Positions 1 to 64,000 of a stretch of DNA of 64,000 bases are shown here, piece by piece. The position numbers and the translations under genes were made by a program. Positions within the stretch are counted from its first letter, which is position 1, and each line of letters opens with the position of its first letter. Source of the stretch: Nannobrachium achirus (taxonomy: Eukaryota; Chordata; Actinopteri; Myctophiformes; Myctophidae); assembly GCA_963921795.1 (NCBI GenBank), contig OY997659.1:51642995-51706994 (forward strand), in the 5' to 3' direction. The notes below the pieces were generated by a model, which was given only the letters and a program-made list of their open reading frames with translations, made no database searches and was not told where the DNA came from.

Positions 1-1272
1 GTGGTCTCCCATCCTTGTAATGGCTGTAACAAGAGGTCATAACGACACAGCTCAAGACCCCTAGATGACTACATAACCCTTAACCCACAAACACCTCTCG
101 TGTGCAGTTAACATTGACAACTACATTAATGGACACAGACAAGAGCACTTTATAGACTCGACTGGTTTGCTAAAGCAATCAGACAGCAGCCCAGCTCAGT
201 GATCAGACGAGGGGGCCAGAGGTTAGAGGTGAAAAGTGAGGGAACCCTTTGAGGCAACTGGTGTCAAGTGGCCCCTTTCTGACTCTCAGGGACAAAGTGT
301 TAAGTGCGTCTAACATAAAATGAGGGCATAAAACAGTTTAAACAGGGATCTCTGAGCTGGACAGTTGCCCCAAGCCTTTGTTCTCCTGACCCCAATGTGG
401 AAGAACAGACTCTCATGCTAAAACACAGACACTAAGTGCTAAAGTCAAACACATCCGAGGAGGAAGACTATGTGCAGTTTAGGATTCAGAAGGTTTTTCA
501 GTTTTTGTGCCAAAGATATTGACTTAGATATTTTGACTGATTTCAGATCAACAACACGCATGACTTATGAGTAGCTCAGCTTCCAATACTCAGCTACAAG
601 ACTATATAATAATAGAAGGCATGAATGTAAGAATGTGAATATACTGCATGGAAGCATGGTGTTGATGACTCAGAGCCTACTACATTTTGTTTATTGAGTA
701 ATGACATGGTTTCATAGATCTCCCCCAGTGTTTGAGGTGACACACAACTTCACTAAGACTCCACGAACCCTGGGTTACCTGAATATATAAGTTCTGGGTC
801 TTTCTGAGGGCCTCCACAAGTGTGGTGGATACAGGTACGCCAGCCTTTTTAGACAGTCACAACAGGCCAACAAAGGTGAGAACTACACTGAGCAACAGCC
901 AACGTTTGACACTTGCAAACACATAAACAGGTAGTGTCTGAAAAAAATGTCTGGATATATTATAACAAGTTATATAGTAATTGTACAGCCCAGACAATCA
1001 ATCATGAAAACTTCATTTGATACACTTTAACTACACAAGTCTGGGTTTCCGTTCAAACAATATAGCATTGAGAAAAGTATATGAGTGAGAAATATATCTA
1101 ACATATGTGACACAACAGTGTTTAACCGTGTTTTGTCACAGTATGCAACACAAAACCTTTACTTCCAATGGCTTTCATCTCCCTTAACTGAACAAAGATG
1201 AATCCGGTCTCCAGATGTGTGGGAAACCCACTCCTTATCAACTCATGATCTGTTAAGGACTTCCTGACTCAC
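1..1272. other. Non-coding, nothing recognised
   Basis: I see no exon, transposon terminus or tandem repeat in this stretch. It lies downstream of the minus-strand TSP1 exon, so it is probably intron or 3' flank of that gene. Confidence 0.4.
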
Positions 1273-1399
1273 CTTTGAGTGGTTGGGCAGGGATGAGGGT
1301 TGCAGGTGCGGTTGTTGGCGGGTCGTGGCAGAGCGGCACAGAGGTAGTCAGGGTAGGCCTCATTATCAATGGCACAGAACACCAGACGAGACTGGTACC
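1273..1399 (-). CDS. Thrombospondin type-1 repeat exon of an ADAMTS/ADAMTS-like gene (partial)
   Basis: Seen on the minus strand: an acceptor AG at 1400-1401, a 127-nt open exon and a donor GTGAG starting at 1272. The exon has 41 complete codons with two nucleotides left over at each end. It reads SRLVFCAIDNEAYPDYLC followed by LPRPANNRTCNPHPCPTTQ. The spacing R-x-V-x-C ... C ... RP ... C ... CP is that of the second half of a TSP1 domain as found in secreted ADAMTS, ADAMTSL and papilin proteins. These are extracellular-matrix proteins in which such cysteines form disulphides. The W/CS/CG half of the domain should be on the preceding exon (higher coordinates), which I did not find. The gene may therefore span or interleave with il18, or the upstream intron may be long. 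The family call is fairly sure; the particular paralogue is not known. Confidence 0.7.
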
Positions 1400-1714
1400 C
1401 TGACAAAGTATAAATAAGGGAGAGGACAGGTTGTAATATTATACACAGAATACTATATTATACAAAACGTAAATTAAATAACTGTCATATCCAGGCCTAG
1501 AATTTCGTCAGTTTAGGGGCAAGGCCAATTGGCCTTTGGTGTTGTCAAATTTTTGAGGGCACAAAGGCCAAGTGCCAGGGCAGGAAGGCCATCATTAAAA
1601 CAATGATTTTAAGTCCACGCCACAGTCATAATTAATTTAGCTTAAACGTTAAGGTTTAATGTAATACCTTTCAATTAAATATCAAGAACCTGTTTATTTC
1701 TGTTTTGCCATGTG

Positions 1715-2219
1715 CAGTGGTGTAAAGTAACTAAGTACATTTACTTAAGTATTGTACTTAATTGTTTATTGTAATTTTGAGTATTTCTAACACTTACTTC
1801 TACTCCACTACATCTCGGATCCAAATATTGTACTTTTACTCCACTACAATTATTTGAAATCTTTAGTAATACCAGTTACTTTGCATAATAAATTATAATA
1901 TTATTAAACATACATGAACCACTTTATCCCTATTTAGGCTATTTGAAAATAATCAAGCTTGTAGAAAAAAATAGCAGATCTACAAGCTCAAGATGTGTCG
2001 CATAACTATGCGTTGTGAGCTTGTAGATCTGCTATTTTCAATAATGTTGTACTTTTACTTTTGGTACTTTAAGTACATTTTGATACCAATACTTTTGTAC
2101 TTTTACTCAAGTATATTTGGAATTTGAGGACTTTACTTGCAACGGAAGTATTTCTACATTGCAGTAGGCTATTGATACTTTTACTTAAGTAAAACATTCG
2201 AGTACTTTTTCCACCACTG
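1715..2219 (+). mobile_element. hAT-type MITE, family A, with 8-bp TSD
   Basis: The 505-bp element begins CAGTGGTGTAAAG and ends CTTTTTCCACCACTG. It is flanked by perfect 8-bp direct repeats GCCATGTG (1707-1714 and 2220-2227), the signature of hAT transposition. The interior is rich in the AGTAC/ACTTTTACTCC motifs of a very common teleost repeat. It has no coding capacity and carries a hairpin (1966-2038) nested inside. Confidence 0.9.
1966..2038. repeat. Hairpin repeat (TAGCAGATC family) nested in hAT family A
   Basis: Left arm AAAAAATAGCAGATCTACAA is matched by its complement ending in CTGCTATTTT. The centre is imperfectly paired (AAGATGTGTCGCAT/ATGCGTTGTG). It is inserted within the family A MITE. 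Confidence 0.85.
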
Positions 2220-2227
2220 GCCATGTG

Positions 2228-3127
2228 CACGCACGCACACACGCACACAAACTCCTCCCTCCCGTTCGCGGAGTGATCCCTTTCTCAACAATGATGTACT
2301 TTCTGACAGCTCAGCCTCTTGGGGAAAGAATAGCTTTTGGTTCCCTTAGTGCTGCATTTTGGTTGTTGTCCTGAGCTCAGCAGAGCTCCGTTTGAAAGCA
2401 TTCGTTCGCACATTCGGATTTATTCAACAGGCTGCGTTAGATAAAACTCCCGTTTAGCCCGGTGATGTTTTTGTGTTGTAACTTGTATAAACACTGTGTC
2501 GCGGGACTCCGGCAGCTCCACTATGCGGCGGCTGCTATGCTGCTACTACGAGCGTAAATGGAATCTACTTCTGGTCATGTGCGCAGCTCAACCAACCACG
2601 CACTGCTGTTACCGTAATGACTGGAAAATCGCGCAGAGGAAAAAACCGTAAAAAGCAGTTAATGGACTGCTGTGGGCGCCAGGGCACCACGGCCACTGTG
2701 GCCGTTTGGGCATGTCATTTTTCGAGGGGCACACGGCCAAAGAGAGGGGCAACGGCGGCCATGGCCGTCGTGGCCGCCGTGAATTTCCTGCCCTGGTCAT
2801 CACACTACCGGCCAATCACAGCGAGGGTTATACACTGCCGGCCAATCACAGCGCAGAACATACACTGCCGGGCTCACTGGTGGGTTTAGGAAAAACAGGT
2901 TCAGGAAGTACACTGCAGTGTTTACACTGGAGGAGTCTAGCATGTAACTCTCCAACCGCTGCTCGTAGGACACGGGAGACCTCATTGAAAGCGTTTCGGC
3001 GAGGCGAGGCGGACGCGGTGGTCTGACGGCCCGGTCCGCGAGCGAAAAACGGACGAAAAAAGCAAACGCGACCGCGGTTTGCTATACTGCTACAGACCAC
3101 CAGTTGAGCAACTTACACAGTATAGCT
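2228..3127. other. Non-coding, GC-rich in part
   Basis: No gene was identified. A locally CpG-rich part (about 2620-3090) contains two tandem copies of a short unit around GCCGGCCAATCACAGCG (2808-2868). It could be a promoter or 5' exon region, but no start or splice structure is convincing. Confidence 0.3.
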
Positions 3128-3310
3128 TTAAGTACAATGTTGAGGCACTTGAGTATTTCCAATACCTTCTACATCTCGGATCCAATTATTGTACTTTTAC
3201 TCCACTACATTATTTGAAAACGTACTAGTTACTTTTTAGATTTTGATTATTATTATTACAAAATATACATTTACCACTTTAGCCCTTAACCCATTTAGGC
3301 CTAGGATTAT
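3128..3310 (+). mobile_element. Degraded hAT family A fragment
   Basis: Shares the ACATCTCGGATCCAA / TTGTACTTTTACTCCACTAC core with 1715-2219, but lacks the terminal CAGTGGTG and any target duplication. Confidence 0.6.
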
Positions 3311-3328
3311 TGACTGCTTTAACTACTG

Positions 3329-3383
3329 AAAAATAGCAGATATACAAGCTCACGCTGCGAGCTTGTAGATCTGCTATTTTTTT
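3329..3383. repeat. Hairpin repeat, short-centre copy
   Basis: GAAAAATAGCAGATATACAA with its complement CTTGTAGATCTGCTATTTTT. The usual GC-rich centre is reduced to CACGCTGCG. A-run on the left, T-run on the right. Confidence 0.85.
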
Positions 3384-3459
3384 TAAATCATGATTTTTAT
3401 TTTTGCAAGTCTTTGAATATATCTACTTAAAAGCTAACATTTGTAACTTTAATATTTGC

Positions 3460-3725
3460 TTCTGGGTGGTCCCTGAAACAACATATTTTGAGATGGGGGT
3501 CCGTGGCCAAATACATGTAATTTTGGGGGTCCTTGACATGAAAAAGTTTGAGAACAGCATGATTTAGAAGGATTTGGAAGTCGGGTCAAAGATGGGGTCA
3601 AATATATTTAAAGACTTGCACTCATTTTCACGATTTTTCAAAAATAGCAGATCTACAAGCTCGCAGCGCGGCACTCGGTGGCGTGCTGTGAGCTTGTATA
3701 TCTGCTATTTTTCTAAAGTTAAAGC
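3460..3725 (-). mobile_element. Fragment of composite repeat E (minus orientation)
   Basis: Read on the minus strand it has the same order as 36360-36960 and 46740-47105: a hairpin, a CTTCTAA stretch, then GTTCTCAAACTTTTTCATGT and GGCCACGGACCCCCATCTC. No ends or TSD are recognisable. Confidence 0.6.
3640..3712. repeat. Hairpin repeat, class I centre
   Basis: AAAAATAGCAGATCTACAAG opposite CTTGTATATCTGCTATTTTT. The centre GCGCGGCAC-TCG-GTGGCGTGC is itself nearly palindromic. Confidence 0.88.
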
Positions 3726-3858
3726 ATAAAATAATGGTTAAAGTGGTTAAAATCTAACGCGCGTTCCAGGTATTTGAGAGTTAATACAGTTCGGCCATTT
3801 GTATCATGGTACCCCATACATCTTTAAGGTGTTTTTCCCTTTCATTTCATTTTTCTAG

Positions 3859-3995
3859 ACTGTGAATTCACAATCAACAACTGCAGAGACGTTTCTGCGG
3901 TCAGAGGGGTGCCAATAATGCTTTACGTCAGACAAGATGACGGCACATTCAAAGTGTTGTGCTGTGAGCAACGTAAGGTTTATGTGGAGAGCCTG
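3859..3995 (+). CDS. il18: il18-like cytokine, penultimate coding exon
   Basis: A pyrimidine-rich acceptor TTTTTCTAG precedes a 137-nt open exon that ends at donor CTG|GTGAGTG. After two carried-over nucleotides it encodes 45 residues, beginning CEFTINNCRDVSAVRG and continuing VPIMLYVRQDDGTFKVLCCE. The exon ends in phase 0, which matches the phase-0 start of the exon at 5389. The NCRD motif followed by a beta-strand-rich stretch and a cysteine matches the mid-region of interleukin-18 (IL-1 superfamily beta-trefoil). The mature cytokine is secreted after caspase processing and signals through the IL-18 receptor to drive interferon-gamma responses. Upstream exons with the pro-domain were not found. 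Another IL-1 family member (IL-1beta-like) is the main alternative. Confidence 0.72.
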
Positions 3996-4161
3996 GTGAG
4001 TGTTCATGGTCACAACACGCATGTTCATTTCATGACCTATCAGTGTTGATCTCGTCGACTAAAACTACGACGAATAATGCTCATCGACTTTTCACTGACA
4101 AAGTAAAAACGAAATAAAAACTAAAAAATGTTTTGGTTGCGCTCACGTTTTGCGCTCTGAA

Positions 4162-4192
4162 GATAGCAGATCTACAAGCTACAAGCTATTTT
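4162..4192. repeat. Partial hairpin repeat in the il18 intron
   Basis: One arm, AGATAGCAGATCTACAAGCT, followed by a collapsed second arm (ACAAGCTATTTTC). Probably a deletion derivative of the hairpin family. Confidence 0.6.
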
Positions 4193-4924
4193 CAGCAAGT
4201 AACGAAGAGTTAAATCAGGCATTAAGAGTCTTTACGATGCCATCACCATCAAGGCACGCCAAAATATTTTTTTGTCGACAAACTCTATTGTAGATTTAGC
4301 CGATTAAACTTATACAAACGTATGATATTTAGAGGACTAAAACTAGACAAAAACTGAAACATTTCAGATGACTAAAATGTGACTAAATCTAAACCAGTAA
4401 GACTCCCTAATCGGGAGATAAGCGACCGTCAGGTCGTATACACAAAATTTAGAAGGCAATGGTAGGCAATCAGGAGGGAATATGGGAAATGGGACAGATC
4501 CATGTTGATGACATGACTTTAGAGATACTGTGTACCGCGTGATTTTAGGGCAGAATCTGTAGGAGCAGTGTCCAAAAATGTGTTTTGCAAGAATCGGAGG
4601 GACTGACAGGCGGTGGAGGTTTTGATAGTAACTGCGACCTGACGGTTGCAATAAAATTTTATTCAAAATACTATGACCAAAACTAAATCAAACTTGAAAA
4701 TCTACACTGTGGCCACAGTGGCCTATACCATCTGCAAAGTTTAGCAAATAGTGAGTGGTTTGTTTTGCCTAAAATGTACTAAAAGACTAATAACTAGAAG
4801 ACGGTCTCCGCCGGGTCATGTACTGTAGGTTACTGTAGGCCAGCAATGTTTGGAATTTGCCAATCAGAATGGAATGTGAAAAATCAGACAGATCCGTCTT
4901 GATTACTTGATTATAGAGATAATC

Positions 4925-5052
4925 AGGATAAAAAGAATCTGCCTCCAGGTGGCGCTATAATAGGGTTAAAAGGATGGCATTTCTTCCCCAAGGTCTTGTG
5001 CGTGCAACGTTTTCACCACCAATCGGATGCTGTGTTCATGATTTGTGGCATT
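4925..5052. repeat. Dispersed repeat with GGTGGCGCTATAA motif
   Basis: Shares GGTGGCGCTATAATAGG, then CAATCGGA and the GATTTG(T/A)GGCATTT motif with 34014-34120. A moderately old dispersed teleost repeat inside the il18 intron. Confidence 0.5.
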
Positions 5053-5388
5053 TTGTTGTATTTTAAGGTGCAACAACAGATGTCTGCGACATACAGTGGA
5101 TCTCGTAGACATAGAAAGTCAGTCACCTGTTGTTGCACGTAACTAGAGTAAAAGCGTATCTAGAGTACTGCTATTTATGAGTGGGATGAGGTGGGACATA
5201 CAGACCAGGGACATGCATAAAGCAGATACAAAGCCAGATGTCTGAGCGGTTGGCACCGCTAAAAAAGGCTTAAATGTCCTCTTGTCCTTCGCTGCTGTAT
5301 CGTCCCGTTCCATGAGACAACACCAGCGGTGGCATTCCTCCTCTTCTCATCCTGATATTTATCTTCGTCCCTCTGTATGATTCTCTAG

Positions 5389-5607
5389 GGCCGTCTCCCA
5401 GACCAGATTGAGGACGATGGACACAGGTTTTTGTTCTTCTTGAAGGACACTGGATGCAAGAACACCTACATGATTGAGCCATCTGTCCACTCCTCCCACG
5501 TGCTGGGATTCGATCATTGCGATAGCGACCGTTCTCTGGTCGTGCTTTCGCAGAAGAAAGAAGTACAAGAACAAAGCCACTTTTCGATGCAGGATTGTAG
5601 GATCTAA
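5389..5607 (+). CDS. il18: il18-like cytokine, terminal coding exon
   Basis: Acceptor GATTCTCTAG opens a phase-0 exon of 72 codons plus TAA (5605-5607). It encodes FLFFLKDTGCKNTYMIEPSV, then HSSHVLGFDHCDSD, and ends LSQKKEVQEQSHFSMQ plus five residues. The FFL-K-tG...E-s...fLgfd...L-LkKE.....F.mQ pattern is the C-terminal beta-trefoil of IL-18. The KKE...F..Q ending favours IL-18 over IL-1beta. The intron from 3996 to 5388 is about 1.4 kb and holds only repeat debris. No frameshift or stop interrupts either exon, so the gene looks functional as far as it is visible. Candidate AATAAA signals follow, the nearest at 5750. Confidence 0.75.
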   Translation, partial: GRLPDQIEDDGHRFLFFLKDTGCKNTYMIEPSVHSSHVLGFDHCDSDRSLVVLSQKKEVQEQSHFSMQDCRI

Positions 5608-5749
5608 TTATTAATCAATGTTTGCAGAGGTTGTGTCATTCTGTGTGCCATTTCTTTACTTTTAAACCTTTTAAAGAAATAGCATTCTGTACGCAAATTC
5701 TGATTCCAAGTAGATTACTTGAGCAGCAAACATCTTTTTCAAGTACAGT

Positions 5750-5755
5750 AATAAA
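5750..5755 (+). terminator. Candidate poly(A) signal for il18
   Basis: AATAAA about 140 nt after the il18-like stop codon. The sequence is AT-rich and further AATAAA motifs follow, so the site actually used is uncertain. Confidence 0.3.
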
Positions 5756-6887
5756 CAATAATACTAATCTAAAACCAAGTAGGCTACAAAACTAATAATA
5801 ATATGCGTTTACTAGTAAGAACTAATTCGTCCCAACGTCCACCTTGGGTTCCAGCGGCACACTATATTTTTGAATCCGTTTCCCATTGTGTAACATTCTG
5901 TAATACAACGTCCCCCCCCCCCCCCGCTTCCTACTACTCATGTGCAGTCAAGCAGTGCTTTGATGGGATTCAAAATAATAAATGGTCCATTAAGGTCCCA
6001 TCCTCTTTTTCCTCGACAGTAGCTATATTGTAATGGCAGATTTGTAAAGACAAAAGCCTGGATATACCACGCACCACCCCAGCATGCTGTAGCAGCTATA
6101 CAGTATGCCTTTTTTCAGAGACACAAATCAGGAGAAAAAAAAAAATATATATATTATTGACCTTTCTCTGTCCCAGCAACACACTCTGGCAGGATCTAGC
6201 ACCAGTAAACTACGACGTTCGTGAGTCAGCACCCACTTGTGACCATTTGTAGGATTATTCGTGATTTGACACATTTTGTTCAAAACTCTTGCTCCTGCAA
6301 ACTTTGGAAGCCAATCTAAAAGACCTGTTTGGTAAGAGATACTGTGTACCAATTTGTGTGATGCAACGCGGCACGATATTTGTGAGCTCATATCGATTTG
6401 CTATTTTAGCCAAATGTTTGCCTTTTACTGTGACAACAGGGACAAGGTTTGTGTGGTTAGTGCAAGTGACGAATAATCAACCTTCGACTCCATTACAACC
6501 ATAAGTACAGGATTCATGTTAAAGGGTTGATTCCACCACATGGCATTATCTTACTTTACTATTAGATTAGAAGTAAGTAATCATGTTTGTGTAAATAAAA
6601 TAAAAACATTCATTTATTCTTTTATTTTTTTCATTATTTTTCTTTCATTAAATCTGTTCGTGTGATTAAGATGACTTACGGTGTCTTTATTAAACAATAT
6701 AAGCCTTGGGGATTTTTTATTTATTTATTCCTTGTTTTTTGATTCACTGTATTTAGCATAAATCTGTTCCAATAAAGTCGTAATCTGTGTTTTCAATGGG
6801 AATTAAAGCTTGCCGTCTGAATGGGGTTAAAGGAATTGAACATTCTGAATAGAGAATAGAACCCACAAAGATTAGACTTATAGTTGG
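5756..6887. other. Non-coding, nothing recognised
   Basis: AT-rich intergenic DNA with a short C-tract near 5911-5925. I saw no exon or element terminus. Confidence 0.4.
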
Positions 6888-7374
6888 GGCGAAACCGATA
6901 TTTCCATGACCGTGGAGAGCATAGGTCAGTTTCTCAGTGGTTTTGTCAACTATGAAGGTTAAATAACAAATTGAGCTCCCATGTCCCTCGAACAAAAACA
7001 CGGGCAAAATGACAGCCGCTGAAAGTTTGTGCCTCATTCACTTACTATACACTATACTATAAAGGAAAAAGAAATACCCCCCAAATCTGCTTTAAGTGCA
7101 TGTGAGGGGTCAAACTATGGGTTTTTAATTATTCTGAATCCATTGCAAGCATTTGTTTTGCATGAAAAACATTCCTTGGGCTAAAACAGACCCCAAAAAA
7201 CTGTGAAAAGTGACTCATCACTAAACCATAGTTTTGTTGGGCCGTTCTTAGCCCAATGAATGTTGTTCATGCAAAACAAATGCTTGCAATGGATTCAGAA
7301 TAATTAAAAACCCCTAGTTTGACCCCTCACATGCTCTCTACGGTCACGGAAATATCGGATTCGCCCCAACTATT
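6888..7374. repeat. Long palindromic element, copy 1
   Basis: The outer left arm (GGGGCGAAACCGATATTTCC, about 6895) pairs with GGAAATATCGGATTCGCCCC near 7348. The inner palindrome 7097-7334 pairs GCATGTGAGGGGTCAAACT with its near-complement, and CATTGCAAGCATTTGTTTTG with its complement. The inner part recurs at about 25780-26030 and 28625-28890. It is a foldback-type non-autonomous element with no ORF. Confidence 0.75.
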
Positions 7375-7622
7375 ATTTTTTAATTTTATTTGTATGGGCT
7401 ACTAAGAGGGAAAATAGACATTTTTAAAACCACTAAGTGCCATATAGCCTATACAGGATTCATGTTTGTCAATTGAGTACAAAAGGACCCCAATGCAAAC
7501 ACGCCATTGCACTCTTTAAATCCTTTTAATAGACCTTGTATCTGAACTGTACTGTCCAGTACTATTCCTATGCAAACTTCCTATGCAAACTTCTGATAAA
7601 GTATTCAATCAATCAGCCAGAT

Positions 7623-8369
7623 CAGTCCGGCCATGCAACGCCTACTGTGTGGGGGCCCAATCTGGCCCTGCAACGCCTACTGTGTGGTGCCCCAGTCCGG
7701 CACTGCACTGCCTACTGTGTGGTGCCCCAGTCCGGCCCTGCACCGCCTACTGTGTGGTGCCTCAGTCCGGCACTGCACCGCCTACTGTGTGGTGCCCCAG
7801 TCCGGCCCTGCACCGCCTACTGTGTGGTGCCTCAGTCCGGCACTGCACCGCCTACTGTGTGGTGCCCCAGTCCGGCACTGCACCGCCTACTGTGTGGTGC
7901 CCCAGTCCGGCACTGCACTGCCTACTGTGTGGTGCCCCAGTCCGGCACTGCAACGCCTACTGTGTGGTGCCCCAGTCCGGCCCTGCACCGCCTACTGTGT
8001 GGTGCCCCAGTCCGGCCCTGCACCGCCTACTGTGTGGTGCCCCAGTCCGGCCCTGCACCGCCTACTGTGTGGTGCCCCAGTCCGGCACTGCACCGCCTAC
8101 TGTGTGGTGCCTCAGTCCGGCACTGCACCGCCTACTGTGTGGTGCCCCAGTCCGGCACTGCACCGCCTACTGTGTGGTGCCCCAGTCCGGCACTGCACCG
8201 CCTACTGTGTGGTGCCCCAGTCAGGCCCTGCACCGCCTACTGTGTGGTGCCTCAGTCCGGCCCTGCACTGCCTACTGTGTGGTGGCCCAGTCTGGCCCTG
8301 CAGTGCCTATACTGTGTGGTGGCCCAGTCCGGCCCTGCACTGCCTACTGTGTGGTGCCCCAGTCTGGCC
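7623..8369 (+). repeat. 35-bp GC-rich minisatellite, about 21 copies
   Basis: The unit contains CCGGC(C/A)CTGCACCGCCTAC then TGTGTGGTGCCCCAGT. The period is 35 bp with few substitutions. Because 35 is not a multiple of three, each plus-strand frame cycles through the same three peptides and all three stay open (274-284 codons). That is an arithmetic effect, not evidence of coding. Confidence 0.95.
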
Positions 8370-8570
8370 AAAATTTGGAAAAATGTGTAGACATTTTGGG
8401 ATTATAAAAAGTATTGACACCTGGTGGAAAAGTAGATGGTCAGCAAGGCATATGCGTTATTGATTTTTATGTTTTTTAGACAATTGAACAACTGCTGAAC
8501 GTGGAGTTACAGATGGACATACATACACACATTTTTGTGGTAAGCAATAGCATTCTGATTAGGTAGTGAG

Positions 8571-9008
8571 TGGGATGTCACGATACCAGAAATGTAGTAG
8601 TCGATACCAATACCATTGAAATTCCACGATTCTCTATACCATTTCGATACCACGGTAAAAATAAAAAAATAAATAAATCCCATGTAGTTCAACATACACT
8701 CCTTTATTAGTAGCATTTGAAGTGAACAGCAATACTGTGTGCTTAAACAGACGTGGCATGTAAAATAATACTGTCCATGTAGCCTTAAAAAAATAAACAA
8801 AATAGTTGTCACGTTGTCAGTGTCAGACCCTGCAAGGGTTGCCAGATAACCGCTCATTTACAGCCCAAAAACAATACAAAAGAAGCGTCCAGATCTGGCT
8901 CCTCGGTACCAACGGTACTTTGGGTATTGTAGAAAAGTCAGTACAGTCACAATTTCAGAATCTTGGCATCGACTTGGTACCGAAGTATCGGTTCTGGTGA
9001 CAAGCCTA
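8571..9008 (+). mobile_element. hAT-type MITE with GTCACGATACC terminus and TSD
   Basis: Begins TGGGATGTCACGATACCAG and ends GGTTCTGGTGACAAGCCTA. Perfect 8-bp duplications GTAGTGAG lie at 8563-8570 and 9009-9016. The interior repeats CGATACCA / GGTACCGA motifs. Non-coding. Confidence 0.85.
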
Positions 9009-9091
9009 GTAGTGAGATGTAATGCACTCAGCTTTTGCCCTTGTGTCACAGCAGATTAGTGGTACAAGGTACAGCAACACCATCTGAAACT

Positions 9092-9187
9092 ATGTTTTCG
9101 TTTAAATGGCCTGTCTTGGTTTAAAGCCCACTCACCACCACAAGGTGTTTAAATGGCCTGTCTTGGTTTAAAGCCCACTCACCACCA
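9092..9187 (+). repeat. Tandem pair of a ~47-bp repeat, left side of LINE fragment
   Basis: Two tandem copies of a unit containing TTTAAATGGCCTGTCTTGG then TTTAAAGCCCACTCACCAC. A third copy lies at 10089-10136, right after the LINE ORF, so the fragment is bracketed by direct repeats. Confidence 0.85.
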
Positions 9188-10080
9188 CTCACCCTAGCCC
9201 CCTACCTCTTCATCATAGTTCTAGATTATGCGCTCAGGAAAGCCATAGGTGGACGAGAACAAGAGCTTGGCTTCACGCTAACACCAAGGAGGTCAAGGCG
9301 GCATCCCGCAGTAGTTCTGACAGACCTGGACTATGCGGACGACATCAGCCTGCTCTCCGACAGCATGGAACAAGCACAAGAACTCCTGAACAGGGTGGAG
9401 ATAGAGTGTGCCAAAGTTGGTCTCAGGCTAAATGCTAAGAAAACTGAGGTTATCACCTATAACCTACCTGATCACTCACCTCTGACAACAACAGAAGGAG
9501 CTGTGTTGAAGGAAGTCAAGGACTTCAAGTACCTGGGCGCATGGGTCGACTCAACTGAGAAAGACCTTAAAGTAAGGAAGGCACTCGCTTGGAGGGCCCT
9601 GAACGGCATGAACAGTGTATGGAACTCTAGCCTCCCCCGCCAATCAAACTTAGCTTCTTCTTTGCAACAGTGGAGTCTGTTCTCCTCTATGGCAGTGAAT
9701 GCTGGACCCTGAAGCCAACCCTGCAGAAGTCTCTAGATGGGTGCTACACTAGAATGTTACGTGCAGTACTCAACATCAACAGGAGTGCACATGTTACCAA
9801 CAGGAGCCTGTATGAGGGAATACCAAGGGTAAGCGAGAAAATTGCCACCAGAAGAATGAGACTAGCAGGACACTGCCAAAGACACCAGGAGCTTCCAGCC
9901 AGCAAATTGGTACTGTGGGAGCCAACACATGGGCACCGGTCGCGAGGACGTCCCACAAAAACATACATGGACGTACTCAAGGAAGACGTAGGGACACAGA
10001 ACACCAATGAGCTGGCCAGATGTATGGAGAACCGAGATGACTGGAAACAACGATGGAGGGCTCGTCTGAGGACGACCTAG
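9188..10080 (+). pseudogene. Non-LTR retrotransposon reverse transcriptase C-terminal fragment (frameshifted)
   Basis: The frame opens at about 9194 with LAPYLFIIVLDYALRKAIGG and reaches the catalytic RT motif LDYADDISLLSDS (YADD at 9332-9343). It continues with VGLRLNAKKTEVITYN and FKYLGAWVDSTEKDLKVRKA, typical of palm and thumb regions of LINE RTs. A single-base indel near 9645-9650 shifts the reading into the frame VESVLLYGSECWTLKP..., which runs through RRMRLAGHCQRH and WEPTHGHRSRGRPTKTYMDV to TAG at 10078. The N-terminal RT fingers and any endonuclease are missing. This is a 5'-truncated, dead copy of a LINE. Confidence 0.85.
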
Positions 10081-10088
10081 AGAGACCA

Positions 10089-10136
10089 CAAGGTGTTTAA
10101 ATGGCCTGTCTTGGTTTAAAGCCCACTCACCACGAC
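10089..10136 (+). repeat. Third copy of the ~47-bp repeat, right side of LINE fragment
   Basis: Same unit as the pair at 9092-9187 (AAGGTGTTTAAATGGCCTGT ...), placed nine bases after the LINE stop codon. Confidence 0.85.
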
Positions 10137-10207
10137 AAGGTGCAGGTCGAGAGTGGGGGACACACAGGGGAGGGGGGGGACACAGGACAGAACACATGGG
10201 GAGGGGT

Positions 10208-10407
10208 NNNNNNNNNNNNNNNNNNNNNNNNNNNNNNNNNNNNNNNNNNNNNNNNNNNNNNNNNNNNNNNNNNNNNNNNNNNNNNNNNNNNNNNNNNNNN
10301 NNNNNNNNNNNNNNNNNNNNNNNNNNNNNNNNNNNNNNNNNNNNNNNNNNNNNNNNNNNNNNNNNNNNNNNNNNNNNNNNNNNNNNNNNNNNNNNNNNNN
10401 NNNNNNN
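10208..10407. other. Assembly gap (200 N)
   Basis: Exactly 200 undetermined bases directly before a GA-rich minisatellite. The true size is unknown and the array probably continues into the gap. Confidence 0.99.
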
Positions 10408-10419
10408 TGGGACAGTAGA

Positions 10420-10455
<36 letters not shown>

Positions 10456-11073
10456 TGGTGGGACAGTAGAAGGAGAGAGAGGTGGGTGGTGGGACAGTAG
10501 AAGGAGAGAGAGAGAGAGAGGTGGGTGGTGGGACAGTAGAAGGAGAGAGAGGTGGGTGGTGGGACAGTAGAAGGAGAGAGAGAGAGAGAGAGAGGTGGGT
10601 GGTGGGACAGTAGAAGGAGAGAGAGGTGGGTGGTGGGACAGTAGAAGGAGAGAGAGGTGGGTGGTGGGACAGTAGAAGGAGAGAGAGAGAGAGAGAGAGA
10701 GGTGGGTGGTGGTGGGACAGTAGAAGGAGAGAGAGGTGGGTGGTGGGACAGTAGAAGGAGAGAGAGAGAGAGAGAGAGAGGTGGGTGGTGGGACAGTAGA
10801 AGGAGAGAGAGGTGGGTGGTGGGACAGTAGAAGGAGAGAGAGAGAGAGGTGGGTGGTGGGACAGTAGAAGGAGAGAGAGGTGGGTGGTGGGACAGTAGAA
10901 GGAGAGAGAGGTGGGTGGTGGGACAGTAGAAGGAGAGAGAGAGAGAGAGAGAGAGGTGGGTGGTGGGACAGTAGAAGGAGAGAGAGAGAGGTGGGTGGTG
11001 GGACAGTAGAAGGAGAGAGAGGTGGGTGGTGGGACAGTAAAAGGAGAGAGAGGTGGGTGGTACAGTAGAAGGA
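10408..11073 (+). repeat. GA-rich minisatellite
   Basis: About 18 units of GGTGGGTGGTGGGACAGTAG followed by AAGGAGAGAG and a variable (AG)n run. Unit length varies with the AG run. The long minus-strand SHHPPLSPSTV-type frames are products of the repeat. Confidence 0.95.
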
Positions 11074-11194
11074 ATCTGGAACCAGAGGAACTTTCCAGTC
11101 TTTTGGAATGATAGCTGGATGCTTTCCATGTTGGCATGGCATATGCATGGAGAGTCTCCAACTCTCAATACTCCATCTTGGATTATTAATTGAA

Positions 11195-11394
11195 GTCGCC
11201 GATGCTGATGTGAAATTTCCTCCTGCATCTTTCTGGTAGTTCTGGGTACAGAAAGGGGGTTGCGGGCATGTGAGGCATTTGGGAGGACAACCGTGATTTT
11301 TTCCATGTGCACTTCCATAATTTGGGTCCAAAATTCCTCAAGCTTGAGGTTTGGTTTGCTGAGAACAGCTGATCTATACTGTCTCTATATCTAT
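11195..11394 (-). repeat. Dispersed repeat X, copy 1 (possible LINE endonuclease remnant)
   Basis: About 90% similar by eye to 13262-13465 in the same orientation. On the minus strand one frame reads LPERCRRKFHISIGDFN. The IGDFN(A) ending resembles the GDFNA motif of LINE APE-type endonucleases, so this may be a LINE fragment. Weak evidence. Confidence 0.5.
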
Positions 11395-11529
11395 GGCCAT
11401 TGTCATTCCAGTAGGTCATTCAGGGGTCAAACGTTTTCGCTGATAGCTTCCACAGATGGTTCTTCTTCGACTTTGAGTTCTAGTCATCTTATGGCTTACA
11501 ATGCAAAGCAGTTGGGATCTTTGACCAGA

Positions 11530-12000
11530 GAGGAATATATGCCAGTACAGCATTGTTTGATGTTATTTGCGATTTGAGGTTAACATAAAGCCAGTCCACG
11601 GTCTGTTGTGCCAAATGACATTGCAGGAGTCAAATTGGATTTCATTACAGGTTTGAAAGATGACAGGATCTTACTGCATACTCCAGATAAGACTCACTTA
11701 TGAATGAACCCGTCATGCAAATTAATTCCTGAAAGAGAAATCTCATGGATACCCCCCACCCCCCAATCAATACCAACAAACAACTAGTAGAAAGCAACAC
11801 ATTTGCGCTGCTTTTCATTCCAAATAAAAGCTGCACAATGCACAGCTTACCTCAGCTACACAAATTTAGAACACAATTGCACAACCGCAAAACATTGTTC
11901 ACTAAGTAATGGAGGCCTAAAATGACACTTACACAGTTGCGCAATGGCTGGTAGGTGAGGGCTAACAGTTAAATTACCTCAGCTACATAAATTATTTCCT
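11530..12000 (-). repeat. Dispersed repeat Y, copy 1
   Basis: ATATATGCCAGTACAGCATT, then TAACATAAAGCCAGTCCACG, TTGTGCCAAATGACATTGC and GCGCAATGGCTGGTAGGTGA. The same order recurs at 12656-13020. On the minus strand a short open stretch reads CNEIQFDSCNVIWHNRPWTG, which suggests old coding DNA from the same element as repeat X. Confidence 0.55.
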
Positions 12001-12034
12001 TTGCTGACACACGGCAAAGGCCAGGTCTGCGTTG

Positions 12035-12656
12035 GTATGGGTGTTGAATTGTGCAGTGAAGAAGCTTGGGGGCTCTTCTGGGTCAAACAACAGCCGATAG
12101 AGGCCCATGGGCTCTGTACCTCTACATTTGATGTTTAGCTGTCACTCCAATCCTTGTGTTAGCAGTTCAAGTCCCCTGCCTAGATGGCAAGTGCAAGCAC
12201 CAGTGGGAGTGGCGAGTTCACATTGTCATGCATCTTCTACAGATCAGCTTCCACCACCACCACTAAGACCTCATGGAAAGAGATGGTGTTAGGAGATGGT
12301 GTTAAAAGGTGGTGTTAGAAAGAGGTGTTAGAAGGAGGTTTTGTTAGAAGGAGGTGGTGTTAGAAAGAGGTGTTAGAAGGAGGTGGTGTTAGAAGGAGGT
12401 GTTAGAAAGAGGTGTTAGAAGGAGGTGGTGGAAGCCGATCTGTTGAAGACCGATGACAATGTGGATTCACCACACTCCCACTGGTACATGCACCTGCCAT
12501 CTATGCAGGGAACTTGAACTGCGAACACAAGGATTGGGGTTACAGCTAAACATCAAATGTAGAGATACAGAGCCCATGGGCCTCTAGAGGCTGTTGTTTG
12601 ACCCAGAAGAGCCACACAAGCTTCTTCACTGCACAATCTAACACCCATACCAAAGA
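12035..12656. repeat. Large inverted repeat with minisatellite loop
   Basis: The left arm about 12035-12256 and right arm about 12427-12652 are reverse complements, e.g. GCAGTGAAGAAGCTTG against CAAGCTTCTTCACTGC and ACATTTGATGTTTAGCTGT against ACAGCTAAACATCAAATGT. The 170-bp loop is a GTTAGAAGGAGGTGGT minisatellite (12289-12432). Arms differ at several positions, so the structure is not very recent. Confidence 0.85.
12289..12432 (+). repeat. GTTAGAAGGAGGTG(GT) minisatellite
   Basis: Irregular tandem units of GTTAGAA(G/A)GAGGTGGT forming the loop of the inverted repeat. Confidence 0.85.
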
Positions 12657-13020
12657 CTAATATATGCCAGTAAAGCATTATTTGGTATTATTTGCGATTT
12701 AAGCTTAACATAAAGCCAGTCCAAGGTCTGTTGTGCCAAATGACATTGCCGGAGTCAAATTGGATTTTATTACAGGTTTGAAAGATGATGCTAATGTAAT
12801 GGAGGCCTAAAATGACTAAAATGCCACTTACACAGTTGCGCAATGGCTGGTAGGTGAGGCCTAACAGTTAAATTTCCTCAGCTACACAAATTTAGAATGC
12901 ATTTGCACAGTTAGGCAAACGCAAAAAAAAAGAAAAATCATACAAATAATGTAAGCCTAAAGTGACTAAACTGCCTCTTGCACAGTTGCGCAATGGCTGG
13001 TAGCTGAGGGCTAACCGTTA
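12656..13020 (-). repeat. Dispersed repeat Y, copy 2
   Basis: Same orientation as 11530-12000, including TTTGCGATTTAAGCTTAACA and TGTTGTGCCAAATGACATTG. The GCGCAATGGCTGGTAG tail is itself present twice (about 12837 and 12987). Confidence 0.55.
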
Positions 13021-13261
13021 AATATAATGTACTTTTAAAAAAGACCGGTCTTCTATTTGTTAAAATTGCATGACGGGCTGAATTCATAGGGCCGGAATAT
13101 TCTTGAGGTCTTCTAAGTACACTGTATTGACAATGTATTCTTCCAGTCTGCGTTGTGCAATTCTGCAAGATCAAAAAGGCAAACAAGCGGCAATCCTATG
13201 CCCTACTTCAACTTCACCTCCATCTTGGTTGTTGTTCTCATAACCACATGATGTTCTCTGG

Positions 13262-13465
13262 GCATTGAAGTCACCGATGCGGATGTGAAATTTCCTCCTG
13301 CATCTTCCTGGTAGTTCTGTGTACAGAAAGGGGGTTGCGGGCATGTGAGACATTTGGGAGGGCAACCGTGATTGTTTCCATGTGCACTTCCATAATTTGG
13401 GTCCAAAATTCCTCAAGCTTGAGGTTTGGTTTGCTGAGAACAGCTGTTCCATACTGTCTCTGTCG
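13262..13465 (-). repeat. Dispersed repeat X, copy 2 (possible LINE endonuclease remnant)
   Basis: Same sequence as 11195-11394. The minus-strand frame reads FLYTELPGRCRRKFHIRIGD then FNAQ. The F-Y-x-x-L ... GDFNA arrangement fits a LINE endonuclease domain, but no other motif is preserved. Confidence 0.5.
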
Positions 13466-14872
13466 GAAACACACACACAAGAGGTTTGGATTGTATAATT
13501 AGCTTGCCATGATGTAACTCCAAAGGCGGCGAGAAATCAGAAATTGTCCTCCGTTGGTTAGAAATGTGCTCCGTTGCCTCATGTTGAAATCCCTCCACCC
13601 ACCCCAACGCCGCAAAAAAAAAAAAGACCAGGTCCAGGACCCGGGTTTGCCAATATGTAACCCTAACCTAACTGGCTTGATCAGAGTCAATCAAGCCAGC
13701 CAGTCAGCATCCCAAGCACACATCCAGCAAAGGTAAAGGAAATATTAGGGCGTGCCACAATCATATTCTATACGAACGACCGAACGAACGTTACCCACTA
13801 TGGAGGCGGCCGCGGGAAGATGCAGATCAGGAGCCTTGCGAGAATCATCAATTCAGACATCATAATTGTGACAGCCCTAAATGGGGGTCCTACTCAGAGC
13901 TGTGTTCAGAGGAAACCCCTGGCGGGCACCAAGGTCAACGGGCACGAAACCACCGAAGACCAGACCGGCGGCACGGAGGAATCCTCCCCTCCTCCCACGC
14001 AGACCAATCCACGGTTGGAGAGAGATCTCCAGATCTCCATCTCTAAGGGCGTCCTCGGTTGGAGAGAGATCTCCAGATCTCCATCTCTAAGGGCATCCTC
14101 GGGTGTAGTGGATACATCCTATTGGCTCTGTAGTGGCACATTGACTCTTGAGCGGCTGATGGGAGTCTCAACAAAGTGCCAGTTCTTATACCTGCTTTTA
14201 GGTGTGTCCCATTGGTTAGTGTCTATCACTGCCGAGTGACAGTTAAGCAGTGCTCTATTCAACCCTTGTGTATGTGGACCCTGTAACGGCAAGATGACGC
14301 TCCGGTCGTCGTCCTAACACCACTTCCAGGTTATCTCCACCGCACAGATGACTTCTTCTTGTCAACTTCATGTTCTGTAAAGACAAAAAAGAAAGAAAAA
14401 CTAAGCGTTTGAGTCGGGTCGGCTGTTATTGTCATCATCATCATCATAACCTGGTGGTCACTGAGAGGACTGTCTCACCATTATTACCATTAATTGTCAC
14501 AAATACATTTTGATCATCGATTTAAATTGTTTGGCATGGAACATTTGCATCATTGATGTCAGAACAGGTCAATGCAAATTAATTCTGTCTTGGACATTCA
14601 TTTGCAACATCAGTGTTTTCTCAGAAAAGCATGAGGTGTGACAGACAGGCGGACGGAAGGGTGAACGGACGGACGGACATGAGCTGGAGGTTTTCATACT
14701 AAAAAGCGGCCTAAAGTCGCAACCATCTCATAGTGCATTTGGCCAATTATTAAGGATTAATGAATTAATTAAGGACCCCAAATCTGAAACTCTTGTGGGC
14801 CAGGGATCCACATGAAAGATTTGTGTTTGAAAGGAAGCTTTCAAACTCATTCTAAAATGTTCAAGCTTGGAT
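13466..14872. other. No recognised gene; 44-bp duplication at 14015-14103
   Basis: A 139-codon plus-strand frame (13820-14239) spans a tandem duplication of TTGGAGAGAGATCTCCAGAT... with a 44-bp period. That period is not a multiple of three, which argues against coding. Otherwise non-coding; a (CGGA)n-like patch lies at 14650-14680. Confidence 0.35.
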
Positions 14873-14931
14873 AATTGGCAATCTACAAGCTCGCATTGCG
14901 GCACTTTGTGAGCTTGCAGATGGGATATTCT
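14873..14931. repeat. Degenerate hairpin repeat
   Basis: AATTGGCAATCTACAAGCTC opposite GAGCTTGCAGATGGGATATT. The arms have drifted but the GCGGCAC centre is recognisable. Confidence 0.6.
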
Positions 14932-15129
14932 CAAATAGCCAATGTACTCTATAAACGTAAAGGGCGATGTCATAATATTGAGGCACACAGTATATAAGGG
15001 CCATGAGAAGGGCCGTCAATGCCAGTAGCAGCATATGACAGATGGGCATGATGAGCTTCACATGACCATTTGACGAGCCTATAAGTGGGCCAATTTTATT
15101 TTAAATAATTGAGTACCTGAGACGAATAA

Positions 15130-15250
15130 GTCCATATTTTTTTTTTGTCTTTTCCTGTATAGTGAAGTCGATGGGACAGTGAATATACAAATGGCCATAA
15201 CCTTTTTTCGCAATGTTTCCAGCAGAGCAGGCCTCTCATTCTGTGTACCT
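15130..15250 (+). repeat. Single arm of the 25655-26147 palindromic element
   Basis: Contains GAAGTCGATGGGACAGTGAA, TACAAATGGCCATAACC and GCAGAGCAGGCCTCTCATTC, matching the right arm of the palindrome at 26055-26145. Confidence 0.65.
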
Positions 15251-15683
15251 TATTGACCAAATTAATAGAAAAAAAAAAAAAGAAAAAAAGTATGTCATGA
15301 CATCACAGGTCCTCTCACATTTTGGGCCCGTGGCTTCCCGGCTATTGGGAAAACACACAGTGACATCATCCAATGGTAAAACCCTTGGAAAAAAACAGAG
15401 GATGACGTCATCAATCGGGTGAGGACATCATCATCGCCATAAAAGCAAATGAGGGACCAGCAGTCTTGGTGACGTCAACATCAATAAGTGTGACCTGATG
15501 TAAATCTAAAGGGTGCTGTCATAATATTGAGGCATACAATATACAGTATAAGGGCCATGAGAGGGGCCGTCTATGCCCACGATAACAAGGTATATATGGG
15601 GAGATTGTGATGTCTTATTGGCTGAAGGTTACACGGGATGATGAGTAAAAACGCAGGGAACAATAGTGTTGCCCTGCGGGACA

Positions 15684-15950
15684 ACCACACTAATTGTGGG
15701 CTCGCTGAAAACGAGCACACGTATGTTATCTTCATTATTTATCCATCAGTCAAGTTCTCCTCGACAGTACAAAGGCAGGGCCCTTAGCCAATGAGGAGCA
15801 GCCAAAGGGTAGATCTTTGTGCCCATACATGGTGTTACATGCGAGCCCACACTGTTTCGTAGGAACAGTTTTTCTAATTGTGTAGGCTCACTGAAAGCGA
15901 GCACACGTATGTTATCTTCATTATGTATCTATCAAGTTCTCCTCAAAAAT
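15684..15950 (+). repeat. Two copies of a ~75-bp repeat
   Basis: CTAATTGTG(G/T)(A)GGCTC(G/A)CTGAAA then CGAGCACACGTATGTTATCT occurs at about 15690-15762 and 15876-15944. A reversed fragment abuts the tetranucleotide array at 34713-34755. Confidence 0.6.
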
Positions 15951-16566
15951 GACAGCTTGACCAACAGCTTAACCTTACAACCCGGATAACATCACTCAAA
16001 AAGTTTACAAAAAACAGGTTTTCACTTTGCTGGCAAAACATTCTTGGACTGAATACAATAGTGTCTTCACAATAGTGTGTTCACACTATTGTGAACAAAA
16101 AGAGCTTTGGTGAAGAGGGGAAAAAGAGCAGACTAAGTACAGAGTGAAAGGTCAAGTTTATCAAGTATTGACTCTCAAGTGGTTAAATATCTGAAAACAC
16201 AAATTGACATGAATCCAAAATACACTGATGATTGTGCTGTCAATCAATGAAACTATATGGAATCTGGGGGTCCATATATAGAGAGAGATAAAGCTCTCTC
16301 TCAGCTAAGGGGTCCTTGGCCTGAAAAAGTTGAAGACGTCTGGCCTATATAGCAACCACACTATCTAACTATAAATGAGCCAAATCAATGTCCGTCTGTG
16401 TGTCTGTCTGTGCTTACGTCCAGCCAATGGGAAAACCCCTGAAAAAAACAGAGTGACGCCATTCAATGGTAAAACCCTTGGTGCCATATGGCATTGGTCC
16501 GACTTCTCATTGTTCCTACATCCCATTAGTCTGAATGTGGTGAATGTTAACCTGGTGAAAATACTA

Positions 16567-16668
16567 TGCCTAAACCTAAACCTAACCGTAAACCTAACCT
16601 CAGTAAAACTATGCCTAACCCTAAAACTATGCCTAAACCTAACCCTAAAACCTAACTCTAACCAAATT
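16567..16668 (+). repeat. Degenerate telomere-like (CCTAAA/CCTAAC) tract
   Basis: Around a dozen CCTAAMCC-type hexamers and heptamers interrupted by ACTATG. It resembles an interstitial telomere-like microsatellite, with no perfect TTAGGG run. Confidence 0.7.
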
Positions 16669-17071
16669 AGGACTAATGAGATGTAGGACTTATGGGCAGT
16701 CCCCAAACCCTTGAAACCAACCAATGAGGGACCAGCATTGTTGTGTGGCCTGATATAAACAAGTGTGGCCTGATATAAATTACAAGGCGCGCTCTGCTGG
16801 AGCATAAGTAGGCCATACAAATCTATGTATGTCTGTGTCTGTGTTTATGTCCAAGCGTAGCCAATCACAGGCTACGAGCCATGGGCCCGTAGCCGATCAG
16901 GGAAGGGAAAAGGTTAAGTCATAATATCGGGCATAAGGGCCACGAGAGGTACCAAAACAGATGGGTGTAAACGGGCATTGAGGATTGGTGGGTTGGTGAG
17001 CTTCACATGACATTTGATTTCAGCCAACCAGACAATACATGGGCCATCTCTGTCTATAACGCCTGACACTG

Positions 17072-17131
17072 TGGTTCCCCTGACACATCACTGTGACATC
17101 ATGCTCTAACATCACTGTGATGTCAGGGGAA
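17072..17131. repeat. 60-bp inverted repeat
   Basis: GGTTCCCCTGACACATCACT pairs with a near-complement ending GTGATGTCAGGGGAACC, around a short spacer. Confidence 0.75.
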
Positions 17132-17201
17132 CCTCTGTTAACAGAATGTGTTTTCCGCTCCGCTCTAACATCACACTCTGGCTTCACTGTGATCACACTA
17201 A

Positions 17202-17513
17202 AGCCCGTATCATAGTCGGGTCGTGTAGTCTTTTCGAGTCTTTTTGAGTCATGAAACTACAACGTTACATCATTCCTCACGTGGAGAGCTTTCCACCGTG
17301 AGTCCTAACACATCTCTCTGTTTTTACTATCAGACAGGCAGGCTCTACACCCCGTTCACTGATTGGTCGACCTGAACCGGTCTAGACGGGGTAAAGGACT
17401 TCACCGTGGGCCGTGACTATGATGGCCTGCACTTATTTTCTGACTTGAGGTGGAAAGCTTTCCACCTCAAATTTGCGGTGGATAGGTCTCCACCGTAGAC
17501 TCTGATACGGGCT
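17202..17513. mobile_element. PIF/Harbinger-like MITE with TAA TSD
   Basis: Terminal repeats AGCCCGTATCATAGTC and GACTCTGATACGGGCT are flanked on both sides by TAA (17199-17201 and 17514-17516). A 3-bp TWA-type duplication is the Harbinger signature. Inner pairs GTGGAGAGCTTTCCACCGTG and GGTGGAAAGCTTTCCACC are also self-complementary. No ORF. Confidence 0.75.
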
Positions 17514-18342
<829 letters not shown>

Positions 18343-18699
18343 CTTTTCCGTGCCACGAAAGCAAAGGGACGCATGTGTGCACTCATGCGATTTTATCTGT
18401 GTTGTACTGAACGCATGGACGTCTCCTGTAGTTTTTCAAAGGCATTTAATAGCTTACACGTAGGCGTCGCTGGCACGCGTATCTGTGTGTCTGCTCTGGA
18501 ACGCACGTGTGAGATGTGTGCCACCCATTTGATTCTCAGCGCTAAACCTGCGTGTGTGTGTGTAGACGTGTATATCAAATAAAACATCCAGACGTTCATG
18601 CGAGCATGCGTTGGTCTGTCTCCACTGTGGGCTGCATGCTCTCTGTGCTCCTTGGCTGACGTAGCAAATTTGCTTTATATAGGCCTATTTGAATTGGGA

Positions 18700-18895
18700 T
18701 AAAATACAGACCCTCAAGGACCACCGGTGGTCCTTTGGTGAGTTGGTGGTCCTGGTGGTCCCCCCCCCAAGGACCACCGTTGGCCAAGGACCACCGTTGG
18801 TCCTTGGGGGAAGTTCCAAGTGGTCCACAGCTAAATTATGGAGAGTTGTTAACCAAATGGATCTTTTAAATCTTGAGAGTATAAAGTGAAACCAA
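18700..18895. repeat. Dispersed repeat with GGACCACCGGTGGTCC motif
   Basis: Tandem and inverted copies of AAGGACCACCGTTGGTCC, then AGTGGTCCACAGCTAAAT and AACCAAATGGA. Related to 36165-36310 and in part to 22440-22540. Confidence 0.6.
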
Positions 18896-19014
18896 ATAGA
18901 TTTCGTTTCATTTTCTGGAAACACCCCGCCATTCCGAATATATTATTTATTATTATTTGGGCGATGATGTGATGTTGAAATGTAACTTTCAGATCAGCGC
19001 ATGCATGAGTCACG

Positions 19015-19155
19015 GCCTTGCGCCCTGCTGGTTGGGACTAATATATTAAGTAGAAGTGTGTTGTGTTTATGGACTAAAATAACAGATGCTGGTTATTTTA
19101 TTTGTTTTGCCCATTTTTATATTTGCATTTTAACCAAATGTTTTAATCCTTGACT
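19015..19155 (+). repeat. Direct repeat, copy 1, near hAT remnant
   Basis: CTTGCGCCC...TGGGACTA, then GTTTATGGACTAAAATAACA and TTATTTTATTTGTTT. The same order is found at 20052-20205. Confidence 0.6.
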
Positions 19156-19192
19156 GATTGAGACTATACATATTTCATTAATTTATTTATAT

Positions 19193-19230
<38 letters not shown>

Positions 19231-19664
19231 GTTTTTGTTTTGTTTGGTGTTCCTAAGTTGAGCCCTTCGGAATGGCTGCCTTCTGGTTAAGTTGTCAGTT
19301 AAATTGCTTTATTTATTATTTGTTTAGTTCTGTTCAGTTATGTTGTGTTTAGACCTTTATTTCGTTATTTGTTTGTTTTGTTTAGTTGTTAACTTCAGCT
19401 CTGAGCAGCGGCCTGGCCTGCCGGGCTCAATTTGTCACGCACATGTCGGGCTTTGGGCTGGGTCGGGCTTGAGAAAAATAAAGAAAGAAAAAAATTTGGA
19501 GCTAGCTATGTGTGTATGCATTGTGTCACATTCACAATATACACAACAAGTATTAGTCAGATCGGTTGCAGCCAGGCAAGCGTCTCTCTCTCTGTCATCT
19601 GCTCTGCGGTCTGAGCGCCCGAGCGCAGCTGCTATTGACTGACTGAATGTGTGTCATGAAGAAT

Positions 19665-19856
19665 GAAAAAGATCTCCTTGCCTGGTGGCGCGCCAACAAG
19701 AAAGTGTAGGCCTACCCAAAGCTTGCACAATTGGCAAGATCTGTGCTTTGCATCCCGGCCAGCAGCAGTTCCAGTGAACGGGTTTTCAGCGCTGCGGGCA
19801 GAACCATCTCCGAGCGAAGGACATCGTTGAACGATTTTCTTCATCACAATTTATAA
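19665..19856 (+). pseudogene. hAT transposase C-terminal dimerisation domain, inactivated
   Basis: One plus-strand frame reads EKDLLAWWRANKKV, an in-frame TAG, then AYPKLAQLARSVLCIPASS, SSERVFSAAGRTISERRTSL and NDFLHHNL followed by TAA. The order W-W...YP.L...A......PAssa.sERvFS.aG......R..L is the hATC dimerisation domain at the C-terminus of hAT-superfamily transposases. The stop codon after KKV and the lack of upstream domains make this a dead remnant. It could mark the autonomous source of some of the hAT MITEs here, but no termini link it to a particular family. Confidence 0.85.
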
Positions 19857-20051
19857 GATCGGTGAGTACAGCCTAGCCTTTAACTGTTGGCAATATATAC
19901 CCAATGGCCAACGTAGAATGTAGTCATCTTGGTCTCTTGTGATCTTATCATTTATTTATAAATGTATTTTATTTAATTTCAGCTGCTTGCTGTCTGATTG
20001 GATTATTCGCCGGAGCGAGCGCCCTGCGGCGGTGCGGCCTCCCGGCGCGGC

Positions 20052-20205
20052 CTTGCGCCCAGCGCTGGATTTTTGGGACTATTAAACTGAACGAATAAGT
20101 GTTGATTCATACAAAGAAAAGTGCTGTGTTACGGACTAAAATAACAAATGCTGTTTATTTTATTTGTTTAGCCTATTTATATACTTTAATTTAACCAGGG
20201 AATGG
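20052..20205 (+). repeat. Direct repeat, copy 2, near hAT remnant
   Basis: Partner of 19015-19155 (TGTGTTACGGACTAAAATAA, CTGTTTATTTTATTTG). Together the two bracket the hAT transposase remnant. Confidence 0.6.
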
Positions 20206-20774
20206 GAATGTTTCGTTGCTTGACTGATTAAGGCTATTCATTCTAATATTTTATACACATACTTAACTTGAGATTGTTTATTTTAATTGCACAAATGTCG
20301 CACAACGCAAACTCAAAGGATTGTTCATTGTTAAATTGTCCTCGGGAGTCGGGACCTGTTTCACAATTGAATCGCGATTGAAGGGATTAGGCCTACGTTT
20401 TTATTTGTTTGTTTGTTTGTTTGAGGCTGTAGGCCCTGGCCCTCCTCCTCCGTTAGTACTGTATTGAAGACTTTATTATTTAGAAGTTTACATAGGAAAA
20501 GAAAATGTACAGTTTCATACAATATGCCTGCCTGACTGGCGAGAGCGCAGGCTCCACTTGAATGTTTAATTGTTCTTACAGTAAAAAAAATGATTTGGGA
20601 ATTGTCACAATTATAGCAAATTGTATACATTTATATCCCCATTTGCTCCAAGCTGTTTTTTTTAAAATAAAGACAGTTGGAAAGGGGTATCATGTCTCTG
20701 TTCTTCACCAATATTTAAAATGTAATGAAAACAAAAGGCCGCCGCTACACGCACTCTGCAATTAAGCTTGTTTA

Positions 20775-20907
20775 GAAAAATGTCGGTCTTCGGGCCGGGC
20801 CGGTCTCCAATTGTCAATTATGTATCGGGCTTTGGGCCGGGCCCGGGCTGACGTTCTGCCGGCTGGGTTGGGCCGGGCTCACTTTTTTTAGGCCCGATCT
20901 AAGCTCT
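20775..20907 (+). mobile_element. Probable hAT 3' end, GGGCCGGGC-rich
   Basis: Repeated CGGGCCGGGC motifs end in AGGCCCGATCTAAGCTCTAG, which looks like a hAT terminal region. Similar CGGGCTTTGGGC words occur near 19447. Possibly the right end of the element that contained the transposase remnant. Confidence 0.5.
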
Positions 20908-20976
20908 AGGCACGAGCAATGCATGCGCTCAGCGGAGAGGCACCCCCTTGCCTTAGTAGTATAGTAGTAATAAGGG

Positions 20977-20996
20977 TAATAATAATAATAATAATA

Positions 20997-21046
<50 letters not shown>

Positions 21047-21050
21047 ATCT
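20977..21050 (+). repeat. (AAT)n and (ATCT)n microsatellites
   Basis: (AAT)7 directly followed by about twelve ATCT units. Confidence 0.97.
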
Positions 21051-21451
21051 ATCTGGTGTCACGCTGTTCATGACTATCGCAGGACGGGCGTTAGACCGTT
21101 AGTTCCAACGGCAATCAAAACGACACTTCGAGGTTAAATCCCCCTCCAGACCGTCCGCTCTCATTAGATTTCTGACCATTCTGGCCGCCTCCTCCCCTCA
21201 TTGATTTAATTTCTGATCACCCCTCCCTCCATCGCACATAGTGTATTATTTGTGAGGAGTTGCTCACATTTAGATGAAAGGAAAGTGCTTCTGGAGTCAC
21301 TTGTATATCATATATAGGCTATAGGCTAATATAATATAGGCCGATGTGTGGGTCTCTCGCCCTAGCTCGCACGCGCTGCTCTCTGTGCCAAATCATGTCC
21401 AAATGGAGACGCTTTTGCGCAGCGAGTGAGCCAGCGGAGGGCAAGACGAGG

Positions 21452-21453
<2 letters not shown>

Positions 21454-21493
<40 letters not shown>
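21454..21493 (+). repeat. (GA)n microsatellite
   Basis: An uninterrupted 40-bp GA run. Confidence 0.97.
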
Positions 21494-21494
<1 letters not shown>

Positions 21495-22008
21495 GTTGTC
21501 CTCTTCGTAGATATTCATATCTTGCTAAAGTATTTTCTGTCTGGTTTATTGCTGGTAGATTTTGCGAGACTCTCCCGCCGCCGCTGGTTTTATTTTTTGA
21601 TTGCCCATTTACGAACGTTGACCGCTGATAAATAGGCTAATGCGGCGCTTGCGGGGGTCCTGCGGTTACACACAGGGAGATGGAGGAGGCATTATTATGC
21701 AGCTTGGATACATTCATGTCCCTGGACAGACGTGCACGGACGATTCCTTGTTTCGGATGACAAAGTGCAGTGCGAGCGCAAACGTATCAATTAAATATGC
21801 AAGAATGTGGCAACTTCACCCCTCCCATTCGCACGACTAAACCGAATTATATTATGAGAATGTGGCCTCACCATTTAGGCCTACTGCTAATCTGCATAGA
21901 TTCTCTGCCATTCCGCCATTTTTTTTGTACCATGCATGTTCCAAGCTCCTCCATGCTCCGGTTTAGATAACTACTGTACAACGCATTTGCCCTTCGCAAT
22001 AGGGCCAG

Positions 22009-22010
<2 letters not shown>

Positions 22011-22042
<32 letters not shown>
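22011..22042 (+). repeat. (TGTC)n microsatellite
   Basis: Eight TGTC units. Just downstream, 22050-22150 repeats the GCGCTCAGCGGAGAGGCACC sequence of 20925-20975. Confidence 0.95.
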
Positions 22043-22043
<1 letters not shown>

Positions 22044-22350
22044 ACGCAGCAATGCATGCATGCGCTCAGCGGAGAGGCACCCCCTTGCCTAGTTCTCAGA
22101 AAGCCTGGTGTGCGAGGTTACCTCGTTAGTAGTATAGTAATAAGGGTAATAATAACCCCTCCCCCTCTCTCTCTTTCCTTTAGTTGTCTTGTTATAGGCA
22201 TATAGGCATAAAACGTACGGCTAAAGTGGATCAATGGATGTTTTATAATATAATAGGCCTAATCATATCTTCAAATACCTCAACATTTTACTTGAGTATA
22301 CAGTATAAGTAAATCTACTTAGTTACTTTGCCCCACTGCGCCCAGTGAGA

Positions 22351-22351
<1 letters not shown>

Positions 22352-22421
<70 letters not shown>
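22352..22421 (+). repeat. (GA)n microsatellite
   Basis: A 70-bp AG run. Confidence 0.97.
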
Positions 22422-22424
<3 letters not shown>

Positions 22425-22689
22425 CGGCAAGCGCCGAGGTCCATTTGGTTACCAACTGTCCAACTCCATCATTAATAAGCTGGGGATTGTGGACCACCTC
22501 AAGCCTCAAGGACCACTGGTGGTATTTGAAGCAGATGATCAGATCGTGCAAAACTCGGAATACCCCGAAACGCTTTGCGTGGTGTCACAGGCGAGAGAGA
22601 TGAAGCAGGGATCCCCACAACCTTCATAGATTCCATATAGTTTCATTGTTTGACAGCACAATCATCAGTGTATTTTGGATTCATGTGTG

Positions 22690-22760
22690 AAATAGCCGAT
22701 TTACAAGCTCACAATGCCTAGCAGCAGGAGGCGGTGTGAGCTTGTAGATCTGCCATTTTT
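22690..22760. repeat. Hairpin repeat
   Basis: AATAGCCGATTTACAAGCTC opposite GAGCTTGTAGATCTGCCATT, with an imperfect centre (CAATGCCTAGCAGCAGGAGG). It adjoins a minus-strand fragment (22590-22690) of the family seen at 44401-44863. Confidence 0.82.
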
Positions 22761-22936
22761 GGCTAAAGTTCTCAGAATAGCCTATACGCTAGGGTTCAAG
22801 TGGTTAATCTACTGACGGCCTTAAAATAATGATTGCTGGATCATCGGCTTCTACGTCGATGTGTGTAAGGTCATGTTGCACCCCTCTTGGCCTTGGGCAC
22901 AACGTATGCTTCGCCAATATCTTTATATAGGCCTAT

Positions 22937-22937
<1 letters not shown>

Positions 22938-23009
<72 letters not shown>
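22938..23009 (+). repeat. (ACAG)n microsatellite
   Basis: About 18 ACAG units. Confidence 0.97.
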
Positions 23010-23530
23010 GAGGCAGCTAAATAAGTCTGGGCTCGCCGAGCCATAGCCCATAAGGTTTGGGCTTCTTTCCTCTTTATATCACAGATGCATTCTGTTCCTG
23101 TTTTTATAATTAACTAAATAATATCTATCTACTTATGCAGAACTATTGCTTGCCAAAAAATAAGTGAATAAAGTGGGCGCAAGTGAACTGCCTTTGCGCC
23201 ACCGCGGCCACACAATAGCCTACGAATTAATCTACGTATAGGCCTATGATTTGGTCTTTACGTGTCATTAAACCTTAATATGCAAATATACAACCTTTGT
23301 TTTGTTTTATTAATGTTATGATGGCGCAAGGAAGGCTGACTTTTCTCAGTTGCCTTAATTCAACGAGTCACCCACTGCGCACCACCACATCAATTTCTGT
23401 ATCAGAAAGTCTTGTAGGCTATAATATCCACGTGGTTCCACTGAGTTCGGATCCCTTTTTTATAATCGTCAACTGGTCCGGTTTGGTTCAGATTACCACG
23501 GAATCCGCACGGTTCTGTAACAGTAAACCC

Positions 23531-23728
23531 CAGAGGCGTCAATTGGGTATGGCAAGCTATGGCAGCTGCCATACCTTGGCTACAGTGGGAAATAATAAAA
23601 TGTACTTTTCATCATGTCTGTTGCTAAGGTATGGCAACATGACTGGTGTCTTGCACGCACGCGAGGGCGCGCGTGCAAGACACCAGTCATGTTGCCATAC
23701 CTTAGCTTTTGCTGAACTGACGCCACTG
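23531..23728 (+). mobile_element. hAT-type MITE with internal palindrome and TSD
   Basis: Begins CAGAGGCGTCAATTGGGTAT and ends ACTGACGCCACTG. Perfect 8-bp duplications GTAAACCC lie at 23523-23530 and 23729-23736. The right half (about 23624-23705) is an almost perfect palindrome: TAAGGTATGGCAACATGACT, then TGCACGCACGCG and its complement. Confidence 0.9.
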
Positions 23729-23824
23729 GTAAACCCCGACTCTGCAGGGTCTCCAGCGAACAAGACAGCGCTGATTTGGGACAAGCGCTAGAGCTGCAGG
23801 CAGCTCGCCGTATGGCCGTGTTGC

Positions 23825-23894
23825 GTATAGCAGATATACAAGCTCATAGCGTGGTGAATTGCGTCGAGTTGTGAGCTTGTAGCTCTGATATTTT
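23825..23894. repeat. Hairpin repeat, diverged
   Basis: TATAGCAGATATACAAGCTC opposite GTGAGCTTGTAGCTCTGATA. The centre is degenerate. Confidence 0.7.
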
Positions 23895-24251
23895 CAACGC
23901 GCGTCACCATCGTACGACGAATAGGCTGATTTTTAACAGCACACAGCACAGAAGAAGCAGCCCGCAGCACGCTCACCCTTCGGGATTTAAACCACGCTGA
24001 CAGATCATGATACAAAAATGATGATGTTGATTTAATGGTTGTAGCCTACTACTTTAACCAAATAATAATAAGAATAATAGGCTTAAATCTGATAAAATAG
24101 CCCAAAGGGAGCCACATGATAAAATAGCCTATATAAGGGAGACATTTTCCCAGCCGGTCACAGTGTCCGGTGCCGGTGGACTTTATAATTACCGGCCAAT
24201 TAAACATTTTAACGGTCAATGGCACAACGTATCGCCAATATCTTTATATAT

Positions 24252-24292
24252 ACAGACAGACAGACAGACATAGAGAGAGGGGGGGGGGGGGG

Positions 24293-24354
<62 letters not shown>
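24252..24354 (+). repeat. Compound microsatellite (ACAG)n-(G)n-(GA)n
   Basis: ACAGACAG, then a G-run of about 18, then about 30 GA units. Confidence 0.97.
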
Positions 24355-24356
<2 letters not shown>

Positions 24357-24764
24357 CGTCGGTTCCATCCAGCTATGGTCCATTGCTAATGTTCATGAAT
24401 CATGGAGACTTAGAGGATTGATTGAAAAGCCATTAGACACCTGGCACCCCCTCAAGAACCACTGTGGGGCCCCGGACCACTGGTTGAAATCCACTGTCAG
24501 AAAGAAAGTAATGACGTGCTGCCGTGCATATCACCGGGAAAAGAAAAAAAAAAAAAAAAGGTAGGCCTATACCTCTGCCCTCATGAAAGTCAGGCAAGAC
24601 TGTTATTTAGAACATAAGATGAAACCAAATGGACCCTTGTGTTCATGAGTTAGAGCTTAAAATGAATTGTCTACAATGAAACCATTGATATAAGAATCAC
24701 TGTACATCTACAGACTTTTTTTTTTTTTTTTTTTTTTAGTCAGTGCCATCCTTTTTTTTTTTTT

Positions 24765-24883
24765 CATGACGTGTCACGCGTACCTTAGCTGAACCATCGT
24801 GGAACTTTACATGACGTGTCACGCGTACCTTAGTGGAAATTTACATGACGTGTCACGCGTACCTTAGCTGAACGATCGTGGAA
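24765..24883 (+). repeat. Three tandem ~45-bp units with a TGACGTGTCACGCGTA core
   Basis: CATGACGTGTCACGCGTACC then TTAGCTGAACGATCGTGGAA, repeated three times with small deletions. Each unit holds a TGACGT half-CRE-like word. Confidence 0.85.
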
Positions 24884-25035
24884 AGACGCGATGCGTCCAG
24901 ACGCTTTGATGCAGGGCAATCGTGTGCCCCGGAGTGCCACTGGAGCAGAACTAACGCATGCACACACGCATGCATATCTAAACAAAAACCATGCTGCACA
25001 AGATGCGTCTCAACGTTCAGAAGGCACTAAAGGAG

Positions 25036-25202
<167 letters not shown>

Positions 25203-25654
25203 ATATGAATCCATGTGATTCCAATGCAGGACAATAATCACATGGGCTGACAGTGTGACCACAGCCCTCCCTGCTGGTCAAAACAATGAATGACAGGAGG
25301 AAATAGTTGAAGCCAAATGGGCTCCATCTGTGCACAGCAGCCTTATTGGAAAGACATCGGTCCTCTTCTTACTTCCCTCACAGGTCTTAACAATTATAAG
25401 GCTCTGTTCCATTTAGTGTAGCATGGTGGTTCTCAAATCATTTAATTGGTTTCAAGGACCCCCAGACCTCTGTTTGAGCAGAATGGAACAGAGCCTTCAT
25501 TAGTATCATTGGTAACACTGACTCTGTTTGAGCAGAATGGAACAGAGCCTTATATTAGGGACCCACAAGGCCAAAAGCTCAAGGAATAGGGTTGAACCTG
25601 AGGCTGTGATGTCATGCCGTACTTTTTATTTCTGTTGTATCTATTCGTCTTTTC

Positions 25655-26147
25655 ATTAAGGTCCACAGAATGAGAGGCCTGCTCTGCCGGAAACATCGCG
25701 AAATATTCACCGTCCCATTGACTCCACTACACATAAGAAAAATATTTTAAAAAGAAAATAATCGTCTTTAAGTAGCATGTGAGGGGTCAAACTAGGGGTT
25801 CTTCATGATTCTGAATCCATTGCAAGCATTCGTTTTGCATGAAAAACATTCCTTGGGCTGAATTTCGGCCCCCCAAAATTGTGCAATTTGATTAGTCACC
25901 AAAAAATCATCACTTTTCACAGTTTTGGGTGGACAGAATTTTGCCCTAGGAAATGTTTTTCATGCAAAACAAATGCTTGCAGTGGATTTGGAATCATGAA
26001 GAACCCCTAGTTTAACCCCTCACAGATTTTTTTTTATAATTTTCTATTCATGTATAGTGTGAAGTCGATGGGACAGTGAATATACAAATGGCCATAACAT
26101 TTTTTTGCAATGTTTCCGACAGAGCAGGCCTCTCATTCTGTGGACCG
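25655..26147. repeat. Long palindromic element, copy 2
   Basis: The outer arms GTCCACAGAATGAGAGGCCT and AGGCCTCTCATTCTGTGGAC bound a roughly 490-bp foldback. Inner arms share CATTGCAAGCATTCGTTTTG and AGCATGTGAGGGGTCAAACT with 7097-7334. No ORF. Confidence 0.85.
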
Positions 26148-26724
26148 GTCTTCACCTAAAGGGTTACTGTCACTTTAAGAATCACGTTAATATTTTTATG
26201 TCATTGTGGGGATACGCAATTATAAGCCAATCAATTGTCTGTATATAGCCTGACTGTATGACTACTGGTCAGCTGTTGTTTGGGGGGGGGGGGGCTAAGC
26301 TCATGTCACAGTGTAATCTGCCCCTCAACCCCTTTAGGTGACAGTAACACTTTAATGACCAAACCAATAGATAAAACTGAAATAAAAAGTATGGCATGAC
26401 ATGACAGTTCATCTCCCATTCTGGGCTTGTGGGTCCCTGGCTATTAGTATCATCACTAACACTGACTCTGTTAGAGCATAATGGAACAGACTAGAGCATT
26501 GCCCAAGTCGTAAATTGCAACTCTAGATTTACTGTATTTTTAAATATGCTGAATCTAGAGTTGCGGTTGGGAGATACACGCACATCCACACAACTGCGAC
26601 GGATGCTGGATAAAAAATGTAGACTTTGTCAGTATACGTACGTCATACACCTGACGAAGGCCGGATAGGACGAAATGTTGTGTATTTATATCGTATGGGG
26701 AGCTGTGAGACAGTGTGCAGATCC

Positions 26725-27215
26725 ATTCTTCTCTTCGAATCTAGAGTTTTAACACCAACCATTGACAGCCCATACATCCAAACAGAAAAGTGCCATCTGA
26801 TTCTATTAAACGATTAAAATCACCAACATTGCAGCTGTATGGAAAGCTAGAATTTCCTCTTTCTATGTGCAAAGTGTTTGTTTGATGAAAAATCCACCGT
26901 AGACATGTTATGAGCTACGTTCTGTCAAGTAATTCTGTGGTGCCGATGATTATTTTTTCTAAGTCTTGGAGTTTGGAAGCGCTCGGGGGAAATCACTCAA
27001 CGGTCCTGCACCACCCCGGAGGCAGCTGGACGCTGCGTTATTGAAGACGAGTGCTTCCAAAAGCCAACATTTTGAAAAATAATCACCTGCACGAAAGTTC
27101 TTGACAGAAAGTAGCTCATACAGTAACATGTCTTGCCGTGAATTTGCAATGTTGGTGAGTTTAATGTTGTTTAATACAATCAGAGAGCACTTTTCTGTCT
27201 GGATGTGTAGCAATG
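26725..27215. mobile_element. Degraded relative of the Mutator-like element
   Basis: Shares with 27555-28229 the stretches ATTTTTTCTAAG..TGGAGT, TTTGGAAGCGCTCG, TTATTGAAGACGAG.GCTTCC and CTATGTGCAAAGTGTTTGTT. The outer ends are diverged. Confidence 0.65.
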
Positions 27216-27554
27216 AAATTACTACACCAATCCCACAAACACACGAACCATAGCATTAAAGGAGTAGTTCACCCAAAAAAATGACTTTTTTCCTATTGAT
27301 TACTCACGCCATGGAGAAAATGTGGCAGATTTTCAAAACATGGTTATTTTATAAAACGTTTGCACTGAACACAATTACATTTATTCTATCACTGCCTACA
27401 TCGTAAAATGATATAACAACTAGGTTAGAATATTTACATATCAATTCATTCATATTCAAAAAGTTGAGCCCATAATTCATGAGGGGTTGTTCCTGGAGGC
27501 GTGGCATATAGTGGTATATTAATAGATCTTGGCTTTGTAAACGAGGGTACAGAT

Positions 27555-28229
27555 TAGCCGCAAATTGCAACACTAGATTTTTTTTATAATCGGATGAATC
27601 TAGGGTTGCAATACCTCCCATAGGTGGCCAATGCATCAAAACAGTTTTTTGCTATCTGATTGTATTAAACAACTTAAAATTCTGCTATTTTGGGGCTCTA
27701 TGGAAAGCTCAGAGTATGCTTATCCTCTTTCTATCTGCAAAGAGTTTCTTTCATAAAAACCCAGTGTAGACATGTTATGAGCTACTTTCTGTCAAGAAAT
27801 TCAGTTCAGGTGGTTATTTTTTCTAAGTGCTGGAGTTTGGAAGCGCTCGTGGGAAGTCACTCAGCGGTCCTGTGTACCAGGTTCTAAATGTCACATAGCC
27901 TAATGCAGGAGGCAGCGGGACATGGCGTTATTGAAGACGAGCGCTTCCGAAGTTCAACACTTAGGAAAAAAAAAAGAAAACATGTCTGTTCAGATTTATT
28001 GACAGATATAACTCATAACATGTCTACGCTGGGTTTTTATGAAACAAACACTTTGCAGATAGAAAGAGGATACTTCAAGCTTTCCATACAGCCCCAATAT
28101 TGGTGAGTTTGAAGTCGTTTAATACAATCAGATAGCAAAAAAAACAGTTTTGATGCATTGGCTGCCTATGGGAGGTATTGCAACCCTAGATTCAACCGAT
28201 TAAAAATCTAGTGTTTCAATTTGCGGCTA
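27555..28229. mobile_element. Mutator-like (MULE-type) long-TIR MITE, copy 1
   Basis: A 675-bp element with very long terminal inverted repeats that meet near the centre. Ends are TAGCCGCAAATTGCAACACT and its complement ending TTGCGGCTA. Flanks are GGTACAGAT (27546-27554) and GGTACAGAC (28230-28238), 8 of 9 identical. Long TIRs with 9-bp duplications are the Mutator signature. Confidence 0.82.
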
Positions 28230-28431
28230 GGTACAGACATGGCAAAGTTTTAGATCCCTTAAAGTTAATTTAGGAACATTTTAGGGGCAGGGGAAATTAT
28301 CACCATGTAGTTTTATTGATCAGAGATTCATTTTTCTGAGAATCATTTCTGAGAAATGTGTGGAGTGCAACTTTAACCTACTGTAAATGCTGAACAATGT
28401 AACTGAACAAGGTAGGGTTCCCCAATATAGG

Positions 28432-29093
28432 CTAGTCAATCTAAGAAGGTTTGACCCAAAAGAAATTGCAATAGTAATGGTTCAAGGTTTTTATCATCCA
28501 AATAACATATAAAAAGTTGTGAATTATATATTTGGGGATCAAGGTGAATTCAGGGCGTTCAAGTTTGGGTCCATTCACTTACTATACAGGAAAAGAATAT
28601 ACCCCCCCAAAAAATCTTCTTAGCATGTGAGGGGTCTAACTAGGGTTAGACCCCTTGGGTTTTCATGATCCTGAATCCATTGCAAGCATTTGTTTTGCAC
28701 AAAAAAACATTTGTCCGGTTAAAAAACGGACACCACAAAACGGAGCTGACCCCAGAAAAGTGATGACTCATCACTAATCCATAGTTTTGTGGTGTCCGTT
28801 TTTAGCCCAAGGAATGTTTTTCGTGCAAAACAAATGCTTGCAATGGATTCAGAATCATGAAAAAACCCTAGTTAGACCCCTCACATGCGACTTAAATAAG
28901 ATTGTTTGGGGGTCTTTTTTTCCTGTATAGTAAGGGAATGGACCCAAACTTGAACCACCTTGATCCACTAAATATATAATTCACAACTTTTAATATGTTA
29001 TTTGGATGACCCTAAGGATCATAAAAAACCTTGAACCATTACTATTGCAATTTCTTTTGGGTCAGGCCCTTTTTTTTGCTTAGATTGACTGGC
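28432..29093. repeat. Long palindromic element, copy 3 (~660 bp)
   Basis: Left end GGCTAGTCAATCTAAG pairs with CTTAGATTGACTGGCC. Successive inner arms also pair: CAATAGTAATGGTTCAAGG, TTGTGAATTATATATTT and CATTGCAAGCATTTGTTTTG. The core shares sequence with copies 1 and 2. Arms are about 90% matched by eye. Confidence 0.85.
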
Positions 29094-29143
29094 CTAATAG
29101 GCTCTATGCACAGCAGCCATGTTGGAGAGAAGTTGGGTCTCTT

Positions 29144-30475
29144 TAGTCAGGCGGAAATTCTGAAAAAAGGCCTTCTATAAGCAGGTTAGAGGCATTTGGG
29201 GGTAAAAGTGAGGAACCAGGCTATTTTACATAATTCAAGGGTGCCGAATCTGAAAAACCTGGTTCCCAATCAAAATTTTGAGTTTTTGACCTTCTAATTT
29301 GCATAACAAAGTGGCTGCTGAATTGTACATTTTGAACTATTTATTCAAGCAATATTTCTCTTTCAAAAAACTTTTCATCATTTTATCATATAATCAGGCT
29401 TTTGTGAACACCCAGGACAGTTTTTGAGGTGCTTGAATCAGTTTAGATTTAGATATTTCATATTCATTTTTATCAGACATGCCCCCTTCCTATACAAACC
29501 CATTGTAACTTCAAACTCCATTCTAACCATGATAGATTTAATGAAAACACCCATCCTTTTTTCTGGTGACTCCTGACGCCCTCCTAATACGTGAGCAGGA
29601 CTTCTTTCGATAACTCCTTTCATTTATTTTATATTTTTTGTATTTATTTATTTTTCATTTTCCCAAATAATTATTAAAAAGAAACTAAAAAAGGTTATCG
29701 AAAGAACATTGCCTGTTCGTGTATTAGGAGGGCATCAGGAGTCACCAGAAAAAAGGATGGGTGTTTTCATTGAATCTATCATGGTTAAAATGTATTTGTA
29801 TTTAAGTGAAATATCCCTTTTAAATAAAAATAAAACATTTTAACCATGATAGATTCAATTAAAACACCCATCCTTTTTTCTGGTGACTCCTGATGCCCTT
29901 CTAATATACAAACAGGCAGTGTTCTTTCGATAACCTTTTTAGTTTATTTTTTATAATTATTTGGGATAATGAAAAAAATTAAATACAATTAAGACATTAT
30001 TAAAAATAAATGAAAGATGTTATTGACAAAACACAACCTGCTCACGTATTAGGAGGATGTCAGGAGTCACCAGAAAAAAGGACGGGTGTTTTCATTAAAT
30101 CAATCATGGTTAAAATGGAGTTTGAAGTTACAATGGGTTTGTATAGGAAGGGGGCGTGTCTGATAAAATGAATATCAAATATCTAAACTGAATAAAACAA
30201 CTCAAAAACTGTCCTGGGTGTTCCCAAAAGCTTGATTAGACGTTAAAATTACTAAGGTTTTTTTTAAAGTGAAATATCTCTTGAAGAAATAGTTTAAAAT
30301 TGACAATTCGGCAGCTATTTTGTTATGCAAATTAGAAGGTCAAAAACTCAAATTTTTGCTTGGGAACCATTTTTTTCAGATTCAGCACCCTTGAATTGTG
30401 TTAAATAGACTAGTTCCCAACTTTTACCCCAAAATGCCTCTAACAATCACATTTTTCAGAAAAACCACTAGACTA
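29144..30475. mobile_element. 1.33-kb palindromic element with 4-bp TSD and a preserved empty site
   Basis: Ends TAGTC...TTCTGAAAAA and TTTTTCAGAAA...GACTA, flanked by TCTT on both sides (29140-29143 and 30476-30479). The duplicated locus at 31030-31060 has the same flanks joined through a single TCTT (31040-31043), which defines the ends. The arms pair over nearly the whole length (TTTTTGACCTTCTAATTTGC, CAGACATGCCCCCTTCCTAT). An inner repeat TCCTTTTTTCTGGTGACTCC occurs four times in alternating orientation. No ORF above background; superfamily unassigned. Confidence 0.88.
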
Positions 30476-30499
30476 TCTTCTCCCTTCCTTCAAAGGTGT

Positions 30500-30632
30500 T
30501 ATGATACCAATATAGGCCCTGTTCCATTTCATGTATACTGTAGCACAATGATACCAATATAGGCCCTGTTCCATTTCATGTACTGTAGCACAATGATACC
30601 AATATAGGCCCTGTTCCATTTCATGTACTGTA
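30500..30632 (+). repeat. ~45-bp tandem repeat, three copies
   Basis: Units of GCACAATGATACCAATATAG then GCCCTGTTCCATTTCATGTA(TA)CTGTA. The same unit fills 31065-31475. Confidence 0.95.
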
Positions 30633-30633
30633 G

Positions 30634-30963
30634 CCAGGGACGTGCTGGCCATTGGGAAAAGCGGGCCAACTCCCGAAAGGCCGGTTCATTCCCGGCCGGT
30701 CCAGGCCGGCCATTAGGAAAAAATCCAAATAAAATGTCAGCCCTCGTTCCATTTGGGGGGCTGGGCTGCCAACAAAGTAATTTGTCACTGTCGGGCAGAA
30801 ACCTTGTATCACCAAGTTTCAAATGTACATATTTTTTTCTCAAAGCAAAGCCCTGCTTCATAATACAAGGCTGATGCACAAAAGTAGTGAAAACAGCAGA
30901 TCTACAAGCACACAACGCCTCGCGGTGCGAGGCGTTGTGTGCTTGTAGATCGGCTGTTTTCAC
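30634..30963 (+). mobile_element. Left part of hAT-like element, duplicated and cut at the hairpin
   Basis: CAGGGACGTGCTGGCCATTG begins a block almost identical to 31477-31807. It stops exactly at the right foot of its hairpin, where sequence matching 29070 onward starts. Confidence 0.85.
30887..30963. repeat. Hairpin repeat, class II centre, near-perfect
   Basis: GTGAAAACAGCAGATCTACA, then AGCACACAACGCCTCGC, a loop GGT, and the complement. The single mismatch is AGCAGAT opposite ATCGGCT. Confidence 0.93.
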
Positions 30964-31064
30964 CCTTTTTTTTTGTTGCTTAGATTGACTGGCCTAATAG
31001 GCTCTATGCACAGCAGCCATGTTGGAGAGAAGTTGGGTCTCTTCTCCCTTCCTTCAAAGGTGTT

Positions 31065-31475
31065 ATGATACCAATATAGGCACTCTTCCATTTCATGTAC
31101 TGTAGCACAATGATACCAATATAGGCCCTGTTCCATTTCATGTACTGTAGCACAATGATACCAATATAGGCCCTGTTCCATTTCATGTATACTGTAGCAC
31201 AATGATACCAATATAGGCCCTGTTCCATTTCATGTATACTGTAGCACAATGATACCAATATAGGCCCTGTTCCATTTCATGTATACTGTAGCACAATGAT
31301 ACCAATATAGGCCCTGTTCCATTTCATGTATACTGTAGCACAATGATACCAATATAGGCCCTGTTCCATTTCATGTATACTGTAGCACAATGATACCAAT
31401 ATAGGCCCTGTTCCATTTCATGTACTGTAGCACAATGATACCAATATAGGCCCTGTTCCATTTCATGTACTGTAG
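31065..31475 (+). repeat. ~45-47-bp tandem repeat, about nine copies
   Basis: ACCAATATAGGCCCTGTTCC units alternate between CATGTACTGTA and CATGTATACTGTA endings. The array is expanded relative to 30500-30632. Confidence 0.95.
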
Positions 31476-31476
31476 C

Positions 31477-32035
31477 CAGGGACGTGCTGGCCATTGGGAA
31501 AAGCGGGCCAACTCCCGAAAGGCCGGTTCATTCCCGGCCGGTCCAGGCCGGCCATTAGGAAAAAATCCAAATAAAATGTCAGCCCTCGTTCCATTTTGGG
31601 GGCTGGGCTGCCAACAAAGTAATTTGTCACTGTCGGGCAGAAACCTTGTATCACCAAGTTTCAAATGTACACATTTTTTTCTCAAAGCAAAGCCCTGCTT
31701 CATAATACAAGGCTGATGCACAAAAGTAGTGAAAACAGCCGATCTACAAGCACACAACGCCTCGCGGTGCGAGGCGTTGTGTGCTTGTAGATCGGCTGTT
31801 TTCACTAGTTTAAATCATTTTTAAAATGATAAATACAAAACAAACGGTTTTGGACGTACAACGTTTTCACCCGACAACGACGAGATATAACTCATGTAAT
31901 TGGCCCACTGGCTTGTCACTTGCCATGATCTGAAATGGCAACGTGGCTATAGAGAGAGATCTCTCTCTATAGCACGCAATGAGGGCCTCTACAACTCTTT
32001 TTCCCGGGCTGAGTCAGGGGCCCAGCACGTCCCTG
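31477..32035 (+). mobile_element. hAT-like element with CAGGGACGTGCTGG termini
   Basis: Left end CAGGGACGTGCTGGCC pairs with right end GGGCCCAGCACGTCCCTG. The flanks (ACTGTAGC, GATGTAAC) share only five of eight bases, so the TSD is eroded. It carries a perfect hairpin (31727-31807) and a 28-bp palindrome CTATAGAGAGAGATCTCTCT... (about 31948-31974). A related fragment in reverse orientation lies at 55205-55490. Confidence 0.8.
31727..31807. repeat. Hairpin repeat, class II, perfect 39-bp arms
   Basis: 81 bp with two 39-bp arms in perfect complement around the loop GGT. The arm reads TAGTGAAAACAGCCGATCTA then CAAGCACACAACGCCTCGC. Confidence 0.97.
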
Positions 32036-32106
32036 GATGTAACAAAAGTGTCAAGTTTATGTAGACACATAATGTTAAAATACAGAAGGGAAGAGGGGTG
32101 ATTATT

Positions 32107-32760
32107 TAGCCGCAAATTGCAACACTAGATTTTTTTATACTCGGATGAATCTAGGGTTGCAATACCTCCCATAGAGATCCAATGCATGAAAACAGTTTTT
32201 TGCTATCTGATTGTATTAAACGACTTCCAACTCACCAATATTGTGGCTCTATAGAAAGCTTGGAATTTACTCTTGCTATCTGCAAAGTGTTTGTTTCTGA
32301 AAAATCCACCGTAGAATTGTTATCCTTTTATTTTCTGTCAAGAAATTCAGTTCGGGTGATTATTTTTTCTAAGTGCTGGAGTTTGGAAGCGCTTGTGGGA
32401 AGTCAGTCAGCAGTCCTGTGTACCAGCTGGTTCTAAATGTCACATAGCCTAATGCAGGAGGCAGCGGGACATGGCGTTATAGACGAGCGCTTCCGAAGTT
32501 CAAGACTTAGAAAAAAAACATGTCTTCTCGGATTTCTTGACAGAAAATAAAATCATAACAATTCTACGGTGGATTTTTCAGAAACAAACACTTTGCAGAT
32601 AGCAAGAGTAAATTCCAAGCTTTCCATAGAGCCACAATATTGGTGAGTTTGAAGTCGTTTAATACAATCAGATAGCAAAAAACTGTTTTCATGCATTGGA
32701 GGTATTGCAACCCTAGATTCATCCGAGTATAAAAAAATCTAGTGTTGCAATTTGCGGCTA
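32107..32760. mobile_element. Mutator-like long-TIR MITE, copy 2, perfect 9-bp TSD
   Basis: A 654-bp element with ends TAGCCGCAAATTGCAACACT and AGTGTTGCAATTTGCGGCTA. The 9-bp direct repeats GTGATTATT (32098-32106 and 32761-32769) are perfect. TIRs extend for roughly 280 bp per side. No ORF. Confidence 0.92.
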
Positions 32761-32831
32761 GTGATTATTTATAGCTGGGAAATCAGGAGGCTAAAAGTGG
32801 GAGTGAAGGGCCTACTGGGTCCTCTCTAAAC

Positions 32832-33035
32832 CATGGTTCTCAACCTTTTCAGGCAGTGACCCCCCAAAATAATCATATTTTAACTGGGGTCCTTAAATTG
32901 TCACTTTAGAAATGTGCAGATACCCTCTATACACTTACTGTACACTTTATGTTGGTTTGTTTACTGTTGGGTGAGAAAACAATGTTGCACATCTGGGGAC
33001 CCCCCTGTGCCCACAAGTTGAGAACCACTCCACTG
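32832..33035 (+). mobile_element. hAT-type MITE, family D (GTTCTCAACC), perfect TSD
   Basis: Left end CATGGTTCTCAACCTTTTCA, right end GTTGAGAACCACTCCACTG. 8-bp duplications CTCTAAAC lie at 32824-32831 and 33036-33043. The interior ACCCTCTATACACTTACTGT and GTTGGTTTGTTTACTGTTG is shared with 59991-60458 and 63029-63360. Confidence 0.9.
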
Positions 33036-33043
33036 CTCTAAAC

Positions 33044-33884
33044 TAAACATGCACAGCAAATAAACAAATCAGAATAATCAGAATAACCAATAGTCAAAAC
33101 CAAAAGCAAATAAAGTAATTCAAGTAATTTAAGTAACCACAGCAAATGAATCCAAACCATGGACTATTAATGAATAGCCTCTATACATACTATGCCCTCA
33201 GCACAACAAACTATCTGACAAAAGCCATTCTCAAATAGAATATTGCAAGGTGGGAAAACAGTGAAAGCTTGGTAGGTTAGGGTGGTTGGTTGTCCTCCTC
33301 ACATACTAGCCTACATCTGGTTACCCCTCAATACAGATTCATTACATTATACAAAATATAGCAAAATGACTCAAATACAACAAAATACCAAAACATACCC
33401 AGTCAATATATTCAAGGCTCCCACTGGATTACCCGGTGGGGATCAAATCAACATTGCAGTCAACATGCTTCCAGGTACACAACAAACACTCAAATTAGGC
33501 TTCTGGGCCAAAACAGCTGGCAGACAAAATGGCCACCTCTTATGTGAACTAACCTTAAAGGGACAGTGCATATTAACAGGTTGCCATGTTTGAGATGCAT
33601 GGGCTGTCAATCATGGTTGGTGTTGCAACTCTAGATGCAACATATTAAAGAATCTGAGAATTTGAGGCTTTTAATGTATTTGTGCATCAATGAGCGTCTG
33701 TTTCTGTCTCTATATTGTGGTATTGATACTTTGATATAAAAATGAGAGTAGCCTATACTTTTTCCACCACTGGTTGTGAGTTTCAGGAGAGGTTTGGTGG
33801 GAGCTCTCTTTTAACCCATTAAGACCTGGAATTATTTTATACTTTAGCTTTTGAAAAATAGCAGATATAAAAAAAAAACAATGG
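33044..33884. other. Non-coding; nothing recognised apart from small fragments
   Basis: AT-rich. The end of a family A MITE (ACTTTTTCCACCACTGG) lies at 33757-33773. Confidence 0.4.
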
Positions 33885-34262
33885 TATAATATAGCTGCAA
33901 GCAGCGATAAAGTGGCCAAGCCAGGAAAAAAGTAGGAAAGGAAAAAAGCAGTGTAAAAGCAGTGTTCTTCCGAGAACAGGTCTGCGGCAGGTCAGGTAGG
34001 TTTTTTTGGCCTCCTGGTGGCGCTATAATAGGCCAATGTGAAAAGGGTGCCACGTGTTCTTGGGCCTTTCACGCGGCAATCGGACGCAGCATGCGTGATT
34101 TGAGGCATTTGTTCCAAAAATGTGTTATGCAAAAGTTGACCCGCTGGTGTCGCTATAACAGGCCAATGTGGCTGTATGTCAAACAGAACATGAGCTATAC
34201 CTGTTCAAAGTTTGCACTTTCAAAGGCTTCCTACAGCGCCACCCTTTGGCCAACTGTCTCCA
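33885..34262. repeat. Dispersed repeat (AGCTGCAAGCAGCGAT / GGTGGCGCTATAA)
   Basis: TATAGCTGCAAGCAGCGAT, GTGGCCAAGCC, then CTCCTGGTGGCGCTATAATA and ATGTGAAAAGGGTGCCACGT, a layout shared in part with 4925-5052. A second GTGTCGCTATAACAGGCCAA copy follows internally. Confidence 0.55.
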
Positions 34263-34343
34263 CAGTAAGCTGAACACATTGATGTTTGAATGGTGTTTTT
34301 CTGTGTAAGAATGTAGGAGTAGAAAGGTGACAAAGTTTTGAGG

Positions 34344-34351
34344 AGAACTGA

Positions 34352-34420
<69 letters not shown>

Positions 34421-34499
34421 TGGCTGGCTGACTGACTGACTGACTGACTGGCTGGCTGACTGACTGACTGACTGACTGACTGACTGACTGACTGACTGA

Positions 34500-34544
<45 letters not shown>

Positions 34545-34602
34545 TGCATGACTGACTGGCTGACTGCTGACTGACTGACTGACTGACTGACTGACTGACT
34601 GA

Positions 34603-34633
<31 letters not shown>

Positions 34634-34700
34634 ACTGACTGGCTGACTGCTGACTGACTGACTGACTGACTGACTGACTGACTGACTGACTGACTGACTG
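34344..34700 (+). repeat. (CTGG)n/(CTGA)n tetranucleotide array
   Basis: About 350 bp of CTGG and CTGA blocks alternating in long runs. The Ala-Ser-Gln/Ser-Val-Ser-Gln frames on the minus strand arise from the repeat. Confidence 0.98.
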
Positions 34701-35108
34701 ATAGATGAATAATGAGGATAACATACGTGTGCTCGCTTCCAGCGAGCCCACAATTAGAGAAAAGAAAAGATGAGTGTTGAAATGTTTTCATTTACTGCCT
34801 TCTATTGTTTTAGCGATTTTAGTATTTTGATTTCAGTGGGTGGGGGTACAAGTGGCTAAATGTCTTTTTAGACACAATAAGCCGTCATGCAGTTAATATG
34901 TACAGCCGGCCCATAAGTCACATCTGCCCATGAAAGTTTGCGGTGCATCTTTCATATTGTGTCTAAAAAGACATATAGACACTTGCATGCATGCCCCCAA
35001 CCTGGGGGCATGCATGCAAATCAAAATAGTTAAAATCACTAAAACAATAGAAAGAAGTAGGCTAAATGAAAACAATTTAACACTCTTCTTTTCTCTAATG
35101 ACCATCTA

Positions 35109-35640
35109 ATTGATTGATTGATTGATTGAAGAATTTATTGGAAGTTTGCAATAGAAAAAAGTACAGTTTCATGACAGTACAAATCACTGGTACAAGGTCA
35201 ACTAAAAGGAGATCCTAGAAAGCCGAGGCTTATTTCCACAGGAACCACACTTTAAGTAGCTCATATAACATTGAAAGACAGACGGATAGAACATAGTACT
35301 TTATCTAGGATAATATCAGTTTCAAAAGCATAACATCAAATACAAAGGCAGAAAAAAAGAAAAAAAAAGGGGGGGGGGGGCATGGGGGCTTAGTCTATTT
35401 AGCTGCTGCCTGAAGGTGACTTTTCATACCAATTTTGAAGGAGGCTAGGGATTTGCTCTCCTTTAAGGCTTGTGGAAGGGCGTTCCACATGTGGTAGCAG
35501 GAGAACGAATTAGAGCCTTGTTTAGTGTTAAATCTACGTTGATGATGATTAGTGGAGCTGCCTCTGGTGTTGTGATCGTGAACATCCTTGACATTTAAGA
35601 CGTAGTTTGTCAGGTACATGGGTATCTTGGAGGTGTATGT
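35109..35640 (-). pseudogene. LINE 3' end with ORF2 C-terminus (L2/CR1-like)
   Basis: The minus strand encodes HNTRGSS, FNTKQGSNSFSCYHM and WNALPQALKESKSLASFKIG, then MKSHLQAAAK and a stop at about 35395. This H-TR ... F ... WN-LP ... S-F---K-HL arrangement is the C-terminal end of CR1/L2-clade reverse transcriptase ORFs. The roughly 270-bp 3' UTR ends in a (TCAA)n tail (35109-35128 on the plus strand as ATTGATTG). A second 3' UTR copy lies at 42215-42541. The element is 5' truncated. Confidence 0.82.
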
Positions 35641-35824
35641 ATCTTGTACACTAGGCCCATTGCAAGATGCTAAAATATGAATCCTTATTGTAAAAAAGTT
35701 GTCCTTTAAATTACTGGTGTCTGTCTCTCTGAGTTAAATTACGGTAACACAGATCATTTTAACTGTTGGATCTTGGGATCCCTCTCCCACAGATTATAAA
35801 ATCGAACCTCTGTTCGAAGTGGAG

Positions 35825-35924
<100 letters not shown>

Positions 35925-36415
35925 AACAGCGCCCCTCCCTTAACATGTGTGGCCAGAAAAGGTTACTGCAGGCTACATACCCGGAGACAGACAGACAAAC
36001 AGACAAACAGACAGACAGACCCACACACACGGCCACGTATAGGGAGCTCCACACAGCTCCAAAAACGTATACATTATCAATTGGGGGACCATGGTGTAAT
36101 GCATACCAAGCTGAGGGTCCTTGGAACAAAAAAAGGTTGAGAATCACAGTGCATGGTTCTCAACACGGAGCGGAGATCCAGGGACCACCAGTGGTTGTTG
36201 AGGCCTGAGGGGGTTCCAGGTGGTCCCCAGCTGAATGACGGAGACTTTGTAACCAAATGGACTCTTATAGATCTTTATCTCTTGAGAGTGTAAAATGAAA
36301 CCAGGTTTAAGTTTATGCTCTCAGGAGTTAAATTATTGTTAAACATCTGCATCACTTAGCCCATTCAGAACGGGTACACATTATTGTGTATCATTATTTT
36401 ATGCTTTAACTACTG

Positions 36416-36488
36416 AAAAATAGCAGATCTACAAGCTCACAGCGCGGCACCGAGTGCCGTGCTGCAAGCTTGTAGATCTGCTATTTTT
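36416..36488. repeat. Hairpin repeat, class I
   Basis: AAAAATAGCAGATCTACAAG paired with CTTGTAGATCTGCTATTTTT. Centre AGCGCGGCAC-CGA-GTGCCGTGCT. Confidence 0.93.
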
Positions 36489-36844
36489 GAAAAATCGTGA
36501 AAATTAGAATTTTGACCCGATTCTATAAGTGTCTTTTGAATCCTTCTAAGACTTTTTTGAAAAACCCCATGTTTCTATGTCAGCAATCTGGCCAGCCATC
36601 GTCAAAGAAAAGGTCCTTTTCACTTCAACTGGAGCTCAGTTAGTCTGTTCTTGAGAGACTGCTATGTCAGTGGTTCTCAAACCTTTTCATGTGAAGGACC
36701 CCCAAAATGATATGCATTTGGCCACGGAACCCCATCTCAAAATATTTAGTTCCAGGGACCCCCCAGAAGCAAAATTTGAGTTAGAAACGTTCGCTTTGAA
36801 AATACACATAGTCAAAGATTTGCAAAAAAAATCACGACTTTTTC

Positions 36845-36917
36845 AAAAATAGCAGATGTACAAGCTTGCAGCGCGGCACTCGGTGCCGCGCTGTCAGCTT
36901 GTATATCTGCTATTTTT
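36845..36917. repeat. Hairpin repeat, class I (inverted centre)
   Basis: AAAAATAGCAGATGTACAAG paired with CTTGTATATCTGCTATTTTT. Centre CAGCGCGGCAC-TCG-GTGCCGCGCTG. Confidence 0.92.
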
Positions 36918-37435
36918 CACTGGTTAAAGCATTCAATAATTCTAGGCCTAACTCTACACAAAAAGGGAATGTAGAAGAATTGTTAATTTGATCAACACTT
37001 GGCAGTTATATATCCACATCAATAAAGCATGGGGTTGAGAGGACAAACTTTTATACAACAATAATATATTCTAAGTTTTGGGTCTGGGAGGCTAAATGTC
37101 ATCAAATGGATCAAATTCAGAATAAATAGGCCTAAATGGACCTTGATATGAAAAGGTGCCAACAATGTGCTTGAACCATCTGCATTTGCCTATTTCTACC
37201 ACAGGGTGTCATAGTTGCTTCAGATCTGGAAGAGATTATGTTCATTGCAGACATAAACAAAAAACATCCATTATACAACAACAACAACAACAACGTCTAT
37301 AGGCTATGTTTATAGGCTGCCTATAGCCTGTGAAATCAGTGATTGAATAAATTGTTTTTTTTGTCTGGCAGGCTCGCTATGCTATTGCCATTTATCCTTA
37401 GGTTAATCAATAGGGACAGTGACTACACAATGTTT

Positions 37436-37695
37436 GAAAATAGCAGATCTATCAGCTATTTTAAAATAGCCTGTATGTTTTATAATAGCCTTAATGTATA
37501 TCAGAAAAGTATAACTAGAAACTAAAGTGTTAAAATAAATGTAGTGGAGTAAAAATAGCTACAATATCTGTGGAGTAGTAAAATACATAAAAAAGTAGTA
37601 AAGTAAAAGTAGGCTATTGGAAATTGGAGATTTAGGCTACTCAAGTAAAAGTACAAACCTCAAAATGGCCCAAGTAAATGTATTTGCGTTACACC

Positions 37696-37697
<2 letters not shown>
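37436..37697 (-). mobile_element. hAT family A fragment with partial hairpin
   Basis: Ends GTATTTGCGTTACACCACTG at the right. The interior holds AGTAAAAGTA and GTAGTGGAGTAAAAATA. A collapsed hairpin (AAAATAGCAGATCTATCAGC) sits at its left edge. Confidence 0.7.

Positions 37698-37790
<93 letters not shown>
37698..37790 (+). repeat. (TG)n microsatellite
   Basis: About 92 bp, lying between the family A end and the start of a family B element. Confidence 0.97.
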
Positions 37791-37791
<1 letters not shown>

Positions 37792-37865
37792 AGCGTCACA
37801 CCAAATTCTGCATGGGCCCTGGCTACAAGGATTCACTGCGGGCCCCCCATGAATGTTAACTATTG

Positions 37866-37924
37866 AAAAATAGCAGATACAAGCACCGAGTGCCGCGCTG
37901 CGAGCTTGTATATCTGCTATTTTT
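37866..37924. repeat. Hairpin repeat with left-arm deletion
   Basis: The left arm is shortened to AAAAATAGCAGATACAAGC. The centre CACCGAGTGCCGCGCTGCG and right arm CTTGTATATCTGCTATTTT are intact. Confidence 0.85.
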
Positions 37925-38064
37925 GAAAAAGCGTGAAAATGTGTGCAAGAAACCTATGTCAAGGACCCCCAAGATGATATGTAGCCTATTTGGCCACGGA
38001 CACCGATCTCAAAATATTTAGTTCCAGGGACCCCCAGAAGCAAAGTTTGAGTTCACAACTTTTC

Positions 38065-38135
38065 AAAAATAGCAGATACAAGCTCGCAGCGCGGCACTCG
38101 GTGCCGCGCTGTGAGCTTGTATATCTGCTATTTTT
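38065..38135. repeat. Hairpin repeat, class I
   Basis: AAAAATAGCAGATACAAGCT against AGCTTGTATATCTGCTATTT. Centre GCAGCGCGGCACTCGGTGCC, then GCGCTG. Confidence 0.9.
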
Positions 38136-39020
38136 CAATAGATAAAGTTACTAGGGCCCCTCCACCTTGGGCCCCAGTACCTCAGTCCCACTTCCCTACC
38201 CCTTGTGACACCCCTGTGTGTGCGTGTTTGTGTGCGTGTGCGTTTTTGGCACATGGGGGCCTGACTGGGTGGAGCGTATATCGTCGCGTCGCCTCCTCCT
38301 CCGCTCCACTGCGGCGGTGTGTGGTTCCTCCATACATCCATACAGCAGAGCTGATGCAGCGGTCTGTGAAGAAGGAGGTGCCCGTGTGTTGTCCGACACA
38401 CACACACGCTGAGAAATAACCCGGAGAAACCCTTATTTCCAAAAGGCTCGTATTTTCATTTCGTACAGAAGGACGGACGGTTCACCTCTACCTACCCGGC
38501 CCGGCCCGGCCCGCCCCATGAAGAACCCACTGGATATTAAACTGTCGACGTTTTAACGGCCGGGATTCTATTTGAAATACCGAGGAGGAGAAATAAGAGG
38601 AGCGTCTTTTATTAATTTTTTTATTTCATTTTGCGTCTTTTTTTTTTCTTTTTGCGAGGAGCGCCGACGACTGCCGTTGTGCTAAAAAGGGACTAAAACA
38701 CACGGAGGAGACAAGTGCGTGCGCGTTGCTGCTTGCTGCTTGCTGACGGTATAATTTAATTGTCTGGTGTGTCTCAGGGTGGAACAGGGAGTGTTGGCTG
38801 TTGCTGTTGTTTTTAACATCATATAGACAGACATAGAATCCTCCAGCTCATATCCCCGGCCCGAGCTGTCCTGTACAGCGGTGTGTTATTATATTGTTGT
38901 GAGCGGGGAGGAGATGTTGTTGTGGACCTGAGCTGAAGAAGGAGGCTGTGAGGAGAATGTTAATGACCGTCGCTGCTGCTGCTGCGCCGCCGTTGCTGCT
39001 GCTGCTGCTGCGTCCCGCTG

Positions 39021-39370
39021 CCATCCCTCCCTACTGAGACAGAGAGGAGAGGACACCATCCCTCCCTACTGAGACACAGAGGAGAGGACACCATCCCTCC
39101 CTACTGAGACAGAGAGGAGAGGACACCATCCCTCCCTACTGAGACAGAGAGGAGAGGACACCATCCCTCCCTACTGAGACACAGAGGAGAGGACACCATC
39201 CCTCCCTACTGAGACAGAGAGGAGAGGACACCATCCCTCCCTACTGAGACAGAGAGGAGAGGACACCATCCCTCCCTACTGAGACACAGAGGAGAGGACA
39301 CCATCCCTCCCTACTGAGACAGAGAGGAGAGGACACCATCCCTCCCTACTGAGACACAGAGGAGAGGACA
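39021..39370 (+). repeat. Ten 35-bp tandem units upstream of arl4c
   Basis: The unit is CCATCCCTCCCTACTGAGAC followed by (AG/AC)AGAGGAGAGGACA. Two variants, GACAGAGAGG (A) and GACACAGAGG (B), occur in the order A B A A B A A B A B, which suggests growth partly by three-unit steps. Confidence 0.97.
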
Positions 39371-39391
39371 CCAGCCACCAGCAGCGCCCCG

Positions 39392-39400
<9 letters not shown>

Positions 39401-39424
<24 letters not shown>
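39401..39424 (+). repeat. Short (AC)n tract in arl4c leader
   Basis: About 12 AC units after a CGCGCGCGCG run. Confidence 0.9.
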
Positions 39425-39699
39425 GCATTCACTGGGGTGCCCGTTGGGACTTGATTCCACACACGCGCACACCAGCAAACCCCTTTATTTTCCTCTCCAT
39501 ACGAGAGGGAGGGTGGGGAGTAGGGATCTTTTGGATCTATCCTTGGCGAGCCGAGGTGTGGTGTTGTTTTCAGACGGGTCTTGGGATTAGAAAGGGGGGG
39601 CCCCCTCCCCGCCAGAGCCAGACAAACCCCCTCCCTCCCCACCCACCCACCAACCTCCACCTTTTGGCTTTTTTATTTTCATTTTTTTTCTGGTAGAAA

Positions 39700-40278
39700 A
39701 TGGGCAACAGTTTCTCCAACATCTCGGCCTTCCAGTCGCTGCACATCGTGATGCTGGGCTTGGACTCGGCGGGCAAGACCACCGTCCTCTACAGGCTCAA
39801 GTTCAACGAGTTTGTCAACACGGTGCCCACCATCGGCTTCAACACGGAGAAGATCAGGCTCAGCAACGGCACGGCGAAGGGCATCAGCTGCCACTTCTGG
39901 GACGTGGGCGGCCAGGAGAAGCTGAGGCCGCTGTGGAAGTCGTACAGCCGCTGCACGGACGGCATCATCTACGTGGTGGACTCGGTGGACGTGGACCGGC
40001 TGGAGGAGGCCAAGACGGAGCTGCACAAGGTCACCAAGTTCGCGGAGAACCAGGGCACGCCGCTGCTGGTGATCGCCAACAAGCAGGACCTGCCCAAGTC
40101 GCTGCCCGTGGCCGACATCGAGAAGCAGCTGGCGCTGCACGAGCTCACGCCGTCCACCACCTACCACGTCCAGCCCGCCTGCGCCATCATCGGCGAGGGC
40201 CTGCATGAGGGCATGGACAAGCTCTACGAGATGATCGTCAAGCGGAGGAAGTCCCTGAAGCAGAAGAAGAAGCGATAG
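39700..40278 (+). CDS. arl4c: ADP-ribosylation factor-like protein 4C (Arl4c)
   Basis: A single uninterrupted 192-codon frame, the normal length of ARL4C. Residue 2 is Gly (MGNSFSN), the N-myristoylation site that anchors Arl4 proteins to the plasma membrane. G-boxes follow in order: P-loop GLDSAGKT (20-27), switch I VPTIGFNTEK (42-51), switch II WDVGGQEK (67-74, with the catalytic Gln72), NKQD (127-130) and CAIIGEG (161-167). The C-terminus is polybasic, RRKSLKQKKKR (182-192), which binds phosphoinositides and can act as a nuclear signal. The paralogue choice rests on near-identity to the ARL4C pattern (NISAFQSLHIVMLGLDSAGK). Arl4 GTPases recruit cytohesin Arf-GEFs and influence actin and cell migration. 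The third codon positions are strongly GC-rich compared with the surroundings. It lies alone between repeat blocks. Confidence 0.97.
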   Translation: MGNSFSNISAFQSLHIVMLGLDSAGKTTVLYRLKFNEFVNTVPTIGFNTEKIRLSNGTAKGISCHFWDVGGQEKLRPLWKSYSRCTDGIIYVVDSVDVDRLEEAKTELHKVTKFAENQGTPLLVIANKQDLPKSLPVADIEKQLALHELTPSTTYHVQPACAIIGEGLHEGMDKLYEMIVKRRKSLKQKKKR

Positions 40279-40360
40279 CGACCGTCGCCCCCCACCACCC
40301 ACCCACCAACCCAACCGACGGATGCATCGTAGCGTTAAGCGCTTATGGGGACAATGTTGG

Positions 40361-40577
40361 CAGTGGTTCTCAAAACGAAGGACCCTCGTAACTCTCCCGA
40401 GAGCGTACAGATGGAACCAGATGGACCTGTAAAATGGTCCATTTGGTTCCATTTGTACGCCCTCAGAGTTACAGGCCCGTAAAGGGTCCATTTGTGCACT
40501 CTCTGAGTTGTACAGACCTGTAGAAGGATCCATTTGGACCCTCAAGGAACCCTGAGAACCACATTTGAGAACCACTG
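40361..40577 (+). mobile_element. hAT-type MITE in the arl4c 3' UTR
   Basis: Begins CAGTGGTTCTCAAAACGAAG and ends CATTTGAGAACCACTG. Flanks AATGTTGG (40353-40360) and CATGTTGG (40578-40585) match at seven of eight bases. The interior repeats GGTCCATTTGGTTCCATTTG-type words. It starts 83 bp after the stop codon, ahead of the first AATAAA, so it is probably transcribed. Confidence 0.85.
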
Positions 40578-40858
40578 CATGTTGGGACTGCTTAACCATT
40601 AGGCTACTGTAACCAGAAATGCTAGTGTTGCCCACCCCGCCCCGCCCGCCCGCCCCCCCTCCAGAAAAAAGTGGTTTACTTTGCAGTGATTCTTTTGTAG
40701 CTGCGGCATCCTTTCCATTTTCTTCCCGGGTTATTGTCAAAAAAGTGGTTACGAGGCTGTGAACCAACCATCCAACCAACCCCCTGCTGAATGATGCTTT
40801 TGCACGTGAGAGCGACGTCCCTCTTATGGGTGCAAGAAATATATACTAAGATTAACCA

Positions 40859-40873
40859 AATAAAGAAAATAAA
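40859..40873 (+). terminator. arl4c: Candidate arl4c poly(A) signals
   Basis: Two AATAAA hexamers (40859-40864 and 40868-40873) about 580 nt after the stop codon. More distal signals may be used as well. Confidence 0.45.
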
Positions 40874-41224
40874 CTTGAAAAGGACACTATATTATGAACT
40901 ACTACAGCATTCACGAAAGATGAAAAAAAAAAAAACAGAAACAAGATCAAATATAAAAGAAAAACGGGCTGGCACCGTTATTTGCTGCTTTACCATGGAT
41001 TTTCAACGTACGTACAGACTGTTGACGATGACATTTTGAGTCAAAGAAGCTTCCATCCTTGTTGTAGCCCACTAAGTACTTTTTTTTTTTCTCCTTCATT
41101 TTGGATATTTTTTTTTTGTATTCTTATGTTCCTTTCACCGCCAGGTCTTCAATGGAATGCTTCTCTGGAACCAAGAGTTATTTGTTTTTGTTTTTTTGTT
41201 TTTTTTGCACGTGGCTAGGGGTCA

Positions 41225-41750
41225 TATTCAAATGGGTAACCGGTCACGTCGCCAAAAATCCAACTCGCCAAATTGTCCACGCTCATTGGGCAGGCTTGTC
41301 AATGCTCCTGGATTTGCCAGGATGATTGGCAATTACATCTACCATGTTAAATATTTTCTGGTGGAGGACCCCCAGATTATAAGTCATTATTAAGGATGTC
41401 TTACTTTGCTTCTGTCATCAAATCTGTACACCTACATTTGGCATTTTAAGGCTGAAATTGTACCCATGCTAGTAAAGCAAGCCTGATAAAAGTATCAAAC
41501 ATGCAAAAAATTCAACAGAACACAGGGAAATATATATCTGTTAAGAAGTTTTGGGGGGAGGACCACCAGACCCCGGTTGGGGAGTTCCGTGCATCCCCTA
41601 AAAATAAATCTCCTGGATTCTCCTGGACTGACAGTCCAATGTTGACAGGCCTGCTCATTGGCGAGGTGTCCTAGCAAGTTGATTTGGCGAGTTGGATTTT
41701 TGGCGAAGTGACCTGTATTCTTCAAATGTGTTGCCCCCCCTGCTTCCTCC
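41225..41750. repeat. Diverged inverted repeat
   Basis: ACGTCGCCAAAAATCCAACTCGCCAA near 41246 opposes TTGGCGAGTTGGATTTTTGG near 41682. GGCAGGCTTGTCAATG opposes TGACAGGCCTGCTCATTGG-like sequence. Probably the ends of an old foldback element. Confidence 0.6.
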
Positions 41751-42214
41751 ATTCAAGAAAAGACTTGATTATTGATGCCAAGGACATGTTTGTGGTGTGG
41801 AGGAGACCTGTGGTTATGGATTACAGTGGATGTCATGCAGATGATGATAACATTCTTTTTTTCTTCTTTTTTTTTTTTAGCATTGAAGTAGCCTTTAACA
41901 ATGTGTGGCGGGCCTATATAAGGATAAGGACATTGTCTGTGACCTGGGTCCACTACTTTGCACTTTTTTTCATTTCATAAAACAAGAACATAGTAGAGAG
42001 TACTACACTGTATAGAAGAGCAAAAAAAAAATCCAGGCTGATTATTATGTACTGAAAGAAAAATGAAAGAAGACAAAATTGAAGTATTTTTGGAATATTA
42101 AAAGCTATAAAAGTGACAACACGGGTGATTATTTCCATACAGTGGAGGTTGGTTGAATATAGATAATTGCTGATTCTCAACGGACCCTAATGGATGTACC
42201 TCTTGATTTTTGAT

Positions 42215-42541
42215 TGAAGAATGTATTATAAGTTTGCAATAGAAAAATTGTTTCATGACAGTACAAATCACTGGTACAAGGTCAACTAAAAGGAGATCCT
42301 AGAAAGCCGAGGCTTATTTCCACAGGAACCACACTTTAAGTATCTCATATAACATTGAAAGACAAGTCGGATAGAACATAGTACTTTATCTCGGATAATA
42401 TCAGTTTCAAAAGCATAACATCAAATACAAAGGCAGAAAAAAAGGGGTGTGGGGGGGAGCATGGGGGCTTAGTCTATGTACAAGTCACGGGTAGCAGCTG
42501 CCTGAAGGTGACTTTTCATGCCAATTTTGAAGGAGGCTAGG
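42215..42541 (-). mobile_element. LINE 3' UTR fragment (same family as 35109-35640)
   Basis: About 95% matching by eye to 35130-35450 in the same orientation (AATCACTGGTACAAGGTCAA, GAAAGCCGAGGCTTATTTCC). It stops where the ORF would begin, so it is severely 5' truncated. Confidence 0.85.
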
Positions 42542-42771
42542 GGTTTTTCTGGACAGTGTGGACAGGGAATGGATCCATTTGGTTCCATGTGTGCACTCTC
42601 GGAGTTAAATAAATAGATTAGGGTCCCGAAGATCAAATATTAGTTTTCCAATCAGCGGGTGTCTGCATGCATGGCCTAATCTTTATGAAACTAGGGGCAG
42701 GGGCGTCACACCAAATTCTGGGCCCTGGGTACAAGGATTCACTGCGGGCCCCCCATGAATGTTAACTATTG

Positions 42772-42844
42772 AAAAATAGCAGATATACAAGCTCACAGCG
42801 CGGCACCGAGTGCCGCGCTGCAAGCTTGTATATCTGCTATTTTT
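42772..42844. repeat. Hairpin repeat, class I (first in family B)
   Basis: AAAAATAGCAGATATACAAG with CTTGTATATCTGCTATTTTT. Centre AGCGCGGCAC-CGA-GTGCCGCGCT. Arms essentially perfect. Confidence 0.95.
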
Positions 42845-43034
42845 GAAAAATCGTGAAAATGTGTGCAAGAAACCTATGTCAAGGACCCCCAAGAAGATGA
42901 TATGTATTTGGCCACGGACCCCGATCTCAAAATATTTAGTTCCAGGGACCCCCCCAGAAGCAAAATTTGAGTTAAAAATGTTCGCTTAAAAAATACACAT
43001 ATTCAAAGATTTTCACACATTTTCACAACTTTTC

Positions 43035-43107
43035 AAAAATAGCAGATCTACAAGCTCGCAGCGCGGCACTCGGTGCCGCGCTGTGAGCTTGTATATCTGC
43101 TATTTTT
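43035..43107. repeat. Hairpin repeat, class I (second in family B)
   Basis: AAAAATAGCAGATCTACAAG with CTTGTATATCTGCTATTTTT. Centre GCGCGGCAC-TCG-GTGCCGCGC. Confidence 0.95.
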
Positions 43108-43354
43108 CAATAGATACAGTTATTAGGGCCCCTCCACCTTGGGCCCCAGGAACTCAGTCCCACTTTCCTACCCCTTGTGACGCCCCTGACTAGGGGTCCT
43201 TGAGCATTTAAAATGGTTTGAGATTCACTGATGTACAGTAAATGACATGATGATTGCCTGCAGGGAAAGATGGATGTTATTATCAGCAGATAATCAGGAC
43301 AAGGCCCTGTGAACTATTGACCCAGGCAGATCTAATCTTAGCAGTTCTGTTCAA

Positions 43355-43741
43355 CAGGGACGTGCAGAGAATTTTAGAGAGGCACGGGCTGACATTTCTA
43401 AAAAGGCCTTTTGGTGAAAATATCGAAAATAGCAGACCTCCAAGCTCACAACGCGTCGCGCTGCGACGCGTTGTGAGCTTGGAGGTCTGCTATTTTCGAT
43501 GCTTGATTTCTACACAGAGAGGGCAATTCTTTCAACATAAGATGCTGCATTTAAGTTCAGGAGACTTCGGACAAGGCAATTCTCTTGAATGTTGCCTTCG
43601 GGTATGGCATGGAAAGAAGGCATTTGCATTTCTTTCACCACGGTAAAGATTGCATTTATGGTCTGGAAAGGGCACTTTTTACAGACGGATAAAAGGGCAG
43701 GGGCTCAGGCCCTCTTTGATGTCTATGTGTGCACGTGCCTG
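43355..43741 (+). mobile_element. hAT-type MITE, family C, perfect TSD
   Basis: Begins CAGGGACGTGCAGAGAATTT and ends TGTGTGCACGTGCCTG. The 8-bp duplications CTGTTCAA (43347-43354 and 43742-43749) are perfect. It carries a perfect hairpin (43422-43500). A second copy in reverse orientation is at 53869-54290. Confidence 0.93.
43422..43500. repeat. Hairpin repeat, variant arms, perfect 38-bp arms
   Basis: 79 bp: arm ATCGAAAATAGCAGACCTCC then AAGCTCACAACGCGTCGC, loop GCT, then the exact complement. GACCTCC replaces the family's GATCTAC, with the matching change in the other arm. Confidence 0.97.
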
Positions 43742-43784
43742 CTGTTCAATGGAGAGACATTTACAACTCAATGGTGTGAACCAG

Positions 43785-43788
<4 letters not shown>

Positions 43789-43822
<34 letters not shown>
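43789..43822 (+). repeat. (GA)n microsatellite
   Basis: An AG run of about 34 bp followed by GCGAGCGAGC. Confidence 0.95.
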
Positions 43823-43831
<9 letters not shown>

Positions 43832-44400
43832 CTGTCCCTTCATAGCTGAAGGTCACTGAGTTCAACATCTTTCCTGAAGGTGAATAACAACAGGAATCGA
43901 TTTAGAATGAAAATCTCCCTTAAAGCGTTTGTTGTTGTTGTTTTTAGTCTGAGCTCTTAGTATTGTATCTGAAGTGAGCACTGATCGAGCAGCGAGAGGC
44001 ACTTGAGCTCGTTGTGGTGAAATTTATGGATCTGCAATGCAGTGTTTTTTTTATGCACGATGCTGTCTGTGGCCTCTAAAGCTTTACGACCACAACAACA
44101 TGGAAAATCACTTAATATTTACTTCTGGCAGATGGGTTAATCTGTTCATTGACTGATTGACTGACCGATCGGTTGTTTGGTTGTTGGTCGATTGATTGAT
44201 GATATTGTCGTTTGATCTTGTCCTGTGATAATATTTATATGGCAATGTCAATGCAGATTTAAGCTAACCTATACCTTAGATCTATACATTGGAGGTGAGG
44301 TGAGCACTGTGTTTAATCCAGTGCTGCCAGTTCTTGTACATCTGCTAATATTTTTTAAATGTTTCCCTTTTTTTCTTTTGGAAGAACTAATGGTTTAGAA
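43823..44400. other. Non-coding, nothing recognised
   Basis: No exon or element terminus was seen between the GA run and the next hAT MITE. Confidence 0.4.
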
Positions 44401-44863
44401 CAAGGGTCTTCAACAGGGGATCCGGGACCCCTATAGGGTGTCCTCAGAGTTACTACAGGGGGTCCTCCAAATCTTTGTGATATAATTTTTTTTCTCCTTT
44501 TTTATATTAACCATTTGAACCCTAGCATCCATATTCTGAGAACTTTGGCCAAAAATAGCCGATCTACAAGTTCACAACGCCTGGCAGCGCGAGGCGTTGT
44601 GAGCTTGTAGATCGGCTATTTTCGGCAAAGAGATTTGGTGTAGAGGGGAAAAAAAGCAGACTAAGTACAGAGTGAAAGGTCAAGTTTATAAAGTATTGAC
44701 GGTTCGAGTGGTTAAATATCTGAAAACACAAATTGACAATACACTGATGATTGTGCTGTCAAACAATGAAACTATATGGAATCTATGAACAGGTTGTGGG
44801 GGTCCCTGCTTCATCGCTCTCTCAACTAAGGGGTCCTTGGCCTGAAAACGTTGAAGACCCCTG
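44401..44863 (+). mobile_element. hAT-type MITE, GGGTCTTCAAC termini, perfect TSD
   Basis: Begins CAAGGGTCTTCAACAGGGGA and ends AACGTTGAAGACCCCTG. The 8-bp duplications GTTTAGAA (44393-44400 and 44864-44871) are perfect. Fragments of the family lie at 16090-16345, 22590-22690 and 62661-62950. Carries one hairpin. Confidence 0.92.
44551..44623. repeat. Hairpin repeat, class II
   Basis: AAAAATAGCCGATCTACAAG with CTTGTAGATCGGCTATTTTC. Centre CACAACGCCTGGCAGCGCGA, then GGCGTTGTG, with a small bulge. Confidence 0.92.
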
Positions 44864-45700
44864 GTTTAGAAGGCATTTGTAGAAGTGGCAGCAAGTCTCC
44901 ATGGCTGGGTTAAAGAACAAATGGCCTCCTAAGGTTTTAATACAGTCCTTGCTTTTAGTCCTGGGTATTAATAATTTATATCAATATGATATCAACATTG
45001 TGATTCTAAGACTAGGTCATCTGGGATTATGTATGTATATCGTAACATTGTGATATTATACCGTATGCCTAACTGCTTTTTAACAACTTTAACCATGTAC
45101 TGTACTACATTCCTGTGTTTTTTGAGCGGTGGTAAACCGCTCCATAGAGTGGCTGTGCGTGTGTCTGTAGCCTTTTTCCTCAGCGCTTTGCCATAGCAAA
45201 ACGTGTGTGTGTGTGTGTAGCATAGCCTGTACAGCCTAGACTCAAATCCTAGTCTGAAGACGTTATGCAAGCACGACCACCGCTCACTTCACATTGGGTG
45301 TGATTTATTTTTTTTACGTTTTGTACCCTTTCCCCCCTCAACACCAATGAATACAAGCTCACAACAAATTGCGTTGGGACATGTAGCCTTGCACTGTAGA
45401 TTGGCTAATATTACCCAATAGTCGCCTATTTTTCGACAGATTTTCAGCCATTATGACCTGCCCAGAATAGAGACGCTAGGGTTCATGTGGTTAAACCAAT
45501 GCTATCTATTTCCAATCGTACAGATCTATTTGCGCAACCCATTTAGACCTGAGGCCTAAAATCCTCTCCTATCCTGAAAAAGATTACATCTTTTTAAAGT
45601 CGTGTTGCTCTATACATTGCGATATCTAAAATGACTGATTGATTTAATATTTTATTAGACAGAATTGTAAAAAAAGAATAAAACACATATTATGTACAGA
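44864..45700. other. Non-coding; degenerate hairpin near 45351
   Basis: No gene seen. ATACAAGCTCACAACAAATTGCGTTG ... ACTGTAGATTGGCTAATATT at about 45351-45410 looks like an old, decayed member of the hairpin family. Confidence 0.4.
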
Positions 45701-45884
45701 GTAGGAAAGAAAGGGGAGGGGTGGGGGAATAGGGGTAAAGAAAGGGGGTGGGGGGGGGGAAATAGGGGTAAAGAAAGGGGAGGGGTGGGGGAATAGGGGT
45801 AAATAAAGGGGGTGGGGGGGGGAATAGGGGTAAAGAAAGGGGAGGGGTGGGGGAATAGGGGTAAAGAAAGGGGGTGGGGGGGGT
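45701..45884 (+). repeat. G-rich minisatellite
   Basis: About six units of AAAGAAAGGGG(A/G)GGGGTGG then GGGAATAGGGGT. It has many closely spaced G3-G9 runs on one strand and is therefore a G-quadruplex candidate. Confidence 0.92.
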
Positions 45885-46739
45885 TGCCTGTCTCAGGCAG
45901 AAGTCATCATTACGTACGGTACCTCCCCTTTTAGCATCCTGAAAGGTGAATTATCGGGGCTGTTTTAAGGGAAGCTCGTGTACCACACTCTTTAAGGGAA
46001 TTTACCCATGTCTGATGGCACGGATTGCTCTCCTGAATTGAAGGAAAGGGGCTTTTAAGCCTTGACATCATTTTGTAGTCAGACCTCCAAGCAGATTTAT
46101 TGTCAATATCTGTCCCTCGCTATTTCAACAGATCCGAGACAAAAATAACGACTAAAGTATAATTCTACCACTTTCCTTTCAACAACAAAGAGAAGAAAAA
46201 ATAGTAAATAGTAAAAATAGTAAAAAAGATTCGCTTTTTTGGGGGGGCAAAAGTTCTCCTCTGCCTACAAAATGATGTCAGACTTAACAGCCCCTATAAT
46301 ACCATATCATCACAATATCAATATTGAGATGATTTTGTACATATTGCCTAAACCTAGTCCTCGGTTACATATTTTCTACAGCGCACGCTTCAAAACCAAT
46401 GGGAATGGCTGCATTCGTTTCCACAAATGAAGGCTTAATCCACTTTAATTTCAAAACTAAGCAAAATAAATAACCAATCTACGAGCTCAGAACTAGTTTT
46501 CAACCCTTTTCATATCAAGGTCCATTATCTATTGGGCATTTGAGCCACGGACCACCATTTGATGAGATTTAGCCTCCCAGAGCCAAAACCCTAGAATATT
46601 TTGTCGTCGTTGGATAAGATTTTGCCACAATTCCATTCATGCTGTTTTGACGTTGGCATCATAGAACAGACAACATGCAAAACAACATTCTTCTGCATTC
46701 TCTAATCGAGTGGACTTCTTTAACCAATTTAGAACGGGT
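45885..46739. other. Non-coding, nothing recognised
   Basis: Mixed unique-looking DNA. GTTTTCAACCCTTTTCATAT (about 46494) is a weak hAT-like word. Confidence 0.35.
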
Positions 46740-47105
46740 ACACATTATTGTGTATCATTATTTTATGCTTTAACTATTGACAAATAGCAGATATACAAGC
46801 TCACAGCGCGGCACCGAGTGCCGCGCTGCGAGCTTGTAGATCTGCTATTTTTGAAAAATCGTGAAAATTAGAATTTCGACCCGATTCTTTTCAATCCTTC
46901 TAAGGCTTTTTGAAAAACCTATGTTTCTATATGTCAGCAATCTGGCCAGCCATCGTCAAAGAAAAGGTCCTTTTCACTTAAAGTAACTGGAGCTTGGTTT
47001 GTCTGTTCTTGAGAGTCTACTATGCCAGTGGTTCTCAAACCTTTTCATGTGAAGGACCCCCAAAATGATATGTATTTGGCCACGGACCCCCATCTCAAAA
47101 TATTT
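46740..47105 (+). mobile_element. Composite repeat E, copy with one hairpin
   Basis: Same order as 36360-36790: GAACGGGTACACATTATTGT, hairpin, CAGCAATCTGGCCAGCCATC, GGTTCTCAAACCTTTTCATG, GGCCACGGACCCCCATCTC. It stops at CAAAATATTTCTCC, where a family A fragment begins. Confidence 0.75.
46782..46852. repeat. Hairpin repeat, class I
   Basis: AAATAGCAGATATACAAGCT with AGCTTGTAGATCTGCTATTT. Centre AGCGCGGCAC-CGA-GTGCCGCGCT. Confidence 0.93.
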
Positions 47106-47293
47106 CTCCAAAGTAACTAGTAACTAAATCTCTCAAATAGCCTAATTGTAGTGGATGCAAAAAGTGCAATATTGCCTCTGAGATGGAGTGGAGTAGAATT
47201 AATGAAGTATTGAGAAATGGACATACCCAAGTAAAGTAAAAGTTACATGACATTCTACTTCAGTAATTGCACTTAGTCACTTTTACACCACTG
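47106..47293. mobile_element. hAT family A fragment
   Basis: AAAGTAACTAGTAACTAAAT, then GGAGTGGAGTAGAATTAA and the terminus CTTTTACACCACTG. Confidence 0.65.
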
Positions 47294-47972
47294 AACAGGC
47301 AGCTGTATTTGGTACAGCGCCTGAACCGGTGCTCCCACGCAAATCGATGCTGTCTGTGAAAGCAAATGGAAAGGTGCATCGTGCGCAGGCACTGACGTAA
47401 GCTAAAGCAGTGCAGAACGCGCTGACTAGAAGATGACCTGGGCCATGGCCTTTTGGCATTTATTTACCTGGTGCTGCCTGTGAGCCAAGGCCCTCACCTC
47501 TCCTCCACACACAAAATCTATACTTTTAATCAATAAGGATTGCTGAGTCACTGCATACCAAAGCCCACAAGCTCTTCTCTCCTAGCCATACCTATCGTAT
47601 TTCAACAGTAGTACGTGTAAGTGCAGGAGAAAGTCTGTTGGTTAAGGCTAGGAGTGTTGGATGCTCCGTCCCGGGTCGGGAATGGCAGTAATGTTTGAGG
47701 TAAATAGACATGGGAGAATGGAGTATCCCCCAGGAAAGCCGTCTTGTGTAAAGAAAAGCCTTTTTTTTAAGCCAGCAGCAGAGAACACAGACAGAGCCCT
47801 TGTCCTTTTCCAAGTACAGCCCATTGCTATGGCAACGAGAGAAAAAAAAAGAAGAAAAAAGAGACAAATGGCTCGGTCCAACCTAGGAGATTTCAGTGAC
47901 AACGTTGAGAGAACCCACAAACTTGTATCCGTGTAGTTCCCGGACATGTGTCACCCTTTTACGCTATTACCA
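47294..47972. other. Non-coding, nothing recognised
   Basis: Unique-looking sequence. Overlapping 90-99-codon frames on both strands at about 47590-47950 show no family resemblance. Confidence 0.35.
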
Positions 47973-48687
47973 CACGTATTACACAATTTCCATTCAATTC
48001 AAAGGAGCATTGCAAAAAAAAAAAGAAAAAAAAAAGAATCTCTTTTAATTGTGTTTAAAGGTAGATAGATACCTTTATTATCCCAAGGGGAAAATTCAGT
48101 TGGCCAGAGCCGGCACAGCAGTTTAAGGTTACAGTTACAGGGAAGTAAGAAAGAAAAAATAAGTACTGTTGTGTACAGCGAAAAACAAACAAGGAAGAGG
48201 TAGCAGCTTTGAAATACTGTATGTACAGTAGGTCTAGAGGCCTACTCGGCTAGCCACTCAACAGTTCACAAATCTTGCTGCTGTGTTCGCACATTTGTTG
48301 TATTTCTCCCAGTAGCATGTCATTATAGGCGATAAAAAATACAATCACACATTCTCAAACATTTTAAAAAAACAGCAAGAAACGCACATCTACTGGCTCA
48401 CAATGTGTTGGTGTGTGTGACTGTGACACTGTACATTGTGGAGCTAATAGATTGGCTTTTCCTTCAGTTTTCTTTTTTATATTTTTAAATTAGGGCTTAA
48501 GTGGTTAACATGGCTCTTTCTTGTTGACTGGCTTGAGTTAACGTCATCATTATTTACTGAAATACTTAACATTATGGCTTTTGTTTCAATGGTTCTCAAA
48601 GTGGGGTCTGGGGACTCCCAGGGTTTCTTGAGTTGGGTTCTAGGGGGTCCCCAGCAAAAGACTTGACCTCCCCCTCTCCATATTCAG

Positions 48688-48716
48688 AAAATAGCAGATC
48701 TACAAGCTTGTAGATT
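48688..48716. repeat. Minimal hairpin remnant
   Basis: AAATAGCAGATCTACAAGCT then TGTAGAT. The core ATCTACAAGCTTGTAGAT is a perfect 18-bp palindrome. The centre and the outer right arm are lost. An identical copy at 50638-50668 arose through the duplication. Confidence 0.75.
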
Positions 48717-49660
48717 TCAATAATAAAAAACAACAAATACACAAAAGAATCTTCTTGTATGGGGGGCGCCTGCCTGCCTGCCAAATCCTTTGCAGTCCAA
48801 ATCCTTTGCAGAGGACTTGAATATCGTCGGGTGGAAATGTCCATAACTGTTACTTTTCCATGCCAAAAGTTGCAGTTCTGCAAGCTTGTAGATCAGCTAC
48901 TTCTTTGTGTGATGCTGTAGTGTGATCAAGAGGGGGGGGGGTAAATTCGTTAATTTACGAGGAAAAAAAAACACAAAAGATGAACCTTTAGTTAAGATCA
49001 TTTGGGGGTCCTTCACACGAAACTGTCTGACAACCACCGACTTAATTACAAACCGTCTCTTTGTGTTTACAACGTGTCAGTTGCTAAACGCCCCCCCCCC
49101 CCCCCCCCCCCCCACTGACTGGGGGGTCAGTCAGGAGGTACACACATTCTTGGACGATGGTGCGAGGAGGTGCAGAGGAGGTGCAGAGGTCGTTAGTCAG
49201 GTGATGGATTTTACGCTCAATTTAACAAACGTGTCTGTTAATGAGGAGGAGGGTCAGAGGTGACGCCGGGAAATCCAATATCCATTAGTCTCCTCCCACT
49301 TAGTGCGGCGTGGCCGTTCCCTCCGGGGGGGGGGGGGTGTCTCCCTCACGCCGTTATAATATGGAAGCGATGAGGTTGAGGCATGGGGTCGCAGTCTTTT
49401 GATTCAAATTTCAATTAATTCAAAATAATTTGGGGTCCACTCCACGGCCAAATACATATTAATTTGAAAATGTGTGAGAAAAAAAATATCTGAAGTATGA
49501 TTTTATAATTATAACCACCTCAGCCCTGTTTCATACCTCGTGGTGTCATATGCGACAACATTCGTTCCAGGAGTATCGGGCGAGATTAGCTTCGGGCACA
49601 GACGCAGACCGACCCTCTTCTAGACAGCTTGCTGCAGCACACCAATCTAAGCGACCTACT

Positions 49661-49912
49661 GTATATTGACCTACTGTATATTGACCTACTGTATATTGAC
49701 CTACTGTACATTGACCTACTGTACATTGACCTACTGTATATTGACCTACTGTACATTGACCTACTGTATATTGACCTACTGTACATTGACCTACTGTACA
49801 TTGACCTACTGTATATTGACCTACTGTACATTGACCTACTGTATATTGACCTACTGTATATTGACCTACTGTACATTGACCTACTGTATTTGACCTACTG
49901 TACATTGACCTA
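49661..49912 (+). repeat. 15-bp minisatellite, copy 1
   Basis: About 17 units of ACCTACTGTA(T/C)ATTG. The DLLYI and TYCTL repeat peptides in its open frames come from the 15-bp period. Confidence 0.97.
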
Positions 49913-51919
49913 CACACGTATTACACAATTTCCATTCAATTCAAAGGAGCATTGCAAAAAAAAAAAAGAAAAAAAAAAAGAATCTCTTTTAATTGTGTTT
50001 AAAGGTAGATAGATACCTTTATTATCCCAAGGGGAAAATTCAGTTGCCCAGAGGCGGCACAGCAGTTTAAGGTTACAGTTACAGGGAAGTAAGAAAGAAA
50101 AAATAAGTACTGTTGTGTACAGCGAAAAACAAACAAGGAAGAGGTAGCAGCTCTGAAATACTGTATGTACAGTAGGTCTAGAGGCCTACTCGGCTAGCCA
50201 CTCAACAGTTCACAAATCTTGCTGCTGTGTTCGCACATTTGTTGTATTTCTCCCAGTAGCATGTCATATTATAGGCGATAAAAAATACAATCACACATTC
50301 TCAAACATTTAAAAAAAACAGCAAGAAACGCACATCTACTGGCTCACAATGTGTTGGTGTGTGTGACTGTGACACTGTTACTGTACATTGTGGAGCTAAT
50401 AGATTGGCTTTTCCTTCAGTTTTCTTTTTTATATTTTTAAATTAGGGCTTAAGTGGTTAACATGGCTCTCTCTTGTTGACTGGCTTGAGTTAACGTCATC
50501 ATTATTTACTGAAATACTTAACATCATGGCTTTTGTTTCAATGGTTCTCAAAGTGGGGTCTGGGGACTCCCAGGGTTTCTTGAGTTGGGTTCTAGGGGGT
50601 CCCCGGCAAAAGACTTGACCTCCCCCTCTCCATATTCAGAAAATAGCAGATCTACAAGCTTGTAGATTTCAATAATAAAAAACAACAAATACACAAAAGA
50701 ATCTTCTTGTATGGGGGGCGCCTGCCTGCCTGCCAAATCCTTTGCAGAGGACTTGAATATCGTCGGGTGGAAATGTCCATAACTGTTACTTATCCATGCC
50801 AAAAGTTGCAGTTCTGCAAGCTTGTAGATCAGCTACTTCTTTGTGTGATGCTGTAGTGTGATCAAGAGGGGGGGGGGGGGGGGGGGTAAATTCGTTAATT
50901 TACGAGGAAAAAAAAACACAAAAGGTGAACCTTTAGTTAAGATCATTTGGGGGTCCTTCACACGAAACTGTCTGACAACCACCGACTTAATTACAAACCG
51001 TCTCTTTGTGTTTACAACGTGTCAGTTGCTAAACGCCCCCCCCCCCCCCCCCCCCCCCCACTGACTGGGGGGTCAGTCAGGAGGTACACACATTCTTGGA
51101 CGATGGTGCGAGGAGGTGCAGAGGAGGTGCAGAGGTCGTTAGTCAGGTGATGGATTTTACGCTCAATTTAACAAACGTGTCTGTTAATGAGGAGGAGGGT
51201 CAGAGGTGACGCCGGGAAATCCAATATCCATTAGTCTCCTCCCACTTAGCGCGGCATGGCCGTTCCCTCCGGGGGGGGGGGGGGGGGGGGGGTGTCTCCC
51301 TCACGCCGTTATAATATGGAAGCGATGAGGTTGAGGATGAGGTTGAGGCATGGGGTTGCAGTGTTGATTTTGATAAGCACATTTTGATTTAGTTTTAGTC
51401 GCAGTCTTTTGATTCAAATTTCAATTACTTCAAAATAATTTGGGGTCCACTCCACGGCCAAATACATATTAATTTGAAAATGTGTGAGAAAAAAAAATAT
51501 CTGAAGTATGATTTTATAATTATAACCACCTCAGCCCTGTTTCATACCTCGTGGTGTCATATGCGACAACATTCGTTCCAGGAGTATCGGGCGAGATTAG
51601 CTTCGGGCACAGACGCAGACTGACCCTCTTCTAGACAGCTTGCTGCAGCACACCAATCTAAGCGACCTACTGTACATTGACCTACTGTACATTGACCTAC
51701 TGTACATTGACCTACTGTACATTGACCTACTGTACATTGACCTACTGTATATTGACCTACTGTACATTGACCTACTGTACATTGACCTACTGTATATTGA
51801 CCTACTGTACATTGACCTACTGTACATTGACCTACTGTACATTGACCTACTGTATATTGACCTACTGTACATTGACCTACTGTACATTGACCTACTGTAC
51901 ATTGACCTACTGTATATTG
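49913..51919 (+). repeat. Tandem segmental duplication, copy 2 (~2.0 kb)
   Basis: Second copy of 47973-49912, including the C-run (about 51036-51059), the G-runs (50867-50886 and 51271-51291) and the terminal minisatellite. Homopolymer lengths differ most between the copies. Confidence 0.95.
51665..51919 (+). repeat. 15-bp minisatellite, copy 2
   Basis: About 17 units of ACCTACTGTACATTG with a different pattern of TACA/TATA variants from copy 1. Confidence 0.97.
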
Positions 51920-52102
51920 GACAACAACCAGGTACGATTCCAGGCCAGCAATGTGGATGTGTGTCCCTGAGCAATACTCTTAACCCCTAGTTGCTCCCCG
52001 AGCACCGTAGAACCCAACGGCTGCTCACTGCTCCTATGTATAGACGTTATACAGTAGGATGGGCAAATGATGAATGTCACCTATGTGTATAACATATATA
52101 CG

Positions 52103-52882
52103 CAGTGGTGTGATATGGATTTTAGAAGTGGTGCCCCTCTAAATTCATGACGTCACGTGCACGTCACGTACGCGCGCGCGTGCACGCATCCCTGCCGCGC
52201 ATGCTACTTGAAATACTGTATTCAACACCACAACATTTTTAATGTAGCCTAATTATATTTCTTATTATTTAGTTACATTGTTAATTAGTTTCAATTAATG
52301 TGTTTCAATTAATGTATTTTTTAATATAAAATATAAAATAACTTTACATATTACATAGACTTTACTTTACAATCAATCATATATAGACACTTTCGGAACT
52401 CTCCCTCCGCTATGCATGCAGCTCTGACAAGACAACACACTGCTTCGTTTTTCTTCCACTCTTGTGAAGTAAACAGATGAGATGTTCACAAAAGGTTATG
52501 AAGTTTTCGCTAACGGCTGAGCTTCCCCGCGACGCAAACGATTGTGGATCACAAGAGTGGGGAAGCTTATCTCGGAGCTGCATAGTGGAGGGGGGGTTCC
52601 GAAAGGAACCTAAATGTCTGCAAAGAATGCAAGGCGAACGTGCTGCTGAAGTGTAAATGAGGATGTAGGTGAGAACTGCCTACCCGAGTATTGTTATGCA
52701 AAGCAGCTAGCCAGGTAGGGGGACTGAAGTGTTCGTGCTAACCACGGCGTCACACAACTTGACGACGTGCACGCGCGTGTGTGCGTGCATGTGGGGCGTG
52801 CGTACGTGCAGCTTGAAAGAAAGAAGTCTGGGCTCGCCGAGCCCACGCGACTCGACGCGAGCCCACGGCATCTCACCCCCTG
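52103..52882 (+). mobile_element. 780-bp hAT-type element, perfect TSD
   Basis: Begins CAGTGGTGTGATATGGATTT and ends GGCATCTCACCCCCTG. Perfect 8-bp duplications TATATACG lie at 52095-52102 and 52883-52890. Near the right end GTCTGGGCTCGCCGAGCC is self-complementary and also occurs near 23023. No transposase ORF recognised. Confidence 0.88.
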
Positions 52883-52890
52883 TATATACG

Positions 52891-53140
52891 ATAAGATAAG
52901 ACGTTTATTTGTCACTGTTTGAGAACACACAACGAAATGTTTAGTGCATACAGCATCAGTAACAAAGAAAATAAAAGCAATAAGCAATATGCCATAAAGC
53001 CATTTGTCAGTCAGTCATAAGTCCAGTCCATAGTCTGTCAATCAATACAAGAACATCCATATACATGTAGTATCATAAAGAATAAAATATAATAGTATAA
53101 AAATAAAATAATAAAAAGACAGCAGCCTCAGATAAGCATA
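52891..53140 (-). mobile_element. Probable LINE 3' terminal fragment
   Basis: ATAAGATAAGACGTTTATTT, then GTCACTGTTTGAGAACACAC and AACGAAATGTTTAGTGC resemble the 3' end of a widespread teleost LINE in minus orientation. Not verifiable without a repeat library. Confidence 0.4.
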
Positions 53141-53375
53141 TCATATCATATACTGTAATAATACTGCACTTGCTCATAGTTCATAGTACGTCTGGCATCA
53201 AGGCCAGAAAAACTGTTCATGTGCGCGTGCGTGCGTGCGCGTGTGTGTGCGTGCGTGCGTGCACTCTTGTGAGTCCAACAGGAAAAGTTGGTGAACAAGT
53301 TCTTAGGAAGACCACTGCGTTTACATATACATACTGTATATGTGACAAACAAACAACACCCAAGGAGTGGGAACA

Positions 53376-53420
53376 ATTCTTTTCTATTCTATTCTATTCT
53401 ATTCTATTCTATTCTATTCT
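53376..53420 (+). repeat. (TTCTA)n microsatellite
   Basis: About eight TTCTA units. Confidence 0.95.
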
Positions 53421-53868
53421 GCAACAAGAGTAGACAAAAGTAGACTAAAATACAAATAAAACACATCTTTGGAGAGTGAAAACATCAAAACAGTGTGGCG
53501 TGTTGTCATCGCTAGGACTAGGTCTACCCTGAAGTGAAGAAGGTAGTCAGCTGCCGAAACGTTGGTTTTCATTCCTCCGCGTCCAGAATAAAATATTGGC
53601 ACTACCAGTGTGTGGGCGGCCACTTTATTGTCTCTTGAAGACTATCTTTTAGATTCCTCTGCCGTGAGACTACAAAGACTTTGGCGTGCGTAGCATTCCT
53701 GTGCACAGTGCCAGCCATATATAGGACAAACATGACGTTACACCGTCTTAGCACAGCGTCTCTCAAACGTTGGGGTCCGGGGAACACCAAGGGCCCAAAT
53801 GGACACTTATACGTCTTACGGGTACTTAGTTACTTTGCACCTTTGGATACATTAACAATAATCAACTG

Positions 53869-54290
53869 CAGGCACGTGCACACATAGAAATCAAAGGGGG
53901 CTTGAGCCCCTCTGTCTGTAAAAAGTGCCCTCTCCAGACCATGAATGCAGTTTTTACTATGGTGAAAGAAATGCAAATGCCCTCTTTCCATTCCATACCT
54001 GAAGGCAGCATTCAAGAGAATTGAATCCAAACTCTCCTGAACTTGAATGCAGCATCTTATGTTGAAAGAATTGCCTTCTCTGTGTAGAAATCCATGCTGT
54101 TACACCACATCTCCATTATTTACTTGATTATTAGTTCAGTGTGGTTTCAAGCACCGAAAATAGCCGACCTCCAAGCTCACATGCTGCGACGCGATGTGAG
54201 CTTGGAGGTCTGCTGTTTTCAGTATTTTCACCATAAGGCCCTTTTAGAAATGTCAGCCCCTGCCTCTCTAACATTCTCTGCACGTCCCTG
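53869..54290 (-). mobile_element. hAT-type MITE, family C, reverse copy
   Basis: Read on the minus strand it starts CAGGGACGTGCAGAGAATGT and ends TGTGTGCACGTGCCTG, like 43355-43741. Flanks ATCAACTG (53861-53868) and GTCAACTA (54291-54298) share six central bases. Carries a hairpin. Confidence 0.88.
54156..54220. repeat. Hairpin repeat, GACCTCC variant
   Basis: GAAAATAGCCGACCTCCAAG with CTTGGAGGTCTGCTGTTTTC. The centre is shortened (CTCACATGCTGCGACGCGAT then GTGAG). Confidence 0.9.
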
Positions 54291-54753
54291 GTCAACTACT
54301 GCTGTGCTGCACTAGTTGTAAATACCCCAGGAAAGGTTGGGTATAGTCTCGTGTGAACGTCAGGCTCCTCCAGGCTCTTTCCAGGGATTCAGGGGTTAAC
54401 CATCCCCCCACAACCCCTCCCCCGATGACTGACACTCCCACCCACCCCCACCCCCCACCCCCCCCCTCCCTGGCTGTCTCTCTCTCTCACTATCAACACA
54501 AGCTAATGCTAGGCTGTCAGAGGCTAAATGACAGGGCTTGTCCTCTTCAGAGAAACATGTGACCGACCGTGGCATGTCTTCTCCACGCCGCACGCCCAAT
54601 TCATCACCATCCGTGTTATTTTAAATGTGAGCATGGAAGGGACCATCGTATTTTGAAAGTCTGAATAGACAACAAACACATTTGCACATTAGTCAAGCAA
54701 GTGTTTGCTTTAGCTGTTGCATGGTTAATGTTTGTCTGCCGTACACACACGCG

Positions 54754-54865
<112 letters not shown>

Positions 54866-55204
54866 AGAAAGAGCATGACCTATATGCCAGGGACCACCCA
54901 GACAATATGCAGCTTATCAACCTCACTGTACACAATACAGCTGCAAAAACACGCTGCACGCACAAGAGAAGACGTCATGCGTGCTCCGCTATGCAGATAA
55001 CACACAGTACACTGTACACTATACAGATAGACTCTATATACCCTACAGATACACTTCACTGGGAACAGTGTCCTTTCCATTTCGTATCGCAGCAGGTCAC
55101 CCTGGGCAGGTTTTTATTCGAAACGTGTGTTGTCCAGATTAGGCATTTTTGTGGCATTATACCCCAACGTGAGAAGCAACTATATACAGTTTAACTAATA
55201 CTTT

Positions 55205-55490
55205 GAACACATATCGTCGTTGTCGGGTGGAAACCTTGTATGTCCAAGACCGTTCGTTTTGTATTTATTATTTTAGAAGTGAACTAAACTAGTCAAAATA
55301 GCAGATCTACAAGCACAAAACGCCTTGCACCGCGAGGCGTTGTGTGCTTGTAGATCGGCTGTTTTCACTACTTTTGTGCGACAGCCTTGCATGATGAAGC
55401 AGGGCTTTGCTTGGTGAACAGAAGTACAAATTTGAAACTTGGAGATTAGAGGTTTCTGCCCGACAGTGACGATATGCTACTGAAACAAGA
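55205..55490 (-). mobile_element. Reverse fragment of the 31477-32035 element
   Basis: Shares, in reverse, GAAGCAGGGCTTTGCTT, TTTCTGCCCGACAGTGAC and the flanks of the hairpin with 31610-31880. The ends are missing. Confidence 0.75.
55290..55370. repeat. Hairpin repeat, class II
   Basis: TAGTCAAAATAGCAGATCTA then CAAGCACAAAACGCC, opposite GGCGTTGTGTGCTTGTAGAT then CGGCTGTTTTCACTA. A few mismatches. Confidence 0.92.
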
Positions 55491-55494
55491 AGAT

Positions 55495-55960
55495 CTACAG
55501 TTTACAGTTTACAGTTTAGGCATTTAGCAGACGCTTTTAATCCAAAGCGACTTACAAAAAAGCAGATAATACATCACTATAATAAACAAGATAACATGTC
55601 AGAACATCAACAACAATATATGCATATGAATATCAATCTAAAAAACAATATAGTCAGTAAAGAAAAGGATTCTAAAAAACCTACAAAAAATGCTAACTAG
55701 CTTCATACATGGCCATTGAGTGTTTCAATAGTGCTAAGGGTTTAGGTGGAGTCTGAAAAGGTGAGTCTTCAGTCCACGGCGAAAGCTAGCGAGTGAGTCC
55801 GTTGTTCTAAGTGCGACAGGGAGTTTATTCCACAGCTTGGGGGCCAGGAGGGCAAACTGTCTCGGACGAGTGGATTTTTGCCCTGGGGCTTTTAGCGAGG
55901 GTTCTGTCAACATCCCTGTGTTGGCTGATCTACAAGATCAAGACACAGCAACACTGATTC
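55495..55960 (-). pseudogene. L2/CR1-like LINE 3' end
   Basis: The minus strand encodes STRPRQFALLAPKLWNKLPV, then ALRTTDSLASFRRGLKTHLF, the C-terminal LLAPKLWN-LP...S...F...LKTHL pattern of L2/CR1-clade ORF2. A 3' UTR ending TTTAGGCATTTAGCAGACGC / CCAAAGCGACTTAC on the plus strand follows. 5' truncated. Confidence 0.85.
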
Positions 55961-56317
55961 CGGGGGGCGAACGTTAGGCCAAAATAGCTGAACTACAAGC
56001 TCACGTGGCCACGTTTTGTGTGTAGATTTGGTTTGGAACACCAAAAGAGGGCCAAGCACAGAACCCTGGGGGACCCCGGCCAGCCAGCCAAGTATTGTAC
56101 ATGCACAGTGGGGGGGTTGTACAGTAGGTGGTTTAAAACGACCCATTGTAACGTCAACATCACATCCTCTCGCTTAGATACGGACAAACGGAACGCTGGA
56201 AAGAAAGCGTGAAAGAAAATACAAATGTCAAGAAAAAACAGCACCCGGACGCGCGGGGTGCATGCAGCAAGCACGCCACGGCGTTTTCACACACAGTGTC
56301 AGGTTGTTATCTTTCAA

Positions 56318-56391
56318 CTTGTGTGCACGCGTGTGTGCGTGTGTGTGCGTGCGCGCGCGTGCGTGTGTGTGTGTGTGTGTGTTTGTGTGCG
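56318..56391 (+). repeat. (GT)n/(GC)n-rich microsatellite
   Basis: GTGTGCGTGCGCGCGCGTGC then (GT)9, imperfect. Confidence 0.85.
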
Positions 56392-56519
56392 CCTGTGCCC
56401 CACGATTTAACCACCGGCGCACAACAAACACGCTCCTCCTTGATAAGCTGTTTGTGGTGCCTGACACGACAACTCTCTGGCGCTGCAGCATGGCTGCTTT
56501 AAGTAGATAATTGGAGTGC

Positions 56520-56651
56520 TGAGGGAGAGAGGGAACAACAAAGAGTAGAGGAGGAGGAGAGGAGGAAGAAAGAGAAGGAAAAACAAAGGAGGAGGAGGAG
56601 GGGAGGGGGAGGGGAGGAGGGGAGGAGGGGGAGGGAGGGGAGGGAGGGCAG
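56520..56651 (+). repeat. Polypurine (GGA)n tract
   Basis: About 130 bp that are almost entirely purine (GAGGAGGAGAGGAGG, GGGGAGGGGGAGGGGAGG). Possible triplex or G-quadruplex former. Confidence 0.9.
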
Positions 56652-56773
56652 CACAGGGGAGGCGCAGTCGGGGAGCGTCACACCAAATCCTGGGCCCTGG
56701 GTACAAGGATTCACTGTGGGCCCCCCATGAATGAGAACGCATTATTATGCATTATGTTGTGCTTTAACCATTG

Positions 56774-56838
56774 AAAAATAGCAAGCTCACAGCGCGGCAC
56801 CGAGTGCCGCGCTGCGAGCTTGTAGATCTGCTATTTTT
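56774..56838. repeat. Hairpin repeat, class I, left arm shortened
   Basis: AAAAATAGCAAGCTCACAGC lacks GATCTACA on the left. The right arm CGAGCTTGTAGATCTGCTAT is complete. Confidence 0.88.
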
Positions 56839-57096
56839 TGAAAAATCTTGAAGATTTGTGCGGGTCTTATTATTATGACACAATTCTATCAATGTCTTCT
56901 AAATCCTTCTAAGTTTTTTATTTTTATTTTGAAAAACCTATGTTTCTATGTCAGTGGTGCTCAAACCTTTTCATGTGAAGGACCCCCAAAATGATATGTA
57001 TTTGGCCGCGGACCCCCCATCTCAAAATGTTAGTTTAGTTTTTCCCTTAAAAAATACATACATTCAAAGATTTGCACACATTTTTTTGTCTTTTAA

Positions 57097-57169
57097 AAAA
57101 ATAGCAGATCTACATGCTCGCAGCGCGGCACTCTGTGCCGCGCTGTGAGCTTGTATATCTGCTATTTTT
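57097..57169. repeat. Hairpin repeat, class I
   Basis: AAAATAGCAGATCTACATGC opposite GAGCTTGTATATCTGCTATT. Centre GCGCGGCAC-TCT-GTGCCGCGC. Confidence 0.92.
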
Positions 57170-57430
57170 CATTAGCTAAAGTATAAAATAATTAAGGCCC
57201 CCTCCACCTTGGGCCCTAGTAACTCAGTCCCACTTAAAAAATCACACCCGTGTGAACTGAGCGGTGGTCGTGGAGGCTGTGCAACAGCACTACTGGGTGG
57301 GTGCAGCGGGGTTAGTGTGCTTTACAATGCTGTAGTTTCTTCACACACTCTAATTTATTTGATCCTAAAACATTCAGTTTGTTAATAATAATAATAATAC
57401 TTGACCACACATGCTGACCCACCCTTCCCC

Positions 57431-57433
<3 letters not shown>

Positions 57434-57498
<65 letters not shown>
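57434..57498 (+). repeat. (GT)n microsatellite
   Basis: About 64 bp. Its right flank AACAACAGCGCCCCTCCCTT resembles the flank at 35923-35945. Confidence 0.97.
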
Positions 57499-57500
<2 letters not shown>

Positions 57501-57748
57501 AGAACAACAGCGCCCCTCCCTTAACATGTGTGGTCAGAAAAGGTACTGCAGCCTTGAGGCTACATACAGACACGGACGGACGGACGGACGGCCGGACGGC
57601 CGGACACACACACGGCCACGTATAGGAGACAGTGTGACCACCGCTCAAAAACATAGAGGGAAAAAGCGGGGGATAAGGATCAGGTAGGGAATGCGAGTCT
57701 GAAAAGGTGGGATTTGAGTGTGGTTTTGAACGTACTGAGATCGGGGGG

Positions 57749-58061
57749 CACGGGTGTCACACCACATTCTGGGCCCTGGGTACAAGGATTCACTTCAATT
57801 ATGTTGTGCTTTAACTATTGAAAAAAGCAGATATACAAGCTTTTTTTATCGTAAAAACTTGTGCTAGTCTTTGAATATTTCAAATCCTTCTAAGGTTTTT
57901 TGAAAAACCTATGTTTCTATGTCAGTGGTGCAACATTTTCCCGTGAAGGACCCCCAACTGATATGTAAAAAATACAATAATTAAGGCCCCTCCACCTTGG
58001 GCCCTAGTAACTCAGTCCCCCCCACACAACCCCCCCCCCCCCCCCCCCTTGTGATGCCCCT
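57749..58061 (+). mobile_element. hAT family B, decayed, hairpins collapsed
   Basis: Begins CACGGGTGTCACACCACATT and ends CTTGTGATGCCCCTAG. The first hairpin is reduced to AAAAAAGCAGATATACAAGC, and the second is missing. Confidence 0.8.
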
Positions 58062-58589
58062 AGTGGGGGGGGGGGGGCAGCTTTGATGTGAGCTTGGGCA
58101 GCTTTTGATGTGGCAGCCACTGAGAAGGCTCTGTCATACCCCAGGTTGGTTTCATTGTCTTGGGGACGTCCAGGAGGTTGGCATCACCCGGCCTGAGGGA
58201 GAGGGAGGGGGCGTTGGAGGAGTTGAGGTACAATTTACAATTTAGGCATTTAGCCTTTATCTTAATCCAGAGCGAGTTACCATTATGCAAGCACAGCACA
58301 ATTGGTAATACATCCAAATGCATAGAAATAGTAGGTAATTCATAGGTAAACCAAGAATCAGTCTAGCCGTCGAACAACCAAAAAGTCTATAATATGTGAA
58401 TACATTGAAGCTATAAACACTATAGGATGTCTACATACGGTATCGTCCTATCTAAATCCTATCTATAAACACTATAGGAAGTCCTACATACTACTATATG
58501 ATGTGTCTACATACAGTAACATCCTATCTAAATTACATTTTCACCTTTGCATAAGCCTGCAAAGTTGTTGAGGCTATAGGTTTAAGTGC

Positions 58590-58830
58590 TGCGATAAAAA
58601 TGGTAAATGGTGCATTTATATAGCGCTTTTATCCAAAGCACTTTACAGAGATTGGGTGATTGTGCATTACATTCACCCTTTCATGCAAACATTCATTCAC
58701 CGGTGGCGGAGGAAACCATGCAAGGCACCAACCTGCTCACCGGGAGCAATGTGGGGTTCAGAGTCTTGCTCAAGGACTCTTCGACATTAACTCAGGAGGA
58801 GCCCGGATTCGAACTGGGAACCCTTCAGGA
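58590..58830. repeat. Dispersed teleost-type repeat (TATATAGCGCTTTTATCC)
   Basis: AAATGGTGCATTTATATAGC, then CTTTTATCCAAAGCACTTTA, CATTCACCCTTTCATGCAAA and GCCCGGATTCGAACTGGGAA. The reversed GTTCGAATCC word resembles a tRNA B-box, but no A-box fits. Confidence 0.55.
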
Positions 58831-58975
58831 ACCCTGATAAGTGGTATGGGCCAAGGTGGCTATCATAGTTAGCATTTGTATTTAGGTTTTTTTAGAACTT
58901 TGATTTTATTGTGTTTTTTTTCTAGATAGATATCCATTTGCACTTGTTATATTGCTGTTGATGTACTGACATATT

Positions 58976-59480
58976 ATCTTGTGATGTTTTGTATCTGCTT
59001 ATTGTAAGTCGCTTTGGATTAAAAGCGCCTGCTAAATGCCTAAACTGTAAACTGTAACTGTAACTGAGGAGGTGAGTCTTCAGATTACGGTGGAAGACTG
59101 GGAGTGAGTCTGCAGTTCTAATTGCAAAGGGGAGTTCATTCCACAGTTTGGGGGCCAGGAGGACGAAGAGCCTGGGACGAGTGGAGCGTTGTCCCGGATG
59201 TTTTCTGTCAGCTTCACAGTGTTAGCTGATCTGAGTGTGAGGGAGGGGTTGTAGGGTTGGATCAGACTTTAAAGATATGGGGGTGCAATAACTTTGGTAG
59301 CTTTGTGGGCCAACATCAGTGTTTTGTACTCTGTCTGGGAGCCAATGGAGGCAGCGGAGAAGGGGGGGAGACCAAGCCCCCAGAACCCTGGTGGAGCCCT
59401 GAAGCGCAATGGACATGGTGGCCGTTTTGAGGTACTGCAGTTGGGGCCACTAACACATGAACGCGCACTATGCATGAACA
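58976..59480 (-). pseudogene. L2/CR1-like LINE 3' end with ORF2 C-terminus
   Basis: The minus strand gives, from the right, a frameshifted RCLHWLPDRVQNTD / KTLMLAHKATKVIAPPYL stretch. It then reads STRPRLFVLL and APKLWNELPFAIRTADSL followed by FHRNLKTHLL, the conserved C-terminal LINE pattern. The 3' UTR ends with GCGCTTTTAATCCAAAGCGA / CTTACAATAAGCAG on the minus strand, like 55495-55570. Dead and 5' truncated. Confidence 0.85.
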
Positions 59481-59990
59481 CAAACTATGACGCAAAACGC
59501 GTCACAGTGGCCCCACTACGTCACGGTTTTACTACCCGGAAGAAGGGGTGAAAACGCCTCATGCGCTGGGTGAGCAACTCAATGCAAGTGGGCGTGTGGG
59601 GATATCTGGTGTCTTCTCTATTCTTCTTATAACTCTATGGGGGAGACGTGAACATTTTGGCTAGTTGAAGACCAATCTTAGGTAGTGATCAGTATCTTGA
59701 CATCTATTATGTGTGAATAATGGATACACTGGATTCCACCATCCAACACTAATGCATTGTGAATTACTTTGTTATGAATAAAAGCATGCCAAAACTTTTG
59801 TATTTTTCCTCAAGTGAGTCAAAGTTTCCATGGAGGCCTTTTGACCTGAGCCATACTTTTACTACTTTTCAGCTAACTTTTACGTATCGTTTATAAGTGC
59901 TTCTCTGTCCACTGACCGGGCAAGTGGTTTGCAAAGGGTCAACGACTCTCTGCTTTGAGGCGGTCAACACATTCCTGTTGGCCTCTGGAG
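59481..59990. other. Non-coding, nothing recognised
   Basis: No clear exon. AATAAAAGCATGCC (59778) is an isolated poly(A)-like word. Confidence 0.35.
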
Positions 59991-60458
59991 CAGTGGTTCT
60001 CAACCTTTTCAGGCCGCGACCGACCCCCAAAATAATCATATTTGAACTGGGACCCCCCCACCCTGACGAGCAATTGGAGTTTTAACTGCATTGTGGAGCC
60101 TACACAATCAAGAATTTCACCCACTTACTTGTAATGTGATGTGACAATAAAGATTGATTCTGATTCTCTGATTCTGAGTTGTAAGAGTTGAGGCATTACA
60201 TTTTGTATAACAGTTCTATTGTGATTTTCTTTTTTCACAATTTCTCCCCCTAATGTTTGACAATTCGGCCAATGTTTCATTTGTCATTTTAGAGGTATTA
60301 AAAAGACCTTAAATGGTCACCTTAGAAACATGCATATACCCTCTATACACTTAAACGTTATGTTGGTTTGTTTACTGTTGACTGAGGAAACAGTAAGTTA
60401 AACATCTGGGGACCCCCCAAAAGTATTTGGGGACCGACCCACAGGTTGAGAACCACTG
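59991..60458 (+). mobile_element. hAT-type MITE, family D, with nested insertion and TSD
   Basis: Begins CAGTGGTTCTCAACCTTTTC and ends CACAGGTTGAGAACCACTG. Flanks CTCTGGAG (59983-59990) and ATCTGGAG (60459-60466) match at seven of eight. The part at about 60070-60178 (GGAGCCTACACAATCAAGAA ... AATAAAGATTGATTCTGATT) is absent from the other copies and looks like a nested LINE/SINE tail. Confidence 0.88.
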
Positions 60459-60775
60459 ATCTGGAGAACATCCATCCATCCATCACCACCAGTGCAAGTG
60501 GCACATTAATAAAGAAACCCTACAGGGACCACCACAGCCAGAGGGGGTGTGTCCACCCCCCCCCCCCCCCCACCCCACCCACAACACTAACACTGCTCCG
60601 TCATGTGCACTAATGACATATGGGGTCAAAAGGTTAGCAAAAGAGACTGATCAGCCATTCCTTTTCAATGCCGTTCCCTTTCTGGAAGAAACCTCCTCTC
60701 CATGTTTTAACTTGTTGAGTTTTTTTTGCTTTGTAAATGAATGCCATACTAAGCATACTTGATCATACTAAACAG

Positions 60776-60870
60776 CGTCGCACAAAAGTATCAAAAGTCG
60801 CAGAGCCACGACGCGGCGCAAAGCGACACGTTTTTAGCTTGGTAGATCTGCTGCTACTTTTGCTGTTTTT
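60776..60870. repeat. Decayed class II hairpin and flanks
   Basis: GCACAAAAGTATCAAAAGTC and GCTTGGTAGATCTGCTGCTA with GACGCGGCGCAAAGCG in the centre. The flank AACAGTTTTGGACATAATAT resembles 31840-31860, so it is an old copy of the 31477 element. Confidence 0.5.
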
Positions 60871-61424
60871 GAATTTGAATCCTGAAAATGAACAGTTTTG
60901 GACATAATATGAGGTTTCTACCCAACAGAGAGGCTATGAGGTAATTATCCAAGGTGAAAGAAAGAGAGACGCCCAGCATGGAGTCTTCTCTGTTTACAGC
61001 AACTGGTTATTATAGTTTTTAATTGTCCATTAATTCTTATTATTTTAATGTTATGGATTAGTCAGAGGCTAGATTCAACACGATTAGAAAAATAGCAAAA
61101 AATAACTGATCCACAAGCTCTGCTATTTGCTATTTTTTTGAAGATTTTTGACAAAGGCAAACGATAAGGACATTAGCTCTATGATTTTGTATATATTATA
61201 TGTCACCTGGACTATTTGGAACCTCATTTGTAAAATAAAGGTAGATATATAATCAAATATATTAAAATATATATATATTTTAAAAACATGCAAGGTGCCC
61301 AGTGTTCTCATGGCCCGTGCACTGTTTCCGGAGGATCAATGACTTCCCCGCGTCTGACGGTGAGACTGTATACAAGCAGCAAAAGCTAGGGTATGGCAAA
61401 GATGGGAGTCCTCATGGATAAGAG

Positions 61425-61545
61425 GCATTACATTTTGTATAACACTGTTCTATTGTGAAAATAGCCGATCTACATGCTCACAACGCCTCGCGCTGCGAGG
61501 CGTTGTGAGCATGTAGATCGGCTATTTTCACAATGTCTGAAAAAT
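61425..61545 (+). mobile_element. Fragment of hAT family D containing a hairpin insertion
   Basis: GAGGCATTACATTTTGTATA then ACACTGTTCTATTGTGAAAA match family D (60190-60222, and the complement of 63258-63305). The hairpin interrupts the native palindrome at its midpoint. Confidence 0.82.
61452..61534. repeat. Hairpin repeat, class II, perfect 40-bp arms (filled site)
   Basis: 83 bp: arm ATTGTGAAAATAGCCGATCT then ACATGCTCACAACGCCTCGC, loop GCT, exact complement. The inserted unit itself is 61462-61524 (63 bp), as shown by the empty site at 63258-63277. ACATGC replaces the usual ACAAGC, with GCATGT in the other arm. Confidence 0.97.
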
Positions 61546-61802
61546 ATATATATAGTTTTTTCAGTTTTTTACACAGGTTTCTACCTGTGCAGCTGACCTG
61601 TAGAACCTGGGAATATATCATTTTGTCAAGATGGGGAGAATACAAGAGAGGAGAATATAATTATAATACATTGTTAAAGTGACCATTTTGTTAAATTTTG
61701 CATTTGTTGTTATTTTACTGTAATTTAACAACATAATAACCAGCGCAGATAGACAAAGAGACATTCATGGATTTATATTTAAAAGTAACTTTTATTTTCC
61801 CC

Positions 61803-61858
61803 CCTGGACCCAGGGTATGGCAGCCGCATACCCCTGCCATACCCAATTGACGCCCCTG
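61803..61858 (-). mobile_element. Fragment of the 23531-type MITE
   Basis: The minus strand starts CAGGGGCGTCAATTGGGTAT then GGCAGG and GGTATGCGGCTGCCATACC, like the left end of 23531-23728. Confidence 0.75.
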
Positions 61859-61990
61859 TATACAAGTGAAGAACTCGGGTGTATTTTTAACTTCCTCCAG
61901 ACAGACGGATGACTAAAAGTGTTTGGATTGGTGCTAAACATTAGCTCTGCTTTGTGATAATTGGTAAGCCATTGAAAGGACATGATGAGC

Positions 61991-62013
61991 GGGGGGGGGG
62001 GGGGGGGGGGGGG
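61991..62013 (+). repeat. Poly(G) tract
   Basis: A run of about 22 G. Its length is likely unreliable in assembly. Confidence 0.9.
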
Positions 62014-62131
62014 AGTGGGTGCTGCATGGGCAAAGAAAGACAATGGCGCCGTTAGCTTGCGGTTTGGCTCCAGCGCGTTGTGGAAACACGCAAATTAGCA
62101 CCCTTGCACAAACACACGGCGTGGATGTAAA

Positions 62132-62534
62132 CATGGGCGTCACACCAAATTCTGGGCCCTGGGTACAAGGATTCACTGCGGGCCCCCCATGAATGTTAAC
62201 TATTGAAAAATAGCAGATATACAAGCTCACAGCGCGGCGAGCTTGTAGATCTGCTATTTTTGAAAAATCATGAAAATGTGTGCAAGAAACCTACGGTATG
62301 TCAAGGACCCCCAAGATGATATGTATTTGGCCACGGACCCCGATCTCAAAATATTTAGTTCCAGGGACCCCCAGAAGCAAAGTTTGAGTTAGAAGTGTTC
62401 GCTTAAAAAATAAATATATTCAAAGATTTTCACAGATTTTCACAACTTTAAAAAAATAGATAAAGTTATTAGGGCCCCTCCACCTTGGGCCCTGGTAACT
62501 CAGTCCCACTTTCCTACCCCTTGTGACGCCCCTG
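62132..62534 (+). mobile_element. hAT-type MITE, family B, second hairpin lost
   Basis: Begins CATGGGCGTCACACCAAATT and ends CTTGTGACGCCCCTG. Flanks GATGTAAA (62124-62131) and AATGTAAA (62535-62542) match at seven of eight. The second hairpin of 42698-43188 is replaced by a clean join TTTAAAAAAATAGATAAAG. Confidence 0.9.
62206..62261. repeat. Hairpin repeat, centre deleted
   Basis: AAAAATAGCAGATATACAAG with CTTGTAGATCTGCTATTTTT. The centre is cut to CTCACAGCGCGGCGAG. Confidence 0.92.
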
Positions 62535-62660
62535 AATGTAAACACACAGCCAGACATGGACGGAACGGGCCCAGCAGTGCTGCTTAATTAAAATGATAAT
62601 AACGTGCTGCTCTCTGCGGCGGCCAGGCACGGTGACGCCACCGCTGCTACTGAACGCTTT

Positions 62661-62950
62661 AGAGCAGGGGTCCTCAGTGACCTTCAGGCCAAGCGGAGCC
62701 CATATAGCTGAGAGAGAGACGAAGCAGGGACCCCCACATTGTGTTGCACATTAAACCTTTTCGTAGATTTCATTGATAGTTTCATAATAGACTTGGATTC
62801 ACGTTGATGTCGGTATTTTCAGACATCTATAACCACTTAAACCGTCATTAGTAAACTTTAGTTAGTCTGCTCTTTTTCCAAACCTGTTTGCTGAAAATAG
62901 CAGATCTACAATTTTGTAGATCTGCTATTTTTGGTTCTCCTCAGGATAGG
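62661..62950 (-). mobile_element. Fragment of the 44401-type hAT MITE
   Basis: AGAGCAGGGGTCCTCAGTGA, GACGAAGCAGGGACCCCCAC and TAGTTTCATAATAGAC match the reverse of 44640-44863 in part. Includes a short hairpin. Confidence 0.65.
62894..62931. repeat. Short hairpin repeat, outer arms only
   Basis: AAAATAGCAGATCTACA, spacer ATTT, TGTAGATCTGCTATTTT. The centre is wholly lost but the outer arms are perfect. Confidence 0.92.
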
Positions 62951-63028
62951 AATGCTATAGGGTCATGTGGTTCAGGGGCTTCCTTCAAAACCTCCCTGAA
63001 AAGGCCAAAGACGGAGGTAGTCACTCCT

Positions 63029-63360
63029 CCCTAGTGGTTCTCAACCTGTGGGTCGGGACCCCAATTTTTTTGGGGGGTCCCCAGATGATTAACTTAAGTG
63101 CAACATTGTTTTCTCTCTCAACAGTAAACAAACCGACATAAGGTTTAAGTGTACAGAGGGTATCTGCACATTTCTAAAGTGACAATTTAAGGACTTTTTA
63201 ATACCTCTAAAATAAAAAATTAAACATTGGCCAAATTGTCAAATATTAGAGGCATAAATTGTGAAAATTTTCACAATAGAACTGTGTTATACAAAATGTA
63301 ATGCCTCAACTCTTAGTGCTGGTCAGGGTGGGGGGGGGGTCCCCAGTTAAAATATGATTA
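63029..63360 (-). mobile_element. hAT family D, reverse copy holding the empty hairpin site
   Basis: TAGTGGTTCTCAACCTGTGG at the left. The interior matches 59991-60458 reversed (AAACAAACCGACATAAG, TACAAAATGTAATGCCTCAA). It keeps the uninterrupted 20-bp palindrome ATTGTGAAAATTTTCACAAT (63258-63277). It ends in the A/T-rich stretch before an (AC)10 run. Confidence 0.85.
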
Positions 63361-63479
63361 TTTATTATACACACACACACACACACACTCTGTAGTGTTT
63401 TATAATTGTAATGATATTGAATGTTTATTTTTGATGCTGCTTTATACGGTATGTTGATGAATTGAATACCAAGGACCTC

Positions 63480-63595
63480 CAACGGAAACAAGGCCGCAAG
63501 GACCTTTTGGGGGTGTTCCTTTTAGGCAGGGTGTTTTGACTGTACTTGTGCTACATTTCTTGTTTTGAATAAAATATTCAATCAATCAATCAAAA
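63480..63595 (+). mobile_element. LINE 3' tail with (CAAT)n end
   Basis: CAAGGACCTCCAACGGAAAC, GGCAGGGTGTTTTGACTGTA and AATAAAATATTCAATCAATC form a 5'-truncated LINE 3' end with a CAAT-type tail, as at 35109. Confidence 0.55.
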
Positions 63596-63904
63596 GAAAG
63601 GTCCTATCTCATTTGTTCTCATTGACGTGCTTATATCTTTAAGGTTAATATGTGTGTCCTCCCCGTTCTCCCTCTCCCTAACTTGATGCAATGTACCCGT
63701 GTTTTGGTGGTCTGTGGTCTGTGGACTCCAAAATAGAAGCGTTCCTCTGAGGGAAAGGCGTCGACGGGTTTGGACGCGCCCGACAGACAGCTGCAGTGTG
63801 GCCACAGCGTTGTAAACAATGGCCGCTCTTTTCCTGACGCAAGCGAGCATCTGATACTTTGGGGCCATAAAGCCTTTAAGCAAGGCACCATCCATCAAGG
63901 CATT
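63596..63904. other. Non-coding, nothing recognised
   Basis: Overlapping minus-strand frames of 86 and 111 codons have no recognisable motif. Confidence 0.35.
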
Positions 63905-64000
63905 AAAGGGATATTCCACTTTCAACAGGGAGCAGTGGAAGGGCCTCTCTCCACATACACACCCATTGTAACTTCAAACTTCATTTTAACCATGATAGAT
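63905..64000. repeat. Fragment related to the 29144-30475 element
   Basis: AAAGGGATATTCCACTTTCA then CCATTGTAACTTCAAACTTC and ATTTTAACCATGATAGAT match the inner arms of the giant palindrome near 29500-29530. The window ends inside it. Confidence 0.6.

Follow-up and report, generated by a model that had tools for sequence, protein, structure and literature searches.

Hairpin Copies in the Window

The window, that is, the whole 64,000-nt stretch of DNA analysed here, contains 25 catalogued copies of one hairpin (Table 1), 20 paired by their arms and five added, and seven further decayed or mini hairpin copies lie beyond this catalogue. The unit measures 63 bp, with two 30-bp inverted arms and a 3-nt loop, or 71 bp with its A4 and T4 borders, and its ends (TAGCNGATC) adjoin the A and T runs. 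Sixteen catalogued copies have the full 63 bp and nine are shortened to 25–61 bp, the hairpin shrinking through internal deletion. All 20 positions at which a sequence-only reading had listed hairpins hold one, with the first arm 3–10 bp further in. Chance arm matches (at most two mismatches) averaged 0.02 over 50 dinucleotide shuffles, with a maximum of 1.

TABLE 1. Hairpins, host elements and a hairpin-less site, in window coordinates.
Feature	Positions	Strand	Remarks
Host of h01, hAT-like, 505 bp	1715–2219	.	ends CAGTGGTGTAA, 8-bp TSD GCCATGTG
h01	1972–2034	.	arm pairing
h02	3334–3376	.	family A, shortened
h03	3645–3707	.	family A
m2	4164–4188	.	mini hairpin remnant
h04	14875–14927	.	decayed
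h05	22693–22755	.	family DE, decayed
h06	23828–23890	.	decayed, own flank cluster
h07	30894–30956	.	family B; inside 99.35% local duplicate of h08 region, homology stopping 7 bp past the hairpin
h08	31736–31798	.	family B, perfect hairpin
h09	36421–36483	.	family A
h10	36850–36912	.	family A
m5	37441–37458	.	mini hairpin remnant, AAAA on one side, TTTT on the other
h11	37871–37919	.	family A, shortened
h12	38070–38130	.	family A, 2 bp shorter
Family A hAT-type MITE, 491 bp	42698–43188	.	two hairpins (h13, h14), 8-bp TSD ACTAGGGG
h13	42777–42839	.	left hairpin of 42698–43188
h14	43040–43102	.	right (inverted) hairpin of 42698–43188
Family C host element	43355–43741	.	ends CAGGGACGTGC..CACGTGCCTG, 8-bp TSD CTGTTCAA
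h15	43430–43492	.	family C, perfect hairpin
Family DE hAT-type MITE, 463 bp	44401–44863	.	8-bp TSD GTTTAGAA
h16	44556–44618	.	family DE
h17	46785–46847	.	family A
h18	54161–54215	.	family C, shortened, inverted
h19	55299–55361	.	family B, inverted
h20	56779–56833	.	family A, one outer arm shortened
h21	57102–57164	.	family A
h22	61462–61524	.	perfect 30-bp-arm hairpin (variant CATGC), family G flank; core of 83-bp perfect palindrome, 61452–61534
Family A element, 403 bp	62132–62534	.	holds h23, second hairpin missing
h23	62211–62256	.	family A, shortened
m1	62898–62927	.	30-bp shortened hairpin, family DE cluster
Hairpin-less copy of family G site	63258–63307	-	paralogue of h22, reads ATTGTGAAAATTTTCACAAT

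The flanking A and T runs and the lack of a direct repeat, both described earlier, were borne out. At least three A on the left and at least three T on the right border 22 of the 25 hairpins (the exceptions are m2, h04 and h06), and among 54 hairpins of 63 bp none had a direct repeat of 2–6, 8 or 9 bp at its borders, the 8-bp duplication typical of hAT elements included. Beyond the A/T runs, a 2-bp direct repeat was present in 5 of the 54 (mispaired control 0), and none is longer. Counted outward, T occupies positions 1 to 4 in 106, 104, 101 and 99 of 108 flanks and the next position in 69, copies of one family not being independent in this count. AAA on the 5' side and TTT on the 3' side thus lie directly at the hairpin ends. 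Short, non-coding, with inverted repeats and a high copy number, the unit is a MITE in the broad sense.

Among eight loci, of which h05 and h16 belong to one family, the hairpins are 67–94% identical and flank positions 13–40 match at only 14–39%; one hairpin type with sharp borders stands in many different flanks. The idea of two unrelated self-complementary centres was rejected. When the class I and class II centres were aligned and counted by eye, 8 of 12 inner-arm positions agreed and the four remaining pairs were compensated, and on this alignment the centres are homologous. The 12 clear class I hairpins are parts of one larger repeat, usually with two hairpins, and of the remaining 13, most have flanks in common with another copy or repeat.

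Several other identities were discarded. Candidate long elements with hairpin ends (37441–37919, 48692–48899, 50644–50835 and 55985–56833) were, by eye, interrupted or paired mini hairpins. An RNA gene was rejected, as only UnaL2 exceeded its gathering score in the default Rfam search; in a laxer search an insect-flavivirus element with a cut-off of 41 matched one family A hairpin, 42752–42842, at a score of 42.2 (E=0.0014), which was put down to chance resemblance between hairpins, and all miRNA matches lay under their own cut-offs. Matches in bacterial and viral collections, none of which extends as the hairpin described here, were also taken as chance. Pfam gave just two sub-cut-off matches among the 17 window ORFs scanned, both in a minisatellite ORF.

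Genome-Wide Abundance and Host Elements

The exact 18-bp arm occurs 151,855 + 151,784 times in the 1.66-Gb genome, and its backwards control 0 times. A 200-kb sample, comprising for each of C1–C20 a single 10-kb stretch at 10 Mb, contained 44 hairpins; loci L023–L052 are the first matches on C1 and not random draws. Clustering by flanks sorted 100 hairpins into 21 clusters, with overlapping loci counted twice (L038:1930 and L038:1946 are two entries of one hairpin). Among the sampled hairpins, 33 of 43 fall into five flank families, namely A (19), DE (6), B (4), G (2) and C (2). The treatment of h05, h16 and m1 as separate contexts was given up, all three belonging to family DE.

Members of families A, B, C, DE and G, as well as the host of h01, have an 8-bp target duplication (TSD) with CAG-type terminal inverted repeats (TIRs). 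In an uncontrolled scan that allowed three mismatches and a shift of 1, a TSD matching at 7 or more of 8 positions was found in 4 of 5 elements of family A, 7 of 11 of DE and 8 of 12 of G; 4, 7 and 5 elements, respectively, had an intact hairpin. Elements with strict TSD and TIRs hold 11 of 67 hairpins versus 12 of 400 random positions, and the other 56 hairpins were assigned no strict hAT element. Seven of 13 hAT-like elements contain a hairpin or arm, and the reversed-sequence control yielded 0 elements. Because the five recurring families, with 33 of the 43 sampled hairpins, include elements bounded by hAT-type ends and an 8-bp duplication, most hairpin copies were probably multiplied by hAT-type MITEs, and movement of copies one by one is not supported. 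Of the very small non-autonomous hairpin transposon first proposed, the small palindromic unit, its sharp borders without border repeat and its many flanks stand; long shared flanks, which had been named as evidence against independent movement, are largely, not wholly, the rule.

The genome contains DDE_Tnp_4 genes (627 candidates, 150 matches scored), and none was tied to the hairpin ends. The proposed autonomous element with TAGC..GCTA ends was not recognised, 73 solo arms giving 14 facing pairs, nor was a Spy-type transposase tied to such ends. Ten ORFs between facing solo arms, in stretches outside the window, had no transposase domain; an annexin fragment was found in L067 and weak matches in L064.

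Flanks and Copies Lacking the Hairpin

Past the A/T runs, the palindrome tends to continue into the flanks (44 of 72 versus 24.3 when mispaired, p<=2e-5; by cluster, 0.46 versus 0.27). This tendency is uneven, with cluster medians of 1–7 of 8. Unoccupied AAAATTTT sites in the window, used as a control, numbered only three, one being 63267 itself, and showed no difference (Mann-Whitney p=0.39).

Genome-wide, hairpin-less family G copies reading AAAATTTT comprise 2 exact and 19 one-mismatch matches versus 13,054 filled copies. Hairpin-less matches number 6 at 5 places in family B and 16 in family DE, and one B-like copy also reads AAAATTTT. L055:166, with a shortened hairpin, and L073/L089, without one, differ by just 4%. 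As judged from these sequences, the sites that look empty have probably lost a hairpin, AAAATTTT fitting the end of an internal-deletion series. The site at 63258–63307 was accordingly rejected as a clean pre-insertion site, since genome-wide counts and deletion spectra make loss more likely. Among the hairpin-less forms of G, B and DE no certain pre-insertion site was found, nor was the excess of pre-insertion over filled copies expected from random insertion into existing MITEs. Read by eye, the second hairpin of the 403-bp family A element may likewise have been lost by deletion through AATAG microhomology.

Symmetry of the Arms

Symmetric and one-arm changes numbered 10:2 between families and 0:24 within them (Fisher p=2.6e-7), a count in which inherited changes were scored per copy, h01 and h06 were left out, and DE consensus ties were broken towards h22, favouring symmetry in DE, which adds no between-family event. 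In the 23 copies of family A the ratio was 0:43. Over all families the within-family total was 7 symmetric and 85 one-arm changes, leaving out 12 hairpins without family and two duplicate rows; the seven, in rows L060:1507, L061:6836 and W:43430 (family C, n=2), were judged misassigned or unreliable. By eye, h18 of family C, which lies outside the counted alignment, seems to have one within-family symmetric change (arm position 22) and one in the flank. Compensated changes were detected at 11 of 34 pairs, a level reached by 0 of 500 shuffles, and at 10 of 34 in the 8-sequence set; with further pair types, 27 of 500 shuffles reached the observed level. From these comparisons, the two arms apparently start out identical in each new lineage and then decay separately. 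In situ correction was rejected as the main source of symmetry, given the 0 symmetric changes within families.

Discussion

We see about an even chance that the hairpin is a palindromic insertion unit of 63 bp, set between an A run and a T run with no clear duplication, and that several hAT MITE lineages acquired it before their amplification. Each lineage would have received it by an insertion event of its own, between A run and T run, at what may have been the centre of a locally palindromic site. Cross-mobilisation by a transposase in trans could have achieved this, the obvious candidate being a PHIS/Spy-like enzyme that leaves no TSD. Insertion would have preceded amplification of the respective MITE family, and each founding event would start with two identical arms, either through copying of one arm via a hairpin intermediate or through mobility of symmetric units only. 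Against this reading weigh the failure to find a certain pre-insertion site, an excess of pre-insertion copies or an autonomous element, the 56 hairpins assigned no strict hAT element, the 2-bp repeats beyond the A/T runs, the uneven flank palindromes and the apparent symmetric changes in h18. The hAT-type MITEs, with their 8-bp TSD and CAG-type ends, act as hosts, carrying and multiplying the hairpin, whereas the hairpin itself has neither feature and is internal cargo of several families.

It is possible, though rather doubtful, that the hairpin was never self-mobile but belongs to the core of hAT MITEs, as an ancestral or exchanged module, and owes its spread to hAT transposition and to recombination between MITEs meeting at the hairpin. 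The families with hAT-type members agree with this, as do the family B cores with three different outer ends, the CAGGGACGTGC end common to B and C, the stretch of only ~50 bp around the hairpin that h22 shares with family G, and the few hairpin-less copies in G, B and DE. However, exchange with free breakpoints would not be expected to give sharp A4/T4 borders, family A has two hairpins and ends unlike those of other families, and no hAT host was recognised for h06 and the singleton clusters, although decay may hide one.

Replicative hairpin copying seems unlikely. Here a nascent strand would switch template at an A run, copy one arm elsewhere, snap back and return at a T run, leaving two identical arms and possibly a few added palindromic flank bases; arm symmetry at founding and flank palindromes that in some families extend for at most 10 bp before ending would both follow. 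Template switching at quasi-palindromes is described (PMC8794818) as creating and correcting perfect stems, and would give identical arms and compensated double changes, but the symmetry of the hairpin arises between insertion lineages and not during residence at a site (0 symmetric versus 24 one-arm changes within families), and the A4/T4 borders would need to be microhomology every time.

That the hairpin is a true non-autonomous Spy-group transposon with an AAA|TTT rule in a fish genome is improbable: AAA/TTT borders without TSD are Spy features in excerpts of PMC4482050 and PMC11304231, and AAAATTTT occurs in a few hairpin-less copies, yet Spy is reported only from invertebrates (PMC9179366, PMC11304231), and the borders could equally well reflect a 2-bp AT duplication around ends AGC..GCT. 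The Spy-like target rule is unproven, because the AAAATTTT G copies fit the end of a deletion series and no Spy-type transposase is tied to the ends. Spy membership is therefore not established; the hairpin resembles this group of the PHIS superfamily (PIF/Harbinger-ISL2EU-Spy) in its place between A and T runs and its inverted-repeat ends, and in that no target duplication was seen, and differs in being one 63-bp palindrome without interior or linked transposase, with flanks often palindromic past the runs. ISL2EU, with AT duplication and TIRs mostly starting with GG (excerpts of PMC4482050), fits formally in the duplication, but the resulting ends would read AGC instead of GG.

Palindromic MITEs such as Angel are also near-perfect foldbacks of high copy number in animal genomes, but the hairpin is much shorter, just arms and a 3-nt loop, and mostly nested in other MITEs. 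To our knowledge, few repeat units that have clean borders and very many copies are as small.

A bolder version, which we consider very unlikely, makes the hairpin a mobile booster cassette, taken up by MITE lineages before amplification and inherited through one arm, each founding event resetting a perfect palindrome. Early uptake is suggested because no sizeable hairpin-less population near the consensus exists in the three families tested. If true, a 63-bp structure would decide which MITEs amplify. The hairpin is an example of palindromic cargo nested in several MITE families, and the contrast between symmetric changes between families and one-armed changes within them opens two questions to study: whether copying of palindromic elements proceeds through one arm alone, and why some MITE lineages amplify.

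Results

The hairpin unit and its borders

Searching for the arm TAGCNGATCTACAAGCTC and for a partner to pair with it, we found a hairpin at all 20 positions listed by the sequence-only reading. Typically the unit comprises 63 bp, in which 3 nt separate a 30-bp arm from its complement, with an A-run and a T-run at the borders; among 25 hairpins catalogued in the window, 16 have this length and nine are shortened to 25-61 bp. Hairpins h08, h15 and h22 have no arm-to-arm mismatches, and their single strands with flanks form an end-to-end fold (-51 to -52 kcal/mol; z of roughly -17). A chance origin of the window hairpins is excluded because arm matches averaged only 0.02 in 50 dinucleotide shuffles; the same shuffles gave 1.02 perfect hairpins each, a figure that includes a 200-base N gap. 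The A-run and T-run borders described by that reading are present in 22 of the 25 hairpins (at least 3 A and at least 3 T) but not in the other three, and the direct repeat that it reported missing is indeed found in none of 54 hairpins, five of which have a 2-bp repeat beyond the A/T runs and none a longer one. The borders are sharply defined: T occupied outward positions 1-4 in 106, 104, 101 and 99 of 108 flanks, and position 5 in 69.

Outside A4/T4, the two flanks of one hairpin tend towards mirror symmetry, in a sequence particular to each family. Mirror matches numbered 28/36 at positions 5-8, 16/36 at positions 9-12 and 8/36 at positions 13-16; over positions 5-12 in nine contexts, 44/72 were mirrored vs 24.3 for mispaired flanks (p at most 2e-5). 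Per cluster, mirroring was 0.46 vs 0.27 for mispaired flanks, which never scored as high in 3,000 draws, and cluster medians ranged from 1 to 7 of 8. The palindromic sites were either selected by the unit as targets or created on its arrival.

Copy number in the genome

The assembly, in which the window occupies C22:51642995-51706994, comprises 1,658,514,493 bp in 564 contigs; those inspected, as far as C24, have chromosome size. Together with two UnaL2-type LINE tails, this suggests a teleost. The pattern TAGCNGATNTACAAGCTC had 151,855 forward-strand and 151,784 reverse-strand matches, and its backwards-read control had 0. Since each hairpin with two exact arms yields one match per strand, an exact arm is present in at least about 150,000 hairpins, a number that could include tandem arm copies (seen with mismatches in locus L037). 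A detector looser than the exact pattern found 23 hairpins in the window and 44 in a 200-kb sample, made up of one 10-kb stretch at 10 Mb from each of C1-C20; the sample density is one per 4.5 kb, and extrapolating this density would give ~365,000 copies.

Flank families and hAT-type hosts

Assignment to class I is clear for 12 window hairpins (class I and class II being the two centres named by the sequence-only reading), all of which lie in one repeat, A, usually with two inverted hairpins; family B holds h07, h08 and h19, C holds h15 and h18, and DE holds h05, h16 and m1. Family names are our own; single linkage also brought h01 into the DE cluster. We clustered 100 hairpins with full flanks, drawn from the window, 30 genome-pattern loci and the 200-kb sample with overlapping loci counted twice, into 21 clusters (36, 21, 8, 8, 4, 4, 3, 2, 2 and 12 singletons). 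Thirty-three of 43 sample hairpins fell in recurring clusters (A 19, DE 6, B 4, G 2, C 2).

Members of A, B, C, DE and G have hAT-type ends. Elements found by their ends showed an 8-bp target site duplication (TSD) in A 4/5, DE 7/11 and G 8/12, counted at ≥7/8 with a shift of 1 allowed, no control and some elements shared between searches. In a generic test, 11/67 hairpins lay inside CA..TG elements with an 8-bp TSD and TIR, vs 12/400 random positions; among these elements are members of A, B, C and DE as well as the h01 host, and their ends are of several kinds. Scanned under stricter criteria, sample and window together gave 13 hAT-like elements, seven with hairpin or arm, and 0 in reversed sequence. 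Because most sampled hairpins fall in families with hAT-type ends, hAT MITEs probably multiplied most of these copies.

The freely hopping unit proposed earlier survives in part: most sampled copies have flanks in common, largely the pattern that proposal had itself set against independent movement, but the unit does occur in differing contexts. In eight loci compared, the hairpins were 67-94% identical, whereas flanks at positions 13-40 matched at only 14-39%; the hairpin unit appears to have moved between contexts. In addition, family B cores with three different terminal sequences suggest that MITE ends were exchanged around the hairpin. Alternatively, the hairpin may be a hAT MITE core module that recombination has spread.

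Features observed in the window and at loci elsewhere in the genome (L-numbers)
Location	Feature	Remark
16066-16095, 28722-28803, 29771-29857, 31946-31973, 34983-35019	Perfect inverted repeats, ≥14 bp	Outside hairpin catalogue
23623-23706	Different 84-bp palindrome, 36-bp perfect arms	Some 120 bp away from h06
30501-30963 and 31343-31805	463-bp local duplication, 99.35% identical	Homology ends 7 bp past hairpin, as if hairpin were the breakpoint
47971-51919	Tandem duplication of roughly 2 kb (93.8% identity)	Both copies contain 15-bp minisatellites and paired mini hairpins
55514-55568 and 58991-59045	UnaL2-type LINE 3' ends	Second under Rfam gathering score
63258-63307	Repeat copy, ATTGTGAAAATTTTCACAAT	Stands where h22 has hairpin between AAAA and TTTT
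L037:614-739	25-bp tandem array of hairpin arm (CAGCAGATCTACAAGCTG..)	Six units seen; arm turned satellite
L054:658-1105	Family B core in hAT-like element	Core reduced to arm remnant
L057:6641-7198	Family B core in hAT-like element	
L070:2254-2765	Family B core in hAT-like element	

Copies lacking the hairpin

An alignment of L029:2563 with the 63258-63307 repeat copy spans the junction and reaches 95.8% over 72 bp. L077, also lacking the hairpin, resembles the h22 flanks by eye on both sides, although the computed distance is 0.37. The 63258-63307 copy is more likely a loss than a pre-insertion site, as family G forms lacking the hairpin are rare genome-wide and fit a deletion series. In G, the filled 23-mer occurred 13,054 times; the hairpin-less 26-mer had two exact matches and 19 with one mismatch, which lay in the central 8 bp in 18 of 19.

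With open-centre patterns, family G yielded 691 short forms and family B 647. Among the matches listed (about 100 places each; letters for fewer than 60 in B), these form a near-continuum of internal deletions, whose joints are often GATC or other self-complementary words present in both arms. Family B short forms include AAAACTTTT and similar, with AAAATTTT in one B-like copy; in G, AAAATTTT fits the end of the internal deletion series. Because the short forms grade into this series, hairpin-less copies appear better read as losses than as pre-insertion sites. Simple internal deletion does not explain a small set of G copies with centre AACATTTT (seven exact, about nine more with one other mismatch). 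DE gave 16 hairpin-less matches (up to 3 mismatches) and B six at five places (up to 2); G, B and DE held no sizeable hairpin-less population near consensus, the range covered, as older copies more than about 15% diverged would escape detection.

Symmetry of the arms

The two centres, previously considered unrelated, proved homologous and linked by compensated pair changes. Such double changes occurred at 11/34 base pairs in 16 hairpins, a level reached by 0/500 shuffles, and at 10/34 pairs with eight sequences. Comparing five sequences (family consensus or single hairpin) with one another gave 10 symmetric vs 2 one-arm changes, whereas 12 copies compared with their own consensus showed 0 symmetric, 24 one-arm and one both-sided change without pairing (Fisher p=2.6e-7, a shared change being counted once per copy). 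In a larger set, 23 family A copies showed 0 symmetric and 43 one-arm changes, and all families together 7 and 85 within families; the seven are confined to three rows (L060:1507, L061:6836 and W:43430, a window position), which we judged misassigned or resting on a two-copy consensus. Compared by eye, h18 shows one symmetric change relative to h15 at position 22 and another in the flank.

Discussion

According to PMC4482050, PMC9179366 and PMC11304231, Spy elements have AAA/TTT flanks and no TSD, and are reported from invertebrates only; further background came from PMC12730594, PMC4561436, PMC3212995 and PMC8794818. DDE_Tnp_4 matches are common in the genome (150 scored of 627 candidates). 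The 73 solo arms gave 14 facing pairs among those listed; some pairs inside the window were inspected by eye, and ten ORFs between longer pairs outside it included no transposase. We do not claim Spy membership for the hairpin because no transposase was tied to its ends. A literature search of titles and abstract openings found no report of such a hairpin.

Because changes between families are mostly symmetric and those within them mostly one-armed, the arms seem to become symmetric when a lineage is founded rather than while a copy stays at its site. Copying through one arm and selection for symmetric units would each account for this. Replicative snap-back copying may have produced the hairpins. 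The reading we favor is a palindromic unit that would have entered, with no duplication, between an A-run and a T-run, and that hAT MITEs would later have carried.
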